Positions 1 through 64,000 of a stretch of DNA of 64,000 nucleotides are shown here, piece after piece. A program made the translations under genes and the position numbers. The stretch is from Candidatus Vecturithrix granuli (GTDB lineage: Bacteria; Moduliflexota; Moduliflexia; Moduliflexales; Moduliflexaceae): contig DF820463.1 of the NCBI GenBank assembly GCA_000739535.1, positions 36,520 to 100,519 on the forward strand, read 5' to 3'. The number at the start of each line of letters is the position of its first letter. Position 1 is the first letter of the stretch. The notes beneath the pieces were generated by a model, which saw only the letters and a program-made list of their open reading frames with translations, ran no database searches and had not been told where the DNA came from.

Positions 1-120
1 GTTGGCGTTGGAGTTGGCGGCGTTCCGGTTGGGGTTGGCGTTGGCGGCGTTCCTGTGGGCGTTGGCGTTGGGGTCAGCGGTGTTCCTGTGGGTGTTGGCG
101 TTGGCGTTAACATAGGTACA
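1..120. repeat. Tandem GC-rich repeat coding for the Pro/Thr tail
   Basis: Near-identical units of about 27-33 bp built from GTTGGCGTTGG and GGCGTTCC (plus-strand reading) follow one another up to the window edge. Read on the minus strand they encode PTPTPTGTPP-type units. The array continues beyond the window, so copy number cannot be given. Confidence 0.85.
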
Positions 121-1364
121 GGAGTCGGTCGCACTGGCATGACAGGGGTAATGATTGGTGTCACGCGCGGGGTTGGCGTTACGATAGGAGTAACGGGGGT
201 TCGAGTCGGGTAGATCGCAATCCCGGAACCACGGGAAGGATCTGGTCTGCTTGTGTCCAGCCCTGCTCCCAGAGAATCGCGAAAAATCGTGACATCGCCG
301 TTCACCCCACTGAGCGTTAATTCGCTGATCCCTCTTGATTCTGTCAGATCACACTCAAAGCGGATCTGGGCATCTTGCCCACGGTAGCCGAGCGTCAGCA
401 GTTCGTTCATTGCGATAACCAGTCTGGAATTTGGTCCCAATTTAGCTACATCGAGTCCTTCAATATCTATAATCCCTTCTTTTGAACGGTTTATGATTGT
501 CAGCTTATTAGAAATACCTTCCGTACCGGCTAAGAGTTGGAACACTTCATTGGAAATTACCTGAAAAGCGGCTTCTTCCTCTAACTTTGAGAGCGCGACT
601 TTCGATTTGGCGTCTGTTAATGTAAATTTCACCCCCTCACTGTCAAGACAGGTTTCAGGCAACACAAAAGAAAACGTGTTCATCTGCCCATCTCCTGACG
701 CTTCAATATCGGCTGTCCCGCGATGTAATATCACATTAGTATAATTGCCGCGCTGTCTGGCATTCTGAACCAACAGCGGCCATTGCACGGCCGAAGTCGC
801 TGCCAGGTTGATCGGCTGCATTTCAGGTTTTTCAACTTCCACCTCGCCTAAACGTGTATTCACAGTCCCATTATTAGTGCGGATAATTTGCTCTGTTTGC
901 CCTAAAATTCTCGTGGGCTGCGTTGTCTGGATTTTGCCTTTCTCCAGGAAAAATTGCGTCATTTTCAGACTTGTCGCCCGCACCGATTTAAGGTCTTCCA
1001 CTTCCACAACCGTGTCGCTTGCCAGGGAAATGACGGTGCCATCGTCCAATTGCAATTCCATTGTAGAATCGACAGTGGTCCGTAAACGATCACCTTCTTC
1101 CAGGATTGTTCCAGTCGCCACAGGTTTCCATGCCTCCGCAGCAGGAATCCCAAGTACTCTGGCTTTATCCTTTTGTTTTTCCATCTCGACTTTGGAAACA
1201 ATCTGGGCTGTACCGCGAACATCCTTGACCGACACCGTAATCACTCTGCTTGCTGGCTGATTTTGTGTCTCCTGAGCACAGACCTCCGTTAAATTGGCAA
1301 AGAAAACGGAGACTGACAACATGATTATACCCATCAGTACTCTTGTTACACTGTTCTGTTTCAT
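1..1364 (-). CDS. FecR-like secreted protein with Pro/Thr-rich repeat tail (3' end outside window)
   Basis: This minus-strand gene starts at ATG 1364, with AAGGAGAG just upstream, and stays open to the left edge, so its C-terminus is missing. The first 31 residues form a signal peptide ending near VCAQ. Residues of about 45-190 resemble a FecR-type domain: an alternation of short beta-strand stretches such as GDRLRTTVDSTMELQLDDGT followed by VISLASDTVVEVE. After about residue 410 the protein becomes a low-complexity linker of PTPTPTGTP units, a usual surface or wall-spanning spacer. I infer an envelope or periplasmic scaffold rather than an enzyme. The FecR assignment rests on pattern only. 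An antisense frame exists at 808-1260 but is a shadow. Confidence 0.7.
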   Translation of the reverse strand, partial: MKQNSVTRVLMGIIMLSVSVFFANLTEVCAQETQNQPASRVITVSVKDVRGTAQIVSKVEMEKQKDKARVLGIPAAEAWKPVATGTILEEGDRLRTTVDSTMELQLDDGTVISLASDTVVEVEDLKSVRATSLKMTQFFLEKGKIQTTQPTRILGQTEQIIRTNNGTVNTRLGEVEVEKPEMQPINLAATSAVQWPLLVQNARQRGNYTNVILHRGTADIEASGDGQMNTFSFVLPETCLDSEGVKFTLTDAKSKVALSKLEEEAAFQVISNEVFQLLAGTEGISNKLTIINRSKEGIIDIEGLDVAKLGPNSRLVIAMNELLTLGYRGQDAQIRFECDLTESRGISELTLSGVNGDVTIFRDSLGAGLDTSRPDPSRGSGIAIYPTRTPVTPIVTPTPRVTPIITPVMPVRPTPVPMLTPTPTPTGTPLTPTPTPTGTPPTPTPTGTPPTPTP

Positions 1365-1407
1365 GGTGACTCTCCTTGTTACTCCTTCTTGTGAGAGATT
1401 AATTTTT

Positions 1408-1443
1408 GAAAGTCAAGATCTCTCTGACTTTCAGGAAATTATA
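1408..1443 (-). promoter_or_regulatory. Possible promoter/operator of the FecR-like gene
   Basis: On the minus strand a TATAAT hexamer (1438-1443) lies about 75 bp before the ATG. Directly downstream is a perfect 8-bp inverted repeat, GAAAGTCA / TGACTTTC (1408-1415 and 1425-1432), which could bind a regulator. The matching -35 is poor (TCACCA), so this is a weak call. The rest of the 1365-1668 gap holds only one copy of the dispersed palindrome. Confidence 0.35.
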
Positions 1444-1611
1444 CTTGAGACCGGATAAATTGGTGAATACGCACCAGCTGAACAACCAGATTTTTTCAAA
1501 AATACCTGGCTGCTGCTTTTCACGAATTTATGCAGTCCTGCATATCGTCTGCTACGAAATCTCCTCATTATATTTAACTTACATCCCTGAACAAAAGACT
1601 TCAGATTCTCT

Positions 1612-1645
1612 AAAAACCTGATTTCTTGAAAAAACCAGATTTTTT
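1612..1645. repeat. Dispersed palindrome family A, degenerate copy
   Basis: AAAAACCTGATTTCTTG is followed by its imperfect complement ending CCAGATTTTTT. This is the most diverged of seven copies of the same element in the window. It lies just beyond the 3' end of the TPR gene that ends at 1669 and, with A-runs on one side and T-runs on the other, could end transcription in both directions. Confidence 0.7.
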
Positions 1646-1668
1646 CCTGGCAATGTATGAATGCCTGC

Positions 1669-2322
1669 TTACCTATTCACCACAAGCCGCAAAGGTTGTT
1701 CTCTGGTACGGACCAATTTCACTACACGATGAAGTTCTGATTGCAGTTCTGTATTCGATGGCATAATTTTCAACGCCTTTTTGTAGCATTCGATCACCTT
1801 TGCAAGCTGACCGGCTTTTTCTGCTATCTCCGCGATTTTTCGTAATTCCAAAACCGCGTCGTTTCTTCGACGCAATTTCCACAGCAATGCAAAACATTGT
1901 TGATGAATAAAGATGTCATCGGGCTCTAATACCAGGGCATTTCGATATTGTGTGATGGCCTCTTCATAGCATGCTGCTTCAGTTAATCTGGAAGCAAAGG
2001 CTTTATATAATTCAATCGCTTCATCAAATTCTCCGATCTGGCAATATTCCTGACCCAATATTCGATGTGCGAGTGCGTTAAGAGGGTCTATGTCGAGTAA
2101 TTTCCAGCACACATCAAGAATAAAATCTTTATCTTCGTCTGAACGTGAACTTTCCTGATAATAGACCTCTATTGCTTTTTGATAATATTCCCTGGCCTGT
2201 TCATGCTGCGATAACTTGAGGTACAGCTCAGCCACTTCTTCAAAAAATACCGGATCATGCTGATATTTCGGCAGCCGTTTGATATATTTTTGAATTTTTC
2301 TTTTAAGAAAGAACTCTTTCAT
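1669..2322 (-). CDS. Tetratricopeptide repeat protein
   Basis: This is a 217-residue cytoplasmic protein made largely of TPR helices. Examples are a unit around residues 18-45 (DPVFFEEVAELYLKLSQHEQ), one near 80-110 (GEFDEAIELYKAFASR) and one near 150-185 (AGQLAKVIECYKKALKIMPS). There is no signal peptide or membrane segment. TPR proteins serve as protein-protein scaffolds; nothing here names the partner. ATG 2322 is used as start, but an in-frame GTG two codons upstream (2328) is equally possible because neither has a clear ribosome-binding site. It stands alone on the minus strand, about 220 bp from the next gene. Confidence 0.75.
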   Translation of the reverse strand: MKEFFLKRKIQKYIKRLPKYQHDPVFFEEVAELYLKLSQHEQAREYYQKAIEVYYQESSRSDEDKDFILDVCWKLLDIDPLNALAHRILGQEYCQIGEFDEAIELYKAFASRLTEAACYEEAITQYRNALVLEPDDIFIHQQCFALLWKLRRRNDAVLELRKIAEIAEKAGQLAKVIECYKKALKIMPSNTELQSELHRVVKLVRTREQPLRLVVNR

Positions 2323-2548
2323 TCCCACGATCTACTCATAGATTTCTGATTGAAATTTCTTGTGCATAAGGTCCATTCATTCTCTTCACACATTTCAACA
2401 ACACAAACGGCTTCTCATATTATTCTTATTACCATAGAAGAAGAGAAGTCGTCAAGAAATTTGTCACAGAACCTTGCATTCTGTACAATCAGAATAATGG
2501 TATTTTTTATAACTCCTTGAAATATAAGCAATTAAGATTGTTGTCAGA

Positions 2549-3601
2549 TTAAAGGTTTTTTAACCGTTCGAGATATTCTCGCGCTTGTTGGTGTGTGGCA
2601 TCTAATTCTAAGGCTTTCTGAAATTGGCTTTCTGCCTGTTGAAAATCGCGTTGGAGCAGATAAGAAACCCCCAGTCTGAAATAGACCTCCGCTTCATGGG
2701 GGAGTTTCCGAAGCAATTGACGGTGTATGTCAATGGCGCGTTGAGCATCTTGTTGGTGAATATAGACAACTCCCAGGAAATAATAAGCGTCAACAAGATC
2801 AGGACACAACATAAGAGCTTTGCGGTAATAGGCAGCTTCTTGTTCAGAATTATTGCGCAATGCCTGCCCAAGATCAATTTGTTCTTTGGCAGCAACGCAA
2901 TCGCGAGCAATCGGGATAAATATTAGTTGATTTTCTCTGGCATTAACCGTCATTTGAAAACGATTCAGAAAATTTAGCCCTAATAACCCGGAAATCATTG
3001 ATGACTCATCAAACTGATGAATGGCAGCGGTAATATTTGCACTTTCAAGGCCATTCACCGAGAGTGAGTCGAGGGTGACCAAAGGTACCTGAATGCGGCC
3101 ATTTGCGGTCTGCAAAGTAATCTGCGGAGTGGCAGATGTGGGATGAATGTGCAGCCGATTCGCGAGTTCTTGAGAAATGACGGTGTATGTGGCTCCGGTA
3201 TCAACAGCAAAGGGTCTGGTAATGTTTCGATTGAGTGTCACATCCACAATGATCATGGATTGATATTGACTATAGGGGATCACCGTTTGCTGGGCGGCTT
3301 TTTCCAGAGGCAACTCCTGGTTAGGAAAACTGGTCGTATAGGTAATCTGATTCGCAGGATTGGCTGTCAGATTGGAAAACGTTTCTTGGCCTGTATATGG
3401 ATACCATCGATTGTTACGTTTCACTTCAATAAGGCCGGCAACCGGATAGGAAGGGGGGCTGCTCGAATAATGGATTTGTCCTTGACCATTTTTCCAGCGA
3501 TAGATTTCGGCTGCCCCCGAGCAAGGCGTCAACAACGTGAAAAAGACGATGATACTGATAAGACGTGTCTGCAACAGGTCTATCTTAAAATTCAATCCCA
3601 T
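2549..3601 (-). CDS. Secreted DUF4124 / retropepsin-like aspartic protease / TPR protein
   Basis: A signal peptide (about residues 1-30, hydrophobic core IISIIVFF-like) is followed by a DUF4124-type segment (EIYRWKNGQGQIHYSSS). Next comes a clan AA aspartic protease domain with the catalytic FAVDTGATYTVIS motif near residue 133 and its partner glycine-rich strand SGLLGLNFLNRF. TPR units fill roughly residues 250-345. Start ATG 3601 is chosen because CAAGGGACAAT precedes it; the longer frame would run deep into cobO. The start overlaps the cobO end by 17 bp, so the two are probably co-translated. The single DTGA motif suggests a dimeric retropepsin-like enzyme in the periplasm; the substrate is unknown. 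Confidence 0.82.
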   Translation of the reverse strand: MGLNFKIDLLQTRLISIIVFFTLLTPCSGAAEIYRWKNGQGQIHYSSSPPSYPVAGLIEVKRNNRWYPYTGQETFSNLTANPANQITYTTSFPNQELPLEKAAQQTVIPYSQYQSMIIVDVTLNRNITRPFAVDTGATYTVISQELANRLHIHPTSATPQITLQTANGRIQVPLVTLDSLSVNGLESANITAAIHQFDESSMISGLLGLNFLNRFQMTVNARENQLIFIPIARDCVAAKEQIDLGQALRNNSEQEAAYYRKALMLCPDLVDAYYFLGVVYIHQQDAQRAIDIHRQLLRKLPHEAEVYFRLGVSYLLQRDFQQAESQFQKALELDATHQQAREYLERLKNL

Positions 3602-4133
3602 ATTGTCCCTTGACGCCATTGGCGTAATGATGTTTGATTTCCTGAACATCAGAGACCATATCCGCCAGGTCAATTAATTCCGGATTCGCATGGCGGCCGG
3701 TCAAAAGAATATGAACATTCCGGGGGCGAAAATTTCGAAGAAATGTCAACACAGGAGAAATCGCAAGAAACCCGTATTCAAGAGCGCAATGAATTTCATC
3801 CCAAATGACCAGATCGTAGAGGGTTGATAACACTTTCTCTTGACATACTTGCCAGGTCTGACCGGCCGCTTCACACTGTACAGCCTGATCCGGTTCCTCC
3901 CAGGTACATCCTCGCCCCATCGAAAAAATTTCAAACAAGGGCGGCTGCTCGGTCTCAAAAAATCTGAGCGCGTTCAGTTCGCCATAAACTTTCGGCTGTT
4001 TGATGAATTGCACCATTGCCACGCGCATACCATGTCCGCAAGCCCTCAAAGCAGTTCCTAGTGCTGCTGTGGTTTTTCCCCGGCCATTCCCGGTGTAGAG
4101 CAGAATCAATCCCTGTTTTTCAGGATATTTCAT
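3585..4133 (-). CDS. cobO: Corrinoid (cob(I)alamin) adenosyltransferase, CobO/BtuR type
   Basis: 182 residues, the normal length for the BtuR/CobO/CobP family. The nucleotide-binding loop GNGRGKTT is at residues 15-22, followed by ALGTALRACGHGMRV. Further family motifs are VQFIK and VIWDEIH near the middle and LTGRHANPELIDLADMVS near the end. The enzyme transfers the 5'-deoxyadenosyl group of ATP to cob(I)alamin in the cytoplasm, making coenzyme B12. No other corrin genes are nearby, so it may serve salvage. It lies 12 bp after the M48 protease gene and overlaps the next gene by 17 bp, so all are likely one transcript. Confidence 0.92.
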   Translation of the reverse strand: MKYPEKQGLILLYTGNGRGKTTAALGTALRACGHGMRVAMVQFIKQPKVYGELNALRFFETEQPPLFEIFSMGRGCTWEEPDQAVQCEAAGQTWQVCQEKVLSTLYDLVIWDEIHCALEYGFLAISPVLTFLRNFRPRNVHILLTGRHANPELIDLADMVSDVQEIKHHYANGVKGQYGIEF

Positions 4134-4145
4134 ACAGTTGTTTTC

Positions 4146-5492
4146 TTATTGTTGAGGTTTCAAATACCCCCATTGTATGAGGCGATCATACGCATACTCT
4201 GCCTGATCACCCTCATTGATGTTTTGTAAATAGCGATAATATTCTTCTGACGCTTTTTGGCGATATTGCATACCCTCTAAGGCCACCGCTTTCAGGAAAA
4301 TTGTATTAGGATTTCCAGGCAACATCGTTTCATAACGGTCAAAATCCTGATATGCCGCGTCATATTTGTTTTGATCGAGCTTTGCTATACCGCTGACGTG
4401 TTGCGCCTGGGCTTCGGCCGGATAGACACGTTTGGCTTGTTCCGCATAATATTCAGCTTTTTTCGAGTTGTTTAAGGCTAACTGACATTTGGACATCATC
4501 ACCAATCCAGCGTAGTCATCGGGAACCTGACGCAAGGCGTTGTCAAAGAAACCTTCGGCTTTGGAATATTGTTCCTGCGTCATCGCCTTTTCCCCTTCCT
4601 GCAAGTTTTCAATCGCCTCTTTTATTTGCCTCAACCCCGCAGTTGCATCCATATACCGTTCCTGATTCAACGGATAGTCCTGCATTGCCAGATAAGTTGT
4701 TTCGGTGCGCTGTTTTGCGGTCTGATAGCGTTCCTCGCTCATCGGATGGGTCGAAAACATCATGTCAATCGCTGAGGGTTTATGATCAGACAGGCTGCGC
4801 AAGACCTCCATCAAGCCCACCATACCCTGTGGATTATACCCCACGCGTGTCATATACTCCATGCCTAACTCATCAGCCTGGCGTTCATCATCTCGGCTGT
4901 AATGCGCTAATAAAGCCCCGGCGGCGATATTTCCTAACCCGGCAGCAAGAGCGGCATATTTCTCATGCTTTTTTTCCACATAGATTGCGACGCCAGCAAC
5001 CACCAGACTGGTCAAAATACTTTTCGTCATCCGCTCGGCGGTGTGCCGGGCGTTTACATGTCCGATTTCATGCCCCAATAATCCGGCAAGTTCAGCTTCA
5101 TTGTCGAGTTCCAGTAGAATCCCACGTGTCGCAGCAATACTTCCTCCGGGAAAGGCATAGGCATTGACATACGTGGCATTCACACAACGAAATGAGTATG
5201 GCATATTCGGGCGGTGAGAATTGGCGACTAATTCATTGCCAACTTGCGTCAGGTAGTAGTTGAGGGAGGAATCTTGAACATCGCCATAGTCAGAAGAAAA
5301 TTGGTGCGGAGAATTTTCCTGATCCAGTTGAATTTCATCGCTCTCTGTCAAAAACATCAATTGACGTTGGCCCGTGACCGGATTTATAGCGCATCCGGTC
5401 ACGGCTCCGGCTGTAGAAACTGTAGCTAACCACAAAAAATCACGCCGCGTCATTGTTCGCGTAGAAATCCGATTTTCAGGATGATGTTGCAT
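4146..5492 (-). CDS. M48-family zinc metalloprotease with C-terminal TPRs (BepA-like), Tat lipoprotein signal
   Basis: The start is ATG 5492, behind AAAGGAGG at a spacing of six; the longer frame runs into the bactofilin gene. The N-terminus has a twin-arginine signal (TRRDFLWLA) ending in a lipobox, VTGC, so it is probably exported folded and lipid-anchored. The zinc motif HEIGH lies near residue 142, and the downstream glutamate ligand is in DERQADELGMEYM. From about residue 300 the chain is TPR-like. BepA/LoiP relatives degrade or assist misfolded outer-membrane proteins in the periplasm, and that role is inferred here. The length of 448 residues is close to BepA. Gene order bactofilin-protease-cobO suggests one transcript. 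Confidence 0.9.
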   Translation of the reverse strand: MQHHPENRISTRTMTRRDFLWLATVSTAGAVTGCAINPVTGQRQLMFLTESDEIQLDQENSPHQFSSDYGDVQDSSLNYYLTQVGNELVANSHRPNMPYSFRCVNATYVNAYAFPGGSIAATRGILLELDNEAELAGLLGHEIGHVNARHTAERMTKSILTSLVVAGVAIYVEKKHEKYAALAAGLGNIAAGALLAHYSRDDERQADELGMEYMTRVGYNPQGMVGLMEVLRSLSDHKPSAIDMMFSTHPMSEERYQTAKQRTETTYLAMQDYPLNQERYMDATAGLRQIKEAIENLQEGEKAMTQEQYSKAEGFFDNALRQVPDDYAGLVMMSKCQLALNNSKKAEYYAEQAKRVYPAEAQAQHVSGIAKLDQNKYDAAYQDFDRYETMLPGNPNTIFLKAVALEGMQYRQKASEEYYRYLQNINEGDQAEYAYDRLIQWGYLKPQQ

Positions 5493-5508
5493 AATCTGCC
5501 TCCTTTGC

Positions 5509-5916
5509 TCATTCGATGTTATTGCGCATTCTCCAGCGTCGGAGTTTTGCGTAATCATCTTCAGTCAACGCTTTAAAGTCTCGAATACCTAATTCAACGG
5601 GATCCGGCTCCTGAATGACTAATCCTCCAGAAAAGAGCGACTGCTCTGCCATAGCGAGCTTTGACGTCCGAAGGTTGCCTTTCACTCTGGCAGTAGCGGT
5701 TAATTGTAAAAGAGTTTCCGCAGTGACATCCCCCATAACTTCTCCGGAAATGATAATTTTATCGGCTCGAACTTCCCCTTCCACATAGCCGGATTGCTCA
5801 ATACTTAAATTCGCATTTTGCAAATAGACGGAACCTTTCACAACTCCTTTAATTGTCAAATCCGTTTCTCCAAAAATATCTCCTGTCACAACTAATCCAT
5901 GCTCAACAACAGACAT
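5509..5916 (-). CDS. Bactofilin (polymer-forming cytoskeletal protein)
   Basis: 135 residues starting at ATG 5916, preceded by GGGAGG. The central part is the bactofilin beta-helix with short glycine-turn repeats, for example VVTGDIFGETDLTIKGVVKG, SVYLQNANLSIEQSGYVEGE and ADKIIISGEVMGDVTAE. The C-terminal tail EPDPVELGIRDFKALTEDDY is less conserved. Bactofilins self-assemble into filaments without nucleotide and organise cell shape, stalks or polar complexes. Its stop is 16 bp from the next start, and the protease SD lies in that gap, which favours co-transcription with the M48 protease. Confidence 0.88.
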   Translation of the reverse strand: MSVVEHGLVVTGDIFGETDLTIKGVVKGSVYLQNANLSIEQSGYVEGEVRADKIIISGEVMGDVTAETLLQLTATARVKGNLRTSKLAMAEQSLFSGGLVIQEPDPVELGIRDFKALTEDDYAKLRRWRMRNNIE

Positions 5917-6115
5917 AGCATTCCTCCCTCTCAAAATGACTTCAGATACCAATCCTCTGATTGACAAACCAATGAATAAATTTTGATCATTTCCTGGCAA
6001 ACAGGTGTGTATATATAAATAGAATATGCACAATGAAGAGATGGGTCAAGAAAAAAATGTGAAAATGACTGAATCTCCTGATTCAGTATGCAAGTGGATT
6101 GTTTCAGAACTTTGC

Positions 6116-6144
6116 TTGACAAAATATACGCCTGTTCTTAGGAT
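6116..6144 (+). promoter_or_regulatory. Sigma-70-type promoter
   Basis: TTGACA (6116-6121), a 17-bp spacer and TAGGAT (6139-6144) lie about 100 bp before the plus-strand gene at 6246. The long leader leaves room for regulation, but I see no riboswitch fold. The remaining 5917-6245 gap is otherwise unremarkable. Confidence 0.6.
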
Positions 6145-6245
6145 CGCTTCAGAAACAAAGTAAAATTAGAAGTATTTTATTCTCAACTTCTGCTGGGGTT
6201 CTGAAGCCTGTCAGAGGTGTTTCACATAATCAAGGAGATGTCGTT

Positions 6246-6749
6246 ATGAAAAATATCGTGATGTCTGTTGTATTGATAATGTTGTTGTTTTGGACGGGCG
6301 TCGCTCATACAATGACTGTCTATTTTAAAGATGGCACGCAACTTGAAGTCGATCAGGTGACGCGGATTGGCAGTTCTGTGTGTTTGATGGTAGATATTAG
6401 CCGCATTGATACCACGCGTACCCCGATAGAAGCATTACCCGGCACCACGCCTACAAAACCGGGAACGCTTTCTATTGTAAACACGAATTTTACACCCTCT
6501 GAGGACAATAGCGAAATTATCGCCACAGGCGATGTGGTCAATAACACCGCGTCGGCGGTGCAGAATATTCGTATCACTGTCACCTTACAAGATAAAAACG
6601 ACAGGACTCTATTGACAATTCACGGCTATACGCGCCCGGAAAAACTGGAACCGGGACAGACCGGCACTTACCGCATTCAGGTCAGGAAACCAGAAGGATT
6701 TTGGAAAGCCAGCGTTGCCGTAAAAGCCGAGACAATTCCACAGCCCTGA
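6246..6749 (+). CDS. Secreted protein with FxLYD-like domain
   Basis: 167 residues. Residues 1-22 are a signal peptide, after which MTVYFKDGTQLEVDQV looks like a short beta module. Residues of about 75-165 resemble the FxLYD/DUF3426-type immunoglobulin-like fold: GTLSIVNTNF, then ATGDVVNNTASAVQNIRITVTL, ending with LEPGQTGTYRIQV. Proteins of this type are often small envelope or surface components of unknown function. AAGGAG stands eight bases before the ATG, and a good promoter lies 100 bp upstream. The following AEC carrier gene is separated from it by a strong hairpin. Confidence 0.68.
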   Translation: MKNIVMSVVLIMLLFWTGVAHTMTVYFKDGTQLEVDQVTRIGSSVCLMVDISRIDTTRTPIEALPGTTPTKPGTLSIVNTNFTPSEDNSEIIATGDVVNNTASAVQNIRITVTLQDKNDRTLLTIHGYTRPEKLEPGQTGTYRIQVRKPEGFWKASVAVKAETIPQP

Positions 6750-6761
6750 CAGCAGAATTCC

Positions 6762-6810
6762 GGAGTGGCAAAGCTCTGCTTTGACAGCAAAAGCAGAGCT
6801 TTTGCACTCC
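6762..6810. repeat. Long intergenic hairpin (family C palindrome)
   Basis: Two near-perfect arms of about 22 bp face each other: GGAGTGGCAAAGCTCTGC (6762-6779) and GCAGAGCTTTTGCACTCC (6793-6810). The hairpin fills the gap between two genes and stops only a few bases before the ribosome-binding site of the AEC gene. Its 15-base core GAGCTTTTGCACTCC recurs in the hairpin at 27503-27535, so this is a second dispersed element type. Confidence 0.75.
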
Positions 6811-6824
6811 AACAGGAGGATTGT

Positions 6825-7760
6825 GTGACAAAAATTTTTTTCAGTGTGTTACCTGTACTCACCCTTTTCGTACTTGGATATTTATTACAACGCATCTATT
6901 TTTTCAAAGAACGGTCGATTGGGGACATCAAAAAACTGGTGGTCTCGATTGCCCTACCCTGTTTGTTATTTCGGGCGTTCTCCCAGCTTGAACTGCAACC
7001 CAAATTTCTCGTTGTGGTGGTGCTAGTCTTTGGAATCTGCGGCATCATGTTGATGCTCGGCGAAATGCTTGCCCATGCTTTGCATATTTCCTCGCCTTAT
7101 TTTCCGATTTTGCTCGGAGGTTTTGAAACCGGGATGTTAGGTTATGCCATTTTTATTGCCGTGTATGGCATTGACGAGATCGATAAACTTGCGATTATTG
7201 ATCTGGGTCAGGTGTTATTTGTATTTTTTGTACTGATGGCGCTGTTGATGAAACATCGGGACGGAGCGCAAAGTGTTTCGCAGCTCGTGAAGATGTTTCT
7301 CTCTTCACCAGTGATCATCTCGATCTTTCTGGGGATTTTCGTCAGCCTGGTTAAAGGAGACGCCGATTATTCCACCAATCGTATGGTACACTTTGTCGGG
7401 CAGGTAATGACCCTCTTAGGAAATCTGACGGTTCCGCTGATCTGCCTGGTCATCGGTTATGAACTGAAATTTGATTTTCACAGCGCCCGGCTTTCAGTGA
7501 AAACCATCATTATTCGTAAAATTTTCCTCATCGCATTTGCACTGCTGATGAATAAAGTGGTCTTTGTCCGCATTTTACACCTTGAACCAATCTATGAATA
7601 CGCGTTGCTGGCCATGTTTCTGATGCCGCCGCCCTTTGTGATCGCCCTTTTCCTGAAGGAGGAGGATCAAGAAAATCAGCAGTATGTGGTGAATACGCTC
7701 TCGTTAAGTACAATCGTCTCAATCGGTTTGTTTATCGTGATCAGCATGGTATATCGCTAA
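6825..7760 (+). CDS. AEC-family transporter (auxin efflux carrier/malonate permease type)
   Basis: 311 residues starting at GTG 6825, which has CAGGAGG five bases upstream; the longer reading would translate the hairpin repeat. The chain is almost wholly hydrophobic, with about ten membrane segments in two halves. Family marks are VSIALPCLLFRAFSQ in the first half and the pattern LTVPLICLVIGYEL followed by PPPFVIALFL in the second. AEC proteins are secondary carriers for small organic anions such as malate or malonate in the inner membrane. The substrate cannot be told. A GNAT gene follows after 19 bp. Confidence 0.85.
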   Translation: MTKIFFSVLPVLTLFVLGYLLQRIYFFKERSIGDIKKLVVSIALPCLLFRAFSQLELQPKFLVVVVLVFGICGIMLMLGEMLAHALHISSPYFPILLGGFETGMLGYAIFIAVYGIDEIDKLAIIDLGQVLFVFFVLMALLMKHRDGAQSVSQLVKMFLSSPVIISIFLGIFVSLVKGDADYSTNRMVHFVGQVMTLLGNLTVPLICLVIGYELKFDFHSARLSVKTIIIRKIFLIAFALLMNKVVFVRILHLEPIYEYALLAMFLMPPPFVIALFLKEEDQENQQYVVNTLSLSTIVSIGLFIVISMVYR

Positions 7761-7779
7761 CAAGGCGGAGAAAAATAGG

Positions 7780-8193
7780 ATGAAATGGGAAAAAGAGAAC
7801 TACTGGATCACTGATGATCCAACGGCAGTCAATCTTGATTTCGTCACGGAAGCACTTCACAGCACGTATTGGGCCAAAGAACGTCCCAGAGCCACAATCG
7901 AAAAAGCCTTTGCTCATTCTGTAGCCCTTTCCTTATTTGACCAGGACACACAAATCGGCATGGCCCGTATTATCGGCGATCAAGCCACTTTTGCCTGGAT
8001 TTCTGATGTCTTTGTTGATCCAGTATATCGAGGGCAGGGATTAGGAAAATGGCTCGTCCAATGTATCCTTGAACATCCGCTGTGTGATGTAAAAATTCGT
8101 CTCCTGGCAACCAGAGACGCTCAGGGTCTGTATGCCCAATTTGGTTTTACGTCTAAAGCGTGTATGATCTTTCAGCATCCAATGAAAAAATGA
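7780..8193 (+). CDS. GNAT-family N-acetyltransferase
   Basis: 137 residues, a single GNAT domain. The acetyl-CoA pyrophosphate-binding motif is seen as VFVDPVYRGQGLGKWLV (about residues 79-95), preceded by the strand pair IGMARIIGDQATFAWISD. Near the C-terminus is LYAQFGFTSK, the usual helix 4/beta 7 region. It transfers an acetyl group to a small amine or a protein N-terminus; the substrate is unknown. It follows the AEC gene by 19 bp and probably shares its transcript. Confidence 0.87.
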   Translation: MKWEKENYWITDDPTAVNLDFVTEALHSTYWAKERPRATIEKAFAHSVALSLFDQDTQIGMARIIGDQATFAWISDVFVDPVYRGQGLGKWLVQCILEHPLCDVKIRLLATRDAQGLYAQFGFTSKACMIFQHPMKK

Positions 8194-8321
8194 TGTATTG
8201 GTGACGTACAAATGGGTTGACCCTGGAGTGTGACAAATTCAATCATAACATGTTATAGGAATTTCATATTGTCAAAAGAAAAGTACTTGACATATTTTGT
8301 AGGGCATGAACTAACCAATAC

Positions 8322-8354
8322 TTACTATCAGGAAAAATGATTGCTTGATAGTAA
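8322..8354. promoter_or_regulatory. Inverted repeat in the leader of the sugar-uptake operon
   Basis: A perfect 9-bp inverted repeat, TTACTATCA (8322-8330) and TGATAGTAA (8346-8354), stands 56 bp before the binding-protein start. A TTGACA (8287-8292) lies upstream but has no good -10 partner. The repeat could be an operator for an inositol-responsive regulator. No regulator gene adjoins it. Confidence 0.4.
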
Positions 8355-8409
8355 TGGCCAATAAGGATTGTGCAGTGTTTATTACAAAAAACTTCAAGGA
8401 GGTAACTCT

Positions 8410-9369
8410 ATGAACGGTAAAGTGGTGAAGATTTGTGTGAGTCTTGTGTTGCTGCTGGCAATGGCGTTCTCTTTTCCTTTTGGAAAAGTTCAGGCCGCCG
8501 AAGAAAACTTTAAGTTTATTGTGGTCTCTCATGCGATCGCTGTTCCGTTTTTTGTCCCGGTCCGCAAAGGAGTTGAAGAAGCTGGTGAAATTCTTGGAGT
8601 GGATGTCCAGTTTACAGGGCCTCCGGATTTTAATATTCCGCGTCAAATTGATTTTATTAAAGCTGCGATTGCGGCAGGAGCTGATGGCATTGGAACAACG
8701 ATGCCCGATGCGGAAGCCTTTAATGATGTTGTTCAGGAAGCGATGGCGCAAGGAATTCCGGTGATTGCCTTAAATGCGGATGCTCCCAAAAGCGGACGTC
8801 TGGCATATATTGGTCAGGGAAATTATGAAGCCGGACGCTCGATGGGGAGTGAAGTGGTTAAACTCCTGCCTGATGGCGGGCATGTGATGTTAGGTATTCA
8901 CACGGCGGGCGCGTTCAACCTGGAAGAGCGAATTAAAGGCGTGAAAGATGTGTTGGATGAGACCGGGAAATTTACGTATGATGTCGTGGCGACAACAACA
9001 GATATGGTTCGGGCGACTTCTTTGATTTCCAGTTACTATCAAGGGCATCCTGATACCAAAGGGATGTTTGGCGTGGAAGACATCACCGGCTCGGCTATCG
9101 CTCAGGTTATTGATAAAGATGGTTTGAAAGGGAAAGTAGTTGCTGGCGGCTTTGATCTGGTATCTGATATTTTGATGGCGATTAAAGATGGCAGAATGCA
9201 GTTTACCATCGATCAACAGCCCTACCTTCAAGGTTTTCAAACCGTCATGCAATTGTTTCTGCTGAAAAAATATCAACTTTCTCCGACGGATGTCAACACC
9301 GGAATCGCGCCGGTTACGGCTGAAAATATCGATAAAGTCATTGATCTGGCTGAAAAAGGCTACCGTTAA
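8410..9369 (+). CDS. Sugar ABC transporter substrate-binding protein, probable myo-inositol binding
   Basis: 319 residues, starting at ATG 8410 behind AAGGAGG. Residues 1-29 are a signal peptide cut near VQAAEEN. The mature part is a periplasmic binding protein of the ribose/galactose type (Peripla_BP_4): FKFIVVSHAIAVPFFVPVRK, AAIAAGADGIGTTMPDAEAF, GIPVIALNADAP and a late FTIDQQPYLQGFQ, which is the usual hinge and sugar-binding strand. It captures a sugar or cyclitol for the ATPase and permease encoded next. Because iolB and iolD follow in the same direction, myo-inositol or a related cyclitol is the most likely ligand; that is inference from context. Confidence 0.85.
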   Translation: MNGKVVKICVSLVLLLAMAFSFPFGKVQAAEENFKFIVVSHAIAVPFFVPVRKGVEEAGEILGVDVQFTGPPDFNIPRQIDFIKAAIAAGADGIGTTMPDAEAFNDVVQEAMAQGIPVIALNADAPKSGRLAYIGQGNYEAGRSMGSEVVKLLPDGGHVMLGIHTAGAFNLEERIKGVKDVLDETGKFTYDVVATTTDMVRATSLISSYYQGHPDTKGMFGVEDITGSAIAQVIDKDGLKGKVVAGGFDLVSDILMAIKDGRMQFTIDQQPYLQGFQTVMQLFLLKKYQLSPTDVNTGIAPVTAENIDKVIDLAEKGYR

Positions 9370-9374
9370 TCATC

Positions 9375-9414
9375 AAAAAGCCACATACGGTTTTTCACGT
9401 ATGTGGCTTTTTTT
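9375..9414 (+). terminator. Intercistronic Rho-independent terminator/attenuator
   Basis: AAAAAGCCACATACG and CGTATGTGGCTTTTT pair perfectly around an 8-base loop, and the second arm runs into T residues. It lies between the binding-protein gene and the ATPase gene. Such partial terminators commonly keep binding-protein mRNA more abundant than the membrane components. Confidence 0.85.
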
Positions 9415-9434
9415 GCATAAAGGCAAGAATATTT

Positions 9435-10928
9435 GTGAGCGATGTACCGTTTTTGCAAATTGAAGGAATCAGCAAATACTTCGGATCGATAACCGCGCTC
9501 GACAATGTGTCGTTTTCTCTGGAAAAAGGGCATATTTGCGGGTTGGCCGGGGAAAATGGTGCCGGGAAATCCACGCTGATTAAAATTTTGTGCGGCGTTC
9601 ATGCGCCGGATGCCGGCAATATTTCCCTGGAAGGCAGCCTGCACCGGCCGAAGGACCCTGCTGAGGCTGAGGGACAGGGAATCAGTGTCTTTCACCAGGA
9701 AATCCCTATCTGCCCGAATCTTTCGATTGCCGCCAATGTGTTTTTGGGGCCGAAAATGCCGACAAAGGCGGGACGGCCGGATTGGAAACACATGAACCAG
9801 CAATGCGAAGAGTTGTTTGAAACGCTCCTGGGTGAACAGATTGATCCGACAAAACATATTCGCGATTGCAGCGTCGTTGAACGCCAACTGGCCCTTCTGG
9901 TGCGTGTGCTCTCACGCAATGCGCGTCTGGTAGTTTTGGATGAGCCGACAACAGCGCTGACCCCTCCGGAAGTCGATCGCTTGTTTGCGATCATCATGCG
10001 ACTCAAACAACAAGGTATCACCTTTATGTTTGTGAGCCACATGCTTGAGGAACTGATTGAACTTTCAGATCAGATTGTCGTACTGCGAGACGGATGCTTT
10101 GTTGGGCGGTTAGAACGAGAAGAGTTTAGTTCTGAAGTGCTCTCGCACATGATTGCCGGTCGAACGTTAAGTGGTCAGTCATCTCGCCGAGAATTGCCCC
10201 AGAAATCTCCGGTTTTAGAGGTGAGAGATCTGTCGGTACGCGGCCAGATCTCTGGTGTGTCTTTTCAGCTTCGCCGGGGAGAAATTTTGGGAATCGCCGG
10301 GTTAGAAGGGTCTGGTCGTTCGGCTGTTGCCCGGGCGTTGTTCGGAGCGCCCCCGGCAGAAAGCGGAACTATTCGGGTTGATGGGAAGGATGTTCGTATT
10401 ACGAATCCGAGTGACGCCATGCAGCATGGAATCGGCTATGTTCCTGAAGATCGCAAAAACCTGGGGCTTTTTGATGATATGGACATTAAGTATAATCTAG
10501 GGATTGCGGATGTTACACGCTTTACCCGTTGGGGGCTGATGAGCCGCGAAAAATTACGAATCCTGGCGCACACGGTGCAACAGGACTTCCATATCAAAAT
10601 GACGACTCCTGATTCGCTCATCACGAGTCTTAGCGGAGGAAATCAACAGAAAGTGTTGATTTCACGCTGGCTGGCACTGCGACCTCATGTGCTGGTCATG
10701 AATGAACCGACGCGGGGCGTTGATGTCGGGGCAAAAGAGGAAATCTGCAATTTGATTCTGAAATTAGCGGATGAAGGTTATGCGTTTGTGCTTTCGTCGA
10801 CAGAGCTAGAGGAAATGCTGAGTATTGCCGACCGTATTTTAGTGATGAATAGAGGGCGAGTGGTTGCTGAGTTTTCCAGAGCAGAGGCGACAAAAAATAA
10901 AGTGATTCTGGCTGCCACGACCTCATAG
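9435..10928 (+). CDS. Sugar ABC transporter ATP-binding protein, tandem-domain RbsA/MglA type
   Basis: 497 residues, the usual length of CUT2 ATPases. The first nucleotide-binding domain has a full Walker A, GENGAGKST (residues 39-47), and Walker B VVLDEPTTAL. The second has the degenerate loop GLEGSGRS (about residue 292), signature LSGGNQQK near 400 and VLVMNEPTRGVDVG, as is normal for this family. It drives import through the permease encoded next. It starts at GTG 9435 with only a weak AAGGC upstream, just after the terminator hairpin. Its stop overlaps the permease start by one base, so the two are translationally coupled. Inositol specificity is inferred from the neighbouring iol genes. 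Confidence 0.9.
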   Translation: MSDVPFLQIEGISKYFGSITALDNVSFSLEKGHICGLAGENGAGKSTLIKILCGVHAPDAGNISLEGSLHRPKDPAEAEGQGISVFHQEIPICPNLSIAANVFLGPKMPTKAGRPDWKHMNQQCEELFETLLGEQIDPTKHIRDCSVVERQLALLVRVLSRNARLVVLDEPTTALTPPEVDRLFAIIMRLKQQGITFMFVSHMLEELIELSDQIVVLRDGCFVGRLEREEFSSEVLSHMIAGRTLSGQSSRRELPQKSPVLEVRDLSVRGQISGVSFQLRRGEILGIAGLEGSGRSAVARALFGAPPAESGTIRVDGKDVRITNPSDAMQHGIGYVPEDRKNLGLFDDMDIKYNLGIADVTRFTRWGLMSREKLRILAHTVQQDFHIKMTTPDSLITSLSGGNQQKVLISRWLALRPHVLVMNEPTRGVDVGAKEEICNLILKLADEGYAFVLSSTELEEMLSIADRILVMNRGRVVAEFSRAEATKNKVILAATTS

Positions 10929-11959
10929 TGAATAATTCCAAAAACAACGATACTAACCTTATGAAACAGGAACAACCTACACATCTCATGCCAGCCAATA
11001 AGAAAAATGCGTTTCAGCGCTTATATGGATTACATGATTTCGGGGTGTTGGTCGCGGCTATTGTGATTGCTGTTTTTTTCTCCATCGCATCGCCAGCCTT
11101 TTTAACACCTTATAATTTGTTTAATCTTTTTCGACAAATGTCAGAGCTTGGCATTATTGCCATGGCGATGACCATTCTGATTATCTCTGGAGAGTTCGAC
11201 CTTTCTGTCGGAGCGATCTACGCTGTCACTGGTGTAGTGACCGGCTTGTTGTTCAAAAAGGCGGGAATCGATATCTGGTTTGCCGCAATGCTTGCGATTC
11301 TCCTTGCTCTGATGTTAGGTTTTATTAATGGGCTGTTAATTACCAAAACCCGCATGCATTCCTTTATCGGAACACTCGCCACCATGATGGTGTTTCGTGG
11401 GGCTGCAATGGTACTTTCGCAAGGCCAGCCGATTTCGGCATTTCCTCAAAAGATCTTTTTCGAAATTGCCGGAAGAGCCAAATTGTTCGGCGCCGTTCCA
11501 ATTCCGATTCTTTGGCTTCTTGTCTGGGGGGGGATCATGTATATTGTCCTGCACCATACGGCTTTTGGCGTCAAGGTCTTTGCAACAGGCGACAATCGTG
11601 AGGCTGCTGATCTTGCAGGCATTAAAACCGTGCACATTAAACGCTTGAGTTTTTTGATTACTGCACTTGCCGCTGGCGTATCGGGTATTATTTCCCTCGG
11701 CTATCTGAAAACCGTCACCCCAACCCAGGGAACCGGCATCGAACTCGAAGCGATTGCGGCGTCCGTCATTGGCGGCACAGCCATGAGTGGAGGGGTTGGA
11801 AGTATTATCGGCACGTTTTTAGGGGCGTTAATCATGGCGGAAGTCCGAACCGGGTTAATCTTGTTAGGAACCGATGCTTATGTTCAGGACGCCTTTGTCG
11901 GATTGATTATTGCGGTTGCGGTGGTCATTAATGTCAGATTAAGTCATCGCAAAACATAA
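10928..11959 (+). CDS. Sugar ABC transporter permease, RbsC type
   Basis: 343 residues with a soluble N-terminal tail of about 40 residues and then about ten hydrophobic segments. Family features include NLFRQMSELGIIAMAMTILI, SGEFDLSVGAIYAVTGV and the conserved cytoplasmic loop FATGDNREAADLAGI, which contacts the ATPase. Toward the end, GTAMSGGVGSIIGTFLGALI is typical of BPD_transp_2. It forms the inner-membrane channel of the CUT2 importer. It starts at GTG 10928, one base inside the ATPase stop codon. Confidence 0.9.
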   Translation: MNNSKNNDTNLMKQEQPTHLMPANKKNAFQRLYGLHDFGVLVAAIVIAVFFSIASPAFLTPYNLFNLFRQMSELGIIAMAMTILIISGEFDLSVGAIYAVTGVVTGLLFKKAGIDIWFAAMLAILLALMLGFINGLLITKTRMHSFIGTLATMMVFRGAAMVLSQGQPISAFPQKIFFEIAGRAKLFGAVPIPILWLLVWGGIMYIVLHHTAFGVKVFATGDNREAADLAGIKTVHIKRLSFLITALAAGVSGIISLGYLKTVTPTQGTGIELEAIAASVIGGTAMSGGVGSIIGTFLGALIMAEVRTGLILLGTDAYVQDAFVGLIIAVAVVINVRLSHRKT

Positions 11960-12004
11960 TGGTTTATCAAATTAAGTACGTAACAAAGAGTTTTTGAGTA
12001 TTCT

Positions 12005-12037
12005 AAAAACCGGATTTCTTGAAGAAATCCGGTTTTT
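12005..12037. repeat. Dispersed palindrome family A
   Basis: AAAAACCGGATTTCTT, centre GA, then the complement ending GGTTTTT. Perfect symmetry lets it work as a terminator from either side. It sits between the permease and iolB. An open frame runs through it in phase with iolB, which makes iolB look longer than it is. Confidence 0.85.
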
Positions 12038-12086
12038 CTGCCTGGAAATTTATGAACCCGTACTTATCTTCAAGGAGGCAGAACTC

Positions 12087-12890
12087 GTGTATCATTTGCA
12101 ACAGAAGAAGCCGTTCATACAAGGTTATAATGCCATCACAGAGGATGCAGAATCTACTGGCGGAACGATGATGGATTTTGGAATCCTGGTGCTTGCTGCT
12201 GGTGAACGTTACGAGTGCCAGGTACTAAAAGAACGGGCATTTCTGGTGATGAATGGACGCATGGTATTCACTTCTGAGGGAATCACGAAACAGGCTGAAA
12301 GGCACTCGTTATTTGATGAAAACCCTGAAGTGCTTCATGTTCCTTCCGGCGTGCCCGTCTCCATTCTTGCGGAAACCGCTGCCGAAATTGCCGTTTTTCG
12401 GACTACAAATGAAAAAACATTTATTCCCACATTTTATGAGAAAGCCGATACCAGGGATGAATATCGGGGGGTCGGAACCATGGGCGAAACATCCACCCGG
12501 GTTGTCAGAACCACGTTCGATGATCAAAACGCCCCTGACGCGGATCTTGTTATCGGAGAAGTGATCACCTTTCCGGGAAAGTGGTCCAGTTATCCTCCTC
12601 ATCATCATCCGCAGCCGGAAATCTATCATTATCGCTTTTTGCCTGAGCAGGGCTTTGGGTTTGCAATGGTGGGGGAGGAGGTCTTTAAAGTCAAACATGG
12701 CGATACTGTGAAAATTCTTGATGATAAATCGCACCCTCAGGCGGCCGCTCCGGGCTATGCCATGTATTATATCTGGACGATCCGACATTTGGATGACTGT
12801 CGCTATGGGGAGCACAGCGCTACTCCGATTTTTGAACCGGAACATCTCTGGGTGACGCAGAAAGATGCGGTCATCTGGCCTGGCAAGTGA
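12087..12890 (+). CDS. iolB: 5-deoxy-glucuronate isomerase
   Basis: 267 residues, normal for IolB. GTG 12087 is the start because AAGGAGG lies just upstream; the 31 extra upstream codons read through the palindromic repeat and are not coding. The bicupin chain has the metal-binding cluster YPPHHHPQPEIYHYRF near residues 170-185, and the family features YRGVGTMGETSTRVVRT and late PGYAMYYIWTIRHL. The enzyme converts 5-deoxy-D-glucuronate to 2-deoxy-5-keto-D-gluconate in inositol breakdown. With iolD 320 bp downstream and a sugar importer upstream, it anchors the assignment of this locus to inositol catabolism. The pathway genes iolG, iolE, iolC and iolJ are not in the window. Confidence 0.93.
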   Translation: MYHLQQKKPFIQGYNAITEDAESTGGTMMDFGILVLAAGERYECQVLKERAFLVMNGRMVFTSEGITKQAERHSLFDENPEVLHVPSGVPVSILAETAAEIAVFRTTNEKTFIPTFYEKADTRDEYRGVGTMGETSTRVVRTTFDDQNAPDADLVIGEVITFPGKWSSYPPHHHPQPEIYHYRFLPEQGFGFAMVGEEVFKVKHGDTVKILDDKSHPQAAAPGYAMYYIWTIRHLDDCRYGEHSATPIFEPEHLWVTQKDAVIWPGK

Positions 12891-13024
12891 TGTATGTCGA
12901 AACTGAAGAACGTTAAATAATTATTGTGGTCATATCCAGAACCTCACCCCGGCCCCTCCCCAAAGGAGCTGACAAGGATAGGTATTGGATGCTGACGCCT
13001 CGTTCGCCCATCCATCAATGGCCG

Positions 13025-13098
13025 GTCTCAAAGCTGAAGCAGGCTGAAGCCAGTTGCTAAGTTCCGGAGGATGCTTCAGCATCCTTTCGCTTTGAGAC
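13025..13098. repeat. Nested inverted repeats between iolB and iolD
   Basis: The outer arms are GTCTCAAAGC (13025-13034) and GCTTTGAGAC (13089-13098). Inside is a small perfect hairpin, GGATGC-TTCA-GCATCC (13069-13084). The gap 12891-13208 also holds a C-rich stretch (about 12944-12962) and the palindrome at 13154. I see no gene in it. Confidence 0.6.
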
Positions 13099-13153
13099 TG
13101 TTGATTGATCGCCAGAGAACAGGGGGCTAACGAATTAATACATAAGTTTCGAT

Positions 13154-13175
13154 GCGCGAAATGAAAATTTCGCGC
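13154..13175. repeat. GCGCGAAA palindrome (family B) upstream of iolD
   Basis: GCGCGAAAT and ATTTCGCGC flank a 4-base loop, followed by TACATTTT. The same GCGCGAAA...TTTCGCGC core with TACAT at its border recurs at 31963-32012. It lies about 33 bp before the iolD start. Confidence 0.7.
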
Positions 13176-13208
13176 TACATTTTCAAAGAACACAGGGAGG
13201 GAACCATA

Positions 13209-15086
13209 ATGAAAGACACGCAGCGCCTGACCGTCGCGCAGACATTGTTGAAATTCCTTGATGTGCAATATGTTGAAATGGATGGACAGGAATACAAATT
13301 TGTGAATGGGGTGTATGGCGTCTTTGGACATGGCAATGTGTTAGGGATTGGCGAGGCTCTGGAAAATATGTCCGGGCTTTCTCTAACGTATTACCGCGGC
13401 CATAATGAACAAGGCATGGTTCACGCGGCAATTGCCTACGCAAAGCAGAAAAATCGCCTGGGAATTCTGGCCTGTACCAGTTCTATTGGCCCGGGGGCAA
13501 TGAATATGGTGACAGGGGCGGCAACCGCCACAGTTAATAGAATTCCTGTGCTCTTACTGCCTGGCGATACTTACGCTGACCGTCAGCCTGACCCCGTGTT
13601 GCAACAGGTTGAAATGCCGCATAATTACACGATAACGGCCAATGACGCCTTCAGGGCGGTGAGCCGCTATTGGGATCGGGTTGAACGCCCGGAACAGCTC
13701 TTCGCGGCGTTGTTGAATGCGATGCGCGTGTTGACTGACCCAGTGGATACTGGGGCCGTCACAATCTGCTTACCTCAGGATGTTCAGGGCGAAGCTTATG
13801 ATTACCCGCGAGAGTTTTTCAAAAAACGTGTACATCATATCGACCGCCGGCCGCCGGCCATGCCAGCCATTCACCGCGCTGTTGAATTGATCCGGAAAAA
13901 GAAAAAACCGTTACTGCTCGCCGGGGGAGGAGTACTGTATTCTCAGGCGGGTGATGCTCTTAAAGTGTTTGCAGAAGCATTTACCATTCCTATTACGGTG
14001 ACTCAGGCCGGAAAAGGCGTGCTCACCTGGGATCATCCGTTAAATATGGATGGCGTCGGCACCACCGGAGGGCTGGCCGGGAATCTCCTGGCTAAAGACG
14101 CGGATTTGCTGATCGCTGTCGGCTCAAGACTGATGGATTTTCCCACCGCCTCGAAAACCGCTTTTCAGCATCCTGATGTCGAAGTTCTGAGCATCAACGT
14201 CGCGGCCTTTGATGGGGTAAAAATGGATGCCCTGTGCGTGGAGGCTGACGCCAAACTCGCGCTGCTTGAATTGACCAGAGCTTTGCAAGAGCGCGGCTAT
14301 ACGAGTGCATATACACTTGCAGATTTGCAAGCCCTGAAAACTCAATGGAACCAGGAAATTGACCGGGTATGTTCGCTTGAATCTGAATTGGGAATGCCGC
14401 AAACTACAGCCTTTGGAATTGTCAACGAGTTTGTGGATGAGAACGCCATTGTCGTTGGCGCTTCCGGCAGTTTACCCGGCGACATGAATCGGCTATGGCG
14501 TTGTAAAGGCGTCAAGACCTACAATATGGAATATGGATTTTCCTGTATGGGTTATGAAGTCGCCGGAGCTTTAGGAGTCAAATTGGCTGAACCTGACAAA
14601 GAAGTGTATGCCCTGTTAAGCGACGGAAGTTTCCTGATGTTGCACTCCGAAATCGTGACCAGCCTCCAGGAAAGCAAAAAAATCAATATCCTCGTATTTG
14701 ATAATGGTGGATTCCAGTGTATCAAGGATCTACAGATGTCGCAAGGCAGTCCGGCCGGATTTGGAAACGAATTGCGCTATCGTTCGGCGACAACAGGCAA
14801 ATTAGATGGAGACTATCTGTCGATCGATTTTGCGGGAATTGCCAGAAGTCTGGGCGCGCAAGGATACACCGCCCGTACCCCCGCAGAACTTAAAGACGCT
14901 CTGAAAAAGGCAAAAGAAAATACGGTAAGCACCTTGATTGATATAAAAGTCATTCCCGGAACGCACTCCCATGGCTATGAATCCTGGTGGCGAGTAGGAG
15001 TGTCCTCTCTCTCTGAAAATGAAAAAGTGCGCGAAGCATATACGAAACATAAGGCGTATTTGTCTGAGAAGGCCAGAAAATGGTAA
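13209..15086 (+). CDS. iolD: 3D-(3,5/4)-trihydroxycyclohexane-1,2-dione hydrolase (acylhydrolase)
   Basis: 625 residues, normal for IolD, a thiamine-diphosphate enzyme. ATG 13209 is preceded by AGGGAGGG. The N-terminal pyrimidine-binding domain has the catalytic glutamate in [14 protein letters not shown] (about residue 67). The middle domain carries the Rossmann-like [12 protein letters not shown], and the C-terminal pyrophosphate-binding motif starts at LLSDGS near residue 470 and ends about 27 residues later at VFDNGG. It cleaves the trione ring of the inositol intermediate to 5-deoxy-glucuronate, which is IolB's substrate. It therefore belongs with the upstream iolB and importer genes. 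Confidence 0.94.
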
Positions 15087-15090
15087 GCGG

Positions 15091-15123
15091 AAAAACCGGG
15101 TTTCTTCAAGAAACCCGGTTTTT
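15091..15123. repeat. Dispersed palindrome family A
   Basis: AAAAACCGGGTTTCTT, centre CA, then the complement with a T-run. It lies 4 bp after the iolD stop and can serve as its terminator. Confidence 0.88.
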
Positions 15124-15178
15124 AGAGTCAAGAATGCACTAAACCTCTCAAGCTCAATAGCGCCTTCCTAAACCGGAG

Positions 15179-15211
15179 AAAAACCGGGTTTCTTGAAGAA
15201 ACCCGGTTTTT
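15179..15211. repeat. Dispersed palindrome family A, second adjacent copy
   Basis: This copy is near-identical to the one 88 bp upstream; both are followed by TAGAGT. Two copies in tandem between iolD and the chemoreceptor gene suggest local duplication of the element. Confidence 0.88.
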
Positions 15212-15292
15212 AGAGTAGAGAATCCAATAAACCTTTTCAAACCGAACAGAGTCTTTCTATAAAAACTTGATTGAGCATACGTCATAAAAATT

Positions 15293-17860
15293 ATGAAAGC
15301 ATCTATACGCACGAAATTATTATTGCTGTGTATTTTTTTAGTTTTCTTTGCCACGAGCGGGATCTCAGGCATATACTATTTTCTGGTGAGGCAAGATAAA
15401 CAACGCGAGTCACGGCAGCGGATTCAGATTGCTTTCGATGTGATGCTCAATGATGTGGAGACGCGCTTACGCACGCTGACTCGCCAGTTTCAGGAGTTTT
15501 TGACTGCTGATAATCCCCTGGGTTGGATTGCAGAGGAATACGCAAAAGATCCTTCCCGTACAGGTTCCCTCCAGTTTGCGGTGTCCTATCTTATGACGCC
15601 TGCTGAAGAATTGAAAAAATTGGGTTATGTCAGCACGGCTGATCGTCTGGCGTTCTACACGCAAGATCAACGCTTGTTGCTGCTCTACCATCAACAACAT
15701 GAACAGCCTTCTGTCGGCGCGTATCTGATTTCGGCAACAGGTCAGGAGACGTATCTTACCCTTGATGATCCCTCTGCGCTGTCAACTATGATGTTCACAG
15801 ACAAGTCCATTCCAGATATTCCGTTACCAACCGGTTTTGTTCCTGAATACCAGGGAGAAATGCCTGAATCAGTTACGGCAGAACTGAACAAAAGTGGACA
15901 GGAGATTCTGTTTCGTGTCACAGCCCCGGTCTATCGCGGAGAGAAAAAAATCGGAATCCTTGTGGGCGAACGGACGCTTTCCCAGGAAATAGTTGAACAA
16001 TATGCAATGCTGAGTAAGGCCGAAATCAATGTTTTTGCAGGAAATCAATTGAGCGTCGGGACATTGCCTGCTCAAACGCAGCTTGATGAAAGAAAAATAG
16101 AATCGCTGCTGCCGTGTGATGAGGTTTTGAACTCCGAAGCGAAAATCGCGATGACGATGGCGCCTCTTATAGTCGAACGACAGATGTATTATCAGGAGGG
16201 GTGCAGCTTAACGCATGGACAGGAAAAGATTGGAGTGATTACAGTGAGCCTGTCCCGATCGATAGAACAAGCTCAGATTCGAAAAACTTTGCTGTCCGTG
16301 GTCGCAATATCTTCGATCAGTATCATTGTGGCCTTTGGGCTTTCGTGGGTATTCAGCCGAAAAACGATTCATACCGTCCAGAACATTGTCGCAATTATTA
16401 GTGCGGCTTCAGAGGGCGATTTACGCCAGGTCGCACAGGAAACTGTGCAAGATGAATTGGGGATGCTTGCAACCCATCTCAATCAAATGATTTTGCAGTT
16501 GCGCACAATTACCGAGCAGGTGCAAAATTCTTCGTATGCGATGGGAAACACCGCTGACACAATATTTCAGGAAATCGCCACCTTAACCCAACGTATGGAA
16601 CAGCAGTCTGAATCTGTGGAGACAACTATGACTGGTGTGAAAAAAGTTAATCAATTCATTACTACCGTCGATCATGATACTTCAGAACTTTTGGCCGCAA
16701 CGGAGCAGGTGCTCGCTTCGATCCATGAAACGCGCACGAGTCGTGAAGAAGTGGCGACGAGTATGCATCATTTAGTCGAAAATTTGCAAATGATTTTAAG
16801 CTCGGTTGAATACTTGAATGATTCTTCCAAATCCGTGTCTGAGAACTCGGCGATCTTAGAGGATAGCGTTCACGAAACCCAAAGAGAAATTCAGTCTATT
16901 GACCATTCGCTCAAAGATGTCTCGCAAAATGCGAACGACGCCCAAAAGTTGGCGGAAGAGACGAGGAAAGCGGCCTTGAACGGCCAGGAATCTGTGAATG
17001 CTTCTATTCAGGGCATGAAAGAATTGAAAGATGTGGTGTCTGAGACGACCGAAATTATCCGGGAAATCAATATATGGGGCGAACAAGTGCACTCGATTCT
17101 CGATATTGTTGATGACATTACAGAGCAAACCTCACTTCTGGCTTTAAATGCTGCGATTATTTCAGCCCAGGCCGGAGTTCATGGGAGAGGATTTGGGGTT
17201 GTGGCGAATGAAATTAAGGAACTTGCCAATCGTACAAAGAATTCAACCGGAGAGATTAGTTCCCTGATTCGCACACTCCAGATGAAAACCGAACAGGGCG
17301 TCAAAAACACGAACGAAGGATTGCAAAAAGCTGATCAGGGGATGGAATTAGCGTTCGCAGTGAAACAAGCCCTGGATACGATTATTGAACGTGCGACCCA
17401 TTCAACCAATAAAGCGACTGGTACGGCCGAAGTTGTGCAGCAAACAGCCTCAAGCAGCCAGGTGATTAGTGCATCCATGAAGACGGTGACTGAAATGGTG
17501 GCTTGCATGCGAGCAACACTTGAGAAGCAGACCACAGAAGTTGGTCAGGTGATCGCTGCGGTCGAAAATATTCAGTCCATGTCCCAACAAATCAATTACG
17601 CCAGTATTGAACAGAATAAGGCTGCAAAGCAAATAGAAGACAGCATGGGGATAGTGACAGAGAGATTTAGTAAGATTGCTGGTCAGACCAGCGAATTAAA
17701 CCGCAATGCTCAGCAAATCGTTGAAGCAATGCACACGATTGAAACCATTACGGCAAATATTCTGGAAGACATGACCACCATATCTTCGACCACAATGAAT
17801 CATCTGGTAAAACAATCGGAACTCCTACAGAGCTTAGTGAAGGTTTTCAAAATCTCCTGA
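15293..17860 (+). CDS. Methyl-accepting chemotaxis protein
   Basis: 855 residues. A first membrane segment lies at about residues 7-30 and a second at about 335-357, enclosing a periplasmic sensor of about 300 residues with a long N-terminal helix, as in Cache-type sensors. A HAMP region follows (about 358-410). The cytoplasmic hairpin tip is near residue 612: EQTSLLALNAAIISAQAG, then HGRGFGVVANEIKELANRT. Compared with the common tip sequence, S replaces N and ISAQAG replaces EAARAG. It signals to CheA/CheW, none of which are in the window. ATG 15293 has no strong ribosome-binding site. Its position just after iolD makes a sugar or cyclitol ligand possible but unproven. Confidence 0.92.
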   Translation: MKASIRTKLLLLCIFLVFFATSGISGIYYFLVRQDKQRESRQRIQIAFDVMLNDVETRLRTLTRQFQEFLTADNPLGWIAEEYAKDPSRTGSLQFAVSYLMTPAEELKKLGYVSTADRLAFYTQDQRLLLLYHQQHEQPSVGAYLISATGQETYLTLDDPSALSTMMFTDKSIPDIPLPTGFVPEYQGEMPESVTAELNKSGQEILFRVTAPVYRGEKKIGILVGERTLSQEIVEQYAMLSKAEINVFAGNQLSVGTLPAQTQLDERKIESLLPCDEVLNSEAKIAMTMAPLIVERQMYYQEGCSLTHGQEKIGVITVSLSRSIEQAQIRKTLLSVVAISSISIIVAFGLSWVFSRKTIHTVQNIVAIISAASEGDLRQVAQETVQDELGMLATHLNQMILQLRTITEQVQNSSYAMGNTADTIFQEIATLTQRMEQQSESVETTMTGVKKVNQFITTVDHDTSELLAATEQVLASIHETRTSREEVATSMHHLVENLQMILSSVEYLNDSSKSVSENSAILEDSVHETQREIQSIDHSLKDVSQNANDAQKLAEETRKAALNGQESVNASIQGMKELKDVVSETTEIIREINIWGEQVHSILDIVDDITEQTSLLALNAAIISAQAGVHGRGFGVVANEIKELANRTKNSTGEISSLIRTLQMKTEQGVKNTNEGLQKADQGMELAFAVKQALDTIIERATHSTNKATGTAEVVQQTASSSQVISASMKTVTEMVACMRATLEKQTTEVGQVIAAVENIQSMSQQINYASIEQNKAAKQIEDSMGIVTERFSKIAGQTSELNRNAQQIVEAMHTIETITANILEDMTTISSTTMNHLVKQSELLQSLVKVFKIS

Positions 17861-18397
17861 CGAATTGCCAGTTATTTCGGGGGATAAAATTCTTCAGATG
17901 GATGCTAGTGGAATGGTCTGCCATTTTTACAGGCTGTTCTTCTCGTCTCTGTTCTCGATACATTGCGGTGGATATTGCACTCGTTACTGATCCTGCTCAG
18001 AGAATATTGTTTCATTTTTTGTTATATGATTTTTGGTGTATTTTTTTTCTCATTCTGGTAGGGTTGATCCATTGCGATCTTATGTGAAGATGCTCTTCTC
18101 GTCACTCTGGTAAATAAATCCCCTTTATAAACAAACTAATCATTGCATCGTGATAAGATGGAATAAGCTTGTGTTGTGTAGCTTGTTTGAGAATATCTGT
18201 CCTTAATGTCGGGGAAAATCCTAATTTTAAAATTATCGAAATCGAAAAAAAGTCAACATTGTTATGAAAATGATGAAGGGGAGAAAAAACGACGCTGACA
18301 GATAGAGATCAGACGCCGCAGAGATAACAGTCAAAATTCCGGAGGTATTCTCTGCTGCGAATGTGCGTGGAACAACCGCAGCAGAGGTAATGGCCGA
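17861..18397. other. Convergent intergenic region without recognisable gene
   Basis: This AT-rich 537-bp gap lies between the 3' ends of the chemoreceptor gene and the trans-sulfuration gene. A 61-codon hydrophobic frame (17902-18087) lacks a ribosome-binding site and looks spurious. Apart from the dyad at 18350-18386, I see nothing functional. Confidence 0.6.
18350..18386 (-). terminator. Possible terminator hairpin of the composite transport operon
   Basis: CTCTGCTGCG (18350-18359) and CGCAGCAGAG (18377-18386) are perfect 10-bp arms just beyond the stop of the minus-strand gene ending at 18398. There is no clean T-run after the hairpin, so a Rho-independent function is uncertain. Confidence 0.5.
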
Positions 18398-19555
18398 TTA
18401 TCCGATCTGATCCAAAGCCTGCGCCAGGTCGTCAATGATCAACTCCGGCGATTCTAAGCCCACATGCAAGCGGACGAAATTGATGCGTTCGGGATCCTGG
18501 CTGCTGACGACAGCCGCGGGCACAATCAGGCTTTCGTAGCCGCCCCAACTGACCGCGCGTCGGATGTGCTGCAAAGCGTCGGTAAATCGGGCGATTTCTT
18601 CAAGCTCGCGAGTTTTGAGGGTAAAGCTCAATAAGCCGGACCCGCCGCGCATCTGCCGCTGCGCCAGGTCATATTGCGGATGGCTGTGATGAAAGGGATA
18701 ATAGACAGCTTCAATCTGCGGATGGTCCGCCAAAAAATTGACAACTTCAGCGGTATTTTGCTGGTGCTGACGCAATCTGACCGCCAGCGTGCGCAGCCCG
18801 CGCAGCAAGAGCCAGCTTTCAAAGGGACCCGGAGCCGCGCCGATGTTCAGAAATTCGGTGGCAAAAATATGATCGATATCGGCTTCTGAGCCAACCACCA
18901 CGCCACCCACCACATCGCTGTGACCACTGATATATTTGCTGCACGAATGTACAACCAGATCAATCCCGAATTCGATCGGATTCTGGAAGTAGGGCGTGGC
19001 CCAGGAGTTATCAATCACAGTTTTAATCTTGTGAGCTTTCGCTAATTGCGCCACCGCCCGCAGATCTTGCAGTTGAAACGAAAAGGTGGTCGGGCTTTCC
19101 AGGTAGAAGAGTTTCGTGTTCGGCCGCATAGCCGCTTCCCACTCTACAAGCGTTTTGCCTTCAATATAGGTCACATCCACCTGAAAACGTTTCAGATACC
19201 TTGTAAACAGCGTGGTGGTCCAGGAATAGCAGTCGCGCACGCACACCACATGATCGCCGCTCTGCAAAAAGGCCATAGTCGCGGCCGCAATCGCCGCCAC
19301 GCCTGCGGCAAACAGTTTGGCTTTTTCCCCGCCTTCCAAAGCCGCCAGTTTTTTCTCGACTACTTCAACCGTCGGATTATTGCCCCGCGTGTATAAATGC
19401 GCCGTGCGTTCACATTGCAACGCCTGTTTAAATTCGGCAAACGATTGAAACGAAAAAATCGAGGTTTCGTAAATCGGCACACTCACCGGACTAAAGGCAA
19501 AGCCCTCTTCGCCGAGTTCGTTTAAAATGTAAGAAATCTGTTTTTCGTCTTTCAT
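18398..19555 (-). CDS. Trans-sulfuration PLP-dependent enzyme (cystathionine gamma-synthase/lyase or methionine gamma-lyase type)
   Basis: 385 residues, the normal size of the Cys/Met metabolism PLP family. Visible motifs are YTRGNNPTVEVVEKKLAALE (cofactor phosphate region), the strand FAAGVAAIAAATMAFLQSGDH, VIDNSWATPYFQNP with the PLP-binding aspartate, and the Schiff-base lysine in SCSKYISGHSD. Near the end is LHVGLESPELIIDDLAQAL. Members make or break C-S bonds in cystathionine, homocysteine or methionine; the exact reaction cannot be read from sequence alone. It is the last gene of the long minus-strand transporter operon, 7 bp after a permease gene. This suggests that the imported compound contains sulfur or an amino acid. 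Confidence 0.88.
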   Translation of the reverse strand: MKDEKQISYILNELGEEGFAFSPVSVPIYETSIFSFQSFAEFKQALQCERTAHLYTRGNNPTVEVVEKKLAALEGGEKAKLFAAGVAAIAAATMAFLQSGDHVVCVRDCYSWTTTLFTRYLKRFQVDVTYIEGKTLVEWEAAMRPNTKLFYLESPTTFSFQLQDLRAVAQLAKAHKIKTVIDNSWATPYFQNPIEFGIDLVVHSCSKYISGHSDVVGGVVVGSEADIDHIFATEFLNIGAAPGPFESWLLLRGLRTLAVRLRQHQQNTAEVVNFLADHPQIEAVYYPFHHSHPQYDLAQRQMRGGSGLLSFTLKTRELEEIARFTDALQHIRRAVSWGGYESLIVPAAVVSSQDPERINFVRLHVGLESPELIIDDLAQALDQIG

Positions 19556-19562
19556 GAGTATT

Positions 19563-20390
19563 TTATCCTTTCACGGCTCCCTGGGTTAAACCCTGCACGA
19601 TATATTTCTGGGCAAAGGCAAAAATCAAAATCGTCGGCAGCAGGGCGACAACGGCTCCGGCCGACATCGCGCCCCAGTTAATATCGGCTTTGGCAATAAA
19701 AGAGTTTAACCCGACCGGGAGGGTTTTTTTCAGTTCACGATCTAAAAACATCATCGCCAGAAACAGTTCATTCCAGCAGTTCACAAAGGCAAAGCTAAAA
19801 GTGGCAGCTAAGCCAGGTAAGGTCACAGGCAGGATAATCCGAAACAGGGCCTGCAATTGATTACAGCCATCAATGAGCGCAGCATCTTCGAGACTGGGAG
19901 GAATGCGCTCGAAAAAGCCTTTCATCATAATCGCGGCAAAGGGGATCATCATGTTCGTGTAAAGCATGATAATCACGCCCAAGCTGTTCACCAGGCGTAA
20001 AGGCGCGATGAGAATATACAATGAGCCCATGAGCATAAACCCGGGAATCATTTGGGTAAAAAAGAGCACAAATAAGACCAGTCCCTTGCCTTGAAAAGAT
20101 TTACGCGCCATCACGTAGCCGCTCAATGACGCAATCAGCAAGGCCACGCTCGCCGCCGAGAGTGAAGCCATGAGGCTATTCAACAGATAGCGTCCAAAGT
20201 TCATGGACTTGAACAGGTACATATAATTCTGGATCGTCGGCTGTTTGGGCCAGTACGACACCGGAAAAGAATAGGTTTCGGTAGCGTCTTTGATCGAGGT
20301 CACAACAATCCAATACAGCGGAAATACGGCCACGAGCAGAAACAGCGTCAGGGTCAGAATTTTAAACAGCAAAAAGAGTTGTTTATTCAT
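19563..20390 (-). CDS. CUT1 carbohydrate ABC permease, MalG/UgpE type
   Basis: 275 residues with six hydrophobic segments. The N-terminal FLLVAVFPLYWIVVTSIKD is the standard start of MalG-type permeases. The cytoplasmic EAA loop reads EDAALIDGCNQLQALFRIILP (about residues 168-188). The C-terminus, AQKYIVQGLTQGAVKG, is the family hallmark. With the permease encoded upstream it would form the membrane channel of an oligosaccharide or polyol importer. No MalK-type ATPase is encoded in the window, so it must share an ATPase from elsewhere or use the ones in this operon. The gap of 91 bp to the previous gene contains a palindromic repeat. Confidence 0.9.
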   Translation of the reverse strand: MNKQLFLLFKILTLTLFLLVAVFPLYWIVVTSIKDATETYSFPVSYWPKQPTIQNYMYLFKSMNFGRYLLNSLMASLSAASVALLIASLSGYVMARKSFQGKGLVLFVLFFTQMIPGFMLMGSLYILIAPLRLVNSLGVIIMLYTNMMIPFAAIMMKGFFERIPPSLEDAALIDGCNQLQALFRIILPVTLPGLAATFSFAFVNCWNELFLAMMFLDRELKKTLPVGLNSFIAKADINWGAMSAGAVVALLPTILIFAFAQKYIVQGLTQGAVKG

Positions 20391-20411
20391 GGAAAATTAA
20401 ACACTTCGTTG

Positions 20412-20442
20412 TTTCAGGAATGAGTCTTCGAAATTCCCGAAA
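20412..20442. repeat. Palindromic repeat family D
   Basis: TTTCAGGAAT and ATTCCCGAAA form imperfect arms in the gap between the two CUT1 permease genes. A second copy with the same arms stands at 32918-32946. Confidence 0.65.
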
Positions 20443-20481
20443 TAAGAGAGATTCTTGCTTATTCTTCATTCATGTCGTTAT

Positions 20482-21372
20482 TTAAAAATCCCCGGCGCTT
20501 TTTGCACCTGTGAGTTTGAGATAGGTAATCGTATAAACAATCAAAATGCCGATAATCACCACGCCAATCGCGGATCCCAGGCCATAATCGTAAATGGTAT
20601 AAATTTTTTCGATCATGAGCGTTGAGAGAATGTGCGAGTGCCCGGCCGGCCCGCCGTTGGTCATCACAAAAATTACTTCCGGGAAATTCATGATCCAGAT
20701 AAAGCGAATGAGCGTGGTGCTGATTAAAGTAGGTTTGATATAAGGTACTGTAATTTTCCAGAAGCGGGCAATAGCTCCGGCCCCGTCTATTTCGGCGACT
20801 TCATACAATTCACGCGGCACGGATTGCAAAGCCGCCAGAATCATAATGGCGAAAAAGGGGATGCCGTACCAGACATTGGCGATAATTGCGGATGTCAGGG
20901 CATAGTGCGGATCCGACAAAAATGCGATATTGACTTTAATCAGCCCCATCCGCATGAGCAAATCATTGACAACCCCGGAACTGCCGTTAAAAATCCAGCG
21001 CCAGATCAAGCCGATAATAAAACCTGACACCGCCCAGGGATAGAACACAAAGCCGGAATACAATCCCCGGCCTTTAAACGGCTCGCGCAACAACAGGGCC
21101 AGGGCAAAACCGAGTACAAATTGGGCGGCTAAAGAGACGACCACCCAGATGACCGTATTCTTCAATGCCAGCAGAAAAATGCTATCCCCTGCCATTTTGC
21201 GGAAATTGGCGAAATTATTGAAACTGGTATCAGAGAGGTCGAACATGTTATAATTCTGGAAGGCCATCCAGATACCGCGAAATGCCGGGATATACGTTAA
21301 GATCAGAATTGAACCCAGCGTCGGCACAAGCATGAGCAGCACGAACTGCACATCATTTTTTTTTCGTATCAT
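20482..21372 (-). CDS. CUT1 carbohydrate ABC permease, MalF/UgpA type
   Basis: 296 residues from ATG 21372, which has GCAAGGAA upstream; a longer open frame overlaps the previous gene and is not credible. Six membrane segments are visible, beginning with VQFVLLMLVPTLGSILILTYIP and followed by AFRGIWMAFQNYNMF, a typical MalF-like periplasmic entry. The EAA loop is EVAEIDGAGAIARFWKITVP. It pairs with the MalG-type permease downstream. Its start is only 2 bp after the stop of a peptide-type permease gene, so translation is probably coupled. That tight junction between two transporter classes is unusual. Confidence 0.9.
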   Translation of the reverse strand: MIRKKNDVQFVLLMLVPTLGSILILTYIPAFRGIWMAFQNYNMFDLSDTSFNNFANFRKMAGDSIFLLALKNTVIWVVVSLAAQFVLGFALALLLREPFKGRGLYSGFVFYPWAVSGFIIGLIWRWIFNGSSGVVNDLLMRMGLIKVNIAFLSDPHYALTSAIIANVWYGIPFFAIMILAALQSVPRELYEVAEIDGAGAIARFWKITVPYIKPTLISTTLIRFIWIMNFPEVIFVMTNGGPAGHSHILSTLMIEKIYTIYDYGLGSAIGVVIIGILIVYTITYLKLTGAKSAGDF

Positions 21373-21374
21373 GA

Positions 21375-22223
21375 TTAAAATTCCTTGCGCAATTTTGGAT
21401 CGAGATAATCGCGTAAGCCATCGCCAATAAAATTGGCGGATAAAGAGACCGATAAAATGGCTAAACCGGGAAACGTGCCAATCCACCAATGAAAGAAATT
21501 TTCCACACCGCTGGCGACCATAGCCCCCCATTCCGGCGTCGGCGGCGGCGAACCTAAACCTAAGAAACTCAAGCCGGAAAACAGCAGAATCGCGTTCCCG
21601 AAATCGAGAGTCATCATCACCAACACCGGGCCGATGGCATTCGGGAAGATTTCCTTAAAAATGATTCTGAAATGCGACGCGCCCAGGATATTTGCGGCTT
21701 CCACAAATTCATTGGCTTTCACGGAAATCACCATGCTGCGCATGACCCGCGCATAATTCGGCCACCAGATAATCACCATCGCAAATAAGGTATTGTATAA
21801 ACTCGGGCCTAACGCAGCCGCGATCACCATAGCCAGAATGATTGCCGGGAACGCAATGATCAACTCCGAAATCCGCATGAGGATGTCATCCACAATTCCT
21901 CCGATATATCCGGCAACGGCCCCATAGACCGAGCCAATACTTAAAGCCACGACGACCGTAATCAAGCCCGCTACCAATGAAATTCGGCTGCCGGCCAGCA
22001 CCCGGCTGAATACATCACGGCCGAATTTATCCGTGCCAAACCAATGCGCCTGCGTCGGAGGCTGGAACCTGACGCTTAATTCCTGCACAATCGGATCATA
22101 AGGAGTAATATGCGGGGATAACAGCGCAATCAAAAGCCAGCCGGTGAATAAGATGACGCCGACGCCAAACAGCAGATTGGTTCTCAGGATCTTTCTAAAG
22201 GTCTGGAAAATAGTGTTAATCAT
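21375..22223 (-). CDS. Peptide/nickel-type ABC permease, DppC/OppC type
   Basis: 282 residues from ATG 22223, giving an 8-bp overlap with the preceding permease gene; a TTG 18 bp earlier is an alternative. The N-terminal tail with the first membrane span (VGVILFTGWLLIALLSPHIT) and the family strings PPTQAHWFGTDKFGRDVFSR and SRISLVAGLITVVVALSIG mark the OppC N-terminal and BPD_transp_1 domains. The EAA loop is FVEAANILGASHFRIIFKEI. The C-terminus NFIGDGLRDYLDPKL is canonical. It forms the channel with the DppB-type partner. Confidence 0.92.
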   Translation of the reverse strand: MINTIFQTFRKILRTNLLFGVGVILFTGWLLIALLSPHITPYDPIVQELSVRFQPPTQAHWFGTDKFGRDVFSRVLAGSRISLVAGLITVVVALSIGSVYGAVAGYIGGIVDDILMRISELIIAFPAIILAMVIAAALGPSLYNTLFAMVIIWWPNYARVMRSMVISVKANEFVEAANILGASHFRIIFKEIFPNAIGPVLVMMTLDFGNAILLFSGLSFLGLGSPPPTPEWGAMVASGVENFFHWWIGTFPGLAILSVSLSANFIGDGLRDYLDPKLRKEF

Positions 22224-23250
22224 AGCGCACTCTGGGATCAATGACTCCGTAAATAAGATCGATGATGAGATTAATCACGACATAATTCACGGCTATCAGG
22301 AGCGATACGCCGACAATTGAAGGGAAATCCAGTGAGTGCGCGGACTGAAAGGCATATTGCCCAATTCCAGGCCAGGCAAAAATTGTTTCCACTAAGACTG
22401 TGCCGCCTAAGAGGTTGCCAAATCCCAGGCCAATGACCGTGATGACCGGAATCATGGCGTTACCTAAAGCGTGGCGCAAAATCACGAACAGTTCCATTAA
22501 ACCTTTGGCGCGGGCGGTGCGGATATAGTCTTTTGATAAGACCTCCAATAGACTGGAACGCGTGGTGCGGGTAATTAAGCCCATTGTGAACAAACCTAAC
22601 ACTATTCCGGGTAAGAGCAAATGTCGAAACACGTCCAGCGCTGTCTGCCATTGACGTTGTAACAGTGCATCCAGAAGATAGAGATGGGTTATAGCCAGTG
22701 GAGCAGCTATTCTCGAACTGAGTCGTCCCGGCCCAGCGGCCATACCCAGACGGAAATAGAACACATACAGAAATACCAGCGCCACCCAAAAGCTCGGAGC
22801 TGAGACGCCTAAAACGGAAATTGCCCGCAAGATTTGATCAATGAAACTATTGCGCATAGTAGCCGAGATGACGCCGAAGATCATACCAAACACGATTGCA
22901 ATGATAGTCGCAAACGTGGCTAATTCTATGGTGGCCGGGAAATATTCGGCCAGATCCGTTAACACCGGCCGGTGTGTTCTGATCGAAACGCCCAAATCGC
23001 CGTGCATCAGGCTTTTCACGTAAATCAGGTATTGCATGTAGAGAGGTTGATCCAATCCCCATTTGGCTTTAAAGGCCGCCACAACTTCCGGATCGCTCAT
23101 GTTGCGTTGGCTCACAAAGGCCACCACCGGGTCGGCGGGCACTAAATGAGAAATTAAAAACACCAGGAGCGAGACTCCCAGAATCAAGAACACCAGAAAA
23201 ACCAATCGTCGTAAAATATAGCGGAATAAACTCAATGATATTAATCGCAA
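22216..23250 (-). CDS. Peptide/nickel-type ABC permease, DppB/OppB type
   Basis: 344 residues. Near its start it has the family pattern RYILRRLVFLVFLILGVSLL with LVPADPVVAF after the first span; the EAA-type loop TARAKGLMELFVILRHALGN comes later, and VETIFAWPGIGQYAFQSAHS precedes the last spans. The start is uncertain: the frame opens with TTG at 23250 or, five codons later, TTG 23235, and neither has a good ribosome-binding site. A palindromic element directly precedes it. Together with the DppC-type gene, with which it overlaps, it forms the pore of an oligopeptide-class importer. Confidence 0.9.
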   Translation of the reverse strand: MRLISLSLFRYILRRLVFLVFLILGVSLLVFLISHLVPADPVVAFVSQRNMSDPEVVAAFKAKWGLDQPLYMQYLIYVKSLMHGDLGVSIRTHRPVLTDLAEYFPATIELATFATIIAIVFGMIFGVISATMRNSFIDQILRAISVLGVSAPSFWVALVFLYVFYFRLGMAAGPGRLSSRIAAPLAITHLYLLDALLQRQWQTALDVFRHLLLPGIVLGLFTMGLITRTTRSSLLEVLSKDYIRTARAKGLMELFVILRHALGNAMIPVITVIGLGFGNLLGGTVLVETIFAWPGIGQYAFQSAHSLDFPSIVGVSLLIAVNYVVINLIIDLIYGVIDPRVRYD

Positions 23251-23256
23251 AACCTG

Positions 23257-23287
23257 ACCCTGACAGGATCTTAAACCCTGTCAGGGT
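23257..23287. repeat. Palindrome between binding-protein and permease genes
   Basis: ACCCTGACAGG (23257-23267) and CCTGTCAGGGT (23277-23287) are perfect 11-bp arms with a 9-base loop. On the minus strand this lies just after the binding-protein stop, where it could attenuate transcription or protect mRNA ends. Confidence 0.7.
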
Positions 23288-23300
23288 TCGTGCATGATGC

Positions 23301-24872
23301 TTATTTGTTCAGGTTATAGACCTCGATCTTATAGTTTTCATGCCAGGCCACGCCTTGTACATCATTGCGGAAGGCCAGGCGCGAGGGATGTTGGACTAAC
23401 ACCAAAAAAGGGCTGTCTTCATCCATCTTGCGCTGGATTTCTTGCAGCAGTTCCGCGCGTTTCTGGTTATCCGCCGTCACCTCGGCTTTTTTGCCTAATT
23501 CTGCTAATGCAGGGTTGGCTTCTGCTTTCCAGTTGGCGCGTAAGCCCACTTTTTCGCCGGGCAGAAAGACTAACTGGTTATTGGCGTCAGGAAAATCCGG
23601 TGACCATCCGGCGGTCGCCAGGGGCCATTGCCCTTTACGGTATTCATCAAGTCCGACCGTCAATTCTTTCGGGCGAATTTCGGCTTTGATGCCGACTGCC
23701 GCCAAATCCGCCGCAACTTTTTCCGCGACAGTAAGCCAGTTCAACCCATCGTGCAGATAGGAAATCGAATCAATCGTGGTCTCAAATCCATCGGGATACC
23801 CGGCTTTGGCCAGCAGTTCTTTAGCTTTTTCAATATTGGTAAAATTCGGATCCCGCGGCGGCAATGCCCCTAAAAATCCGATCTGGATGACTGAAATCGG
23901 CGTCACCGCGCCTTCGCCGGCCATCGTGTGCAGTCCTTTGTAATCAATGGCATATTTGATCGCCTGACGTACATCCTTATTGGCGATAGGTCCGGCCAAT
24001 GTCGGATCGTCATTCATCAACAGGAAACTCATGGTTAAGGTAGTCACTGGCAACACGGTAATATCAGCATTGTTGGCTAAAAGCGAGGCATGTTCCGGCC
24101 CTAAGCCCATGGCAATATCAATATCTCCTTTTTGCAGCATGAGCAATTGCGTATTCGGGTCTTTAATATTTTGGAAGTGAATGCGCTGAATTGGCGCAGC
24201 CCCTTTCCAATAATTCTCGTTTCTCACCAGAATGATCTCGGCATCCGGGACAAATTTTTCCAGGATAAACGGCCCCGATCCGGCAGACTGATGATCAAGC
24301 CAGTTTTGCGCGCTATCGGCTGTACTAGCGGTTTCATCGGCAACGCCTCCGTTGGCTTTCACCGTTTCACTATCCAGAATCCCAAAGTTAGGCGACGCCA
24401 GTTTTGACATGAAGGCTGCATCTGCCGTTGTTAAGGTAATCACGACCGTAGCATCGTCGGGGGTCTCGATGCTGGCGATATTTTCCCCCAGAAATGACGC
24501 ATTGGACTTCAAGTTTTTGAGACGCTCAAAGGTCCATTTCACGTCTTTCGCCGTGAACGGATTCCCGCTGCTGAATTTCACGTCAGTCCGCAAGTGAAAG
24601 GTGTAGATTTTTGCATCGTCGGAAATCTCCCACTTTTCAGCCAGGTGCGGGCTGACCTGATCAATACGTCCGATAAATTTAACTAACTGATCGTACATGC
24701 CGTTCAGCACCATCGTCGCATACACTTCGTAGGCCCGATCCGGATCTAAGGTGATCACGTCCTGGGGCCAGCCAACCACCAATTGTTTCGCTTCTTGCGC
24801 CTGGATCGTTCCACTCAAACTCAACAGTAAAACGATCAACACACAGACACTCATGAAACTTCTTTTTTTCAT
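23301..24872 (-). CDS. Peptide-type ABC transporter substrate-binding protein (SBP_bac_5)
   Basis: 523 residues with a signal peptide (1-25) cut near TIQAQEAK. There is no lipobox cysteine, as expected of a soluble periplasmic protein. The SBP_bac_5 signature region reads VSPHLAEKWEISDDAKIYTF followed by HLRTDVKFSSGNPFTAKDV. Further family strings are QNWLDHQSAGSGPFILEKF and VRQAIKYAIDYKGLH. It would deliver peptides or similar solutes to the DppB/DppC-type pore. Upstream, 236 bp with two palindromes separate it from the ATPase genes. Confidence 0.92.
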   Translation of the reverse strand: MKKRSFMSVCVLIVLLLSLSGTIQAQEAKQLVVGWPQDVITLDPDRAYEVYATMVLNGMYDQLVKFIGRIDQVSPHLAEKWEISDDAKIYTFHLRTDVKFSSGNPFTAKDVKWTFERLKNLKSNASFLGENIASIETPDDATVVITLTTADAAFMSKLASPNFGILDSETVKANGGVADETASTADSAQNWLDHQSAGSGPFILEKFVPDAEIILVRNENYWKGAAPIQRIHFQNIKDPNTQLLMLQKGDIDIAMGLGPEHASLLANNADITVLPVTTLTMSFLLMNDDPTLAGPIANKDVRQAIKYAIDYKGLHTMAGEGAVTPISVIQIGFLGALPPRDPNFTNIEKAKELLAKAGYPDGFETTIDSISYLHDGLNWLTVAEKVAADLAAVGIKAEIRPKELTVGLDEYRKGQWPLATAGWSPDFPDANNQLVFLPGEKVGLRANWKAEANPALAELGKKAEVTADNQKRAELLQEIQRKMDEDSPFLVLVQHPSRLAFRNDVQGVAWHENYKIEVYNLNK

Positions 24873-24899
24873 ACCTGTATTCCTCCCTGGAAAATAGTT

Positions 24900-24963
24900 G
24901 TACCGGCGGACAACCTTGTCCGTCGAAATCCTCTGCGGACAAGGTTGTCCGCAGGTACATTTC
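24900..24963. repeat. Large palindrome bounded by GTAC/GGTACAT (family B)
   Basis: CGGACAACCTTGTCCG and its complement GCGGACAAGGTTGTCCGC face each other, with GTACC on the left and GGTACATTT on the right. It fills the gap between the ATPase genes and the binding-protein gene, close to the binding-protein start. Confidence 0.75.
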
Positions 24964-25039
24964 TCCGCTCATTTTTCATCATACCGGGTGAACGGCTATC
25001 TCGTGTCAACTTCCTTAAAAATGGCATAAAATTATATTT

Positions 25040-25070
25040 TACGTGTCGAAAACTCAATTTCGACGTACAT
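25040..25070. repeat. GTCGAAA palindrome with GTACAT border (family B)
   Basis: TACGTGTCGAAAA and ATTTCGACGTA form a short hairpin followed by CATG. It shares the TACAT border with the copies at 13154, 24900 and 31963. It stands just beyond the 3' end of the OppF-type gene. Confidence 0.65.
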
Positions 25071-25108
25071 GATTCATTCAGGTCTCTCTGAGCGACCACC
25101 CCCCTTGC

Positions 25109-26089
25109 TTATGTTGCGGCATGACAGGCCGCGTAATGATTCGATGATTTGGCTTCCAGCACCGGTTCTTCATGCACGCAGCGCTCGCTCGCCTTCCAAC
25201 AGTGCGGATGAAACCGGCAACCTGTGGGCGGATTGGCCGGGCTGGGCAAATCGCCTTGTAAGATAATGTTCTCCTGTCGCTGCTCCGGATTCGTCGTGGG
25301 AATCGCAGACAATAGAGCTTGCGTATATGGGTGAAGCGGCGTAAAATACAGTTCATGGCAACTGCCGAGTTCCACAATTTTCCCCAGATACATCACCCCA
25401 ACCCGGTCGCTGATATGATACACGACGTTCAAATCATGAGAAATAAATAAATAAGTCAACTGAAATTCCTGCTGCAACCGTTCCAACAGCGCAATCACCT
25501 GCGCCTGAATAGAGACATCCAACGCGGAAACCGCCTCATCGCAGATCACCAGTCGAGGATGCAGGGCCAGGGCGCGGGCAATGCCGATACGCTGTTTTTG
25601 TCCGCCGGAAAGTTCATGAGGGTATCTGTTCAAAAAATGCGCTGAAATGCCGACCACATCCAGCAATTCGCGCACGCGCTCCGTTCTTTCGCTTTTTGAC
25701 AGGAGTTTATGGATGATGAACGGTTCAGCCACAATATCCTTCACCTGCCGGCGCGGATTCAATGAACCGGAAGGATCTTGAAAGATAAGCTGCATTTTTT
25801 GTTTGAGCTGCTTACGCTCTGTTTTCGAGCAATCAGCGATATTTTGTCCCTCAAATGCGACATGTCCGTCTGTCGGCGCATGTACGCCTAACAGAGTGCG
25901 GCCTAATGTACTTTTTCCACACCCGCTTTCGCCCACCAAACCCAACGTTTCGCCCTGATAGATGGTTAATGACACATCATCTACGGCTTTGACAGAGTGT
26001 TTTGCTCCGCCAAACGCAAAACGGCGCAATGGGAAATATTTCTTCAGGTTCGTTGCCTGTACTAAAATCTCTGGTTCTATGGACTTCAT
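25109..26089 (-). CDS. Peptide-type ABC transporter ATP-binding protein, OppF/DppF type
   Basis: 326 residues. Walker A is GESGCGKST (about residues 54-62), the signature is LSGGQKQRIGIARAL, and Walker B is LVICDEAVSALDVS. The C-terminal oligopeptide extension has the cysteine-rich CRFHPHCWKASERC motif that in this family can hold a metal or iron-sulfur centre. It powers the DppB/DppC-type pore together with the OppD-type partner. Its start overlaps the OppD-type stop by 4 bp (ATGA), a clear sign of translational coupling. Confidence 0.93.
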   Translation of the reverse strand: MKSIEPEILVQATNLKKYFPLRRFAFGGAKHSVKAVDDVSLTIYQGETLGLVGESGCGKSTLGRTLLGVHAPTDGHVAFEGQNIADCSKTERKQLKQKMQLIFQDPSGSLNPRRQVKDIVAEPFIIHKLLSKSERTERVRELLDVVGISAHFLNRYPHELSGGQKQRIGIARALALHPRLVICDEAVSALDVSIQAQVIALLERLQQEFQLTYLFISHDLNVVYHISDRVGVMYLGKIVELGSCHELYFTPLHPYTQALLSAIPTTNPEQRQENIILQGDLPSPANPPTGCRFHPHCWKASERCVHEEPVLEAKSSNHYAACHAAT

Positions 26090-27057
26090 ACGTTAAATTG
26101 CCAACACCTGACAGCATGACCGTTATCGTGCATGACTAGTTGCGGCGTTTCGCGCCGGCAAATTTCCATCGCTTCGGGGCAGCGAGGATGAAAACTGCAC
26201 CCTGACGGCATCTGAAAGGGATTCGGGACGGTCCCCTGAATCGGGGTCAAAGGCGTTTTGGGAACCGCTATTTGAGGAATTGATTGTAATAACCCTCTGG
26301 TGTACGGATGCAGCGGTTGTTGGAACAGTTCTTTGACTTCCGCCTTTTCGACGACATGCCCGGTGTACATCACGATCACGCGGTCGCAGGTTTCCGCCAC
26401 GACCCCAAGATTGTGCGTAATCATCATGACGCCAGCGTGGGTTTTGGCTTGCAGTTCCTTAATCAAGTTCAGAATTTGGGCTTGAATCGTGACATCCAGG
26501 GCTGTTGTCGGTTCATCGGCGATCAATAATTTCGGTTCGCAGGCCAGGGCCATGGCAATCATCACCCGCTGCCGCATTCCGCCTGATAATTGGTGCGGAT
26601 ATTCTTTGATGCGCTGTTCCGGGGCCGAAATGCCAACCAGTTCCAACAATTCAAGCACACGCTGTGCTGCGGCTTTTTTAGAAAATCGCTTGTGCAATCG
26701 TAACGGTTCCATGATCTGCTGACCAGCGGTATGGATGGGATTTAAAGACACCATCGGTTCCTGGAAAATCATGGCAATACGGTTTCCGCGAAAAGCCCGT
26801 ATCGTTTTCCTGGGCAAAGTGAGAAGATTGGTCTCTTCAAATAAAACCTCGCCCTGTTCGATGCTGCCCGGCGGATTCGGGATTAGTTGCATGATTGCCA
26901 GAGACGTGACACTTTTGCCGCTGCCGCTTTCGCCGACAATACCGACGCTTTCGCCATGTTCGACGTCAAAACTGACGTCGCGTACCGCCTGCACGATTCC
27001 TTCACTGGTTTTAAAATGTACCGACAGGTTGCGAACTTCTAAAAGTTTCCGCTGCAT
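26086..27057 (-). CDS. Peptide-type ABC transporter ATP-binding protein, OppD/DppD type
   Basis: 323 residues from ATG 27057 (MQRKLLEVRNLSVHF), where the family normally begins; an ATG 36 bp upstream would add 12 unlikely residues. Walker A is GESGSGKS, the signature is LSGGMRQRVMIAMAL, and Walker B is LLIADEPTTALDVT. The C-terminal extension ends in CSFHPRCPEAMEICRRE. It pairs with the OppF-type subunit. The region in front holds several palindromes but no obvious promoter, so it may be read from the sugar-binding gene promoter upstream or from a start I cannot see. Confidence 0.92.
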   Translation of the reverse strand: MQRKLLEVRNLSVHFKTSEGIVQAVRDVSFDVEHGESVGIVGESGSGKSVTSLAIMQLIPNPPGSIEQGEVLFEETNLLTLPRKTIRAFRGNRIAMIFQEPMVSLNPIHTAGQQIMEPLRLHKRFSKKAAAQRVLELLELVGISAPEQRIKEYPHQLSGGMRQRVMIAMALACEPKLLIADEPTTALDVTIQAQILNLIKELQAKTHAGVMMITHNLGVVAETCDRVIVMYTGHVVEKAEVKELFQQPLHPYTRGLLQSIPQIAVPKTPLTPIQGTVPNPFQMPSGCSFHPRCPEAMEICRRETPQLVMHDNGHAVRCWQFNV

Positions 27058-27095
27058 ACAACGTGAGTGATTATAAAAGATTTTTTTGCACATCA

Positions 27096-27126
27096 GAAAC
27101 CGGGTTTTTTCGAAAAACCCGGTTTC
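27096..27126. repeat. Dispersed palindrome family A (TTTTTTCG centre variant)
   Basis: GAAACCGGGTTTTTTCGAAAA followed by the complement CCCGGTTTC. The centre differs from the other copies. Unlike most copies it stands in front of a gene (the OppD-type one) rather than behind one. Confidence 0.78.
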
Positions 27127-27197
27127 TTGGTATGCTAACGCGCTTTAGCGAGTTTTCCGCTTGAAGGCAAATTTAGGTAACAATGTATTAGTGCTTC

Positions 27198-27299
27198 GGA
27201 ACAGAAGTTCTTACGAACAGAGATTGTCGGACGGGGTCTGAGTTGTCCGACAAAGCCGGCGCAGACAAGGATTCCCGACGTAGTAAAAACTTCTGTCCC
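27198..27299. repeat. Nested palindromic element of about 100 bp
   Basis: Imperfect 19-bp outer arms (27198-27216 and 27281-27299; core ACAGAAGTT / AACTTCTGT) enclose perfect inner arms TTGTCGGAC (27224-27232) and GTCCGACAA (27245-27253). The nested design resembles a small non-autonomous element or a clustered REP unit. I see no reading frame in it. Confidence 0.6.
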
Positions 27300-27340
27300 A
27301 GAGTATTTGTACAGATAGCAATTCTAAATCATTTGTAACA

Positions 27341-27394
27341 TGTCACTTCGACTCCGCTCAGTGACCAGGCGGCCGTCGAGCGGAGTTGAGACAC
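27341..27394. repeat. GACTCCGCTC...GAGCGGAGT palindrome
   Basis: CTTCGACTCCGCTC and GAGCGGAGTTGAG form imperfect arms about 17 bases apart. I recall similar sequences as intergenic repeats in unrelated bacteria; that is memory, not a search. It is one of four different palindromes packed into the 27058-27548 gap. Confidence 0.6.
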
Positions 27395-27502
27395 AACTAA
27401 TTTAGGATCGCTATATATCCAAATATCATTTTCACCCTCAGAAATCTTTGCAGAATACGCAAGTTATTTCTGTTTCTGTTTAAAAATATTGCGGCCAAGA
27501 AC

Positions 27503-27535
27503 AAAAAAGGCGGAGCTTTTGCACTCCGCCTTTTG
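27503..27535 (-). terminator. Rho-independent terminator (family C palindrome)
   Basis: AAAAGGCGGAG and CTCCGCCTTTT are perfect arms 14 bp past the stop of the sugar-binding gene ending at 27549, with a T-run on the minus strand. The loop region shares the 15-mer GAGCTTTTGCACTCC with the hairpin at 6762-6810. Confidence 0.85.
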
Positions 27536-27548
27536 TCTGGCTGCGGTT

Positions 27549-28826
27549 TTACTTTGCATAGACCTGACGCCACACATCCGCCCATTTTTTGGCGGCATCT
27601 TCCGGAGACATTTTACCTAACAGCACATTCTGGAAATCCGTTCGATGTTCCTGCGTAAACTGAGCGTATTCTTCCTTGTCGAAAGGCAGCAGAATAAATA
27701 TATATTTATCCTGATTTTCAAACATCTCTTTCCACCCGGCATAGACGCCCGAAGAAAAATAAGGGTCTTCCATCGCGGCTTTACTAATCGGCAATGTACC
27801 GTTATGTTTAGAAAATGGTACATTGACCTCTTTTGACGAGAGGAATTTGATCAATTCCCAGGCTTCCTGTTTATGTTCGGAATAGGAAGCAATGCCCCAA
27901 CCAGCATTGCCATAATCCAGATAGACTTTACCCGATGGGCCAACTGGCATCGGCGCGACCGAGAATTTTTCATCACCGCCCAGACGTTGCAGGCAAATCG
28001 CGACCGTATCAGGATCTTGCCACAGAAGCGGCGTCATGCCCGAGACAAACCCGCTCACCTGCTCATTCCACCCCCAGTTTAACGAATCTTTCGGGGAACC
28101 TTCCTGGTAGAGCGTCACCCAGTCTTTCAAGCCCTGAATCGCCTGCGGCAGATCAAAATAGGCCTGGCCGTCAGTGGTCATATAGCCCACTTCCGGATCA
28201 ATATTGTCAACATACGACATGGCAAATACATCTGTAAATTTGACTTCCGACGACCCGCCGCGAAAAGCAAAGCCGTATGTACCTTTTTCAGGATCCGTCA
28301 GCTTTTTAGAAGCCTCGATAAGTTCTGCCATCGTGGTAGGTACCGCAATACCCTTTTCTTCCAGAATATCCTTGCGGTAAAATAAGCCTTTAATGAAATA
28401 GCCGTAGGGAATGAAATATGGAGTATCATCCACAATGTGCATCACTTTTTGCGTAAGAGGCAGCAGATTCTCGTATTCAGGCCAGTCTTTGGTAAACTCA
28501 CTTAAATCGAGCAGTTTCTTATTATTCACATAGCCTTTGATAAAGAAATCCCGCACTTCATACACATCAATCGGCTGGTTGGTGTTGAGCATCAGATTGA
28601 GTTTTTGATCCGAGCCTTCATAAGGCGGCGAAATCAATTCGATTTCAATATCCGGATGCGTCTGGGTAAATTCATTCAAAAATCCCTGAATTAAGGCCGT
28701 CCGCTCCGGACTGGTAATGGTTTCCACCATAGTTAATTTGACTTTGGCGTCTGCGCTGATTCCCACAATAGCGAACACAGCAGCAATAATCACGATCATA
28801 CAAACACGGGAAAATTTTGTTAACAT
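27549..28826 (-). CDS. CUT1-type sugar ABC transporter substrate-binding protein
   Basis: 425 residues. A signal peptide covers about residues 1-27 (VFAIVGISADAKVKL). The mature part is an extracellular solute-binding protein family 1: ALIQGFLNEFTQTHPDIEIE, then DVYEVRDFFIKGYVNNKKLL, FIPYGYFIKGLFYRKDILEE and a late KQEAWELIKFLSSKEV. AAAGGAGGAGG stands before the ATG. It would feed sugars or polyols to the MalF/MalG-type permeases located 6-8 kb downstream on the same strand, with the whole peptide-type importer in between. It has its own terminator, so it may be made in excess of the rest. The divergent GntR gene probably regulates it. Confidence 0.92.
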   Translation of the reverse strand: MLTKFSRVCMIVIIAAVFAIVGISADAKVKLTMVETITSPERTALIQGFLNEFTQTHPDIEIELISPPYEGSDQKLNLMLNTNQPIDVYEVRDFFIKGYVNNKKLLDLSEFTKDWPEYENLLPLTQKVMHIVDDTPYFIPYGYFIKGLFYRKDILEEKGIAVPTTMAELIEASKKLTDPEKGTYGFAFRGGSSEVKFTDVFAMSYVDNIDPEVGYMTTDGQAYFDLPQAIQGLKDWVTLYQEGSPKDSLNWGWNEQVSGFVSGMTPLLWQDPDTVAICLQRLGGDEKFSVAPMPVGPSGKVYLDYGNAGWGIASYSEHKQEAWELIKFLSSKEVNVPFSKHNGTLPISKAAMEDPYFSSGVYAGWKEMFENQDKYIFILLPFDKEEYAQFTQEHRTDFQNVLLGKMSPEDAAKKWADVWRQVYAK

Positions 28827-28927
28827 ACTCCTCCTCCTTTTGAATAGCAGGTCATTTTGAGCTTTTCCAACTCAGGGATGGTTTCTGTTACCTTCGTGGA
28901 AAAACCTCACGAGATACGTCTCGAAAG

Positions 28928-28956
28928 ATTGCAGGCGGTACTGAGGGATTTGTCAA
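28928..28956 (-). promoter_or_regulatory. Probable promoter of the sugar-binding gene
   Basis: On the minus strand TTGACA (28951-28956) is followed by a 17-bp spacer and TGCAAT (28928-28933), about 100 bp before the start codon. The -35 is perfect and the -10 matches four of six positions. Confidence 0.5.
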
Positions 28957-29002
28957 CAAAAAAATCAAAAACCTCTTCTTGAATAATTTTGATGCTTTTT
29001 CC

Positions 29003-29046
29003 TTGACAGATGTCATGTTATAATAACATTATTATGCGTTTAAACG
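29003..29046 (+). promoter_or_regulatory. GntR gene promoter with embedded 15-bp palindromic operator
   Basis: TTGACA (29003-29008) and CATTAT (29027-29032) are 18 bp apart. Between them lies the perfect palindrome ATGTTATAATAACAT (29015-29029), and just after the -10 another palindrome, CGTTTAAACG (29037-29046). A repressor on the first site would block its own gene and could affect the divergent transporter promoter 50-90 bp away. Confidence 0.6.
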
Positions 29047-29098
29047 TTAACATGGTATGTTTTTCGAGTTATGCAGGAACAGGTATGAGGGTATGTCT

Positions 29099-29836
29099 AT
29101 GAATTTCGCCGCCAGAACGCTAAATAAAGAGATTCCGATTCCGCTGTATTATCAACTGAAAGAAATTCTTTTAGAAGAAATTAAAAAATCTGAACCGGGA
29201 ACATCGCTCCCTACAGAGCTTGAACTGTGTGAGCACTTCGATATTAGCCGGCCAACAGTGCGTCAGGCGATCAATGAACTGGTTGTCGAAGGCTACTTAA
29301 CCAGGATGAAAGGGAAAGGCACCTTTATCGCCGAGCCCAAAATTCAACAAGACTTTTTGATTGTGCTGAAAAGCTTTGGGGAGGAAATGCAGGAGAAAGG
29401 TTTGGTTCCGGCAACAAAGGTCCTGGGAGTGGAAAAGACTGTCTGTGATGAAAAAATCAGCGCAGCACTCAATATTCCGCCTGGTTCAGAGGTGATCAAA
29501 CTCACACGCCTGAGATTTGCCGATAATGTCCCGATCGTCCTGGTTGTCACGTTCCTGCCCTTTGATAAATTGCCCGATATCCTTTCAAAAGATTTCGAAA
29601 ATGATTCATTATACCACATTATAGAAAAAGAATACGGATATAAAATTGAAAGAGCGAAAAGAACGCTGGAAGCGCGAATCGCAACCGAAGAGGCTAAATT
29701 ATTGGAAATCAAAAAAGGCGATCCCATTCAGTTCATTCAAACCATCGCCTATTTGGATGATGGAACACCCATCGAGTTTTCCCTGGCAGAATACCGCGGC
29801 GATAAAAGCGAATTTACCTTTGAGTTGAAAAAATAA
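29099..29836 (+). CDS. GntR-family transcriptional regulator (HutC/YvoA-like, UTRA domain)
   Basis: 245 residues from ATG 29099, which has GAGGG eight bases upstream; ATG 29057 or 29093 are alternatives. The N-terminal winged helix reads PIPLYYQLKEILLEEI, LPTELELCEHFDISRPTVRQ, then VVEGYLTRMKGKGTFI. From about residue 85 a UTRA ligand-binding domain follows, with LKSFGEEMQEKGLVPATKVL and KLTRLRFADNVPIVLVVTFL and the end TPIEFSLAEYRGDKSEFTFE. HutC-type GntR repressors commonly sense sugar phosphates or amino-sugar derivatives. Its position, divergent from the sugar-binding gene, makes control of that locus likely. Confidence 0.9.
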   Translation: MNFAARTLNKEIPIPLYYQLKEILLEEIKKSEPGTSLPTELELCEHFDISRPTVRQAINELVVEGYLTRMKGKGTFIAEPKIQQDFLIVLKSFGEEMQEKGLVPATKVLGVEKTVCDEKISAALNIPPGSEVIKLTRLRFADNVPIVLVVTFLPFDKLPDILSKDFENDSLYHIIEKEYGYKIERAKRTLEARIATEEAKLLEIKKGDPIQFIQTIAYLDDGTPIEFSLAEYRGDKSEFTFELKK

Positions 29837-29893
29837 CCATCATAATTGTTTTTGAAGAAACGCCCGGTGAAATTATAAAAGGAGGAATGCGAA

Positions 29894-30472
29894 ATGAGAG
29901 TGACGGCGTTTAACGGAAGCGCCAGAAAAGATGGCAATACTGCAATTCTGCTTCAGGCTGTGTTGCACGAATTGGAACATGAGAGCATTGAAACCGAACT
30001 GATTCAATTTGCTGGTGAGACGATTCGAGGATGTACGGCCTGCCGTGTCTGCTTTGAAAAAAAGAATCAACGCTGTGTTATTGAGGATGATCGGGTCAAT
30101 GAATGGATTGAGAAGATGATTGCCGCCGATGGCATTATTTTCGGATCACCTGTATATTTTTCCGATATTTCCGCTGAAATGAAAGCGTTTATTGACCGAA
30201 GCGGCCATGTTGGCCGCGCGAATAACGATCTGTACCGGCGCAAAGTGGGCGCGGCCGTGGCGGCCGTCCGGCGGGCCGGAGCCATTCACGCCTTAGATTC
30301 CATGTACCACTTCTTTTTCATTCACCAGATGATCGCGCCGGGTTCGAATTACTGGAATCTGGGGATCGGACGGGACAAAGGAGATGTGGAAAACGACCTG
30401 GAGGGGATACGCACGATGAAAGTGCTCGGGCAAAACATGGCATGGCTGTTGAAAAAATTAGAGAACGCCTGA
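29894..30472 (+). CDS. NADPH-dependent FMN reductase / iron-sulfur flavoprotein-like
   Basis: 192 residues with AAAGGAGG before the ATG. The flavodoxin-like fold is seen in VTAFNGSARKDGNTAILLQA (FMN phosphate loop) and IIFGSPVYFSDISAEMKAFI. Between them GCTACRVCFEKKNQRC gives cysteines spaced as in iron-sulfur flavoproteins of the Isf type, although the motif is close to, not identical with, the classical compact cluster motif. It probably passes electrons from NAD(P)H or ferredoxin to a small acceptor. It lies 57 bp after the GntR gene and may share its transcript. Confidence 0.85.
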   Translation: MRVTAFNGSARKDGNTAILLQAVLHELEHESIETELIQFAGETIRGCTACRVCFEKKNQRCVIEDDRVNEWIEKMIAADGIIFGSPVYFSDISAEMKAFIDRSGHVGRANNDLYRRKVGAAVAAVRRAGAIHALDSMYHFFFIHQMIAPGSNYWNLGIGRDKGDVENDLEGIRTMKVLGQNMAWLLKKLENA

Positions 30473-30493
30473 ACATAATTTTTGAATACTTTC

Positions 30494-30525
30494 AAAACCG
30501 GGTTTCTTCAAGAACCTCGGTTTTT
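30494..30525. repeat. Dispersed palindrome family A acting between convergent genes
   Basis: AAAACCGGGTTTCTTCAAGAA is followed by CCTCGGTTTTT, with one mismatch to perfect symmetry. It lies exactly between two convergent genes (stops at 30472 and 30537), where a two-way terminator is needed. Confidence 0.82.
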
Positions 30526-30536
30526 CTGTCTAAACT

Positions 30537-31613
30537 CTATGAGTATTCATACGTGTAGCCGCTGAATTGTACGGCGGCAATTTCCTGGGGAGAGGCGCAG
30601 GTGAAAATTGACGCCTGTTTCGCAGCAAAGTCAAGTGTACGCAGGATTCCGAGCGCGCAACACGCACCGTTGTGATCGAGGAGGCCAAGCAAAAGATTAC
30701 GGTAGTCTTCCGGGGTAGAATTTTTGATATAGCTGGATTCGCCTAAAACGGTTTTCAGACGCATCATCTGCTGGTATTTCAATTTCTGGGATGTGACTAT
30801 TGCGATTTCTCTGCCAAGTATTTCTCCCCAGAGAATTTGCGGGAAAACTGGCGTTGGCGGGTTTGCTTGAGAAGGTAACGCTGTTTGAACAGGGATTGAA
30901 GCGCGGAGTTCCTGGTTTAACTGCTTGATCCTCTGCTCAGAGAGCGCACTGCCTTTGAAAAGATGGGTATCAAAGACGCCGATATCCTCCAGGGAACAGT
31001 GGATCAGCCGAGCCTCTGTAAAATAGCGTTTAAAAAATTTCGTTCTGTGGCTCTGTCGGTCTGATATTGTTTTTGTGCGACATTGAGACGGGGGAAGAAG
31101 TCGCAGAATGATCGGTTTCTCGAACCCATGATACGCGCTCAGAATATGTTCACATTCTCCGGCTCTCTGCAAACAGACGATTACGTCAGGCGCTGTAAGC
31201 TGAATTTTGTGGGTTTTTAACACGCGCCCTAATTGTCCGGAAATGAGACCAGTCGTATCAAGAATAATTTTCTGCAATTCCTGAGTCAGAGCGTTATCAA
31301 GCATTTTGCGCGTTCCGATCACCAAAGGGAGCAGGCAGCCTTTCGGTGAGATCGAGCCGACAAAATAGAGGGATTGCAGGACGGCATCGCAAAGGCTCGT
31401 CAGAGGGGTCTGCACAACGCCAAATCCGACAGTGGTCGGTGGTCCGATATCGGATTGCCCAATATCCGCATCAATAATGCCAACAGAAAAACCCTGATGG
31501 AATAGTTCATTTGCCAGAGCCAGAACAAACGTCGTTTTGCCGGTATCTTTGTCGCCCATGACAAAGATGATGCGTTCTTTCAGCGCGACTTCAAGCACCT
31601 GTTCAGGGATCAT
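30537..31613 (-). CDS. Clp1/Grc3-like P-loop polynucleotide 5'-kinase family protein
   Basis: 358 residues. The P-loop is GDKDTGKTT (about residues 20-28), followed by the Clp1/Grc3 hallmark IIDADIGQSDIGPPTTVG and then FVGSISPKGCLLPLVIGTRK. The string KIILDTTGLISGQLGRVLK holds the Walker B-like aspartate and the DTTG element of the family, and VIVCLQRAGECEHIL follows. In eukaryotes and archaea these enzymes phosphorylate RNA or DNA 5'-OH ends. The role of bacterial members is not established. It starts 8 bp after the YggT gene stop, so it belongs to the proC-yggT operon. The C-terminal 100 residues (TSQKLKYQQMMRLKTVLGES) are family-specific. Confidence 0.78.
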   Translation of the reverse strand: MIPEQVLEVALKERIIFVMGDKDTGKTTFVLALANELFHQGFSVGIIDADIGQSDIGPPTTVGFGVVQTPLTSLCDAVLQSLYFVGSISPKGCLLPLVIGTRKMLDNALTQELQKIILDTTGLISGQLGRVLKTHKIQLTAPDVIVCLQRAGECEHILSAYHGFEKPIILRLLPPSQCRTKTISDRQSHRTKFFKRYFTEARLIHCSLEDIGVFDTHLFKGSALSEQRIKQLNQELRASIPVQTALPSQANPPTPVFPQILWGEILGREIAIVTSQKLKYQQMMRLKTVLGESSYIKNSTPEDYRNLLLGLLDHNGACCALGILRTLDFAAKQASIFTCASPQEIAAVQFSGYTYEYS

Positions 31614-31621
31614 TTACAACG

Positions 31622-31939
31622 TTACCGTAACGCCCGCGCCAGATCTATTAACGACTGAACCACAAAATTTTGCAGAAAATAGATGGCAAAAATGACGATC
31701 AACGGCGTAAAATCAAGAGGAGCCGTGTAGCGGTGCAAGCGTAATTTTCGCCGCAGATACTCAAAGACCGGCGTTGTAGCATTGTGCAGAAAGCGAATCA
31801 TTGCCTGCGCCGTCGGATTATAGGTTGTAATCGGAATCCAGGACAGGATCACTGCAATAATGACGATCCACAGGTAGATATTCAGGACAGTATAGAGCAG
31901 TTGTGCAAAAGCTTGCAGAAAATTACTGAGAATAAACAT
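31622..31939 (-). CDS. YggT-family membrane protein
   Basis: 105 residues starting at ATG 31939 with GAGGAGGG upstream; an earlier ATG lies inside that ribosome-binding site. Two blocks of membrane helix are visible, LLYTVLNIYLWIVIIAVILS and TPLIVIFAIYFLQNFVVQSL, joined by the YggT motif WIPITTYNPTAQAMIRFLHN and TTPVFEYLRR. YggT proteins are small inner-membrane proteins linked to osmotic tolerance and, by gene order with proC, often studied with the division and septum cluster. Here proC precedes it, as in many bacteria. Confidence 0.9.
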   Translation of the reverse strand: MFILSNFLQAFAQLLYTVLNIYLWIVIIAVILSWIPITTYNPTAQAMIRFLHNATTPVFEYLRRKLRLHRYTAPLDFTPLIVIFAIYFLQNFVVQSLIDLARALR

Positions 31940-31962
31940 AAAATGCCCTCCTCTCATAAAAA

Positions 31963-32012
31963 TGTAGCGCGAAATTATTTTCGCGCCTGCGAAACAGAGT
32001 TTCGCGGTACAT
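31963..32012. repeat. Double hairpin bounded by TGTA and GGTACAT (family B)
   Basis: Two hairpins stand side by side: GCGCGAAAT/ATTTTCGCGC (31967-31986) and GCGAAA/TTTCGC (31989-32005). They lie between the proC stop and the yggT ribosome-binding site, so both genes probably share a transcript that carries this structure. Confidence 0.72.
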
Positions 32013-32023
32013 TTATGATTCTT

Positions 32024-32866
32024 TTATATTGAAAGATCGTGAAAGATGGTTTTGCCTTCTCCCAATTCCTGCGAGCGGCGTGTCGCCGCTTCAACAGCGT
32101 TCATGATGGCTGCCGTGAGGCCGTGACGTTCAAGGATATGAATGCCGGTAATCGCTGTTCCTCCGGGTGAGGTTACCATATCACGCAGTTTCATGGGATG
32201 CTCCTGGGTCTCAATCGCCATTTTTGCCGCGCCATACACCGATTGTGCCGCCAGTTTCAGGGCGATTTCCCGTGAAAATCCGACTCTGACCCCGGCGTCT
32301 GCCAGCGCGTTAATCACGTGAAAAACATAGGCCGGGCCGCTGCCGCTCAAGCCGGTGACCGCATCCATTAATTTTTCTTCAACGACGACTGTTTCACCGA
32401 CGGCATTAAAAATTTCTCCGGCGACGCGAATATCTTCTTCAGTCGCATATTTCCCCGGACTCATTGCTGTCATTGCCGCATGCACCAACGCTGCAATGTT
32501 CGGCATGACGCGGACAACCCGGGTGGGTCTCAAAATTTCTTGAATCAGATCAATCTTCACGCCCGCTGCAATTGAAATCACCAGTTTTTTTTCATCCACA
32601 TGTTCTGAAATTTCTTGCAACACCGTTTGAATAATCTGGGGTTTCACAGCCAAAATCACGATCTCAGCCGGTTTGACAACCTCGGTGTTATCTCTGGACG
32701 TTCGAATTGCATACCGTTGTGTTAAGACATCCAAACGTTCCTTTGATACATCGCTGGCTGCAATGTGCTCTGGCGGGACCACTCCCGCCGGATGCAATAA
32801 ACCTCTGATCAAAGCTTCTGCCATGTTTCCGGCCCCAACAATCGTGATATATTTTTCTCGTAACAT
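32024..32866 (-). CDS. proC: Pyrroline-5-carboxylate reductase
   Basis: 280 residues, normal for ProC. The NAD(P)-binding Rossmann motif is ITIVGAGNMAEALIRGLL at residues 7-24, and the second strand motif VILAVKPQIIQTVLQE is present. The C-terminal dimerisation domain has the ProC signature DAVTGLSGSGPAYVFHVINA and LRDMVTSPGGTAITGIHILE. It reduces 1-pyrroline-5-carboxylate to L-proline in the cytoplasm. AAGGGA precedes the ATG. It is followed by yggT and the Clp1-like gene on the same strand. Confidence 0.96.
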   Translation of the reverse strand: MLREKYITIVGAGNMAEALIRGLLHPAGVVPPEHIAASDVSKERLDVLTQRYAIRTSRDNTEVVKPAEIVILAVKPQIIQTVLQEISEHVDEKKLVISIAAGVKIDLIQEILRPTRVVRVMPNIAALVHAAMTAMSPGKYATEEDIRVAGEIFNAVGETVVVEEKLMDAVTGLSGSGPAYVFHVINALADAGVRVGFSREIALKLAAQSVYGAAKMAIETQEHPMKLRDMVTSPGGTAITGIHILERHGLTAAIMNAVEAATRRSQELGEGKTIFHDLSI

Positions 32867-32917
32867 TACGTCATCCCTTGTTGAATTGAGTATAAATTTA
32901 TAGCTTGAAGAATGTTA

Positions 32918-32946
32918 TTTCAGGAATTCGCGGCTCATTCCCGAAA
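32918..32946. repeat. Palindromic repeat family D
   Basis: TTTCAGGAAT and ATTCCCGAAA arms, as in the copy at 20412-20442. It is immediately followed by a family A palindrome, so two element families are packed in one 147-bp gap. Confidence 0.65.
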
Positions 32947-32953
32947 TAACAGG

Positions 32954-32985
32954 AAAAACCGGATTTCTTGAAGAAACCCGGTTTT
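32954..32985. repeat. Dispersed palindrome family A
   Basis: AAAAACCGGATTTCTT, centre GA, then AGAAACCCGGTTTT. It lies just past the stop of the TPR gene ending at 33014 and can act as its terminator. Confidence 0.85.
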
Positions 32986-33013
32986 GAGAAATCCGACCCT
33001 ATATGTTTTGTGT

Positions 33014-34096
33014 TTACGGGGTCGTTTTTTCTGCTGAAGGAGTTTCTTGAGCTTGTGATTCTACTGGAGTTGCCGTTGTTTCCACGGGCGGTTCCTCTGA
33101 GGGAGTTTTCTGAGCTTGTGGTTCTGCTGGAGTTGCCGTTGTTTCCGCAGACTGCTCCTCTGGCTGCTGACTCTCAGCAGAGGGTTCCTCAGAAACCGAT
33201 TGATTCGATGTCGCTGGTTGAGTTTCCTGTGCTTGAGGTTCCGGTTGAGACACTGGCGAAGCCTCAGATGCTGGCTGCTCCGATGGCGCAACGGCCGGTT
33301 CTTGCGTCGCCGCCGGGGCAACAATCTGAGGTTGTCTTTGCGCGGTTTGTAAAATGTCTAAGCGTTCCTTGGCCGTATTTTTGAGAGAAAATGAGGTGTT
33401 CGAATCAACCACGCTTTGATAAGTTGTAATCGCCTGCTCTGTCTGCCCCAGGGCTTCATAATTTCTGGCGATTGCCAGTAAAATAGCCGGTTTCCTGGTA
33501 TCGGACACCCTGGTTTCCAGGCGTTTGAACGTGTTAAGTGCCTGCTGGAAATCCTTTTGTTGTTCAAAAATATACCCAATACTCTCTTCAGCCTGCACTG
33601 CCAGAGTCCCCTGCGCGTATGCTTTCAGATAGGCGGAGAAAAGCATTTTGGCTTCGTCGTAATTCCCGCGTTGATAGGCGATACTGCCTAGCAGATATTG
33701 TGCTCGTCCCGCGCTTGGCGTACCGGAATATTGGTCGATAATTTCCTGATAGAGAACGATAACTTCCTGATAAGGATTTTGCGCGTCCGATGGTGTTTCA
33801 GAAGCTGTCTCCTGATTTTTTGACGCAAGTTCTGTCTGAATTTTCTGATGAAGCTTAAAGGCTTTTCCTTCTAACGTCAGGGCTTTTTCAGTGACCCCTT
33901 TTTGGTAGGCTCGCCAACTGATGCCAATGATCACGATGAGTGCAACAACTCCAACAATAATTCCAATTGTTTTCACATTCGCGACGATCCAATTGAATAA
34001 TTTCTCATGCGCATAAAGATAAACTTTTTCTTCAAGATTTTTTCCTGTATAATGCTTTTTATTTTGATCATGTTTTGAAGAAGATTTGCTCGCCAT
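33014..34096 (-). CDS. Membrane-anchored TPR protein, YfgM-like, with acidic Pro/Thr-rich tail
   Basis: 360 residues from ATG 34096, with GAGGGG eight bases upstream; ATG 34102 is an alternative. A single membrane helix, IGIIVGVVALIVIIGISWRA, lies at about residues 45-64 after a basic N-terminus. TPR units follow, for example AGRAQYLLGSIAYQRGNYDE and FEQQKDFQQALNTFKRLETR. The last 100 residues are low-complexity, with repeating EPQAQETPS and PVETTATPVE units. This matches the single-span TPR_21/YfgM architecture. In E. coli YfgM is a chaperone partner at the Sec translocon; that role is only suggested here. ispF lies upstream on the same strand. Confidence 0.8.
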   Translation of the reverse strand: MASKSSSKHDQNKKHYTGKNLEEKVYLYAHEKLFNWIVANVKTIGIIVGVVALIVIIGISWRAYQKGVTEKALTLEGKAFKLHQKIQTELASKNQETASETPSDAQNPYQEVIVLYQEIIDQYSGTPSAGRAQYLLGSIAYQRGNYDEAKMLFSAYLKAYAQGTLAVQAEESIGYIFEQQKDFQQALNTFKRLETRVSDTRKPAILLAIARNYEALGQTEQAITTYQSVVDSNTSFSLKNTAKERLDILQTAQRQPQIVAPAATQEPAVAPSEQPASEASPVSQPEPQAQETQPATSNQSVSEEPSAESQQPEEQSAETTATPAEPQAQKTPSEEPPVETTATPVESQAQETPSAEKTTP

Positions 34097-34236
34097 TTTC
34101 ATTCCCCTCTTTCTAAAAAGAACACTGTGCTTCCACTGTGAATATCCTTTACATATCAAGGGATGTCACGAACATCCCATCACGTTAGTTCGACATTTTC
34201 GAGAAGTGAAGGAAAGTCAAGTCAAAAAGATCATCA

Positions 34237-34716
34237 TCATGAAAATATTATATTGACAATCGCCTGAGCGGCGATTCCCTCGCCCGTTCCGGTAAAACCT
34301 AACCCTTCCGTTGTTGTGGCTTTAATGTTCACATTGTCTGGAGTTGTTACCAGCACTTTGGCGAGTGTGATACGCATCGCCTCAATATAGGGCCGGAGTT
34401 TTGGCTGTTGAGCAATGACCACCGCATCAACGTTTCCGATCAGAGCATGCTGCTGCCGCATATATTCCACCACGTTCGCCAGAAGTTTGAGACTGGAAAT
34501 CCCGCGATAGGCCGAATCCGTATCAGGAAAATGCTGCCCGATATCACCAAGCCCCAGAGCCCCGAGCAGAGCATCGCAGATCGCATGAGTTAGCACATCA
34601 GCGTCGGAATGTCCGAGTAATCCTTTTGTATATGGAATCTTTACCCCACCGAGAATCAATTCCCGTTCAGGAACCAGGCGATGCACATCATAACCAAGAC
34701 CAACTTTCGATTTCAT
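34237..34716 (-). CDS. ispF: 2-C-methyl-D-erythritol 2,4-cyclodiphosphate synthase
   Basis: 159 residues from ATG 34716, the usual IspF length; the longer frame overlaps the truncated ATPase. The metal-binding GYDVHRL (D10, H12), the family loop [20 protein letters not shown] and the C-terminal [19 protein letters not shown] are all present. It closes the ring of the methylerythritol intermediate in isoprenoid synthesis. The start has only a weak ribosome-binding site. In many bacteria ispF directly follows ispD; here ispD lies 10.9 kb upstream on the same strand, with an accessory block between them. Confidence 0.95.
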
Positions 34717-34747
34717 GCAAATTTTCAATATTTGAGTATTTGGGTTC

Positions 34748-35137
34748 TCACACATTCAAGTACTCAAACACCCAACAAAACAACCGCCTTGCCGGGTTGC
34801 ACACGACAATGGCGTATTCCGCCTTGCGCATTGTAATGGCTATATACTGATAGAGAAAGGTAAGATAAAAATCCCGGCAAAACTCAACTGCCCACTGTTT
34901 GCCCTTTCTGACCTCATAATAAAACGGAATCACACCGTCATTCTGCTCAAAGGTCAGATTATACAAGCGTTGCAGCAGCGCGGTTTTCCCGGTCTTGCGG
35001 CGCGAAAGGATCACCGTGCTCATCGAAATCTCTTTCTTGATCCCTTCAATCCACTTCAGAAAAAACGCCAGTTCCTTCTTGCAGCCCGTAAACATATCCG
35101 GATTGCCGATTTTTTCTTTCAGATATATCCTCATCAT
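34748..35137 (-). pseudogene. Truncated AAA-family ATPase (archaeal-ATPase-like) remnant
   Basis: This 129-residue frame looks like the first quarter of the widespread PF01637-like ATPases: an N-terminal part with MFTGCKKELAFFLKWIEG and the P-loop STVILSRRKTGKTALLQRLY, then an early core ending [18 protein letters not shown]. Such proteins usually exceed 400 residues and continue with Walker B and a C-terminal nuclease-like part; none of that follows, because ispF begins about 30 bp on. I read it as a decayed mobile or defence-type gene at the edge of the accessory block. ATG 35134 is an equally good start. Confidence 0.65.
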
Positions 35138-35239
35138 GATGTGTTTCTCTCAATGTGCCGGAAAAGGTGTTGCTGGATTTGTGTTTTTTCCCAGGAAGCC
35201 TGACGCGGCGGGGTAGATTTGTAAAGAAATCTTTCCGCA

Positions 35240-35437
35240 TCAGGCTAACCGATGGTAGAGTTCTGCATTTTTCTCAACTACATAATCTACAGTCTGTTGA
35301 AATGTGTGTTTCGGATGAAGCAGCAATTCTTCAAGACTGATCCGAACCAGGTCTTCAATTGGCACGCCAAATTCAGCAGAAAGTTCCTGTAATTTGAAGG
35401 CTCGATCATCAGAGATGGAAATTGTCATGGTAGTCAT
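35240..35437 (-). CDS. Antitoxin-like DNA-binding protein, orphan
   Basis: 65 residues from ATG 35437 with AAAGGAG eight bases before; a longer frame is unlikely. The sequence starts MTTMTISISDDRAFKLQELS and continues EFGVPIEDLVRISLEEL, a beta-strand plus two helices as in ribbon-helix-helix antitoxins. The C-terminal half, FQQTVDYVVEKNAELYHRLA, is the type seen with Doc or PIN toxins. No intact toxin follows: the next 100 bp give only short frames, one starting at 35240 across the antitoxin stop (TGATG). It may be a solitary antitoxin or the leftover of a pair. Confidence 0.68.
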   Translation of the reverse strand: MTTMTISISDDRAFKLQELSAEFGVPIEDLVRISLEELLLHPKHTFQQTVDYVVEKNAELYHRLA

Positions 35438-35655
35438 ATCATGTTCTCCTTTCACACCAACTATTGCGCAGATATTCCATTTTGTCAAGGACAAGATTCA
35501 GCCATAAAGCTTGCCAGCGGATTGGATGGCAGTATCCTGCTGCTCCCTCGAACACTCGGCGTGTCACGGACTCGACTATCGAGGTTTAACGGTTTGATTC
35601 CCCGGTTGCCTGAAAGACGCCGGGTGTTTTGAAACACACGAATTATCTCGTAAGG

Positions 35656-38600
35656 TTAGTATAGGGTTGATAGAACCGCGTTTTGGGAAATATCCAAAAT
35701 GAAATCATGTGTATTTAAGTACTCCGCCTGCCATCCCTCAAGCTTACCACTTTCTGCTAGGGGATATCCTGCCGGGTCATACCAATAGAGTTTTGTTTCA
35801 GTTTCTACTGGAACAACCCGCCACTCATCTTTGGGGGTATTATGAAAATTTGCGAGTAGCTTTACGGGGATAAAAGTAGGGAATTTCGATTCAGAAGAAA
35901 CGTCATCTCTACCTTTATCATGATCGAAAAGTTGTTGTGCCCATTTCCGAATGGTTACAGCATTAAGAAATTCATCAGGATTTTGAATTTCGGGTTGTTC
36001 CTCATAATATTTTTGGGCTGTTTTTTCAGCATCAGTCCGGGTTGTCTCGATTCTTCGAGCAAGTAAATATGCGGCAACTGGCTCTAATGTTCCCCATGTC
36101 ACAAGTTCTTTTAACCAAAAGACAATCCAGGGTAATCCGGTTTGTGGCCAATTCTCCAACGTTGGAAGGATATCTTGATGCGTTTCTTCTATTGCTAAGG
36201 CGATAAGGCTACCTAATCCCCAATTAAATCTATAGATAAAGTTTTGATTCACATATTTATACCATTCTGAGATACGTTCGGGCGAAGGATAATCTGTTCC
36301 CCATTCCATCTTAAACCACCATCTCAATACATTTTGCCACTTCTTTTTATCTGATAACCGAAACTTTGGTAATGCGGTTAATTGGTCAATTATAGTTCGG
36401 ATATAATCAAAACGCTGTTCGGGATTTTTCCAGGTTACATATTCTCTACCGATTTCCAAATGCTGCTTGATTATTGGATACAGATTTGCCAATTCCTCAC
36501 CAGCGCGAGGGGGAAGACTTGTCCGATAGAGCTTTTTTCGTTGTTTGCTCTCAGGATAAATACGGCTTTTTACCGCTCGCCCTCGGTGAATAAACATGTT
36601 TTCTAAAAAGTTTAGAGTTTGTTCTTCATTAATCGCATATCTGGCGTAACTATGCTGCCAGACGTGACGGAGTTGTTCCTCTAATTCACTCAACGACAAT
36701 TCTTCCTGATCTGCAATCTGTTCTATTTCTACAATAGCAGACAAAAGAACACTATCCAACGCATCTAACGTTTCTATAGCATTGGGATGAGCCTTATAGA
36801 GAACATCATCTAAGGGTTCTGTCTTTTCTAACCATGTTAAAAATTCAGATATTTGGGTCGAGCCTGAAATCTGACACCATTGTTCATGTAATCTGCTCAG
36901 TAATTGCGCTAATGGACTTTGAGGTTTATCTGTTCCATCTCGTTTTTGTTGAAGTTCTTTCACTAAATCAAGATAAGCTTTTTCTTGATAGGATTTAGGT
37001 TCAACTAAAACTAAACTACTACCTTCTGTTCCAAAACCAGGGCGTCCTGCACGCCCAATAAGGTTTTCAAATTCTCGAATATGAAGAGGTTTACCGTTCC
37101 GACGTAGATTCGGAATCAAGACGGTTTCAAAAGGTAAATTGACCCCCTCAGAGAGTGTTGAGGTTGCGACAACAATATGGATAATCCGTTCTTGAATAGC
37201 TTCAACAAATAAGCGTGCCAATAGTCCTGGCATGTTGCCATGATGAACGATGATACCGCGTTCAAGCAAATGATATTCGTATGATTGAGCCGTAAAATAG
37301 TCTTTACACGTTTTTAAACATTGTTTCCAAACCCTTTCTTTATAGGGTTGAGATGGTGGTTCAAAGAAGACGGGAATCTTTATGTTAATCCAAGTTTTTT
37401 CTAACAACGTAGAAAAGTCTTTGATATATCCCTCAATGAATTGGGTGACAGAAATCAAGACCGCATGATGTTTTCCTTGTTTATCTGCTTTTGCTAAATT
37501 CATCGCTGCCCAGAGCAGATAAGGGCGTAGTTTCTTTTCGGGGCCTTTTGTCTTAAAATCAGGAGTTATTGGACATGGTGGAAAAGGATTCAGAATGTAT
37601 GGAGTCTCTTCACTTTCTTTCTCAAATTGCAGATCCGCTCCATCAAGAAGATCATGCCGTATAGAAAAACCCCTGTTCGGTAAACATTCAAGACGACCGA
37701 TCAATTGACGAGTACTTCGATATGGTGATTTGACTGAAATTGCATTGTCTTGACCGCTGACCCAATCTGCCAAAGCCTGTTCTATGCCTGAAGCAACGGC
37801 TGAGAGAGCAATAACTCGATTATGAGTATTGGATAAATGCGCAAGAAGTCGTGTCCCAAGTAACTCTAAACGAAGTGCCCGACTTTCAGCTTTTTGTAAT
37901 TCTTCTTGAGAATCATCCTGTTTGAAACCAAAATCGACAGAATGTGCTTCGTCAATAATGACAAGAGACATTCTTTGTCTGAATAACGGTCCCAAAAATC
38001 GTATCAAGGCTTCTGCTTTTTCATACGTACAAATCAGAACTATTGGTTTTCCTTCTGTCAGCCAAACATCAGTCGGCCCCCAATCAGTTCCGCCATATAA
38101 ACCGGTAACCACTATCGGATCAGTAGTGCTGAGATGTCCTAGCGCATGAAATAGTTTGTCCTCAACTTCAGCAGCAAGAGCGCGAGTAGGTGTTAAATAG
38201 AGAACAAGTGGAACAAAAGCATTATGATCGATGGGTTGCTCATTAAAAAAGATGTCTGGAAAAAAGTCAGGAAAATTAAAATTTTCCTCATTAAACCCTG
38301 GAATATCAATTTCTTCTATAGAAAATAAATTTTGTAATATGGCTAGTTCAGCTACAGTAGTCTTACCTGAGCCAGTTGGAGTACAGAGCGCAAAAGATGT
38401 TTGTTCTTTCAGTCGTTCAATACCACGGATTTGTGAGGGCCAAGCGATTGTTTTACAATGGCAATAATATAACCGTAAATAGCGTTCAAGAGCCTGTTGT
38501 CCAATTTCATTAAGCGCTGAAGAAAATTCCTTTAGATGATGCCGTAGGGAACTCTTTACATAGGTACTCATAACCGCTGTGCATAATTTTGCCAATATCC

Positions 38601-40188
38601 AGGAATAGAAATCATTCCCATGTAAAAGCATGTTGCTCACACTAAGAAGCTTTTCTTGCGCTTGTTCCAAGCGTTCTTCATCTCCCCATCTGATTTTCGA
38701 ACATAGTACACCTAAAGCTCTGGTTGTTTCTTTGATGACTATATTATGGAAAGATGTTAAATTGAAATCTGCGACATCTTGGGAGATAGGGTTTCCCCAA
38801 TATTTTCCTAATTCCTGAAATAAATCCTGAAAATCTGCCTTTAACAAAGCTTGAAGGATTTTGGATTCTGTATCTTCACGAACATGTTCGCGCAAGATAC
38901 CAGCCGCACGCGCCGGATAACCAGCAAGCTGATAAGCTGCTGCCGACAGCAATCCGAGCGGTAAATCATCAGGATTCATTTCAGCGTGATCTAACCACTC
39001 TAATAATTCACCTGCGCGTCGAACTCCTCTCTGCCAAGTATCATCTTGAAAAGTTTTTTGTTCGATAAAAGCTGCTTCTAACAAACGTACAGCGTCGTCT
39101 AATCGCGCTAAAAATTCTTCCGGTCTCCAGCTACGCAGTCCTGGCTGCCCTCTGTGGAGTTTGGTATGTTGGCTGTATAATCTGGCAGTGGGTCGAGAAA
39201 ATTTTCCGGAAAGTTCTTCTCGTAATGCTCTTGCCAACTTTTCGACTTCATGGCTAGGTTGAACCGTTTTTATAAAGGGGTGTGGACTTATGGTTTCGCT
39301 ATCCACGCTGTTATACAATTCTAATATCAGCGCATCAACATCATGAAGATGAATTTCGACAGCTTCAAGTCTCCGATTCCTGGTATAGTTCTGATGAGGA
39401 GAGCTTTGGGGAAGGCAAATAGATTGTTTTTTAGGAGATTGACCACAAATGTAAATTATAAGATCGCATCGCTCATATTCTGCATCAAGAATGCCCAAAC
39501 TACCAGAAAACCATAAACGTCTAAGTGCATCAATCCATGATTGTGCACTATGGTCATATTTTTTCCGGCTTTCTAATACTTCAATAACTTCAAGAATACT
39601 TTGTGGAATTAATAGATGACTATTAATTTGCTTGTAAGCGTTTGCAATCATTTTTTTGATGCGATGTTTAGAAGTACATTTAGCTTCACAAAAAAGGGAA
39701 CGTCTAATAGTTCCATCTTGGTTCAATTGAAATGCCAAGCAATCATTCCCGGGTCGTCCGACTACATTTTTAGGTTTTTGACCCGTTTGCCTTACTTCCT
39801 CCCGGCGGTGAATAGCTGCATTATGAAATCTAAAAAGAAAAGCTGGAACCTTCCAGTTTTCGACGTTGAATGGTAAGAAGGTTTCCGCAAATAAACCTGC
39901 AAAAGTCTCTCCAAAATATTCTTTTAGGGTATTGAGAGGTAAATCAAAATAATTTTCAGACGTATTACTTTGAAAATATCCCTCAAAGGGAGTCAGGGAA
40001 TTTCCTCTAAGCTCTTGAATATGGCGTCGGGCATCCTCATGCGCTTGCCGGATAAGAAATTTGAGTTCCTCAAGGATTTCGGTACGTCTGTTCAAATTCT
40101 CTTTGAGCAGACGATGTCTGTATCGTTTATCGTGAGACTCAGAAGTCAATTCTGATAGCCAAGAATGAAGTTTATCACATTTCCACAT
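35656..40188 (-). CDS. PD-(D/E)XK-like nuclease motif fused to Ski2-like DEAH helicase (candidate defence protein)
   Basis: 1510 residues without a frameshift. Residues of about 100-300 carry a PD-(D/E)XK-like pattern: D149 in GRPGNDCLAFQLN and E168-A-K170 in RSLFCEAKCTSKHRI. A helical stretch follows. The helicase core has Walker A in CTPTGSGKTTVAELAIL (about residue 602), YLTPTRALAAEVEDKL, the DEAH box IIDEAHSVDFG (about 746), ALSAVASG as motif III, and EGVNLPFETVLIPNL with FENLIGRAGRPGFGTEG as motifs V-VI (about 1048). The last 400 residues are unassigned. A DUF1837/HamA-like nuclease plus HamB-like helicase in separate genes is the Hachiman system; a one-chain equivalent is my inference. 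The DNA looks more AT-rich than its neighbours, consistent with transfer. Confidence 0.8.
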   Translation of the reverse strand: MWKCDKLHSWLSELTSESHDKRYRHRLLKENLNRRTEILEELKFLIRQAHEDARRHIQELRGNSLTPFEGYFQSNTSENYFDLPLNTLKEYFGETFAGLFAETFLPFNVENWKVPAFLFRFHNAAIHRREEVRQTGQKPKNVVGRPGNDCLAFQLNQDGTIRRSLFCEAKCTSKHRIKKMIANAYKQINSHLLIPQSILEVIEVLESRKKYDHSAQSWIDALRRLWFSGSLGILDAEYERCDLIIYICGQSPKKQSICLPQSSPHQNYTRNRRLEAVEIHLHDVDALILELYNSVDSETISPHPFIKTVQPSHEVEKLARALREELSGKFSRPTARLYSQHTKLHRGQPGLRSWRPEEFLARLDDAVRLLEAAFIEQKTFQDDTWQRGVRRAGELLEWLDHAEMNPDDLPLGLLSAAAYQLAGYPARAAGILREHVREDTESKILQALLKADFQDLFQELGKYWGNPISQDVADFNLTSFHNIVIKETTRALGVLCSKIRWGDEERLEQAQEKLLSVSNMLLHGNDFYSWILAKLCTAVMSTYVKSSLRHHLKEFSSALNEIGQQALERYLRLYYCHCKTIAWPSQIRGIERLKEQTSFALCTPTGSGKTTVAELAILQNLFSIEEIDIPGFNEENFNFPDFFPDIFFNEQPIDHNAFVPLVLYLTPTRALAAEVEDKLFHALGHLSTTDPIVVTGLYGGTDWGPTDVWLTEGKPIVLICTYEKAEALIRFLGPLFRQRMSLVIIDEAHSVDFGFKQDDSQEELQKAESRALRLELLGTRLLAHLSNTHNRVIALSAVASGIEQALADWVSGQDNAISVKSPYRSTRQLIGRLECLPNRGFSIRHDLLDGADLQFEKESEETPYILNPFPPCPITPDFKTKGPEKKLRPYLLWAAMNLAKADKQGKHHAVLISVTQFIEGYIKDFSTLLEKTWINIKIPVFFEPPSQPYKERVWKQCLKTCKDYFTAQSYEYHLLERGIIVHHGNMPGLLARLFVEAIQERIIHIVVATSTLSEGVNLPFETVLIPNLRRNGKPLHIREFENLIGRAGRPGFGTEGSSLVLVEPKSYQEKAYLDLVKELQQKRDGTDKPQSPLAQLLSRLHEQWCQISGSTQISEFLTWLEKTEPLDDVLYKAHPNAIETLDALDSVLLSAIVEIEQIADQEELSLSELEEQLRHVWQHSYARYAINEEQTLNFLENMFIHRGRAVKSRIYPESKQRKKLYRTSLPPRAGEELANLYPIIKQHLEIGREYVTWKNPEQRFDYIRTIIDQLTALPKFRLSDKKKWQNVLRWWFKMEWGTDYPSPERISEWYKYVNQNFIYRFNWGLGSLIALAIEETHQDILPTLENWPQTGLPWIVFWLKELVTWGTLEPVAAYLLARRIETTRTDAEKTAQKYYEEQPEIQNPDEFLNAVTIRKWAQQLFDHDKGRDDVSSESKFPTFIPVKLLANFHNTPKDEWRVVPVETETKLYWYDPAGYPLAESGKLEGWQAEYLNTHDFILDISQNAVLSTLY

Positions 40189-40277
40189 TGCTCGCTCTTT
40201 CGCTTTTTCAGAGTTAATGATGATGTCATCCTAACATGGTCACGATATAAAGAACATGAGAAGTTGGAAAGAAAAAT

Positions 40278-43200
40278 TTACCCACTCACCACCTCCAACA
40301 GCGGCAGTTCCCAGTGATCGGCTTTGATGCGCGGGCGATAGTCTTCGGCCGGGTCTTTGGCGTGGCGTTGAATTAGAGCAAGGACGCGCACATGTTGGAT
40401 CGTATCGAGTTTGTCGCGCCAGGCAGCGTTGGCGGTATTGGAAAGTCGGGTGACGCAAAAGCCGAAGTTGTCGTGAACCTGAAGGCCGTTATTGCTCGAA
40501 ACCAGGCGGACAGCGTCGCCGGTGCGCAGGTTGGTAAGATGGCGGTGGATGGCGTGGGCGTCAGGAAATGCGCCGGCATAGTCAAGATAGAGGTCTTTCA
40601 ACCCTAAGACGGTGTATTGCTTGCGCAACTCGTGCGGATCAAGGGATGTCAGGAGCGGAGCCGACCGTTTCAGCAGATATTCGCCGTGCAAGGGACGGAG
40701 AAAATGATTCGGCGCGGTTTGACAATCGAACAGGCAGAGGGTTTGCATGGCGCGAGTCATCCCGACGTACAGCAAGCGGCGTTCCTCTTCCTGTTTGGCT
40801 CGCTGCGGCGGAAATTTCCAATCGCCGCCGGGCAGAAAGACGTGTAGAAATTCCATCCCTTTGGCGGCGTGAACTGTGCCCAGAAACACGCCGCGGCCTA
40901 ACATCTTATCCCGGCGCTCCTCGGCAAGACTCTCATAGAACCATTCGATGGCCTGCGCAACCGGCAAAGTGGCATCAAGCGTGTCTAGGCGATACGCTTC
41001 CAACATCTCGGCGAGTAATTGCTGCCAGGGATTCTCAGCGGCTTCCGCAGACATATCACTGAAAACCTGCTGAAGTTCCGACGCTTTTTTAATCATGTTT
41101 TGCTCTTCTTGAAGTCTTGTCAAAAAATGGGCAATTTCTCGGATGCGGTGCAGCGGCGGGCAGCGTTCAATACTCCATCGTACCGGAATGCCAGTTTGTT
41201 CGCATAAGGCGCGGATCGGATCGAGAGTTTTGCGGGTTCGAGCTAAAATGGCGCAATGCTGCCAATCGAAATTCTGGCTCAACGCCTTCAAGCGTTGGAT
41301 TTCTGCAATGATTACGGCGGCTTGCGACACAGAATCATTTGTCTGAATGATTTGAACCCGGCCTTGCGCCAGCGGGTCGAGGGCTGACCAACTTCCTCCT
41401 GGCGGCTCGGTCTGCCGGTCTTTATTGATGCGAATCGGCTGCCTGGTTTTCATTCGATCCCGGTTCTGCTGGATCAGTTGATTGGCTGCGGCGATAATAT
41501 GCCGGGTGGAACGGTAATTTTCAACCAGATATTCCTCCCGCGCCTGATAATCTTGCTGGAATTTGCGGATAAACTCCACATTCGCGCCCCGGAAGGTGTA
41601 AATATTCTGATCATCGTCGCCGACCGCCAAAATGGAGAGCTTGTCCTCTTCCTCATGCAAGGTTCTGCCGGCGATGACTGAAATGAGTTCATACTGCTGT
41701 TGATCAATGTCCTGGTATTCATCAACCAGAATATGGCTATATCCGGCGAGCAGCCGATCCCGCAGATCATCCGCTTCGATCCCGATAATCTCCTTTTTGC
41801 CCTTGAGCAAATCAATTGCTTCCCGAATGATTCCGTCAAAATTGATTGCTTCCTCTGAATCCTTTTCCACGGATTCTGCAATTGACCGGCCCACAAGGCG
41901 CAGCGCCATGCTATGATAAGTCAGAATGGTCACGCCCCTCATGTCGTCGCCGACCAATTCATGCAAGCGTTTCCGCAAGGACACGGACGCATTGTGATTG
42001 AAACAGAGAATCAGAATGTGCGCCGCAGGCACTCGTTTGACCCGCAGGAGGTATGCGCAGCGATGCACCACGATTTTGGTTTTGCCTGAGCCTGGCCCGG
42101 CCAACACCAGCAGATTTTTCTCAAGGGGGCCGGCAACAATCGCGGTCTGTACCGCATTGCGCAATTGATCCACGATTTTCCGAAAAGAATCTTGACTGGT
42201 GGCGTATTCCAGCATGTTTTCCCGTCCCGGAAAATGTTTTTTGATAAATTCCTGACGTGATACGGTGAAATAATCCAGCACCAACCTCAAGGCTTCCGCA
42301 ATCGAACGCAGTCCCAACGCCGCATACGCATTGATGATATGCACCTGAAATATTTTTTCAACATAATGGATCGCCAGGGGGCTATAGTCGCCAAGCGTAT
42401 AACGTCTGCCTTTCGCCTCCGGGGCTAAACGAATGGTCATGGCCTGCCTGAAGACCGCCAGACCCTGCTGAATCGTGATGATATGGTGTTCGTGCAGAAA
42501 TAACAGGGCGCGATCTATGGCGGCTAACATATTCCGAAGCTCGGCTCGCAGAAATAAATCATTTTCAATCGCCGCCGTCAATTCATTGCTTGAAAATGGG
42601 AGCAGCACCAGACCGCCTTCCGGCGATTCTTCCTGTCCAGACTGTTTGGCTGCCTTACCAATCAATACATCTAAAATAATATTTGCCGCTTTCCTTCGCA
42701 GATTGGCAGTTTTACGAAGGGCGGGCCAACTCCGCCGCAGTCTCACTTTGTACAGATCCTGGCTGATATGGTATAAATCAAGGCTGCCTATCGAGGCTGC
42801 CAGGCCTTTGCCATCATCCGAAAGTCCTTTGATCAAATCCTGTAAGGTTTGCGGATTGCTTTCAAACCCTTCATTGATCAGCCGTTGATTCAAGCGGCGG
42901 AGCGACAAATTGACCCATGCGCCTTCGTCGGCGTCCGGCTCGGCTTCCTGCAACAGTTTGATCATGGCTTCTTCTAATGCACAAACCGCCTCAAACGCTT
43001 TCCGGGCGTTGTTTTTACCTTTCGGACGCAGAAAGGCGGTCAGCAAGACGCCTTGATCCACAATGCCGGCGTTCGCCATCTCATGCAGGATCACGATCAC
43101 TTCTTGCGCCGGCGTTCGCCCGCTTGCCTCTGCAATCTTCTGAAATCCAGTGTTGAATAAACCTTCCGCAATCCGGTCTGCACTCAAGCCTTCGTCAGGA

Positions 43201-45497
43201 TCTGCGTGAAAGAGTTCTTCTAAAATTGCGGTCCAGATGTCCTGCATGACTGGCGACAGGTTCAATTGGGCAATTTTCGCTTTGCCTTCCTGTATATTTT
43301 TAACGCGCGGTTTCCCCTGAAACACCTGCGTCAGATTCTCGTTCCGTTCAAGAAACCCGGCGCGTTCCAGCCAGGCAACGGCGGTTTTGACTTTCGTGTC
43401 CCGCAGCTTATCGTGCCCCTCGAAGACCCCATGCACCTCGTCTTCACGCAGCAATTCATCAACTGTCAAAACGATTTCCCCTTCCTGTCGCGTTTTGGTT
43501 TTGCGCAAGCCGCGCAAAATTTTGGCAATGTCACGTTTTTTGATTTCGGAACAGGCATTCATCGAAAATTGGAGTTCGACATCTTGCGGATCATACAGCA
43601 ACATGCAATGAGCGTCTTGCAAATCACGCCCGGCGCGACCGGCTTCCTGGATGTAATTTTCAAGCGAACCGGGGATGTCGAAATGCAGCACAATTCTGAC
43701 ATTTTCTTTATCAATCCCCATGCCAAAGGCATTGGTGGCGCAGATCACCTGGATTTTGTCGCTGACGAAATCGTCAATAATTGTGCGTTTCAACTGGCTC
43801 TCTAATCCGGCATGAAAGCTTTCCACCACAAACCCGCTCGCGCCTTTGTGTCTCAGGTAATCCCGAATTTCTTCGGTTTCCTTGCGCGTGGCAGCATAGA
43901 TGATGACGCTGCCAGCGTCCGCTTGTCTGAAATGTTCTTCCAGGATGAGCGCAACCTGTTCCATTTTCTCTGCCTTCCCGACTGTGCGCACTTCAAATGA
44001 AAGATTTTCCCGCTTGACGCCGCCCTCAAATCCGGTGAGTTCCTGTTGGAGTTCACTTCGGAAATGTTCCAGAATTTCTGCGATCACATCTTTTTTGGCG
44101 GTGGCAGTAAAACACGCAATCGGAGGAATCGGGGATCCCTGTTCGACGGCAAATTCGCGGATAAATCTGGCAGCATAGAGATAATCCGGCCGGAAATCAT
44201 GTCCCCATTTGGAAAGGCAGTGCGCCTCATCAAAGACCCAACAGCCGATTTCCCTGTGTTGCAATGCTCGTTTGACTGAGCGATTCCGCAATTGTTCCGG
44301 GGAAATATACAGAATGGCGACATCCCCCAGGCGCACCCGCTCTAACACCGCGCCGCGTTCCGGCGGGGTCAACATGCCATACACGACGTCCGCGAAAGGG
44401 GTTGCGGTCTTTTTGGCGAGATTATCCACCTGATCTTTCATCAGGGCTTGCAAGGGCGAAATGACAACCGTTAAAACTCCGCGCCGGTAATGCCGGACAA
44501 GCGCCGGAAGCTGAAAACATAATGATTTGCCCCCGCCCGTCGGCAAGATGGCTAATAATGGCTGATCAGCCATCCCGTGCGTGACAATGGCTTGTTGCAG
44601 GCTCTTGCCATCCTCTGTTTGCGGCGTGTCTCGGAATCGGTCAAAATTGAAAAATCGTTTGAGTTGCGTCACCGGGTTGTGATTCTCCTGGCAATACTGG
44701 CAGGATTCATCATTGCACGGGCGATCTCGTAATAATCTCAGGATTTCGCCGGTTTTGGGGAATTGATAGCGTACCCACGGCGGCAGCACCGAATTCGAAC
44801 CTGAGACCAGCAGCCATGCCAGGCAATATGCCAACGCCGGACGGTGGAGCGGGGCGCATAGCATCTGTTCCGTGACCGAACGCACAGCCTGTTGACAGAC
44901 GATTCCTTCGGTTTTTTTCACAAAGATGGTTTGATAAGTTTCAATTTCGGCCGGTTCTAACGCTCCGCCAATTGCTCGGAATACTTCCGCAACCCCTTGC
45001 CCGCGAAACATACCGATCTGCGAGTCAAAAAAGCAGAATTGATAAAACGCTAGCACCTCTGGAGCATGCTCCCATGTTTTGCGAAAGGCCTGGCATTGAT
45101 CCTGAAACACGGAGACCGCTAAGCGAATATCTTCAAGCGGATCGCTCAAGGCAGAACGCACCAGTTTATAGTCTTTCACCAGATGGTGATAAGGATTTTG
45201 CGGAAAGGCTAAGGGCGAGAGATACAAGGTGTCAATCACTGGCAAGTCGAGGAGTTTCAGATGGGGGTACAGGGATTGCAGAATCACCAGATCATGCCCG
45301 ATCAGGTTATGTCCCAATACGAAGTCAGCCTGAGCAGCAAATTGATCTAACTCGTGGAGAATGGCTTCCAACTCGAATGGTGTTTTGCGTTCAAAGGTCT
45401 GTCCCTGAAAGAGTGCTCCGACATGCCGCAGCGCCCCCTGTTTCGTCGTTTCAATATCCAGGAGCAGGCAGCGTGATAGCAGATTTTTCAGATCCAT
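40278..45497 (-). CDS. DnaQ-like exonuclease / RecQ helicase / UvrD helicase fusion
   Basis: 1739 residues from ATG 45497. Residues 1-135 resemble a DnaQ-type 3'-5' exonuclease: LLLDIETTKQ (D14, E16), LGHNLIGHD (D69) and later LEDIRLAV; the usual final histidine is not clear. A cysteine group, CNDESCQYC, precedes a RecQ core with LPTGGGKSLCFQLPAL (about 319), VFDEAHCLSKWGHDFRP (about 422) and YIQEAGRAGRD (about 619). From about residue 1100 a UvrD/PcrA-type helicase follows: VLAGPGSGKT (about 1136), LVDEYQDIDQQQ (about 1260), VGDDDQNIYTFRGA, VENYRSTRHI and TVHAAKGMEFL (about 1543). Three DNA-processing activities in one chain suggest repair or anti-phage action. It precedes the nuclease-helicase gene by 89 bp. 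Confidence 0.9.
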   Translation of the reverse strand: MDLKNLLSRCLLLDIETTKQGALRHVGALFQGQTFERKTPFELEAILHELDQFAAQADFVLGHNLIGHDLVILQSLYPHLKLLDLPVIDTLYLSPLAFPQNPYHHLVKDYKLVRSALSDPLEDIRLAVSVFQDQCQAFRKTWEHAPEVLAFYQFCFFDSQIGMFRGQGVAEVFRAIGGALEPAEIETYQTIFVKKTEGIVCQQAVRSVTEQMLCAPLHRPALAYCLAWLLVSGSNSVLPPWVRYQFPKTGEILRLLRDRPCNDESCQYCQENHNPVTQLKRFFNFDRFRDTPQTEDGKSLQQAIVTHGMADQPLLAILPTGGGKSLCFQLPALVRHYRRGVLTVVISPLQALMKDQVDNLAKKTATPFADVVYGMLTPPERGAVLERVRLGDVAILYISPEQLRNRSVKRALQHREIGCWVFDEAHCLSKWGHDFRPDYLYAARFIREFAVEQGSPIPPIACFTATAKKDVIAEILEHFRSELQQELTGFEGGVKRENLSFEVRTVGKAEKMEQVALILEEHFRQADAGSVIIYAATRKETEEIRDYLRHKGASGFVVESFHAGLESQLKRTIIDDFVSDKIQVICATNAFGMGIDKENVRIVLHFDIPGSLENYIQEAGRAGRDLQDAHCMLLYDPQDVELQFSMNACSEIKKRDIAKILRGLRKTKTRQEGEIVLTVDELLREDEVHGVFEGHDKLRDTKVKTAVAWLERAGFLERNENLTQVFQGKPRVKNIQEGKAKIAQLNLSPVMQDIWTAILEELFHADPDEGLSADRIAEGLFNTGFQKIAEASGRTPAQEVIVILHEMANAGIVDQGVLLTAFLRPKGKNNARKAFEAVCALEEAMIKLLQEAEPDADEGAWVNLSLRRLNQRLINEGFESNPQTLQDLIKGLSDDGKGLAASIGSLDLYHISQDLYKVRLRRSWPALRKTANLRRKAANIILDVLIGKAAKQSGQEESPEGGLVLLPFSSNELTAAIENDLFLRAELRNMLAAIDRALLFLHEHHIITIQQGLAVFRQAMTIRLAPEAKGRRYTLGDYSPLAIHYVEKIFQVHIINAYAALGLRSIAEALRLVLDYFTVSRQEFIKKHFPGRENMLEYATSQDSFRKIVDQLRNAVQTAIVAGPLEKNLLVLAGPGSGKTKIVVHRCAYLLRVKRVPAAHILILCFNHNASVSLRKRLHELVGDDMRGVTILTYHSMALRLVGRSIAESVEKDSEEAINFDGIIREAIDLLKGKKEIIGIEADDLRDRLLAGYSHILVDEYQDIDQQQYELISVIAGRTLHEEEDKLSILAVGDDDQNIYTFRGANVEFIRKFQQDYQAREEYLVENYRSTRHIIAAANQLIQQNRDRMKTRQPIRINKDRQTEPPGGSWSALDPLAQGRVQIIQTNDSVSQAAVIIAEIQRLKALSQNFDWQHCAILARTRKTLDPIRALCEQTGIPVRWSIERCPPLHRIREIAHFLTRLQEEQNMIKKASELQQVFSDMSAEAAENPWQQLLAEMLEAYRLDTLDATLPVAQAIEWFYESLAEERRDKMLGRGVFLGTVHAAKGMEFLHVFLPGGDWKFPPQRAKQEEERRLLYVGMTRAMQTLCLFDCQTAPNHFLRPLHGEYLLKRSAPLLTSLDPHELRKQYTVLGLKDLYLDYAGAFPDAHAIHRHLTNLRTGDAVRLVSSNNGLQVHDNFGFCVTRLSNTANAAWRDKLDTIQHVRVLALIQRHAKDPAEDYRPRIKADHWELPLLEVVSG

Positions 45498-45622
45498 AAA
45501 ACTCTCAAGTTTTGATGAAGTACATTCTATCAATAATTCCCGCAACCTATTGATTTTTTAAGCTTAACGTTTTTAAGAAATTACACAAGCAGACGCGACA
45601 ACCGGGGTTTGAGAGTCAATCG

Positions 45623-46375
45623 TCAAATATTGGAACTCAAACCCTCATGTTGTAAAAAGGTTTCGGCAATGAGCAGGTCGTCAGGGGTGGTGATTTTGAT
45701 GTTGCGATAGGAGCCTTGGACAATGTTGACCGGATAGCCGAAATATTCTGTCAGCATGGCGTCATCCGTGCCGTAAAGCCCTATGTTTCGGGCCTGTTCG
45801 TGAATATCACGAATAAATGGGTACTGAAATGCCTGGGGGGTGTGAATCTGCCATAAAGATCTTCGATCAAGGGTTTCGACGACGAAGAATTCCTCTGAAA
45901 GGGCTGATTGAACCATTGCAGAATTGTTTGGATCGCTATAATGCCGTTCCGCACGTTTGATGGTATCTTTGACCGGGACAGCGGTGACACAGGCGCGATG
46001 TTTGTGGGCGGCTTCAATCACATCTGTGATGATTGTGGAAGTCACAAACATTCGCACGACATCATGAATCAGCACAATCTCTGTCTGCGGATGTACCGCT
46101 TGTAAGCCTTGCCAGACCGAATCCTGGCGTTCTTTTCCGCCTGCGACGATCGTGTCAATTTTCGAAATCTCATATTCGGCAAGAATCTGCTCACAGCGCG
46201 CGCGATCTTGCGGGCGCGTGACCAGGATGATCTGATCAATCGCCGCTACACGCTCAAAACGGGTAAGCGTATGCGCGAGAATTGGGACCCCGCCGACGCA
46301 AAAGAATTGCTTGGGCAGAGGTCCCTGTCCCATTCGAGAGCCGGTACCGGCTGCCAGAAGAATCGCAGTGACCAT
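45623..46375 (-). CDS. ispD: 2-C-methyl-D-erythritol 4-phosphate cytidylyltransferase
   Basis: 250 residues. The nucleotide-binding N-terminus TAILLAAGTGSRMGQG and the lysine-containing LPKQFFCVGGVPILAHTL are diagnostic, and VLIHDVVRMFV, PVKDTIKRAE and TDDAMLTEYFGYPVNIVQGS are further IspD strings. In the DVVR element the usual alanine-arginine pair (DAARPF in many relatives) is altered, but the key residues appear conserved. It makes CDP-methylerythritol for isoprenoid synthesis. Its start is 8 bp after the PIN/TRAM gene stop, so it is co-transcribed with it, while its usual partner ispF has been split away downstream. Confidence 0.94.
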   Translation of the reverse strand: MVTAILLAAGTGSRMGQGPLPKQFFCVGGVPILAHTLTRFERVAAIDQIILVTRPQDRARCEQILAEYEISKIDTIVAGGKERQDSVWQGLQAVHPQTEIVLIHDVVRMFVTSTIITDVIEAAHKHRACVTAVPVKDTIKRAERHYSDPNNSAMVQSALSEEFFVVETLDRRSLWQIHTPQAFQYPFIRDIHEQARNIGLYGTDDAMLTEYFGYPVNIVQGSYRNIKITTPDDLLIAETFLQHEGLSSNI

Positions 46376-46383
46376 AGTAGAGT

Positions 46384-47397
46384 TTATCTCATATTTCCTT
46401 CTGTCGTCAGTTGCCCGAAAATCATGCGCCCGGCCGTCGTTTGCAAGACGCTTGTGACAGAAACGCTCACAGTTTTACCAATTAACTTTTTGGCGTGATC
46501 AATCACAATCATAGTGCCGTCATCGAGGTAGGCGATTCCCTGTCCGTATTCTTTCCCTTCTTTCAGAACCTGAACTTCGATCACTTCTCCTGGTAAGACC
46601 ACCGGTTTTAAGGCATTTGCCAGTTCATTGACATTCAGAACCGATATCCCTTGTAATTCAGCGACTTTATTCAGATTAAAATCATTCGTGATGAGCTTTG
46701 CCTGGAGCAATTTGGCTAATTCCACCAATTTGGCATCGATCTCTTTGATCTTGGGAAAATCCTGGTCATCGATTTCGACCTGGACATCAATGCGTTTCTG
46801 GATTTTGTGGAGAATTTCCAGGCCGCGTCGGCCTCGATTGCGTTTGATTGGATCTGAGGAATCGGCGATATGCTGCAATTCTTTGAGAATGAATTGTGGA
46901 ATGATCAGGATGCCCTCAAGAAAACCGGTTTCAGCAATATCGGCAATCCGGCCATCAATAATGACACTCGTATCAAGAATTTTATAATTTTTCGCTGCAG
47001 GTTGATCTGAAAAAAACTGCCGCATTGAAGCCAGAGTCAAATGTTGAATCCGCGTTGCTCCAAGCATTAACCCCACAACAAAAAACAGATAGAGCACGGA
47101 AATGTGGACATAAATTGCCCAGGAAATTTTGGGAGAGAAATATTCAAAAAATGATTGCGTTAATACCCTGGCGAACGCCAAACCAAGAAATCCGCCGACA
47201 ATTCCTCCGACGATCGTGCGTGAATCGATTTTCCGTATTTCCCAATCGAGTAAAAATATCAGGCCGGCAAGGAAAATCCCCCATATCATGCCTATTATTC
47301 CCCATCGGAAGGCGCCTGTTCCCCAAAACCCCAGGAAATATCCCAAAATACCGAATATTCCGGCAAAAATAACTTTTCTTCCAATATGAGAGGTCAC
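46384..47397 (-). CDS. PIN/TRAM-domain membrane protein (YacL-like)
   Basis: 337 residues from GTG 47397, which has GAGGTG eight bases before. The open frame extends 100 codons further, but that stretch crosses the carD terminator and has no family likeness, so it is rejected. Four membrane spans come first ([20 protein letters not shown] to [15 protein letters not shown]), then a PIN domain with [36 protein letters not shown] and [17 protein letters not shown] holding the acidic metal ligands. A TRAM domain ends the protein ([20 protein letters not shown]). The family is probably an RNase anchored in the inner membrane. Order carD-PIN/TRAM-ispD is common in bacteria. Confidence 0.92.
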
Positions 47398-47641
47398 GTT
47401 GTGTTCACCTCGCTTTATGCCAATTTTGTTCCCGGTTACCGGGGGAAGAGTGTATAGATAAAAATCGTCAGAAATGTCTTTGCAAGAAAACACCGAGTTA
47501 TTGAAAACTCTCGATTTGTAGAGGTACAACTGTTTTTCTGAAAGACAATAAAAACCTATTTTCTCCCGAATATGTTCTTCAGTACAGGGGATATCATAGG
47601 AATGATGAACGACATGTCGCGTTTGGGAAAGGCAAAAATCA

Positions 47642-47675
47642 AGGGTGTTTGGAAGAACCTTGCTCCAAACACCCT
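47642..47675 (-). terminator. Rho-independent terminator of carD
   Basis: AGGGTGTTTGGA (47642-47653) and TCCAAACACCCT (47664-47675) are perfect 12-bp arms 55 bp past the carD stop, with GATTTTTGC following on the minus strand. It separates carD from the PIN/TRAM gene, whose true start lies about 245 bp further on. The rest of the 47398-47730 gap shows no other feature. Confidence 0.85.
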
Positions 47676-47730
47676 GATAATTTGTGAACACATTCAAAAG
47701 AGTGTGTGAAGATTCAACACATCACTGCAG

Positions 47731-48213
47731 TTAAGCCGCGCAGCAACACTCATCAATCAACGATTCTGCCTGAGCGGTGCCAATGCGTTTTGAGTGCGCA
47801 ATTTCCATGACAATCAGTTCGCGGGTGCTATCCAGCATTTTGCGTTCACCAAACGACAGTTCTTTTCTGCGTCCTAACCGGGTGAGGTTTTTAAACACTT
47901 CTGCGATTTCGTAAATAGAACCCGTACGAATTTTATCCATGTTGAAATTGTAACGCTTGTTCCACTTGGGGGGCATATTATTAATTTCATCGCGTAAAAT
48001 ATCAAAGATTCTTTCAACTTCCTCTTCGTCAATAATTTGTCGTAATCCAACTTTTTGGGAATTCGATACGGGCACAATAATTTTTAAGTCTTTTCCGATA
48101 ATACTCAAGACAAAACATTGAAGTTTTTGTCCGGCAATTTCTTTCTCCTCAAGGGCCTCAATTCTTCCCACCCCATGAGAAGGATACACAACCTTATCTC
48201 CTACGGCAAACAT
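47731..48213 (-). CDS. carD: CarD-family transcriptional regulator
   Basis: 160 residues from ATG 48213 (MFAVGDKVVYPSHGVGRIEA), preceded by ATGGAGGT; the longer frame upstream is not credible. The N-terminal Tudor-like RNA-polymerase-interacting domain has VVYPSHGVGRIE and VLSIIGKDLKIIVPVSN. The helical C-terminal part has PPKWNKRYNFNMDKIRTGSI and SFGERKMLDSTRELIVMEI. CarD binds the RNA polymerase beta lobe and stabilises open complexes at many promoters, in particular rRNA promoters. The C-terminal CCCAA end is odd but short. It is followed by a strong terminator, so its mRNA is probably short and abundant. Confidence 0.94.
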   Translation of the reverse strand: MFAVGDKVVYPSHGVGRIEALEEKEIAGQKLQCFVLSIIGKDLKIIVPVSNSQKVGLRQIIDEEEVERIFDILRDEINNMPPKWNKRYNFNMDKIRTGSIYEIAEVFKNLTRLGRRKELSFGERKMLDSTRELIVMEIAHSKRIGTAQAESLIDECCCAA

Positions 48214-48330
48214 TGTAGCTGTTACCTCCATATAGATCTGTGAATAATCTGATGTATGTTCATTCTCGGGTCGTGTCAAGATATTCTCAATAGAACAAGC
48301 GTTGAGTGTTTTCAACACCTCCTTTTGCTG

Positions 48331-49131
48331 CTATGCTTCGCCAGGCAAAAGGAAACGACGCAGACGAGAAATGTGTACTGCTCTTCTTTGCGCCGCATCC
48401 AGCGTCACCAAAACTCCGTGCAAACATGGATTATGCGCAGCGCTTTCAAAACGTACCGGCAGGTACGTCAAAAATTTTTGAATTACCCGTTCTGTTTCGA
48501 CGCCAATGACAGAATCCATGGCGCCTGTCATGCCCACATCGGTGATATACGCCGTTCCCCGGGGCAAAATGCGTTCATCCGCAGTCTGGACGTGCGTGTG
48601 CGTTCCCAGAACGGCTGCCACTTTTCCATCCAGATACCAGGCCAGAGCTTGTTTTTCTGAAGTCGCTTCAGCGTGAAAATCAACAATAATGGCTGCACCA
48701 GAGTCTTTTAATCGCTGGATTTCCTGGTCAGCAGCGCGAAAAGGACAACTGAATCCGTCCATAAAGACTCTCCCTATCAGATTAAGTACAGCAATCGTTT
48801 CTCCTGACCCTGTATGCACCACACAAGTTCCCATACCAGGTGTTTCAGGTGGAAAGTTTAACGGCCGAATCAAACGTCTTTCATGCTGAATATAATCAAT
48901 AATTTCTTTTTTCTGCCAGACATGGTTGCCCGACGTGAGCACATGGATACCTGAAGTGAACAGTTCTTCCGCAATTTTCGGGGTAATTCCGACTCCGCCG
49001 GCAGCATTTTCACCGTTTGCAATGACCACATCTACCTGAAATTCACGCACAATCTCCTGCAGTAACGATTTCACGGCGTGCCTTCCGGCTTTGCCAACAA
49101 TATCTCCGATAAACAATAGTGTAATGTTCAA
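48331..49131 (-). CDS. ymdB: YmdB-like metallophosphoesterase (2',3'-cyclic-nucleotide phosphodiesterase)
   Basis: 266 residues, the normal length for the TIGR00282 family. Metal-binding motifs are LFIGDIVGKAGRHA (D near residue 9), VIANGENAAGGVGIT, VLTSGNHVWQKKEI, VDFHAEATSEKQAL and VLGTHTHVQTADERILP. The start is TTG 49131 with GGAG five bases before; no better ATG exists. In Bacillus YmdB acts on cyclic nucleotides and RNA decay and sits next to rny; the same pairing is seen here, with rny 46 bp upstream on the same strand. Confidence 0.93.
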   Translation of the reverse strand: MNITLLFIGDIVGKAGRHAVKSLLQEIVREFQVDVVIANGENAAGGVGITPKIAEELFTSGIHVLTSGNHVWQKKEIIDYIQHERRLIRPLNFPPETPGMGTCVVHTGSGETIAVLNLIGRVFMDGFSCPFRAADQEIQRLKDSGAAIIVDFHAEATSEKQALAWYLDGKVAAVLGTHTHVQTADERILPRGTAYITDVGMTGAMDSVIGVETERVIQKFLTYLPVRFESAAHNPCLHGVLVTLDAAQRRAVHISRLRRFLLPGEA

Positions 49132-49177
49132 AGAATCTCCAAATGTCCCTTTTCTTCACCCACAGCGAGTGTAGCGA

Positions 49178-50740
49178 TTAGCGGGCGTAGGTAAACGAGC
49201 GCGTTTCTCGAATCACCGTCACTTTAATCTGTCCGGGATATTCGACCTCTTTTTCAATCCGTTTCGCAATATCGCTCGCAAGTACTACCGCTTCATCATC
49301 CGAAATTTTTTCGTAATTCACAATTACTCGGATCTCTCGCCCTGCCTGAATAGCATACGACGTTTCGACCCCATAGAATGAATTGCTGATTTCCTCTAAT
49401 TTTTCGAGTCGTTTGACATAAGATTCCAGAATTTCACGTCGCGCTCCGGGGCGAGCGGCTGAAAGGGCGTCGGCAGCCGCAATAATGACGGCTTCTAAGG
49501 TTGTCGGTTCAACATCGTGATGGTGAGCTTCTATCGCATGGATCACCCGTTTGCTCTCATTATATTTTCGGGCGAGTTCTGCTCCGATCATCGCGTGCGC
49601 GCCTTCAACCTCATGATTCACGGCTTTACCGATATCATGCAGCAGGCCTGCGCGTTTGGCGATCTGAATATTTCCTCCCAGTTCGGCTGCCATAATGCCC
49701 GCAATATAGGCGACTTCTTTTGAATGCAGCAGCACATTTTGGGTATAACTGGTGCGGTATTTGAGCCGCCCCAATAATTTAATGGCTTCAGGGTGGAGGC
49801 CATGAATGCCAGCATCAAACGTAGCTCGCTCGCCTTCTTCATAGATCAGGTCTTCCATTTCATCACGAACTTTTCCGACGATTTCTTCGATTCGCGTTGG
49901 ATGAATCCTTCCGTCGGCGATCAAACGTTCCAGGGAAATGCGTGCGACTTCCCGTTTTATGGGGTCAAACCCTGATAAAATGACAGCTCCGGGAGTATCG
50001 TCAATAATCAGGTCAATACCTGCCACGCTTTCAAAGGTGCGAATATTACGTCCCTCACGTCCGATGATGCGCCCTTTCATGTCATCATTCGGCAAATCAA
50101 CTACCGAAACCGTGGTTTCAGCAATATGATCAGCCGCACAGCGCTGAATTGAGGTCATGATGATCTCTTTGGCCTTTTTATCAGCTGTTTGTCGGGCTTC
50201 TTCATATAAGCGTCTGATGGTTTTAGACGCTTCATATTTCGCTTCTTCCTCCATCTGTTGGAATAACGTTTGCTTCGCTTCCTCGGCCGTCATTGCTGAT
50301 ATTCGTTCGAGGATCTCCTGTTGCTGCTGGATCACTGTCGAGAGATTTTCTTTTTCCTGGGCGATATGCTGCATATTTTCTTCAAGTTCTTGCAGGGCTT
50401 TATTGAGTTCAAGCTCACGTTTACCTAGTAGCGAGTCTTTTCGATCGAGGTTTTCCTCTTTTTGATTAATGCGATTCTCTAATTTTAACAGTTCAGCCCG
50501 ACGTTCTTTCGTTTCAGTTTCAAATTCAGTACGCACCTGATAGAGTGCATCTTTCGCCTCAAGAATGATCCGCTTTTTCTCGGCTTCAGCTTCGGCTCTG
50601 GCATCTTCTATGATTTGCGCAGAAAGTTTTCTGGCTTTGGCGATCTTTCGTTCAATATATTCCTTTCGAAAGACATACCCCATTCCACCGCCCATCAATA
50701 TAATCAGCAAAAAAAACAGAAAACTCCCTACAGCCCCCAT
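49178..50740 (-). CDS. rny: Ribonuclease Y
   Basis: 520 residues, normal for RNase Y. A single N-terminal membrane span ([18 protein letters not shown]) is followed by a long coiled coil rich in E, K and R (about residues 25-200). Next come a KH RNA-binding domain ([20 protein letters not shown]) and an HD phosphodiesterase domain with [12 protein letters not shown] and the conserved [16 protein letters not shown]. It is the membrane-tethered endoribonuclease that starts mRNA decay. AAGGGGT lies before the ATG. It precedes ymdB, and a probable 6S RNA is encoded in its long upstream gap. Confidence 0.96.
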
Positions 50741-51099
50741 ATTCTCATCTACCCCTTGCCATCAGGCCATTAAAGAGGGGTCTCTCCACCTGATGCGCAC
50801 ATTCTCTCAATAACATAACATTTCGCAGCAACGCCGCTTCAATTGAGACACAATCGAATTCAGACAGGTCTAAAATACTTCCAGGAATTACTTACATGAA
50901 AGAGAGGAAAAAAGTGAAGGAACACACAGTGAAGCCCTACATTGAAGTGAACAGATTCTCTTTTTCAAGGATTTCCGACAAAAACACACTCATATTTCAC
51001 GCTCTGATTTGATGCTCTCTACAATCGCAAGACTCATTGTGACAATCGCTTGTTCAGTGTGTGTTGTTGCTCTGCCCGTGAATATCTCCTGAGAATCTT

Positions 51100-51305
51100 T
51101 CTACATTCCCCCACCACAATGCCGTGTGAAGTAAAATCTTTGAACCTGGCATAGCCAGGTGGGTGCTCTCGCGAATACTCTGTACGTCCCTGAATTCAGA
51201 GAATCCAGGGCATGTACGTCATATTACAGCTCAAACTCCCATTCTTGAAGTTGGTAGGCTCAAGAGTTTTACTTCATCACGTACACGGTAGGGGAATTCG
51301 TCATC
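51100..51305 (-). ncRNA. ssrS: Probable 6S RNA
   Basis: The minus-strand transcript folds as a long interrupted rod of about 200 nt. ATTCCCCTACC pairs with GGTGGGGGAAT (51287-51297 and 51105-51115, one G-U), then TGAAGTAAAA with TTTTACTTCA (51267-51276 and 51127-51136), then an asymmetric open centre. An apical hairpin follows with CCCTGGATTC/GAATTCAGGG (51188-51210), and a small side hairpin ACCTGGC/GCCAGGT lies at 51144-51160 on the 3' side. Closing stem, central bubble and apical stem are the 6S layout. A TATACA -10-like box at 51315-51320 would start the RNA near 51307. Position between pheT and rny, where zapA-6S often lies, adds support. No covariance search was possible. Confidence 0.65.
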
Positions 51306-51714
51306 CACCTTTATTGTATAGTCCAGTTGCTCTTGGATTTTTCCATGCAAGAACAACAAAATACATCTTCGTCACTTATATTCATTCAATCAATTTATCA
51401 GCGATCACATGTTTTGAGATCATATTCATCGCAACGTTAAGGTTTTCTTTTTCAGGTTATCTGGGATAAAAATTCCTTCAACAGGAGCACCTATACATTC
51501 ACACATCATACTGTTTCTTGTTCTACGGTCAACCTTACCTTTTGGCAATGAATATTTGTATTTTCTCTCAACGTTTCTGGATAGTTTTCCTTCTTTCACG
51601 TATGACTTATATATACAAAGCAAGCCTGAGGACTTGTCAAGAAATTTACGTAAAAAAACATCACTTATAGAAAAATTCTCGTTGCAAGAGACTCTCTTTG
51701 ACGAAAATACAGGG
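51306..51714. other. Upper part of the long pheT-rny gap
   Basis: The 50741-51714 gap has 974 bp without a protein gene I can defend. Apart from the 6S-like RNA, the part above 51320 is AT-rich and holds only a 65-codon minus-strand frame (51426-51623) that shows no likeness to ZapA or another family. The part below 51100 shows nothing clear. Confidence 0.5.
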
Positions 51715-54144
51715 TTATCGGATCTGAATTCCTAAATGGGATCGCAAAGCATCAATAATGCATTGGTGCACCTCAGACACTTCAGCATCAGTTAACGTTT
51801 TTTCTAACGAGCGATATTGTAATGAATAGGTGAATCCAACATGACCGTCGGCGATTTGTGGGCCGACATACCGATCGAATAACATCATGCGATCCAAAAG
51901 AGGCGCCCCTGTTTCTTGGATCAACTGTTCGATCTCTGAGGCCAGGATGGCATTTGCCGGAACAACAATCGCCAGATCTCGAAACACCGCGGGAAATTTC
52001 GGTAATGGCTGAAAGGTCTTCTTAAACGAGGTCTCTTCCACTAAAGGCGCTAAATAAAACTCACACAGATAAATCCGTTCATCGCCCAGGTCAAAATGCC
52101 CAGCAACTTTGGGGTGAATTCTCCCAAGGCATCCGAGCGGTTTCCCGTGAACTATAATTTCAGCCGCTTCACCCGGATGCAGAAAAGGATACTGGGTTGT
52201 ACGAGCAAAGATTGCCGAGACATTCAAGCGTTCGAACAGATTTTCGACGATTCCCTTGAGATCATAAAAATCTATCGGTGTCTGCGCATACGCCCAGGAT
52301 GCACCTGATCTCGCCCCGGTTAATACGGCGCTGATCATCGTATGCTCATCGGGCAACCGTTTTGAGGTATCTGTCTGGTAAAAGACTTTCCCAATCTCAA
52401 AAAATCGAAGATTTTCCACGCGATTACTCTTATTGAGAAACACATTGCCGAGCAACCCTGGAATTGTGGTTGTGCGAAGGTTTCCCTGTTCAACCGTCAA
52501 CGGATTTTTCAAGGGAACAATCTGCTTGTAGGGCGCTTGAGCAGCAACCCCCAGTTTTTCTAAACTGCTGACGTCAAAAAAACTATAATTGATGACTTCG
52601 TACAACCCTTGACTCAACAGCGTTTCCCGCACAATGCCTTCAACATCACGCGCTAGATTGTCAATTTTTGAGGGAATTTCCCCTGATGGAAATTGCGTCG
52701 GAATATTATCGTAATTATAGATGCGTCCGATTTCTTCAATCAGATCGATTTCTCTCGTCACATCAGGCCGGTAAGATGGCACTTCTACCGTAAATCCTTG
52801 TTCCTCTGTCGTCAGAACTCGGAAGCCCAGGGTTGATAGAATGTGCTGAATCGTCTCACGATCGATCTGAATCCCAAGAATGTCAGTCACACGTGAGAGA
52901 CGTAACGACACATTCAGCGGTGTATATGCGAGCGGAAAACAATCAATAATACCCTGAGCCGCTTTTCCTCCTGCCAGTTCAATGATTAATTTTGTCGCGC
53001 GCCGCAGGGCATAATCAACTTTTAAGAGATCAATGCTGCGTTCAAAACGATAACTTGCTTCAGTGCTTAATCCTAATTTTTTGGAGGTTTTGCGGATGCT
53101 GGATGGCGAAAAATACGCACTTTCTAACAAAATATTTGTTGTAGTATCTGATATTTCCGAATTAAGTCCTCCCATGACGCCGGCAATTCCGACGCTGCGC
53201 CGATGTCCATCGGCAATCATTAAAATCTGATCATCAAGCTGGCGTTCAGTTTCGTCCAACGTGATAAAACGTTCATCCTGGTGCGCCCGACGCACAATAA
53301 TCTGTCGTCCTGCCAACATATCCAAATCAAAAGCATGGAGCGGCTGACCTAACTCTAACATCACAAAATTGGTGACATCCACGACATTATTAATTGATCG
53401 CATCCCGACATGTTCTACTCTCCGTTTCAACCATAGAGGGGAGGGGCCAATCTTCACCCCTGTCATAATGCTCGCAGTATAGCGTGGGCAGAGTTCAGGA
53501 TCTTCAATCGTGACAGTAGCAATCTCAGCGACAGGCTGGCCTTCTTCAGGGTAGTCGTTTGCGGGAAAAGTTAATGGACGCGCAAGTAAGGTCGCAACTT
53601 CTCTGGCTACGCCGACATGACTGAGGCAGTCGCCGCGATTCGGCGTGAGTCCGATTTCAAGAATTGTATCCTCTTCGATTCCCAGGATTTCATGAGAAAT
53701 CGGCGTTCCGACAGAAATGTCTGCCGCGAGCACCATAATGCCGCGATGATCGTCGCTAATCCCCAACTCATCTTCGGCACAAATCATGCCCTGTGAAGTC
53801 ACTCCGCGAATCTTTGCAGCACGCACATTCAGGCCACCGGGCAATTCAGCGCCTGGCAGAGCGACCGGCGATTTAACATGCACAGCCGTATTCGGAGCGC
53901 CGCACACAACAGTGATCGGGGTGGTTTCGCCGATATCCACCTGACACACATATAATTCAGCGGCTTCAGGATGTATTTGAACGTCAAGAATTTCTCCAAC
54001 CACGATCCGCTCAGAGAACCTGTAGGTTCGTTCTTCAAGCCCTTCGACTTCTAACCCTGCCATGGTTAAGCGATCCGCAAGTTCAGCAACAGAGGTATCT
54101 CCACACTCTACATAGTCTTGTAACCAACGATAACTAACTTTCAT
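51715..54144 (-). CDS. pheT: Phenylalanine--tRNA ligase beta subunit
   Basis: 809 residues, full length. The start [15 protein letters not shown] is typical. Domains in order are a tRNA-binding OB fold (about 40-150; [20 protein letters not shown] and [20 protein letters not shown]), B3/4 (VARASLERL-like editing region around 200-400), B5 (about 405-475) and the C-terminal FDX-ACB domain ([20 protein letters not shown]). With PheS it forms the alpha2beta2 enzyme that charges tRNA-Phe, the beta subunit also editing Tyr-tRNA. It follows pheS by about 50 bp on the minus strand. Confidence 0.97.
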
Positions 54145-54193
54145 ATTCTTTCGCGCTTCTGGTAGTCTTTTTCTGAAAAACTAGAGCATCACA

Positions 54194-55219
54194 TTAGAAT
54201 TGTTCGAGAAATCTCAGATCATTTTCAAACAAGAGGCGAATATCATCAATGCCGTATTTCAACATGGCAATCCGTTCAGCCCCCATTCCAAAGGCATAAC
54301 CACGATATTTTTCAGGGTCATAGTTAACATAGCCGAAGACATTTGGGTCGATCATACCTGAACCAAGAATTTCAATCCAGCCGGTGCTGCCGCAAACCCG
54401 GCATCCTTTTCCTTTACACATAAAACAGGAAATATCAACTTCCGCGCTCGGTTCGGTAAACGGAAAAAAACTGGGACGAAAACGAAGTCTGGTACCTTTG
54501 CCAAACATCTGTTCGACAAACAGTTCCAGTACGCCTTTTAAGTCGGTCATGCTGATATGGGTATCCACGCAAACCCCTTCAATTTGATGGAACATGGGGC
54601 TATGAGAAATATCAGCGTCATGCCGATATACCTTGCCGGTGCAAATAAATCGAACAGGCGGGGTCGTTTTTTCCATGAACCGAATTTGAACCGGGGAAGT
54701 GTGCGTGCGTAACACCACGTCGTCATTGACGAAAAACGTATCTTGCATATCCCGCGAGGGATGATCTTTGGGGAAATTCAAGGCTTCAAAGTTGTAATAA
54801 TCCAATTCAACTTCCGGTCCTTCTGCCACTGAAAACCCCAACCCCCTGAAAATCTGTTCGGTCTGTTCCAATACTTGTGTAACAGGATGTTTTTTTCCAA
54901 ACAGAAGCCGTCGTCCGGGAAGTGTGACATCAATACGTTCTTCGGCCAGTTTCTTTTGAGTCGCTTCTTCGTCCAGTTGGCGTTCTCTGGAATCGTGCAA
55001 CTCTTGCAGGAAATTTTTGACATCATTAATTTTTTTCCCCGCAAGGGGGCGCTGTTCAGGGGACAATCCCCCTAACAGCTTCATGGCCTGAGAAATCTGG
55101 CTTTTCTTTCCCAGATATTTGACGCGAAGGTTATTGAGCGTTTCTTGATCAGTTGTCGCCAAAAATTCCTGCTGCGCCGTGGTTTGAAGAATTTCTAAGG
55201 TTTGAATAATATCTTCCAT
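54194..55219 (-). CDS. pheS: Phenylalanine--tRNA ligase alpha subunit
   Basis: 341 residues, normal length. An N-terminal coiled-coil arm (residues 1-85) with KYLGKKSQISQAMKLLGGLS is followed by the class II catalytic core: motif 2 VRFICTGKVYRHDADISHSP, the HQIEGVCVD strand, and motif 3 in YAFGMGAERIAMLKYGIDDI. FFPFTEPSAEVDISCFMCKG is the phenylalanine-binding region. It is the catalytic half of PheRS. It lies 15 bp after rplT, as part of the thrS-infC-rpmI-rplT-pheST cluster. Confidence 0.97.
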   Translation of the reverse strand: MEDIIQTLEILQTTAQQEFLATTDQETLNNLRVKYLGKKSQISQAMKLLGGLSPEQRPLAGKKINDVKNFLQELHDSRERQLDEEATQKKLAEERIDVTLPGRRLLFGKKHPVTQVLEQTEQIFRGLGFSVAEGPEVELDYYNFEALNFPKDHPSRDMQDTFFVNDDVVLRTHTSPVQIRFMEKTTPPVRFICTGKVYRHDADISHSPMFHQIEGVCVDTHISMTDLKGVLELFVEQMFGKGTRLRFRPSFFPFTEPSAEVDISCFMCKGKGCRVCGSTGWIEILGSGMIDPNVFGYVNYDPEKYRGYAFGMGAERIAMLKYGIDDIRLLFENDLRFLEQF

Positions 55220-55234
55220 CGCTTTCGATATAAC

Positions 55235-55618
55235 TTACGCCGCTTGTGCTTCTTCAACAGAATTCCCCAGCGCAGCTTTGGCAGTTTCAACCAGTTGGGC
55301 AAATGCCGCTGAATCTTCAATCGCTAAATTCGCCAATACTCTTCGATCTAACACCACATTCGCTTTGTGCAAGCCGCACATAAATTGACTATACGAAAGT
55401 CCGTGTTCACGCGTGGCAGCATTAATTCGAATGATCCAGAGTTTCCGAAAATCGCGTTTTCGTTGTCTCCGATCGCGATAGGCGTAGGTTAAGGATTTAA
55501 TCACCGCATTTTTCGCGGTACGATAAAGTTTGCTACGCCCTCCGCGAAACCCTTTAGCCAGCTTTAAAATTTTCTTATGACGTCTTTTTGTCGTTGTTCC
55601 GCTTTTTACCCTTGCCAT
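55235..55618 (-). CDS. rplT: 50S ribosomal protein L20
   Basis: 127 residues. Family strings are [39 protein letters not shown] and [20 protein letters not shown]. The C-terminal region [20 protein letters not shown] is complete. It binds 23S rRNA early in 50S assembly. In other bacteria L20 represses its own operon by binding the mRNA. The gap before it (55619-55680) is short and I do not see a clear L20 pseudoknot. Confidence 0.97.
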
Positions 55619-55680
55619 AATGCTTCACCTTTTATTAATCGTTTTTATCGGTAAGAAAATTTATTCCAGTTGTTCACGAC

Positions 55681-55878
55681 TTATACATAGGGGATAAGCC
55701 GTTGAATACGCTTATTATCAACCCTTACGACGGTTGTTGCTTGACGTAGATGGCGTTTTCTTTTACGGGTTTTTCCGGTGAAAAGATGTGCGCCAAATGC
55801 TTTATTCCGTTTAATTTTCCCCGATCCTGTTTTTCGAAAACGCTTGGCGGCGCTTCTGTTAGTCTTCATCTTTGGCAT
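55681..55878 (-). CDS. rpmI: 50S ribosomal protein L35
   Basis: 65 residues, full length, strongly basic. The start [20 protein letters not shown] and the block [20 protein letters not shown] are diagnostic. It binds 23S rRNA in the large subunit. It lies between infC and rplT, the conserved order. Confidence 0.97.
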
Positions 55879-55962
55879 AGTCGTATCTTCTATGGAACAA
55901 AGAGAATGTGATCATTCGGTCATCATCCGTCTGACCTCTCTCCGCTTTCTCCATTTCCTCCT

Positions 55963-56535
55963 TTACGGTTTCGACTTTTTTTCGCTTTTCTGGGATTTTG
56001 ATACCAGAACCACCGTCATATTTCGTCCTTCCATTTTCGCCGGACTTTCAATATCCGCAATATCCTGTGTAGCTTCAAGAAAACGATCCAGCAGTTTTTG
56101 TCCAAGATCTTTGTGGACAATTTCTCGGCCGCGAAAAACCACGGAAATTTTGGCTTTATCGCCGTCTTCCAGGAAACGCTTGACATGGTTCAGTTTAAAC
56201 TGATAGTCGTGCTCATCAATTTTCGGACGAACTTTGACCTCTTTGATTTGAATGACTGTTTGTTTCTTTTTTGCTTCATGGGCTCGTTTTTGTTGCTGAT
56301 ATCGAAATTTCCCGTAGTCCATCATTTTACAGACCGGTGGATCAGCACTAGGAGCCACTTCAACCAAATCCAACCCCAGTTCTCGTGCTTTGTTGAGCGC
56401 ATCATCTCGAGAGAGAATCCCCAATTGTTCTCCGTCTGGCCCGACAATTCGAAGTTCTGGCGCATGAATTTGCGAATTAATTTTGTTCTCGACGCGTCCG
56501 GTTTTTTGGGAATAACTCGCTTTTTTCCTTTTCAC
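55963..56535 (-). CDS. infC: Translation initiation factor IF-3
   Basis: 190 residues. The N-terminal domain has the signature ELRIVGPDGEQLGILSRDDA and LGLDLVEVAPSADPPVCKMM with DYGKFRYQQQKRAHEAKKKQ. The linker and C-terminal domain follow with IKEVKVRPKIDEHDYQFKL and VVFRGREIVHKDLGQKLL. The start is GTG 56535, directly abutting the thrS stop with no base between and with GAGG five bases before; InfC often uses rare starts for autoregulation. IF-3 proofreads the start codon on the 30S subunit. Confidence 0.96.
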   Translation of the reverse strand: MKRKKASYSQKTGRVENKINSQIHAPELRIVGPDGEQLGILSRDDALNKARELGLDLVEVAPSADPPVCKMMDYGKFRYQQQKRAHEAKKKQTVIQIKEVKVRPKIDEHDYQFKLNHVKRFLEDGDKAKISVVFRGREIVHKDLGQKLLDRFLEATQDIADIESPAKMEGRNMTVVLVSKSQKSEKKSKP

Positions 56536-58449
56536 TCACACCTCTTCATCTGATAACTGACGAATCAGTTGTTCCATTGTCAACGATCCCAGATCACCTT
56601 TTCGCCGATGGCGAAGGGATAGTGTATGGTTTGCAAACTCTTTATCGCCGATGATCACCATATAAGGCACCTGTTCTCGTTGAGCAATCCGTATTTTCTG
56701 GCTAATTTTTTCGTCATGAGTATCGAGTTCAACACGAAACTTTGCTTTTTGAAGCTGGGCGGCCACATTGGCGGCATAATCACTATGGCGCAACCCAATC
56801 GGCAAAATTTTAATTTGGACTGGAGCCAGCCACAAAGGAAACGCTCCGGCATAATGTTCGATTAATGCACCGATAAAGCGTTCCATAGAGCCGAGCACAG
56901 TCCGATGAATCATGTACACATGATGCTTCTTCCCATCTTCGCCGATATAATTCACATCAAAGCGGCCGGGAAGATTAAAATCAAATTGTGTCGTTGGCCC
57001 TTGCCATCCTCGTCCCAAAGCGTCAATTAATTTTGTATCGATTTTCGGCCCATAGAAGACTGCTTCGCCTTCCATGCGGGTATAGGATAACCCTTTGTGC
57101 TGTAACGCTTTAATCAACGCCTGTTCTGCAAGTTCCCAGTTCTCATCAGATCCCGCGTATTTTTCAGGATGCTGCGGATCGCGGACGCTGAGTTCGACTT
57201 CATACCGATCAAACCCAAAGGCTTTGAGCATGTATTCGGTCAAATTAAGCACGCCCACAATTTCATCAAAAACCTGTTCCGGAGTACAAAAAATATGAGC
57301 GTCATCCTGCGTAAATCCGCGCACGCGCAACATGCCGTGCAAAGTTCCAGATCGTTCATAGCGATAGACTGTCCCTAATTCGGCATATCTGATCGGTAAG
57401 TCACGATAGCTTCGAATTTGCGTCTGGTAAATCAAAATATGACCGGGACAATTCATTGGTTTTAACACATATTCGTCATCGTCAATAGATAACGTGTACA
57501 TATTATCCCGGTAAAAATCATAATGCCCGGAGGTGCGCCACAAACTTGAATGGGCGATGTGCGGAATCGTGACCAGTTCATAGCCTCGTTCCAGATGAAC
57601 GTCCTTCCAGAAATCTTCCACAACCCTTCTGAGCATCGCGCCTTTCGGATGCCAATAAATTAATCCCGCGCCCGCATCCTGGTGGATGCTAAAGAGATCA
57701 AGCTCTTTTCCTAATTTACGATGGTCGCGGCGTTTGGCTTCTTCTAAACGGTCGAGATGCTGAGTTAACGCGCTTTTCGATGGGAAAGACGTGCCATAAA
57801 TCCGCTGCAGCATAGGGTTGCGTTCGTCGCCGCGCCAATAGGCCCCGGCTATGGTGAGCAATTTAAACGCCCGAATTTTTCCGGTCGAAGGGATGTGAGG
57901 GCCGCGGCACAAATCAACAAATGTCCCTTGTTGATATTCGCTAATCCGTTCCCCGTCCGGCAGTTCCTGGAGAATTTCAACTTTATATTTTTCTCCGCGA
58001 CTCCCGAAATCTGCTATCGCCTCTTCCTTCGAAAGCTCCTTCCGCGTATATGGCAGATCGGCCTCTACCAACTCTGCCATTTTTTGTTCGATCCGTTCAA
58101 GATCTTCTGGGGTAAAGGGCTGTCCAACTTCGAAATCGTAATAAAACCCATCTTCAATGGCTGGTCCAATAGCAATTTTAGTTCCGGGAAACAATTCTTG
58201 GACGGCCTGAGCCATCAAATGCGAGGTGCTGTGACGATAGATTTCAGCGCCAACTTTAGAATGAAAGGTGAGAATTTCTACCGAACAATCGTGCTCCAGT
58301 GTCGTTGATAAATCTCGAGGCACCCCATCAATTTTTACGGCAAGAGCCTCTTTTCCCAACCGAGAACTGATTTTCGATGCGAGTTCAGCCGCCGTCATCC
58401 CCGCTTCGACTTGCTGAACCGAACCATCAGGAAGTGTAATGTGTATCAT
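56536..58449 (-). CDS. thrS: Threonine--tRNA ligase
   Basis: 637 residues, full length. In order there are the N-terminal TGS domain (residues 1-62), the editing domain around 90-240 with YRHSTSHLMAQAVQELFPGT and the HxxxH region, and a class II core with motif 2 LGTVYRYERSGTLHGMLRVR and the zinc ligands in MNCPGHILIYQ. Motif 3 lies in TVLGSMERFIGALIEHYAGA, and the anticodon-binding domain ends the chain. It charges tRNA-Thr. It leads the thrS-infC-rpmI-rplT-pheST cluster; tRNA-Val lies 49 bp upstream on the same strand. Confidence 0.97.
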   Translation of the reverse strand: MIHITLPDGSVQQVEAGMTAAELASKISSRLGKEALAVKIDGVPRDLSTTLEHDCSVEILTFHSKVGAEIYRHSTSHLMAQAVQELFPGTKIAIGPAIEDGFYYDFEVGQPFTPEDLERIEQKMAELVEADLPYTRKELSKEEAIADFGSRGEKYKVEILQELPDGERISEYQQGTFVDLCRGPHIPSTGKIRAFKLLTIAGAYWRGDERNPMLQRIYGTSFPSKSALTQHLDRLEEAKRRDHRKLGKELDLFSIHQDAGAGLIYWHPKGAMLRRVVEDFWKDVHLERGYELVTIPHIAHSSLWRTSGHYDFYRDNMYTLSIDDDEYVLKPMNCPGHILIYQTQIRSYRDLPIRYAELGTVYRYERSGTLHGMLRVRGFTQDDAHIFCTPEQVFDEIVGVLNLTEYMLKAFGFDRYEVELSVRDPQHPEKYAGSDENWELAEQALIKALQHKGLSYTRMEGEAVFYGPKIDTKLIDALGRGWQGPTTQFDFNLPGRFDVNYIGEDGKKHHVYMIHRTVLGSMERFIGALIEHYAGAFPLWLAPVQIKILPIGLRHSDYAANVAAQLQKAKFRVELDTHDEKISQKIRIAQREQVPYMVIIGDKEFANHTLSLRHRRKGDLGSLTMEQLIRQLSDEEV

Positions 58450-58498
58450 AGCCTGGTAAGTAAAATCTCTCCTCCCTCTCCTCTATGCAAAAAAATAA

Positions 58499-58570
58499 TA
58501 GGCACGGGCGGTCTCGAACCGCCGACTTCTACCGCGTCAAGGTAGCGCTCTCCCCCTGAGCTACGTGCCT
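58499..58570 (-). tRNA. tRNA-Val (anticodon GAC)
   Basis: Minus-strand cloverleaf of 72 nt. The acceptor stem is AGGCACG/CGTGCCT with discriminator A, the D arm is GCTC-AGGGGGA-GAGC, and the anticodon arm CTACC-TTGACGC-GGTAG gives anticodon GAC. The T arm is GGCGG-TTCGAGA-CCGCC. CCA is not encoded. It lies just upstream of thrS and may share its transcript. Confidence 0.95.
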
Positions 58571-58705
58571 ATATTCTTTTAGACTTATTTTAGGATACTC
58601 AACGTATCTTTATTGTGTGGAGACGATATGTATGAGGCGGGAAACTTGTCAAGAGAATTTTTTAAAATATTTACCACATTGACTGAGAAAGTATCAAAAT
58701 ATCTC

Positions 58706-58733
58706 TTGACACAAAAAGTTTTTTCCCTATGAT
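58706..58733 (+). promoter_or_regulatory. Promoter of the YbjN-like/pspA operon
   Basis: TTGACA (58706-58711), a 16-bp spacer and TATGAT (58728-58733), 57 bp before the ATG at 58790. This is a good sigma-70 match, not a sigma-54 promoter as in the E. coli psp operon. Confidence 0.65.
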
Positions 58734-58789
58734 AATCTATGAAGGGATAAGAACAATTTTAGATCAGGATTTTTAAAGGAGGTTTATCT

Positions 58790-59176
58790 ATGGTAACACA
58801 AAACGATGTTGAGATTTATCTGGATGACTGTGGGTTTCCTTTTGAAGCAGTCGGCGAGGGAATCTGGCGTGTTGAATCGCCCGATAACAAGGTCGAGAAT
58901 ATTATTGTTAGCTATGAGGCTCCGATTTTATTTATGCGAGTGAAACTCATGCCTGTTCCGACAAAGAAGCGCGAAACCTTTTATAGACGGCTGCTCGAAC
59001 TCAATGCCACGGAGATTCCCCATGGCGCGTTTGGGATTGAGCAGGAGAATGTGGTGGTGATTGATACGCTGCAGGTTGAAAATCTTGATCGGAATGAGCT
59101 TCAGGCCTCGATTGACTCGCTAGCTTTTACGGTCGCACAATATTATAAGGAATTGAAAACCTATATTGAGAATTAA
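58790..59176 (+). CDS. YbjN-like (CesT/T3SS-chaperone-fold) protein
   Basis: 128 residues with AAAGGAGG before the ATG. The layout of a helix, then DDCGFPFEAVGEGIWRVESP, VENIIVSYEAPILFMRVKLM and RRLLELNATEIPHGAFGIEQ matches the YbjN/DUF1821 family, which has the type III secretion chaperone fold. Family members are small soluble proteins of unclear role, some tied to stress. It precedes pspA by 44 bp under one promoter, and this pairing points to a membrane-stress function. Confidence 0.8.
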   Translation: MVTQNDVEIYLDDCGFPFEAVGEGIWRVESPDNKVENIIVSYEAPILFMRVKLMPVPTKKRETFYRRLLELNATEIPHGAFGIEQENVVVIDTLQVENLDRNELQASIDSLAFTVAQYYKELKTYIEN

Positions 59177-59220
59177 TTCATCGTCACATCACCGTTGAAA
59201 GGTGAAAGGAGGAAACACGT

Positions 59221-59886
59221 ATGGGTATTTTTGGAAGACTCTCAGATATTTTATCAGCCAATGTCAATGAACTTATTGATCGCGCTGAAGATCCACAAAA
59301 AATGATGGAACAGATGATCCGGGAAATGCACGAACAGTTGCGTGATGCGAAAATTCAGGTAGCTAAAGCGATTGCCGATGAAAAGCGGCTGCAGTACCAA
59401 CTCAAACAAAATGAAACGCAAGCGCAAAACTGGGAGAGTAAGGCCATGCTGGCTCTGAAAAAGGGAGATGAAAATCTCGCAAAAGAAGCCTTAAAACAAA
59501 AAAAGACTTATGATGGCCTGGCCGAATCCATTCGTCCGCAATGGGAACAACAGAATAATATGTCTTCGAAGCTCAAAGACAGCCTGCGCGCACTGGAGTC
59601 AAAGATTGACGAGGCTCGACGCAAAAAAGAGATTCTGGTGGCGCGCCAGAAACGTGCTGAAGCACAAAAGAAGGTGCACGAGGTGATGTCGGGCTTGAAC
59701 GATCGCGGTGCCTTTGCTAAGTTTGACCGCATGGAACAGAAAGTCATGGAAATTGAAGCTCAGGCTGATGCGGCAGTAGAGTTAGAAATTAGTTCCCTCG
59801 ACGATCAATTTAAGGCTCTTGAAGCTAGTTCCGATGTTGATGATGAATTAGCTGCATTAAAAGCCAAATTAAGCCTGAATCCATAA
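59221..59886 (+). CDS. pspA: PspA/IM30 (Vipp1-like) membrane-stress protein
   Basis: 221 residues of nearly continuous coiled coil. The N-terminal amphipathic helix MGIFGRLSDILSANVNELID is the membrane-binding element, followed by RAEDPQKMMEQMIREMHEQL, the ESCRT-III-like helical hairpin, and FAKFDRMEQKVMEIEAQADA near the end. PspA assembles into rods on the inner membrane and preserves its integrity under stress. No pspF or pspBC is present, so control differs from E. coli. A Rho-independent terminator follows. Confidence 0.95.
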   Translation: MGIFGRLSDILSANVNELIDRAEDPQKMMEQMIREMHEQLRDAKIQVAKAIADEKRLQYQLKQNETQAQNWESKAMLALKKGDENLAKEALKQKKTYDGLAESIRPQWEQQNNMSSKLKDSLRALESKIDEARRKKEILVARQKRAEAQKKVHEVMSGLNDRGAFAKFDRMEQKVMEIEAQADAAVELEISSLDDQFKALEASSDVDDELAALKAKLSLNP

Positions 59887-59900
59887 CGAATGCCTGCGAG

Positions 59901-59943
59901 AAAGGGAATGAGCTATTGACTGACAATACTCGTTCCCTTTTTG
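59901..59943 (+). terminator. Rho-independent terminator after pspA
   Basis: AAAGGGAATGAG (59901-59912) pairs with CTCGTTCCCTTT (59929-59940) with one mismatch, followed by TTG and more T residues. It starts 15 bp after the stop codon. Confidence 0.85.
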
Positions 59944-60055
59944 TTTTTTCCGGAGTAACTCTAAGAATGAAGAATGAACAAGAATTTTCGGACTTTTGCT
60001 GAATATCATCGGGTTTTGTCAAACAACAGTCAAAAATTTTTATTTGTTATTATTT

Positions 60056-60808
60056 ATGGGAAGAATACACTTAAAATCCTCTCAAGAAATAGAGATTATC
60101 CGCGCCAATGGGCGGTTAGCCGCTCAGACCCTGTTAATGTTGGAAAAGGCTGTGACTCCCGGAATCACCACATTAGCACTGGATCGGATGGCAGAACAGT
60201 TTATTCGGGATCATCAGGCACTGCCATCCTTTAAAGGGTACCATGGTTTTCCGAGCAGCGTGTGTTGTTCTGTCAATGAACAGGTGGTCCATGGCATTCC
60301 AAATGCTAAAAAATTACAAGAAGGCGACATTATTACCCTCGATGTCGGGGTGTATAAGAATGGCTATCACGGAGATTCCGCCATTACTGTCGCCGTCGGC
60401 AATATCACGACAGAAGCGCAGCAGTTAATGAAAGTCACCAAAGAAGCCTTATATCTGGGAATTCAGCAAGCGCAGTCCGGTGAGCGTTTAGGGGATATTG
60501 GCTATGCAATTGAGTCATTCGTTAAAAAATATGGCTATGGAGTTGTCCGTGAATATACCGGACATGGGGTTGGGCGCGAGCTACATGAAGCGCCGCACGT
60601 GCTCCATTATGGCAAAGCGAATACAGGCATCCGGTTGAAGGTTGGCATGGTCTTCACCATTGAACCGATGATCACCATGGGATCTCACGAAATTCAAGTA
60701 AAAAAAGATGGCTGGACTGCTGTGACAAAAGATAAGAGTTTGTGCGCTCAGTTTGAACACACGATCACGATTACGCCGAATGGACCTGATATTTTGACCT
60801 TGCCATAA
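60056..60808 (+). CDS. map: Methionine aminopeptidase, type I
   Basis: 250 residues from ATG 60056 (MGRIHLKSSQEIEIIRANGR), as in other type Ia enzymes. The upstream 20 codons of the open frame are not part of the family. Metal ligands are in ITLDVGVYKNGYHGDSAITV (two aspartates), the histidine of YTGHGVGRELHEAP, the glutamate of VFTIEPMITMG and the last glutamate of CAQFEHTITIT. It removes the initiator methionine from nascent proteins. Only a weak ribosome-binding site is visible. Confidence 0.96.
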   Translation: MGRIHLKSSQEIEIIRANGRLAAQTLLMLEKAVTPGITTLALDRMAEQFIRDHQALPSFKGYHGFPSSVCCSVNEQVVHGIPNAKKLQEGDIITLDVGVYKNGYHGDSAITVAVGNITTEAQQLMKVTKEALYLGIQQAQSGERLGDIGYAIESFVKKYGYGVVREYTGHGVGRELHEAPHVLHYGKANTGIRLKVGMVFTIEPMITMGSHEIQVKKDGWTAVTKDKSLCAQFEHTITITPNGPDILTLP

Positions 60809-61087
60809 AGCTGATAAATTATATGGCAGAGAAAATTTTTACTTTATGAAAAAGAATCTGTCATAATTATAAACTTGGGATGTTCCTGAAAGGAAGAGAT
60901 AGCAGGGATTCTGAGAGATTCGTAATATCCAGAAGTTGGATTAAGAGTGAAAAGAACAACAATATGCTCGATGAGAGGCGTCAGAACTTCTGGAGACAAA
61001 CTCTATTGTGAGCATGACTATTTATCCAGGACATGCTAGGCTGGAAAAACGTCTTTCCCTTTTTTCCAGCGCATTATAGCGAAGAAT

Positions 61088-63268
61088 TTGAATTCTATCA
61101 CTGGGCAACATGAAACACTCATGCCAAAATCTGAAACACTTGAGATCGAAGCCTATCTTCATGCGGTTTCTGAAGAAACCTTATCAGAGCTTTCCGCAGA
61201 TAATTTTCTGACAGGCGAAGAAGGCGAAGAATCTCATCTTGCCATTCCGAAAGAATATCAGGCAATCCTTACCTCGTTTGAATCTCCATTGATGGAGTAC
61301 ATCCGGAATCTTCAAGTGAAGGTGAACCAAATCCCCAAAGAGATCTCATTTATCAGCAGCATCTATTTGCTCACCCAGGGCAGAATTATCCATCTTATTA
61401 ATCACGAACAAGGGGAACGGGTGAAACAAGAGTTCTTTGCGCTGCTCGCTCCGCTCGCCCGCAATGCTGAAAGAGAAAAAGCTCGACGCCATACCCGTGC
61501 GACCTCTGTGATTCAGCGTGAAATAGAACAAATCCTGAATCGCTGTTATCTGGTGCTTTTAACGAATTTTTCCCAAATGCAGGCGGCGATTATCCAGGGA
61601 ATTATTTATGATATTGAACGCCAGGGTGTCCATCTGCCCATCCAATCTTCAACCGAAATCCCAACCATTGCCCGGCAATATCAACCGGTTGTACAAAATC
61701 AAGCCGTGATTATTCGGAATATGTTCCGGCATTTGTTTCCCGAATATAGCCCTCCGGATAACATCCATATTTTAGAACTCTGTTTTCTGGGCTTACTCGA
61801 AGAAATTCAGCAGAATTTTGAAGAATTTCTGCAACAGGATGATCAACTGTTGCACATGCTCTCACGGGTCAAAATCGCTCAGGATGAATTGCTGAATGTG
61901 AAAGACCCGAACTTGTGTAATATTTTGATCAAGATGGAGCGCATCCAAAACCATATTCATGATATTTATAATCAACGTTGGCGGGATGGGATTTTAAATG
62001 ATATTATTGCCACCTTTTTTTACCACGCCCGTTTCACCGCTTATCTCGAAAATAAAGGGAAAATAGCGCAAAAGCGGCGATATTTTCTCGCCAGCCTTGA
62101 ACATTTACTGAATAATTATGAAGATTTCTACAATGAAACGCTTTTGCCGCAAGTTGATCTGTTAATGGAAGAATATCAACATGTTGATGCTGTAGGCTAT
62201 ACGTTTGTCAAACAACAGATTCGCCCTGGCCAGATGAAAAAACTCTTCCAGACCATTCTCGATGAAGATCGGTTTTCTGTGTTGAGTGATATGATTGTGA
62301 CCGGCGAGTTTTCCAAAGCGATTGACCATTACAGTACGCCTCAATACCTGGAAGAACTCGAAAAAATGCGCAAAGAGCTACAGCACAAGCACCGCGATCA
62401 TGAGGAGGTGTTGCAATGGATTACTCGATTGTGGGGCACGCTGGATAGCATTCACGAGTTGCTCATCTCTGAAATCTTTCTCAAGTGGAAAGATCCACTG
62501 TCAACCGTGCTCAATACGTACATTCAGGAACTCTACTGGTTCCATGCGTGGTTCTCGACCTATACTCTTGAAGCGTTTCGCAGTGCAAAACCCGTGTTTT
62601 TTCAGGAATTAGAACAATTTCTTGTCCCTTATAGTAAAGCGGTTGAGATGTTCTCCGGCAAAATTTTGGAACGTCTCGAAACACTAAGCCAGCAAGTGTA
62701 TGCTTTTCGAGACCGGGCCGGCGATTTTAACTTGCTCTATACCGGAATTCTCTCAATTAACTTGAAAAAAGAAGAAGGTCAATTTCAGTTTGAACTTTAC
62801 ACACCAGCTCGTATCAAAACGCTGGGAGATAAACTGGCATCTATCCAGGAACGCTATGTGCACTCATCACAATCCCAATCTTTTTCTAATCAGAAGAAGA
62901 TGCTCGACCAGGAATCCGAACAACAGAAAAGTTATCGGCTCTATACAGATGAAATTTTGAAAACAGCCAATATTCTGGCTGAAGAAAAAGATCTGCTTAT
63001 GTATTGCGGCGCGAGAAAATTGTTTACAGGCCCTCATTTTGTCGAAGAAGATTTTGCCATACTGTATAGCGAAATAATCGACATTTACGAATATGCCATC
63101 GATCGGACACAAAGGCAATCCTTTGATCCGCTTGACAGTATCCTGGAATTAAAAAGCTTACGCGAACGAGCGCAGTTTGAATTTGTGTATGAACGTTATA
63201 CTGAAATGGTCAAATATAAAGCCCTCAAAAAAGCCTGGCAATTGATGCGAAAACGCGAAATTTCCTGA
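61088..63268 (+). CDS. Large protein of unknown function
   Basis: 726 residues, mostly alpha-helical and soluble, with no signal peptide, membrane segment or motif I recognise. Helical blocks such as SPLMEYIRNLQVKVNQIPKE, LLEEIQQNFEEFLQQDDQLL and LEELEKMRKELQHKHRDHEE suggest a scaffold or coiled-coil-rich protein; the end EFVYERYTEMVKYKALKKAW is basic. The start is uncertain: TTG 61088, or ATG 61121 (MPKSETLEIEAYLH), neither with a good ribosome-binding site. It stands alone between map and a threonine aldolase gene. The 279-bp gap before it shows no clear promoter. Confidence 0.7.
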   Translation: MNSITGQHETLMPKSETLEIEAYLHAVSEETLSELSADNFLTGEEGEESHLAIPKEYQAILTSFESPLMEYIRNLQVKVNQIPKEISFISSIYLLTQGRIIHLINHEQGERVKQEFFALLAPLARNAEREKARRHTRATSVIQREIEQILNRCYLVLLTNFSQMQAAIIQGIIYDIERQGVHLPIQSSTEIPTIARQYQPVVQNQAVIIRNMFRHLFPEYSPPDNIHILELCFLGLLEEIQQNFEEFLQQDDQLLHMLSRVKIAQDELLNVKDPNLCNILIKMERIQNHIHDIYNQRWRDGILNDIIATFFYHARFTAYLENKGKIAQKRRYFLASLEHLLNNYEDFYNETLLPQVDLLMEEYQHVDAVGYTFVKQQIRPGQMKKLFQTILDEDRFSVLSDMIVTGEFSKAIDHYSTPQYLEELEKMRKELQHKHRDHEEVLQWITRLWGTLDSIHELLISEIFLKWKDPLSTVLNTYIQELYWFHAWFSTYTLEAFRSAKPVFFQELEQFLVPYSKAVEMFSGKILERLETLSQQVYAFRDRAGDFNLLYTGILSINLKKEEGQFQFELYTPARIKTLGDKLASIQERYVHSSQSQSFSNQKKMLDQESEQQKSYRLYTDEILKTANILAEEKDLLMYCGARKLFTGPHFVEEDFAILYSEIIDIYEYAIDRTQRQSFDPLDSILELKSLRERAQFEFVYERYTEMVKYKALKKAWQLMRKREIS

Positions 63269-63435
63269 ATATGAGTGTTCTGACCGAACACATACATGAA
63301 GATCATCTGATGCTGGAGTAATTATATAATTTCCTCTAACTTTTGTTTGACGAAAACCGACCTTATCAAGCACCATCCCTGAAATCTTTGTTTATGAGAA
63401 ATCCTTGTAGCTATTTATAGAAACGGAGAAACAAT

Positions 63436-64000
63436 ATGAAGAAAATCATTGACTTGCGGAGTGACACGGTGACCAAACCGACTCCCGCGATGCGGAAGGC
63501 GATGGCAGAAGCTGAAGTCGGTGATGATGTGTATAGCGAAGACCCGACGGTTAATCGGCTAGAAGCCCTTGCTGCAGAGATGTTGAACACGGAAGCCTCG
63601 CTATTTGTAAGCAGCGGTACGCAGGGCAATTTGTTGGCTGTGATGAGCCATTGCGAACGTGGGGATGAATATATCGTGGGTCAGATGGCGCATACCTATC
63701 GTTGGGAAGGCGGCGGCGCGGCGGTGCTAGGAAGTATTCAACCGCAACCGCTTGATTTTGAGCCGGATGGCACGCTCAATCTCCAAAAAATCGAACAGGC
63801 CATTAAGCCGGATAACTATCATTTTGCCCGTACGCGGCTTGTGTGCCAGGAAAACACGCACAACGGTAAAGTCTTGCCTATGGATTATTTGGAACAGGCG
63901 GCAGCCTTGACGAAACGTTTTAATCTGGGGCATCACCTTGACGGCGCGCGTGTGTTTAACGCGGCGGTGAAATTGAATATTCCGGCGAGCGACATTGCCA
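63436..64000 (+). CDS. ltaE: Low-specificity L-threonine aldolase (3' end outside window)
   Basis: The first 188 residues, starting at ATG 63436 with GGAG seven bases before. The N-terminal strings [20 protein letters not shown] and [20 protein letters not shown] are the LtaE/beta-eliminating-lyase hallmark, then [18 protein letters not shown]-like ligand-binding region and [13 protein letters not shown] with the PLP-contacting aspartate and arginine. The Schiff-base lysine lies beyond the edge. The enzyme cleaves L-threonine or L-allo-threonine to glycine and acetaldehyde. Because the gene is cut, function is not fully checkable. Confidence 0.9.

Follow-up and report, generated by a model that had tools for sequence, protein, structure and literature searches.

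A REP-like 33-bp palindrome dispersed in Candidatus Vecturithrix granuli and near-identical in other phyla

The intergenic gaps of a 64,000-nt stretch of Candidatus Vecturithrix granuli DNA (contig DF820463.1, positions 36,520 to 100,519; hereafter the window) repeat one short palindrome, raising the question of what this sequence is, how it reached its sites and what it does there. The first-pass annotation had listed seven copies, and a window scan recovered all of them in place (Table 1). A family model built from 52 copies, six of the seven window copies included, returned exactly seven over the 64 kb, at 37–59 bits on each strand; an eighth strong copy was not found in the window, where the next model match scored 14 bits (E = 0.46). 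Allowing at most 3 mismatches, the half-site AAGAAAYCCGGTTTT matches the window 27 times, a count that none of 100 shuffles attained (mean 6.2).

The palindrome in the window and the genome

The cassette reads approximately RAAACCNGGTTTYT - short loop - ARAAACCNGGTTTY over 33 bp. Type A copies have A-run and T-run ends; type B copies have AGAAACC..GGTTTCT ends, without a U-run. The symmetry claimed for the seven window copies is near-perfect overall, but those at 1612, 30493 and 32954 are imperfect, and the A-run and T-run ends ascribed to all seven are missing at 27095, a copy of the different subtype without an outer A/T run. Their gene context is as first described, with five copies behind genes, the 30493 copy in a convergent gap and the 27095 copy before an ABC-transporter ATPase gene. 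The copies at 15091 and 15179 are identical at 23 of 33 downstream positions (33-nt stretches starting at 15122 and 15210) and at 9 of 33 upstream; because the downstream flank is also common to both, local duplication seems a likelier origin of the pair than two insertions.

Table 1. Palindrome copies and adjoining features, in window coordinates
Feature	Position	Context
Type A copy, imperfect	1612-1644	24 nt behind 3' end of TPR gene 1669-2328 (-)
MITE-like shell iii, 92 bp, palindrome at centre	11974-12065	Inverted ends AAGTACG.../...CGTACTT
Type A copy, perfect 16-bp arms	12005-12037	45 nt behind ABC permease gene ending 11959
Type A copy, perfect	15091-15123	4 nt behind TPP-enzyme gene 13152-15086 (+)
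Downstream flank of 15091 copy, resembling flank of 15179 copy	15124-15154	
Type A copy, perfect	15179-15211	Start 88 bp past start of 15091 copy
Type B copy (AGAAACC..GGTTTCT)	27095-27127	Directly upstream of ABC ATPase gene 26086-27057/27093 (-)
Type A-like copy, imperfect ('mix' by typing script)	30493-30525	Convergent gap between 29894-30472 (+, FMN reductase) and 30537-31613 (-)
Type A-like copy, one mismatched pair	32954-32986	~28 nt behind 3' end of 33014-34102 (-); also ~88 nt upstream of P5C reductase gene 32024-32866 (-)

Many further copies lie elsewhere in the 8.38-Mb genome, where a relaxed exact pattern finds 288 matches and the reversed control 0; such counts vary with the pattern (84, 109, 288), and pattern and mismatch thresholds were self-chosen. 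A 1.66-Mb sample comprising C18:1-800000, C19:1-800000 and the window contains 133 merged elements, which extrapolates to ~670 copies in the genome. We anchored and typed 125 of the 133 elements, dropping 8; type B accounts for 42 of the 125. Assembly contamination is given as 10.75%; copies nevertheless occur on at least 17 of the 21 contigs. The "recent spreading" proposed earlier is too simple, as the arms now exist in ten combinations that arose by symmetric divergence, and other phyla share the family.

Gene ends, hairpins and transcription

All but 8 of the typed copies (117/125) fall outside called genes, and placement was counted on these alone (63 type A, 38 type B, 16 mixed). Because gene calling relied on a home-made hexamer caller, the distances given are approximations and the "inside" status is doubtful for some of the 8; the 12005 copy is scored inside because the caller's doubtful TTG-started frame 11994-12890 overlaps it. 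Of the type A copies, 54/63 have a gene 3' end no more than 60 nt away (random intergenic positions, 20.7%) and 22/63 occupy convergent gaps (random, 11.5%). The corresponding counts are 19/38 and 2/38 for type B, and 13/16 and 2/16 for the mixed type; A and B differ in both 3'-end placement (p = 0.0002) and convergent gaps (p = 0.0006). Type B, less tied to 3' ends, sometimes sits in 5' leaders. Among gaps of at least 33 bp in the sampled genome, a copy is present in 26/125 convergent, 73/733 codirectional and 12/141 divergent ones. The terminator-like position first noted thus holds as a strong bias of the A/T-run type to 3' ends and convergent gaps.

The predicted fold is equally in keeping with the earlier description, a stable hairpin being supported on either strand: good copies reach -18.7 to -21.3 kcal/mol and two imperfect ones -11.9. 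Among all 64 distinct 33-nt copies, 96.1% of cells are paired and the two arms co-vary: changes on both sides affect 79 cells, whereas 500 shuffles gave 25.5 and never as many as 79. The 52-row alignment behind the family model omits 7 distinct 33-nt copies, and both-sides co-variation on all 64 gives the same outcome; in that alignment the number of pair types is not above shuffles (16 vs 14.9; 120/500).

Bidirectional intrinsic terminators carry an A-run, a GC stem and a T-run on both strands and lie behind genes or in convergent gaps. Type A shares this layout and these positions, and only type A has the stable hairpin followed by a U-run behind genes that is expected of an intrinsic terminator. 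From ordinary bidirectional terminators the palindrome differs in being one sequence family with no sense-strand adaptation detected. Behind a gene, a type A copy would yield a 14–16-bp RNA hairpin and a U-run on either strand, which could serve as a bidirectional terminator or a 3'-end protector. That type A copies terminate transcription is plausible. A terminator scan of positions 1-17000 misses all three perfect copies in that interval; pairing of the T-run with the A-run is the presumed reason.

Would the same placement arise if the palindrome were a selfish or neutral repeat, its mover unspecified, merely tolerated behind genes and with no termination role? Several observations fit this possible but doubtful reading. 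In codirectional gaps the downstream T-run of type A is not longer than the upstream A-run (5.32 vs 5.08, p = 0.26). Mismatched pairs in sense orientation show no G-U preference in the host genome (13 G-U vs 16 A-C) and, because G-U is not favoured over A-C, no sign of transcript-level selection; the few such pairs in a cyanobacteria-rich set are 12 G-U and 7 A-C. Copies also occur within likely operons: the codirectional gaps holding type A leave 60 nt or less outside the element in 11/37 cases and, since this gives little room for a separate promoter, those copies may be intra-operonic. Type B, without a U-run, is likewise numerous. Further, in the cyanobacteria-rich set (three non-cyanobacterial loci included; loci shorter than 5000 bases, and copies not flanked by genes on both sides, excluded) the type without a U-run is itself 3'-biased, with 61/96 no more than 60 nt from a 3' end (random 17.4%) and 2/96 in divergent gaps (random 23.6%). 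Against mere tolerance stand the far stronger 3'-end and convergent bias of the host's U-run type and the presence of a copy in 26 of its 125 convergent gaps.

Occurrence in other phyla and within unrelated shells

Two observations extend the first-pass annotation: the cross-phylum distribution and shells with unrelated centres. Oscillatoria-type cyanobacteria carry the palindrome in abundance, and it also occurs in Desulfonema and Chloroflexi, in copies near-identical to the host's. The complete chromosome of Desulfonema magnum has 6; a Chloroflexi MAG has 6 and a Thermoflexales MAG 2, although these are MAGs and could be contaminated. Three other genomes of the host's phylum hold 0, 1 and 0 copies (0, 1 and 1 with a second pattern), and one same-family genome examined has none.

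In Microcoleus one site is occupied, intact or degenerate, in 8/29 genomes; apart from the palindrome, its spacer is packed with unrelated tandem repeats, and no clean empty version was readable among the 29. Two-Oscillatoria synteny held for ~16 kb only, its sole comparable site being occupied in both, and another site is occupied in all three genomes compared. Joined flanks of the host's and other copies revealed no clean empty site among the matches listed; a spanning match at C18:263124 (75% over 128 bp) was discounted, being weak and within another repeat family.

Palindrome versions at the orthologous Microcoleus site differ largely symmetrically, as gene conversion could produce, and type A copies do lie at gene ends, where ordinary host terminators kept alike by conversion, and not mobile, would be expected. 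We consider this explanation improbable in view of the near-identical copies in other phyla, the absence from the same-family genome, the existence of type B and 5'-leader copies, and the occurrence of one palindrome at the centre of several unrelated shells.

These shells resemble MITEs. Some host copies form the centre of ~92–106-bp elements with inverted ends (shells i–iii), and an Oscillatoria shell has inverted ends TATAGCG..CGCTATA. The left flank of the 27095 copy is similar to that of the C18:410209 copy, itself similar to shell i, and a longer profile at the 1612 copy covers 1578-1672, a possible shell remnant judging from sequence. Terminal inverted repeats, a MITE feature, are present in the shelled copies, but inverted-repeat flanks exceed the 99th control percentile at only 8/125 host copies (1.2 expected) and, by the same measure, at 3/121 copies in cyanobacteria-rich loci. 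Unlike MITEs, most host copies have no visible shell or mover, and no target-site duplication was found at the 33-bp core, as tested by an excess of 2–10-bp direct repeats beside it. Shells also carry unrelated palindromic centres, both in the host and in Oscillatoria; one shell was found with different ones.

Known repeats and the search for a mover

A full-text literature search with half-sequences, figures and supplements lying outside it, returned no paper on the repeat by title among those listed. Cyanobacterial small dispersed repeats (SDR) have reportedly been described by Elhai et al. In the broad sense the palindrome is REP-like, being within 20–40 bp, high in copy number, extragenic and 3'-biased. 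Passages of Di Nocera et al. (2013; PMC3733652) set out GTAG and CGTC superfamilies of REPs, short palindromes that are likewise in many copies, intergenic and mostly in codirectional or convergent gaps; they describe CGTC REPs without a dedicated transposase and REP families within longer palindromes, and take frequent G-T pairing in stems as a sign of transcription. The palindrome here has no G-U excess, no systematic GTAG/CGTC tag or RAYT association, is nearly fully symmetric and is near-identical across phyla.

These differences bear on whether it is a GTAG/CGTC REP family mobilised by a RAYT (REP-associated tyrosine transposase), a partner that the first-pass annotation had raised. Size, palindromy, copy number and gap preference agree with the REPs in those passages (PMC3733652), the host genome has 12 Y1_Tnp matches, and GTAG within 8 nt of the edge is slightly above background (7/125 copies, background 1.8). 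The partner was rejected, as no pattern-matching copy lies within 1.5 kb of any of the 12 host Y1 transposase loci or of 28 in four other palindrome-carrying genomes; a covariance search near Y1 loci found three weaker copies (L038, L289 and L293; 23–32 bits), no more than chance at that copy density. CGTC lies near the edge of 2/125 copies (background 3.0), leaving 118/125 without GTAG and 123/125 without CGTC, and near-perfect symmetry leaves no unpaired tag. Such an origin is very improbable.

Equally remote is a role as the target of a dimeric DNA-binding or nucleoid protein: in cyanobacteria-rich loci the halves are often 15-bp palindromes in their own right, AGAAACCNGGTTTCT (252 units in 624 kb, 198 inside double palindromes), but only 6 such units occur in 1.66 Mb of the host genome, where a CCGAG/CTCGG subtype breaks the half-palindrome and keeps the whole, and placement at 3' ends is unlike that of operators.

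Excerpts of two further papers allow comparison. TAACTGA direct repeats (MacGregor 2015, PMC4679880), common to Beggiatoaceae, Cyanobacteria and Bacteroidetes, are also short, intergenic and patchily distributed across phyla, and their author suggested horizontal transfer by a mechanism not evident; they are direct heptamers, mostly just upstream of start codons, whereas the sequence here is palindromic and lies chiefly near stop codons. The mcy cluster of Planktothrix, a filamentous cyanobacterium, has REP-like 43–45-bp palindromic repeats that, compared by description only, are GC-rich and described as ISPlr1 insertion sites (PMC4766695).

Candidate vehicles gave no match: viral contigs lacked an exact match to a 27-base pattern, and phage and plasmid collections had no BLAST match with the low-complexity filter on. 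A tie to Rho loss was also rejected, as palindrome carriers include genomes with rho. A rho match above cut-off occurs in the host, three phylum mates, Yes70-08, Desulfonema and the Thermoflexales MAG; the Chloroflexi MAG has a partial match only, and three cyanobacteria tested have none above cut-off.

With the copy number, symmetric co-variation, cross-phylum near-identity, preference for 3' ends and convergent gaps and occurrence at shell centres observed here, we lean towards a REP-like dispersed 33-bp palindromic cassette that passed between distant bacteria and multiplied independently in several of them. It might move partly as cargo of MITE-like shells and partly by inserting into the tips of palindromes already in place, a route suggested by the differing shell centres. 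More tentatively, the cross-phylum cassette could insert at hairpin tips, into unrelated shells of different phyla that accept alternative centres, its copies behind genes becoming bidirectional terminators, with one in roughly a fifth of the sampled genome's convergent gaps.

Short repeats are usually regarded as species- or genus-bound, and near-identity across phyla raises the question of transfer. Near-absence in three other genomes of the host's sparsely sampled phylum, beside presence in cyanobacteria, a sulfate reducer and Chloroflexi MAGs, asks how so tiny a sequence travels. If type A copies do terminate transcription, a mobile repeat would be rewiring gene ends genome-wide; and if the hairpin-tip route holds, the palindrome would represent a class of "hairpin-tip" mobile DNA that nests palindromes and distributes ready-made terminators across phyla.

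Size and stem variation of the palindrome family

The first-pass annotation had placed seven copies of the near-perfect 33-bp palindrome in the window. All seven are confirmed at their places, and the family proves larger than described there. A covariance model of 52 family copies, six of the seven window copies among them, gives all seven scores of 37-59 bits on both strands, the next-best place in the window reaching 14 bits, and the half-site occurs there 27 times with at most three mismatches (6.2 expected). Across the 8.38-Mb assembly (21 contigs, window included), the copy count depends on the pattern, with 84 strict, 109 looser and 288 relaxed matches (reversed control of the relaxed pattern, 0), beside 303 half-sites. 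An iterated profile returned 133 merged elements from a contiguous sample of the window and two host contigs (C18:1-800000, C19:1-800000), which extrapolates to ~670 genome-wide. We anchored and typed 125 of these and dropped 8: 67 are type A (AAAAACC..GGTTTTT ends), 42 type B (AGAAACC..GGTTTCT ends) and 16 mixed.

Among sampled copies, the stem varies symmetrically. In the 92 copies whose length is exactly 33 nt, A-T occupies pair 2/32 in 64 and G-C in 27, with one intermediate; pairs 8/26, 9/25 and 14/20 switch likewise, with 1-3 intermediates each; ten four-pair combinations are seen, and all four pairs are matched in 85 copies. Two-sided changes, whose counts partly reflect founder subfamilies, occupy 79 cells in all 64 distinct rows versus 25.5 in 500 shuffles, every one of which stayed lower, and 62 versus 18.3 in a 51-row subset, in which no slid version comes near and the number of pair types shows no excess over shuffles. 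Because two-sided changes exceed the shuffles, the whole palindrome, rather than a fixed sequence, is the conserved thing.

Placement beside genes and termination

Copies are placed as bidirectional terminators are, most strongly in the U-run form. Of 63 type A copies outside called genes, 54 have a 3' end at most 60 nt away, 22 are convergent and 3 divergent; for the 38 type B copies the figures are 19, 2 and 7, and for the 16 mixed copies 13, 2 and 2. Random intergenic positions are that close to a 3' end in 20.7%, in convergent gaps in 11.5% and in divergent gaps in 26.7% of cases. A copy is present in 26 of 125 convergent gaps. In the cyanobacteria-rich set, 61 of the 96 type B copies come equally close to a 3' end (17.4% of random positions do), and 2 are divergent (23.6% of random positions).

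Tuning for termination of the upstream gene would predict, in codirectional type A copies, downstream T-runs longer than upstream A-runs and, in imperfect stems, more G-U than A-C in the sense strand. The runs show no asymmetry (5.32 downstream, 5.08 upstream, p = 0.26), and the G-U preference is absent from the host genome (13 G-U versus 16 A-C); the Oscillatoria-rich set (12 G-U, 7 A-C) is not decisive. At most 60 nt is left outside the element in 11 of 37 codirectional type A gaps. We therefore regard termination as a probable effect of the type A form rather than an established or selected function.

The Pfam families of the ten genes around the window copies (TPR proteins, ABC permease, TPP enzyme, chemotaxis receptor, ABC ATPase, solute-binding protein, FMN reductase, CLP1-like P-loop protein, P5C reductase) show no evident shared theme.

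Several type B copies are part of a conserved 5'-leader, and two type B copies lie within long open frames; these and other features are tabulated below. The best 8 of 19 matches elsewhere to the right flank are all near a copy or degenerate copy. As the C18 and C19 sample shows, the genome also has many further repeats, dispersed and frequently palindromic, with lengths of about 50-150 bp, among them GCAAAAGCAGAGCTTTTGC, TCTCGCAAAGCCCGC, GTAGCCCCGCCC and GCGCGAAACTCCAGTTTCGCG types.

Coordinates of features in the window and at individual loci elsewhere
Location	Feature	Detail
Window 1-139	Degenerate GTTGGCGTTGG tandem repeat	Window start
Window 1481-1514	Weak, degenerate palindrome match	14 bits, E ~0.5; the 1612 copy follows ~100 bp on
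Window 6758-6811; 13002-13097	Two of the other dispersed repeats
Window 11974-12065	Shell iii with palindrome
Window 33029-33154	63-bp tandem duplication	83% alike; within TPR gene
Window 51104-51297 (-)	6S RNA	Above Rfam gathering score
C18:216134, C18:676930, C19:233424, C19:668362 (L141, L164, L182, L204)	Type B leader	Palindrome - TACACGCMCGAATGAAAATTTCATTTACATGGGAG - start codon; distance to the called gene 42-53 nt
L149:13215-13247	Type B in open frame	TIR-NACHT-FGE-sulfatase protein, between TIR and NACHT domains
L201:14401-14433	Type B in open frame	Alpha-2-macroglobulin-like protein, bait-region domain

MITE-like shells and the question of a mover

In Oscillatoria, many copies centre a ~96-bp element ending TATAGCG..CGCTATA. 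Such end pairs enclose the palindrome in 17 of 24 cases and lack it in 7; two of the longer pairs are doubtful, one since another pair lies within it. Two palindrome-free pairs (L080, L282) keep outer-arm remnants of the palindrome around a GC-rich palindrome, and L120 is similar, less clearly. The host genome repeats this pattern with other shells, each with 0 in the reversed-sequence control: shell ii (7 pairs; centre the palindrome in 3, GTAGCCCCGCCC-type in 3, another GC-rich centre in 1), shell i (3 pairs; palindrome in 1, CTCGCAAAGCCC-type in 2) and shell iii (5 pairs; palindrome in 2, another palindrome in 1, and 2 perhaps chance). Inverted flanks above control accompany 8 of 125 host copies (1.2 expected) and 3 of 121 copies in cyanobacteria-rich loci, so shells directly account for few copies. 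PMC3733652 describes REP dimers within longer palindromes but, for two species, reports no target palindromes without REPs; here, one and the same shell occurs with other centres too. From such sequences we infer that palindromes may insert at hairpin tips.

The partnership with a RAYT that the first-pass annotation raised gained no support: Y1 transposases exist in the genome, none visibly beside palindrome copies. Neither target duplications beside the palindrome nor a systematic REP tag on its copies was found, it had no match in the viral, phage or plasmid collections searched, and no empty site for a copy was obtained. The family fails the defining tests of a RAYT-linked REP; it is REP-like in the broad sense.

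Distribution across phyla

Scanning one genome per species, we found the 27-base core in at least 88 stretches; of the 88 listed, 84 are cyanobacterial by title (Oscillatoria, Planktothricoides, Microcoleus, Argonema, Limnofasciculus, others), and the rest come from a Chloroflexi MAG, a Thermoflexales MAG, 'bacterium isolate Yes70-08' and the complete chromosome of Desulfonema magnum. The relaxed pattern is most frequent in Oscillatoria sp. PCC 10802 (449 copies) and O. princeps (414), followed by the host (288), Argonema (194), Microseira (160), Yes70-08 (152), Limnofasciculus (117), Planktothricoides (85), five other cyanobacteria (6-27 each), Desulfonema and the Chloroflexi MAG (6 each) and the Thermoflexales MAG (2), with 0 in the reversed control in all 19 genomes counted. 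Three other genomes of the host's phylum hold 0, 1 and 0 copies (0, 1 and 1 with a pattern admitting a reversed centre), and 3 of 385 genomes, relatives or domain-wide, have any match: the host, the relative with 1 and a distant genome with 2. Rho protein identity places the host close to two phylum mates (86-88%) and well away from Yes70-08 (72%) and Desulfonema (74%). Chance is not expected to produce an exact 27-bp palindrome more than once; the simplest reading is that the palindrome would have been shared horizontally and then amplified separately.

At one orthologous site in Microcoleus (L211-L222), the arms differ largely symmetrically between species, with the central C/G swapped and TTTCT replaced by TTTAT in each arm, as though one had been copied from the other.

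The family is unusual in its identity across phyla and in its role as one among several centres of MITE-like shells, and its type A form may supply candidate terminators.
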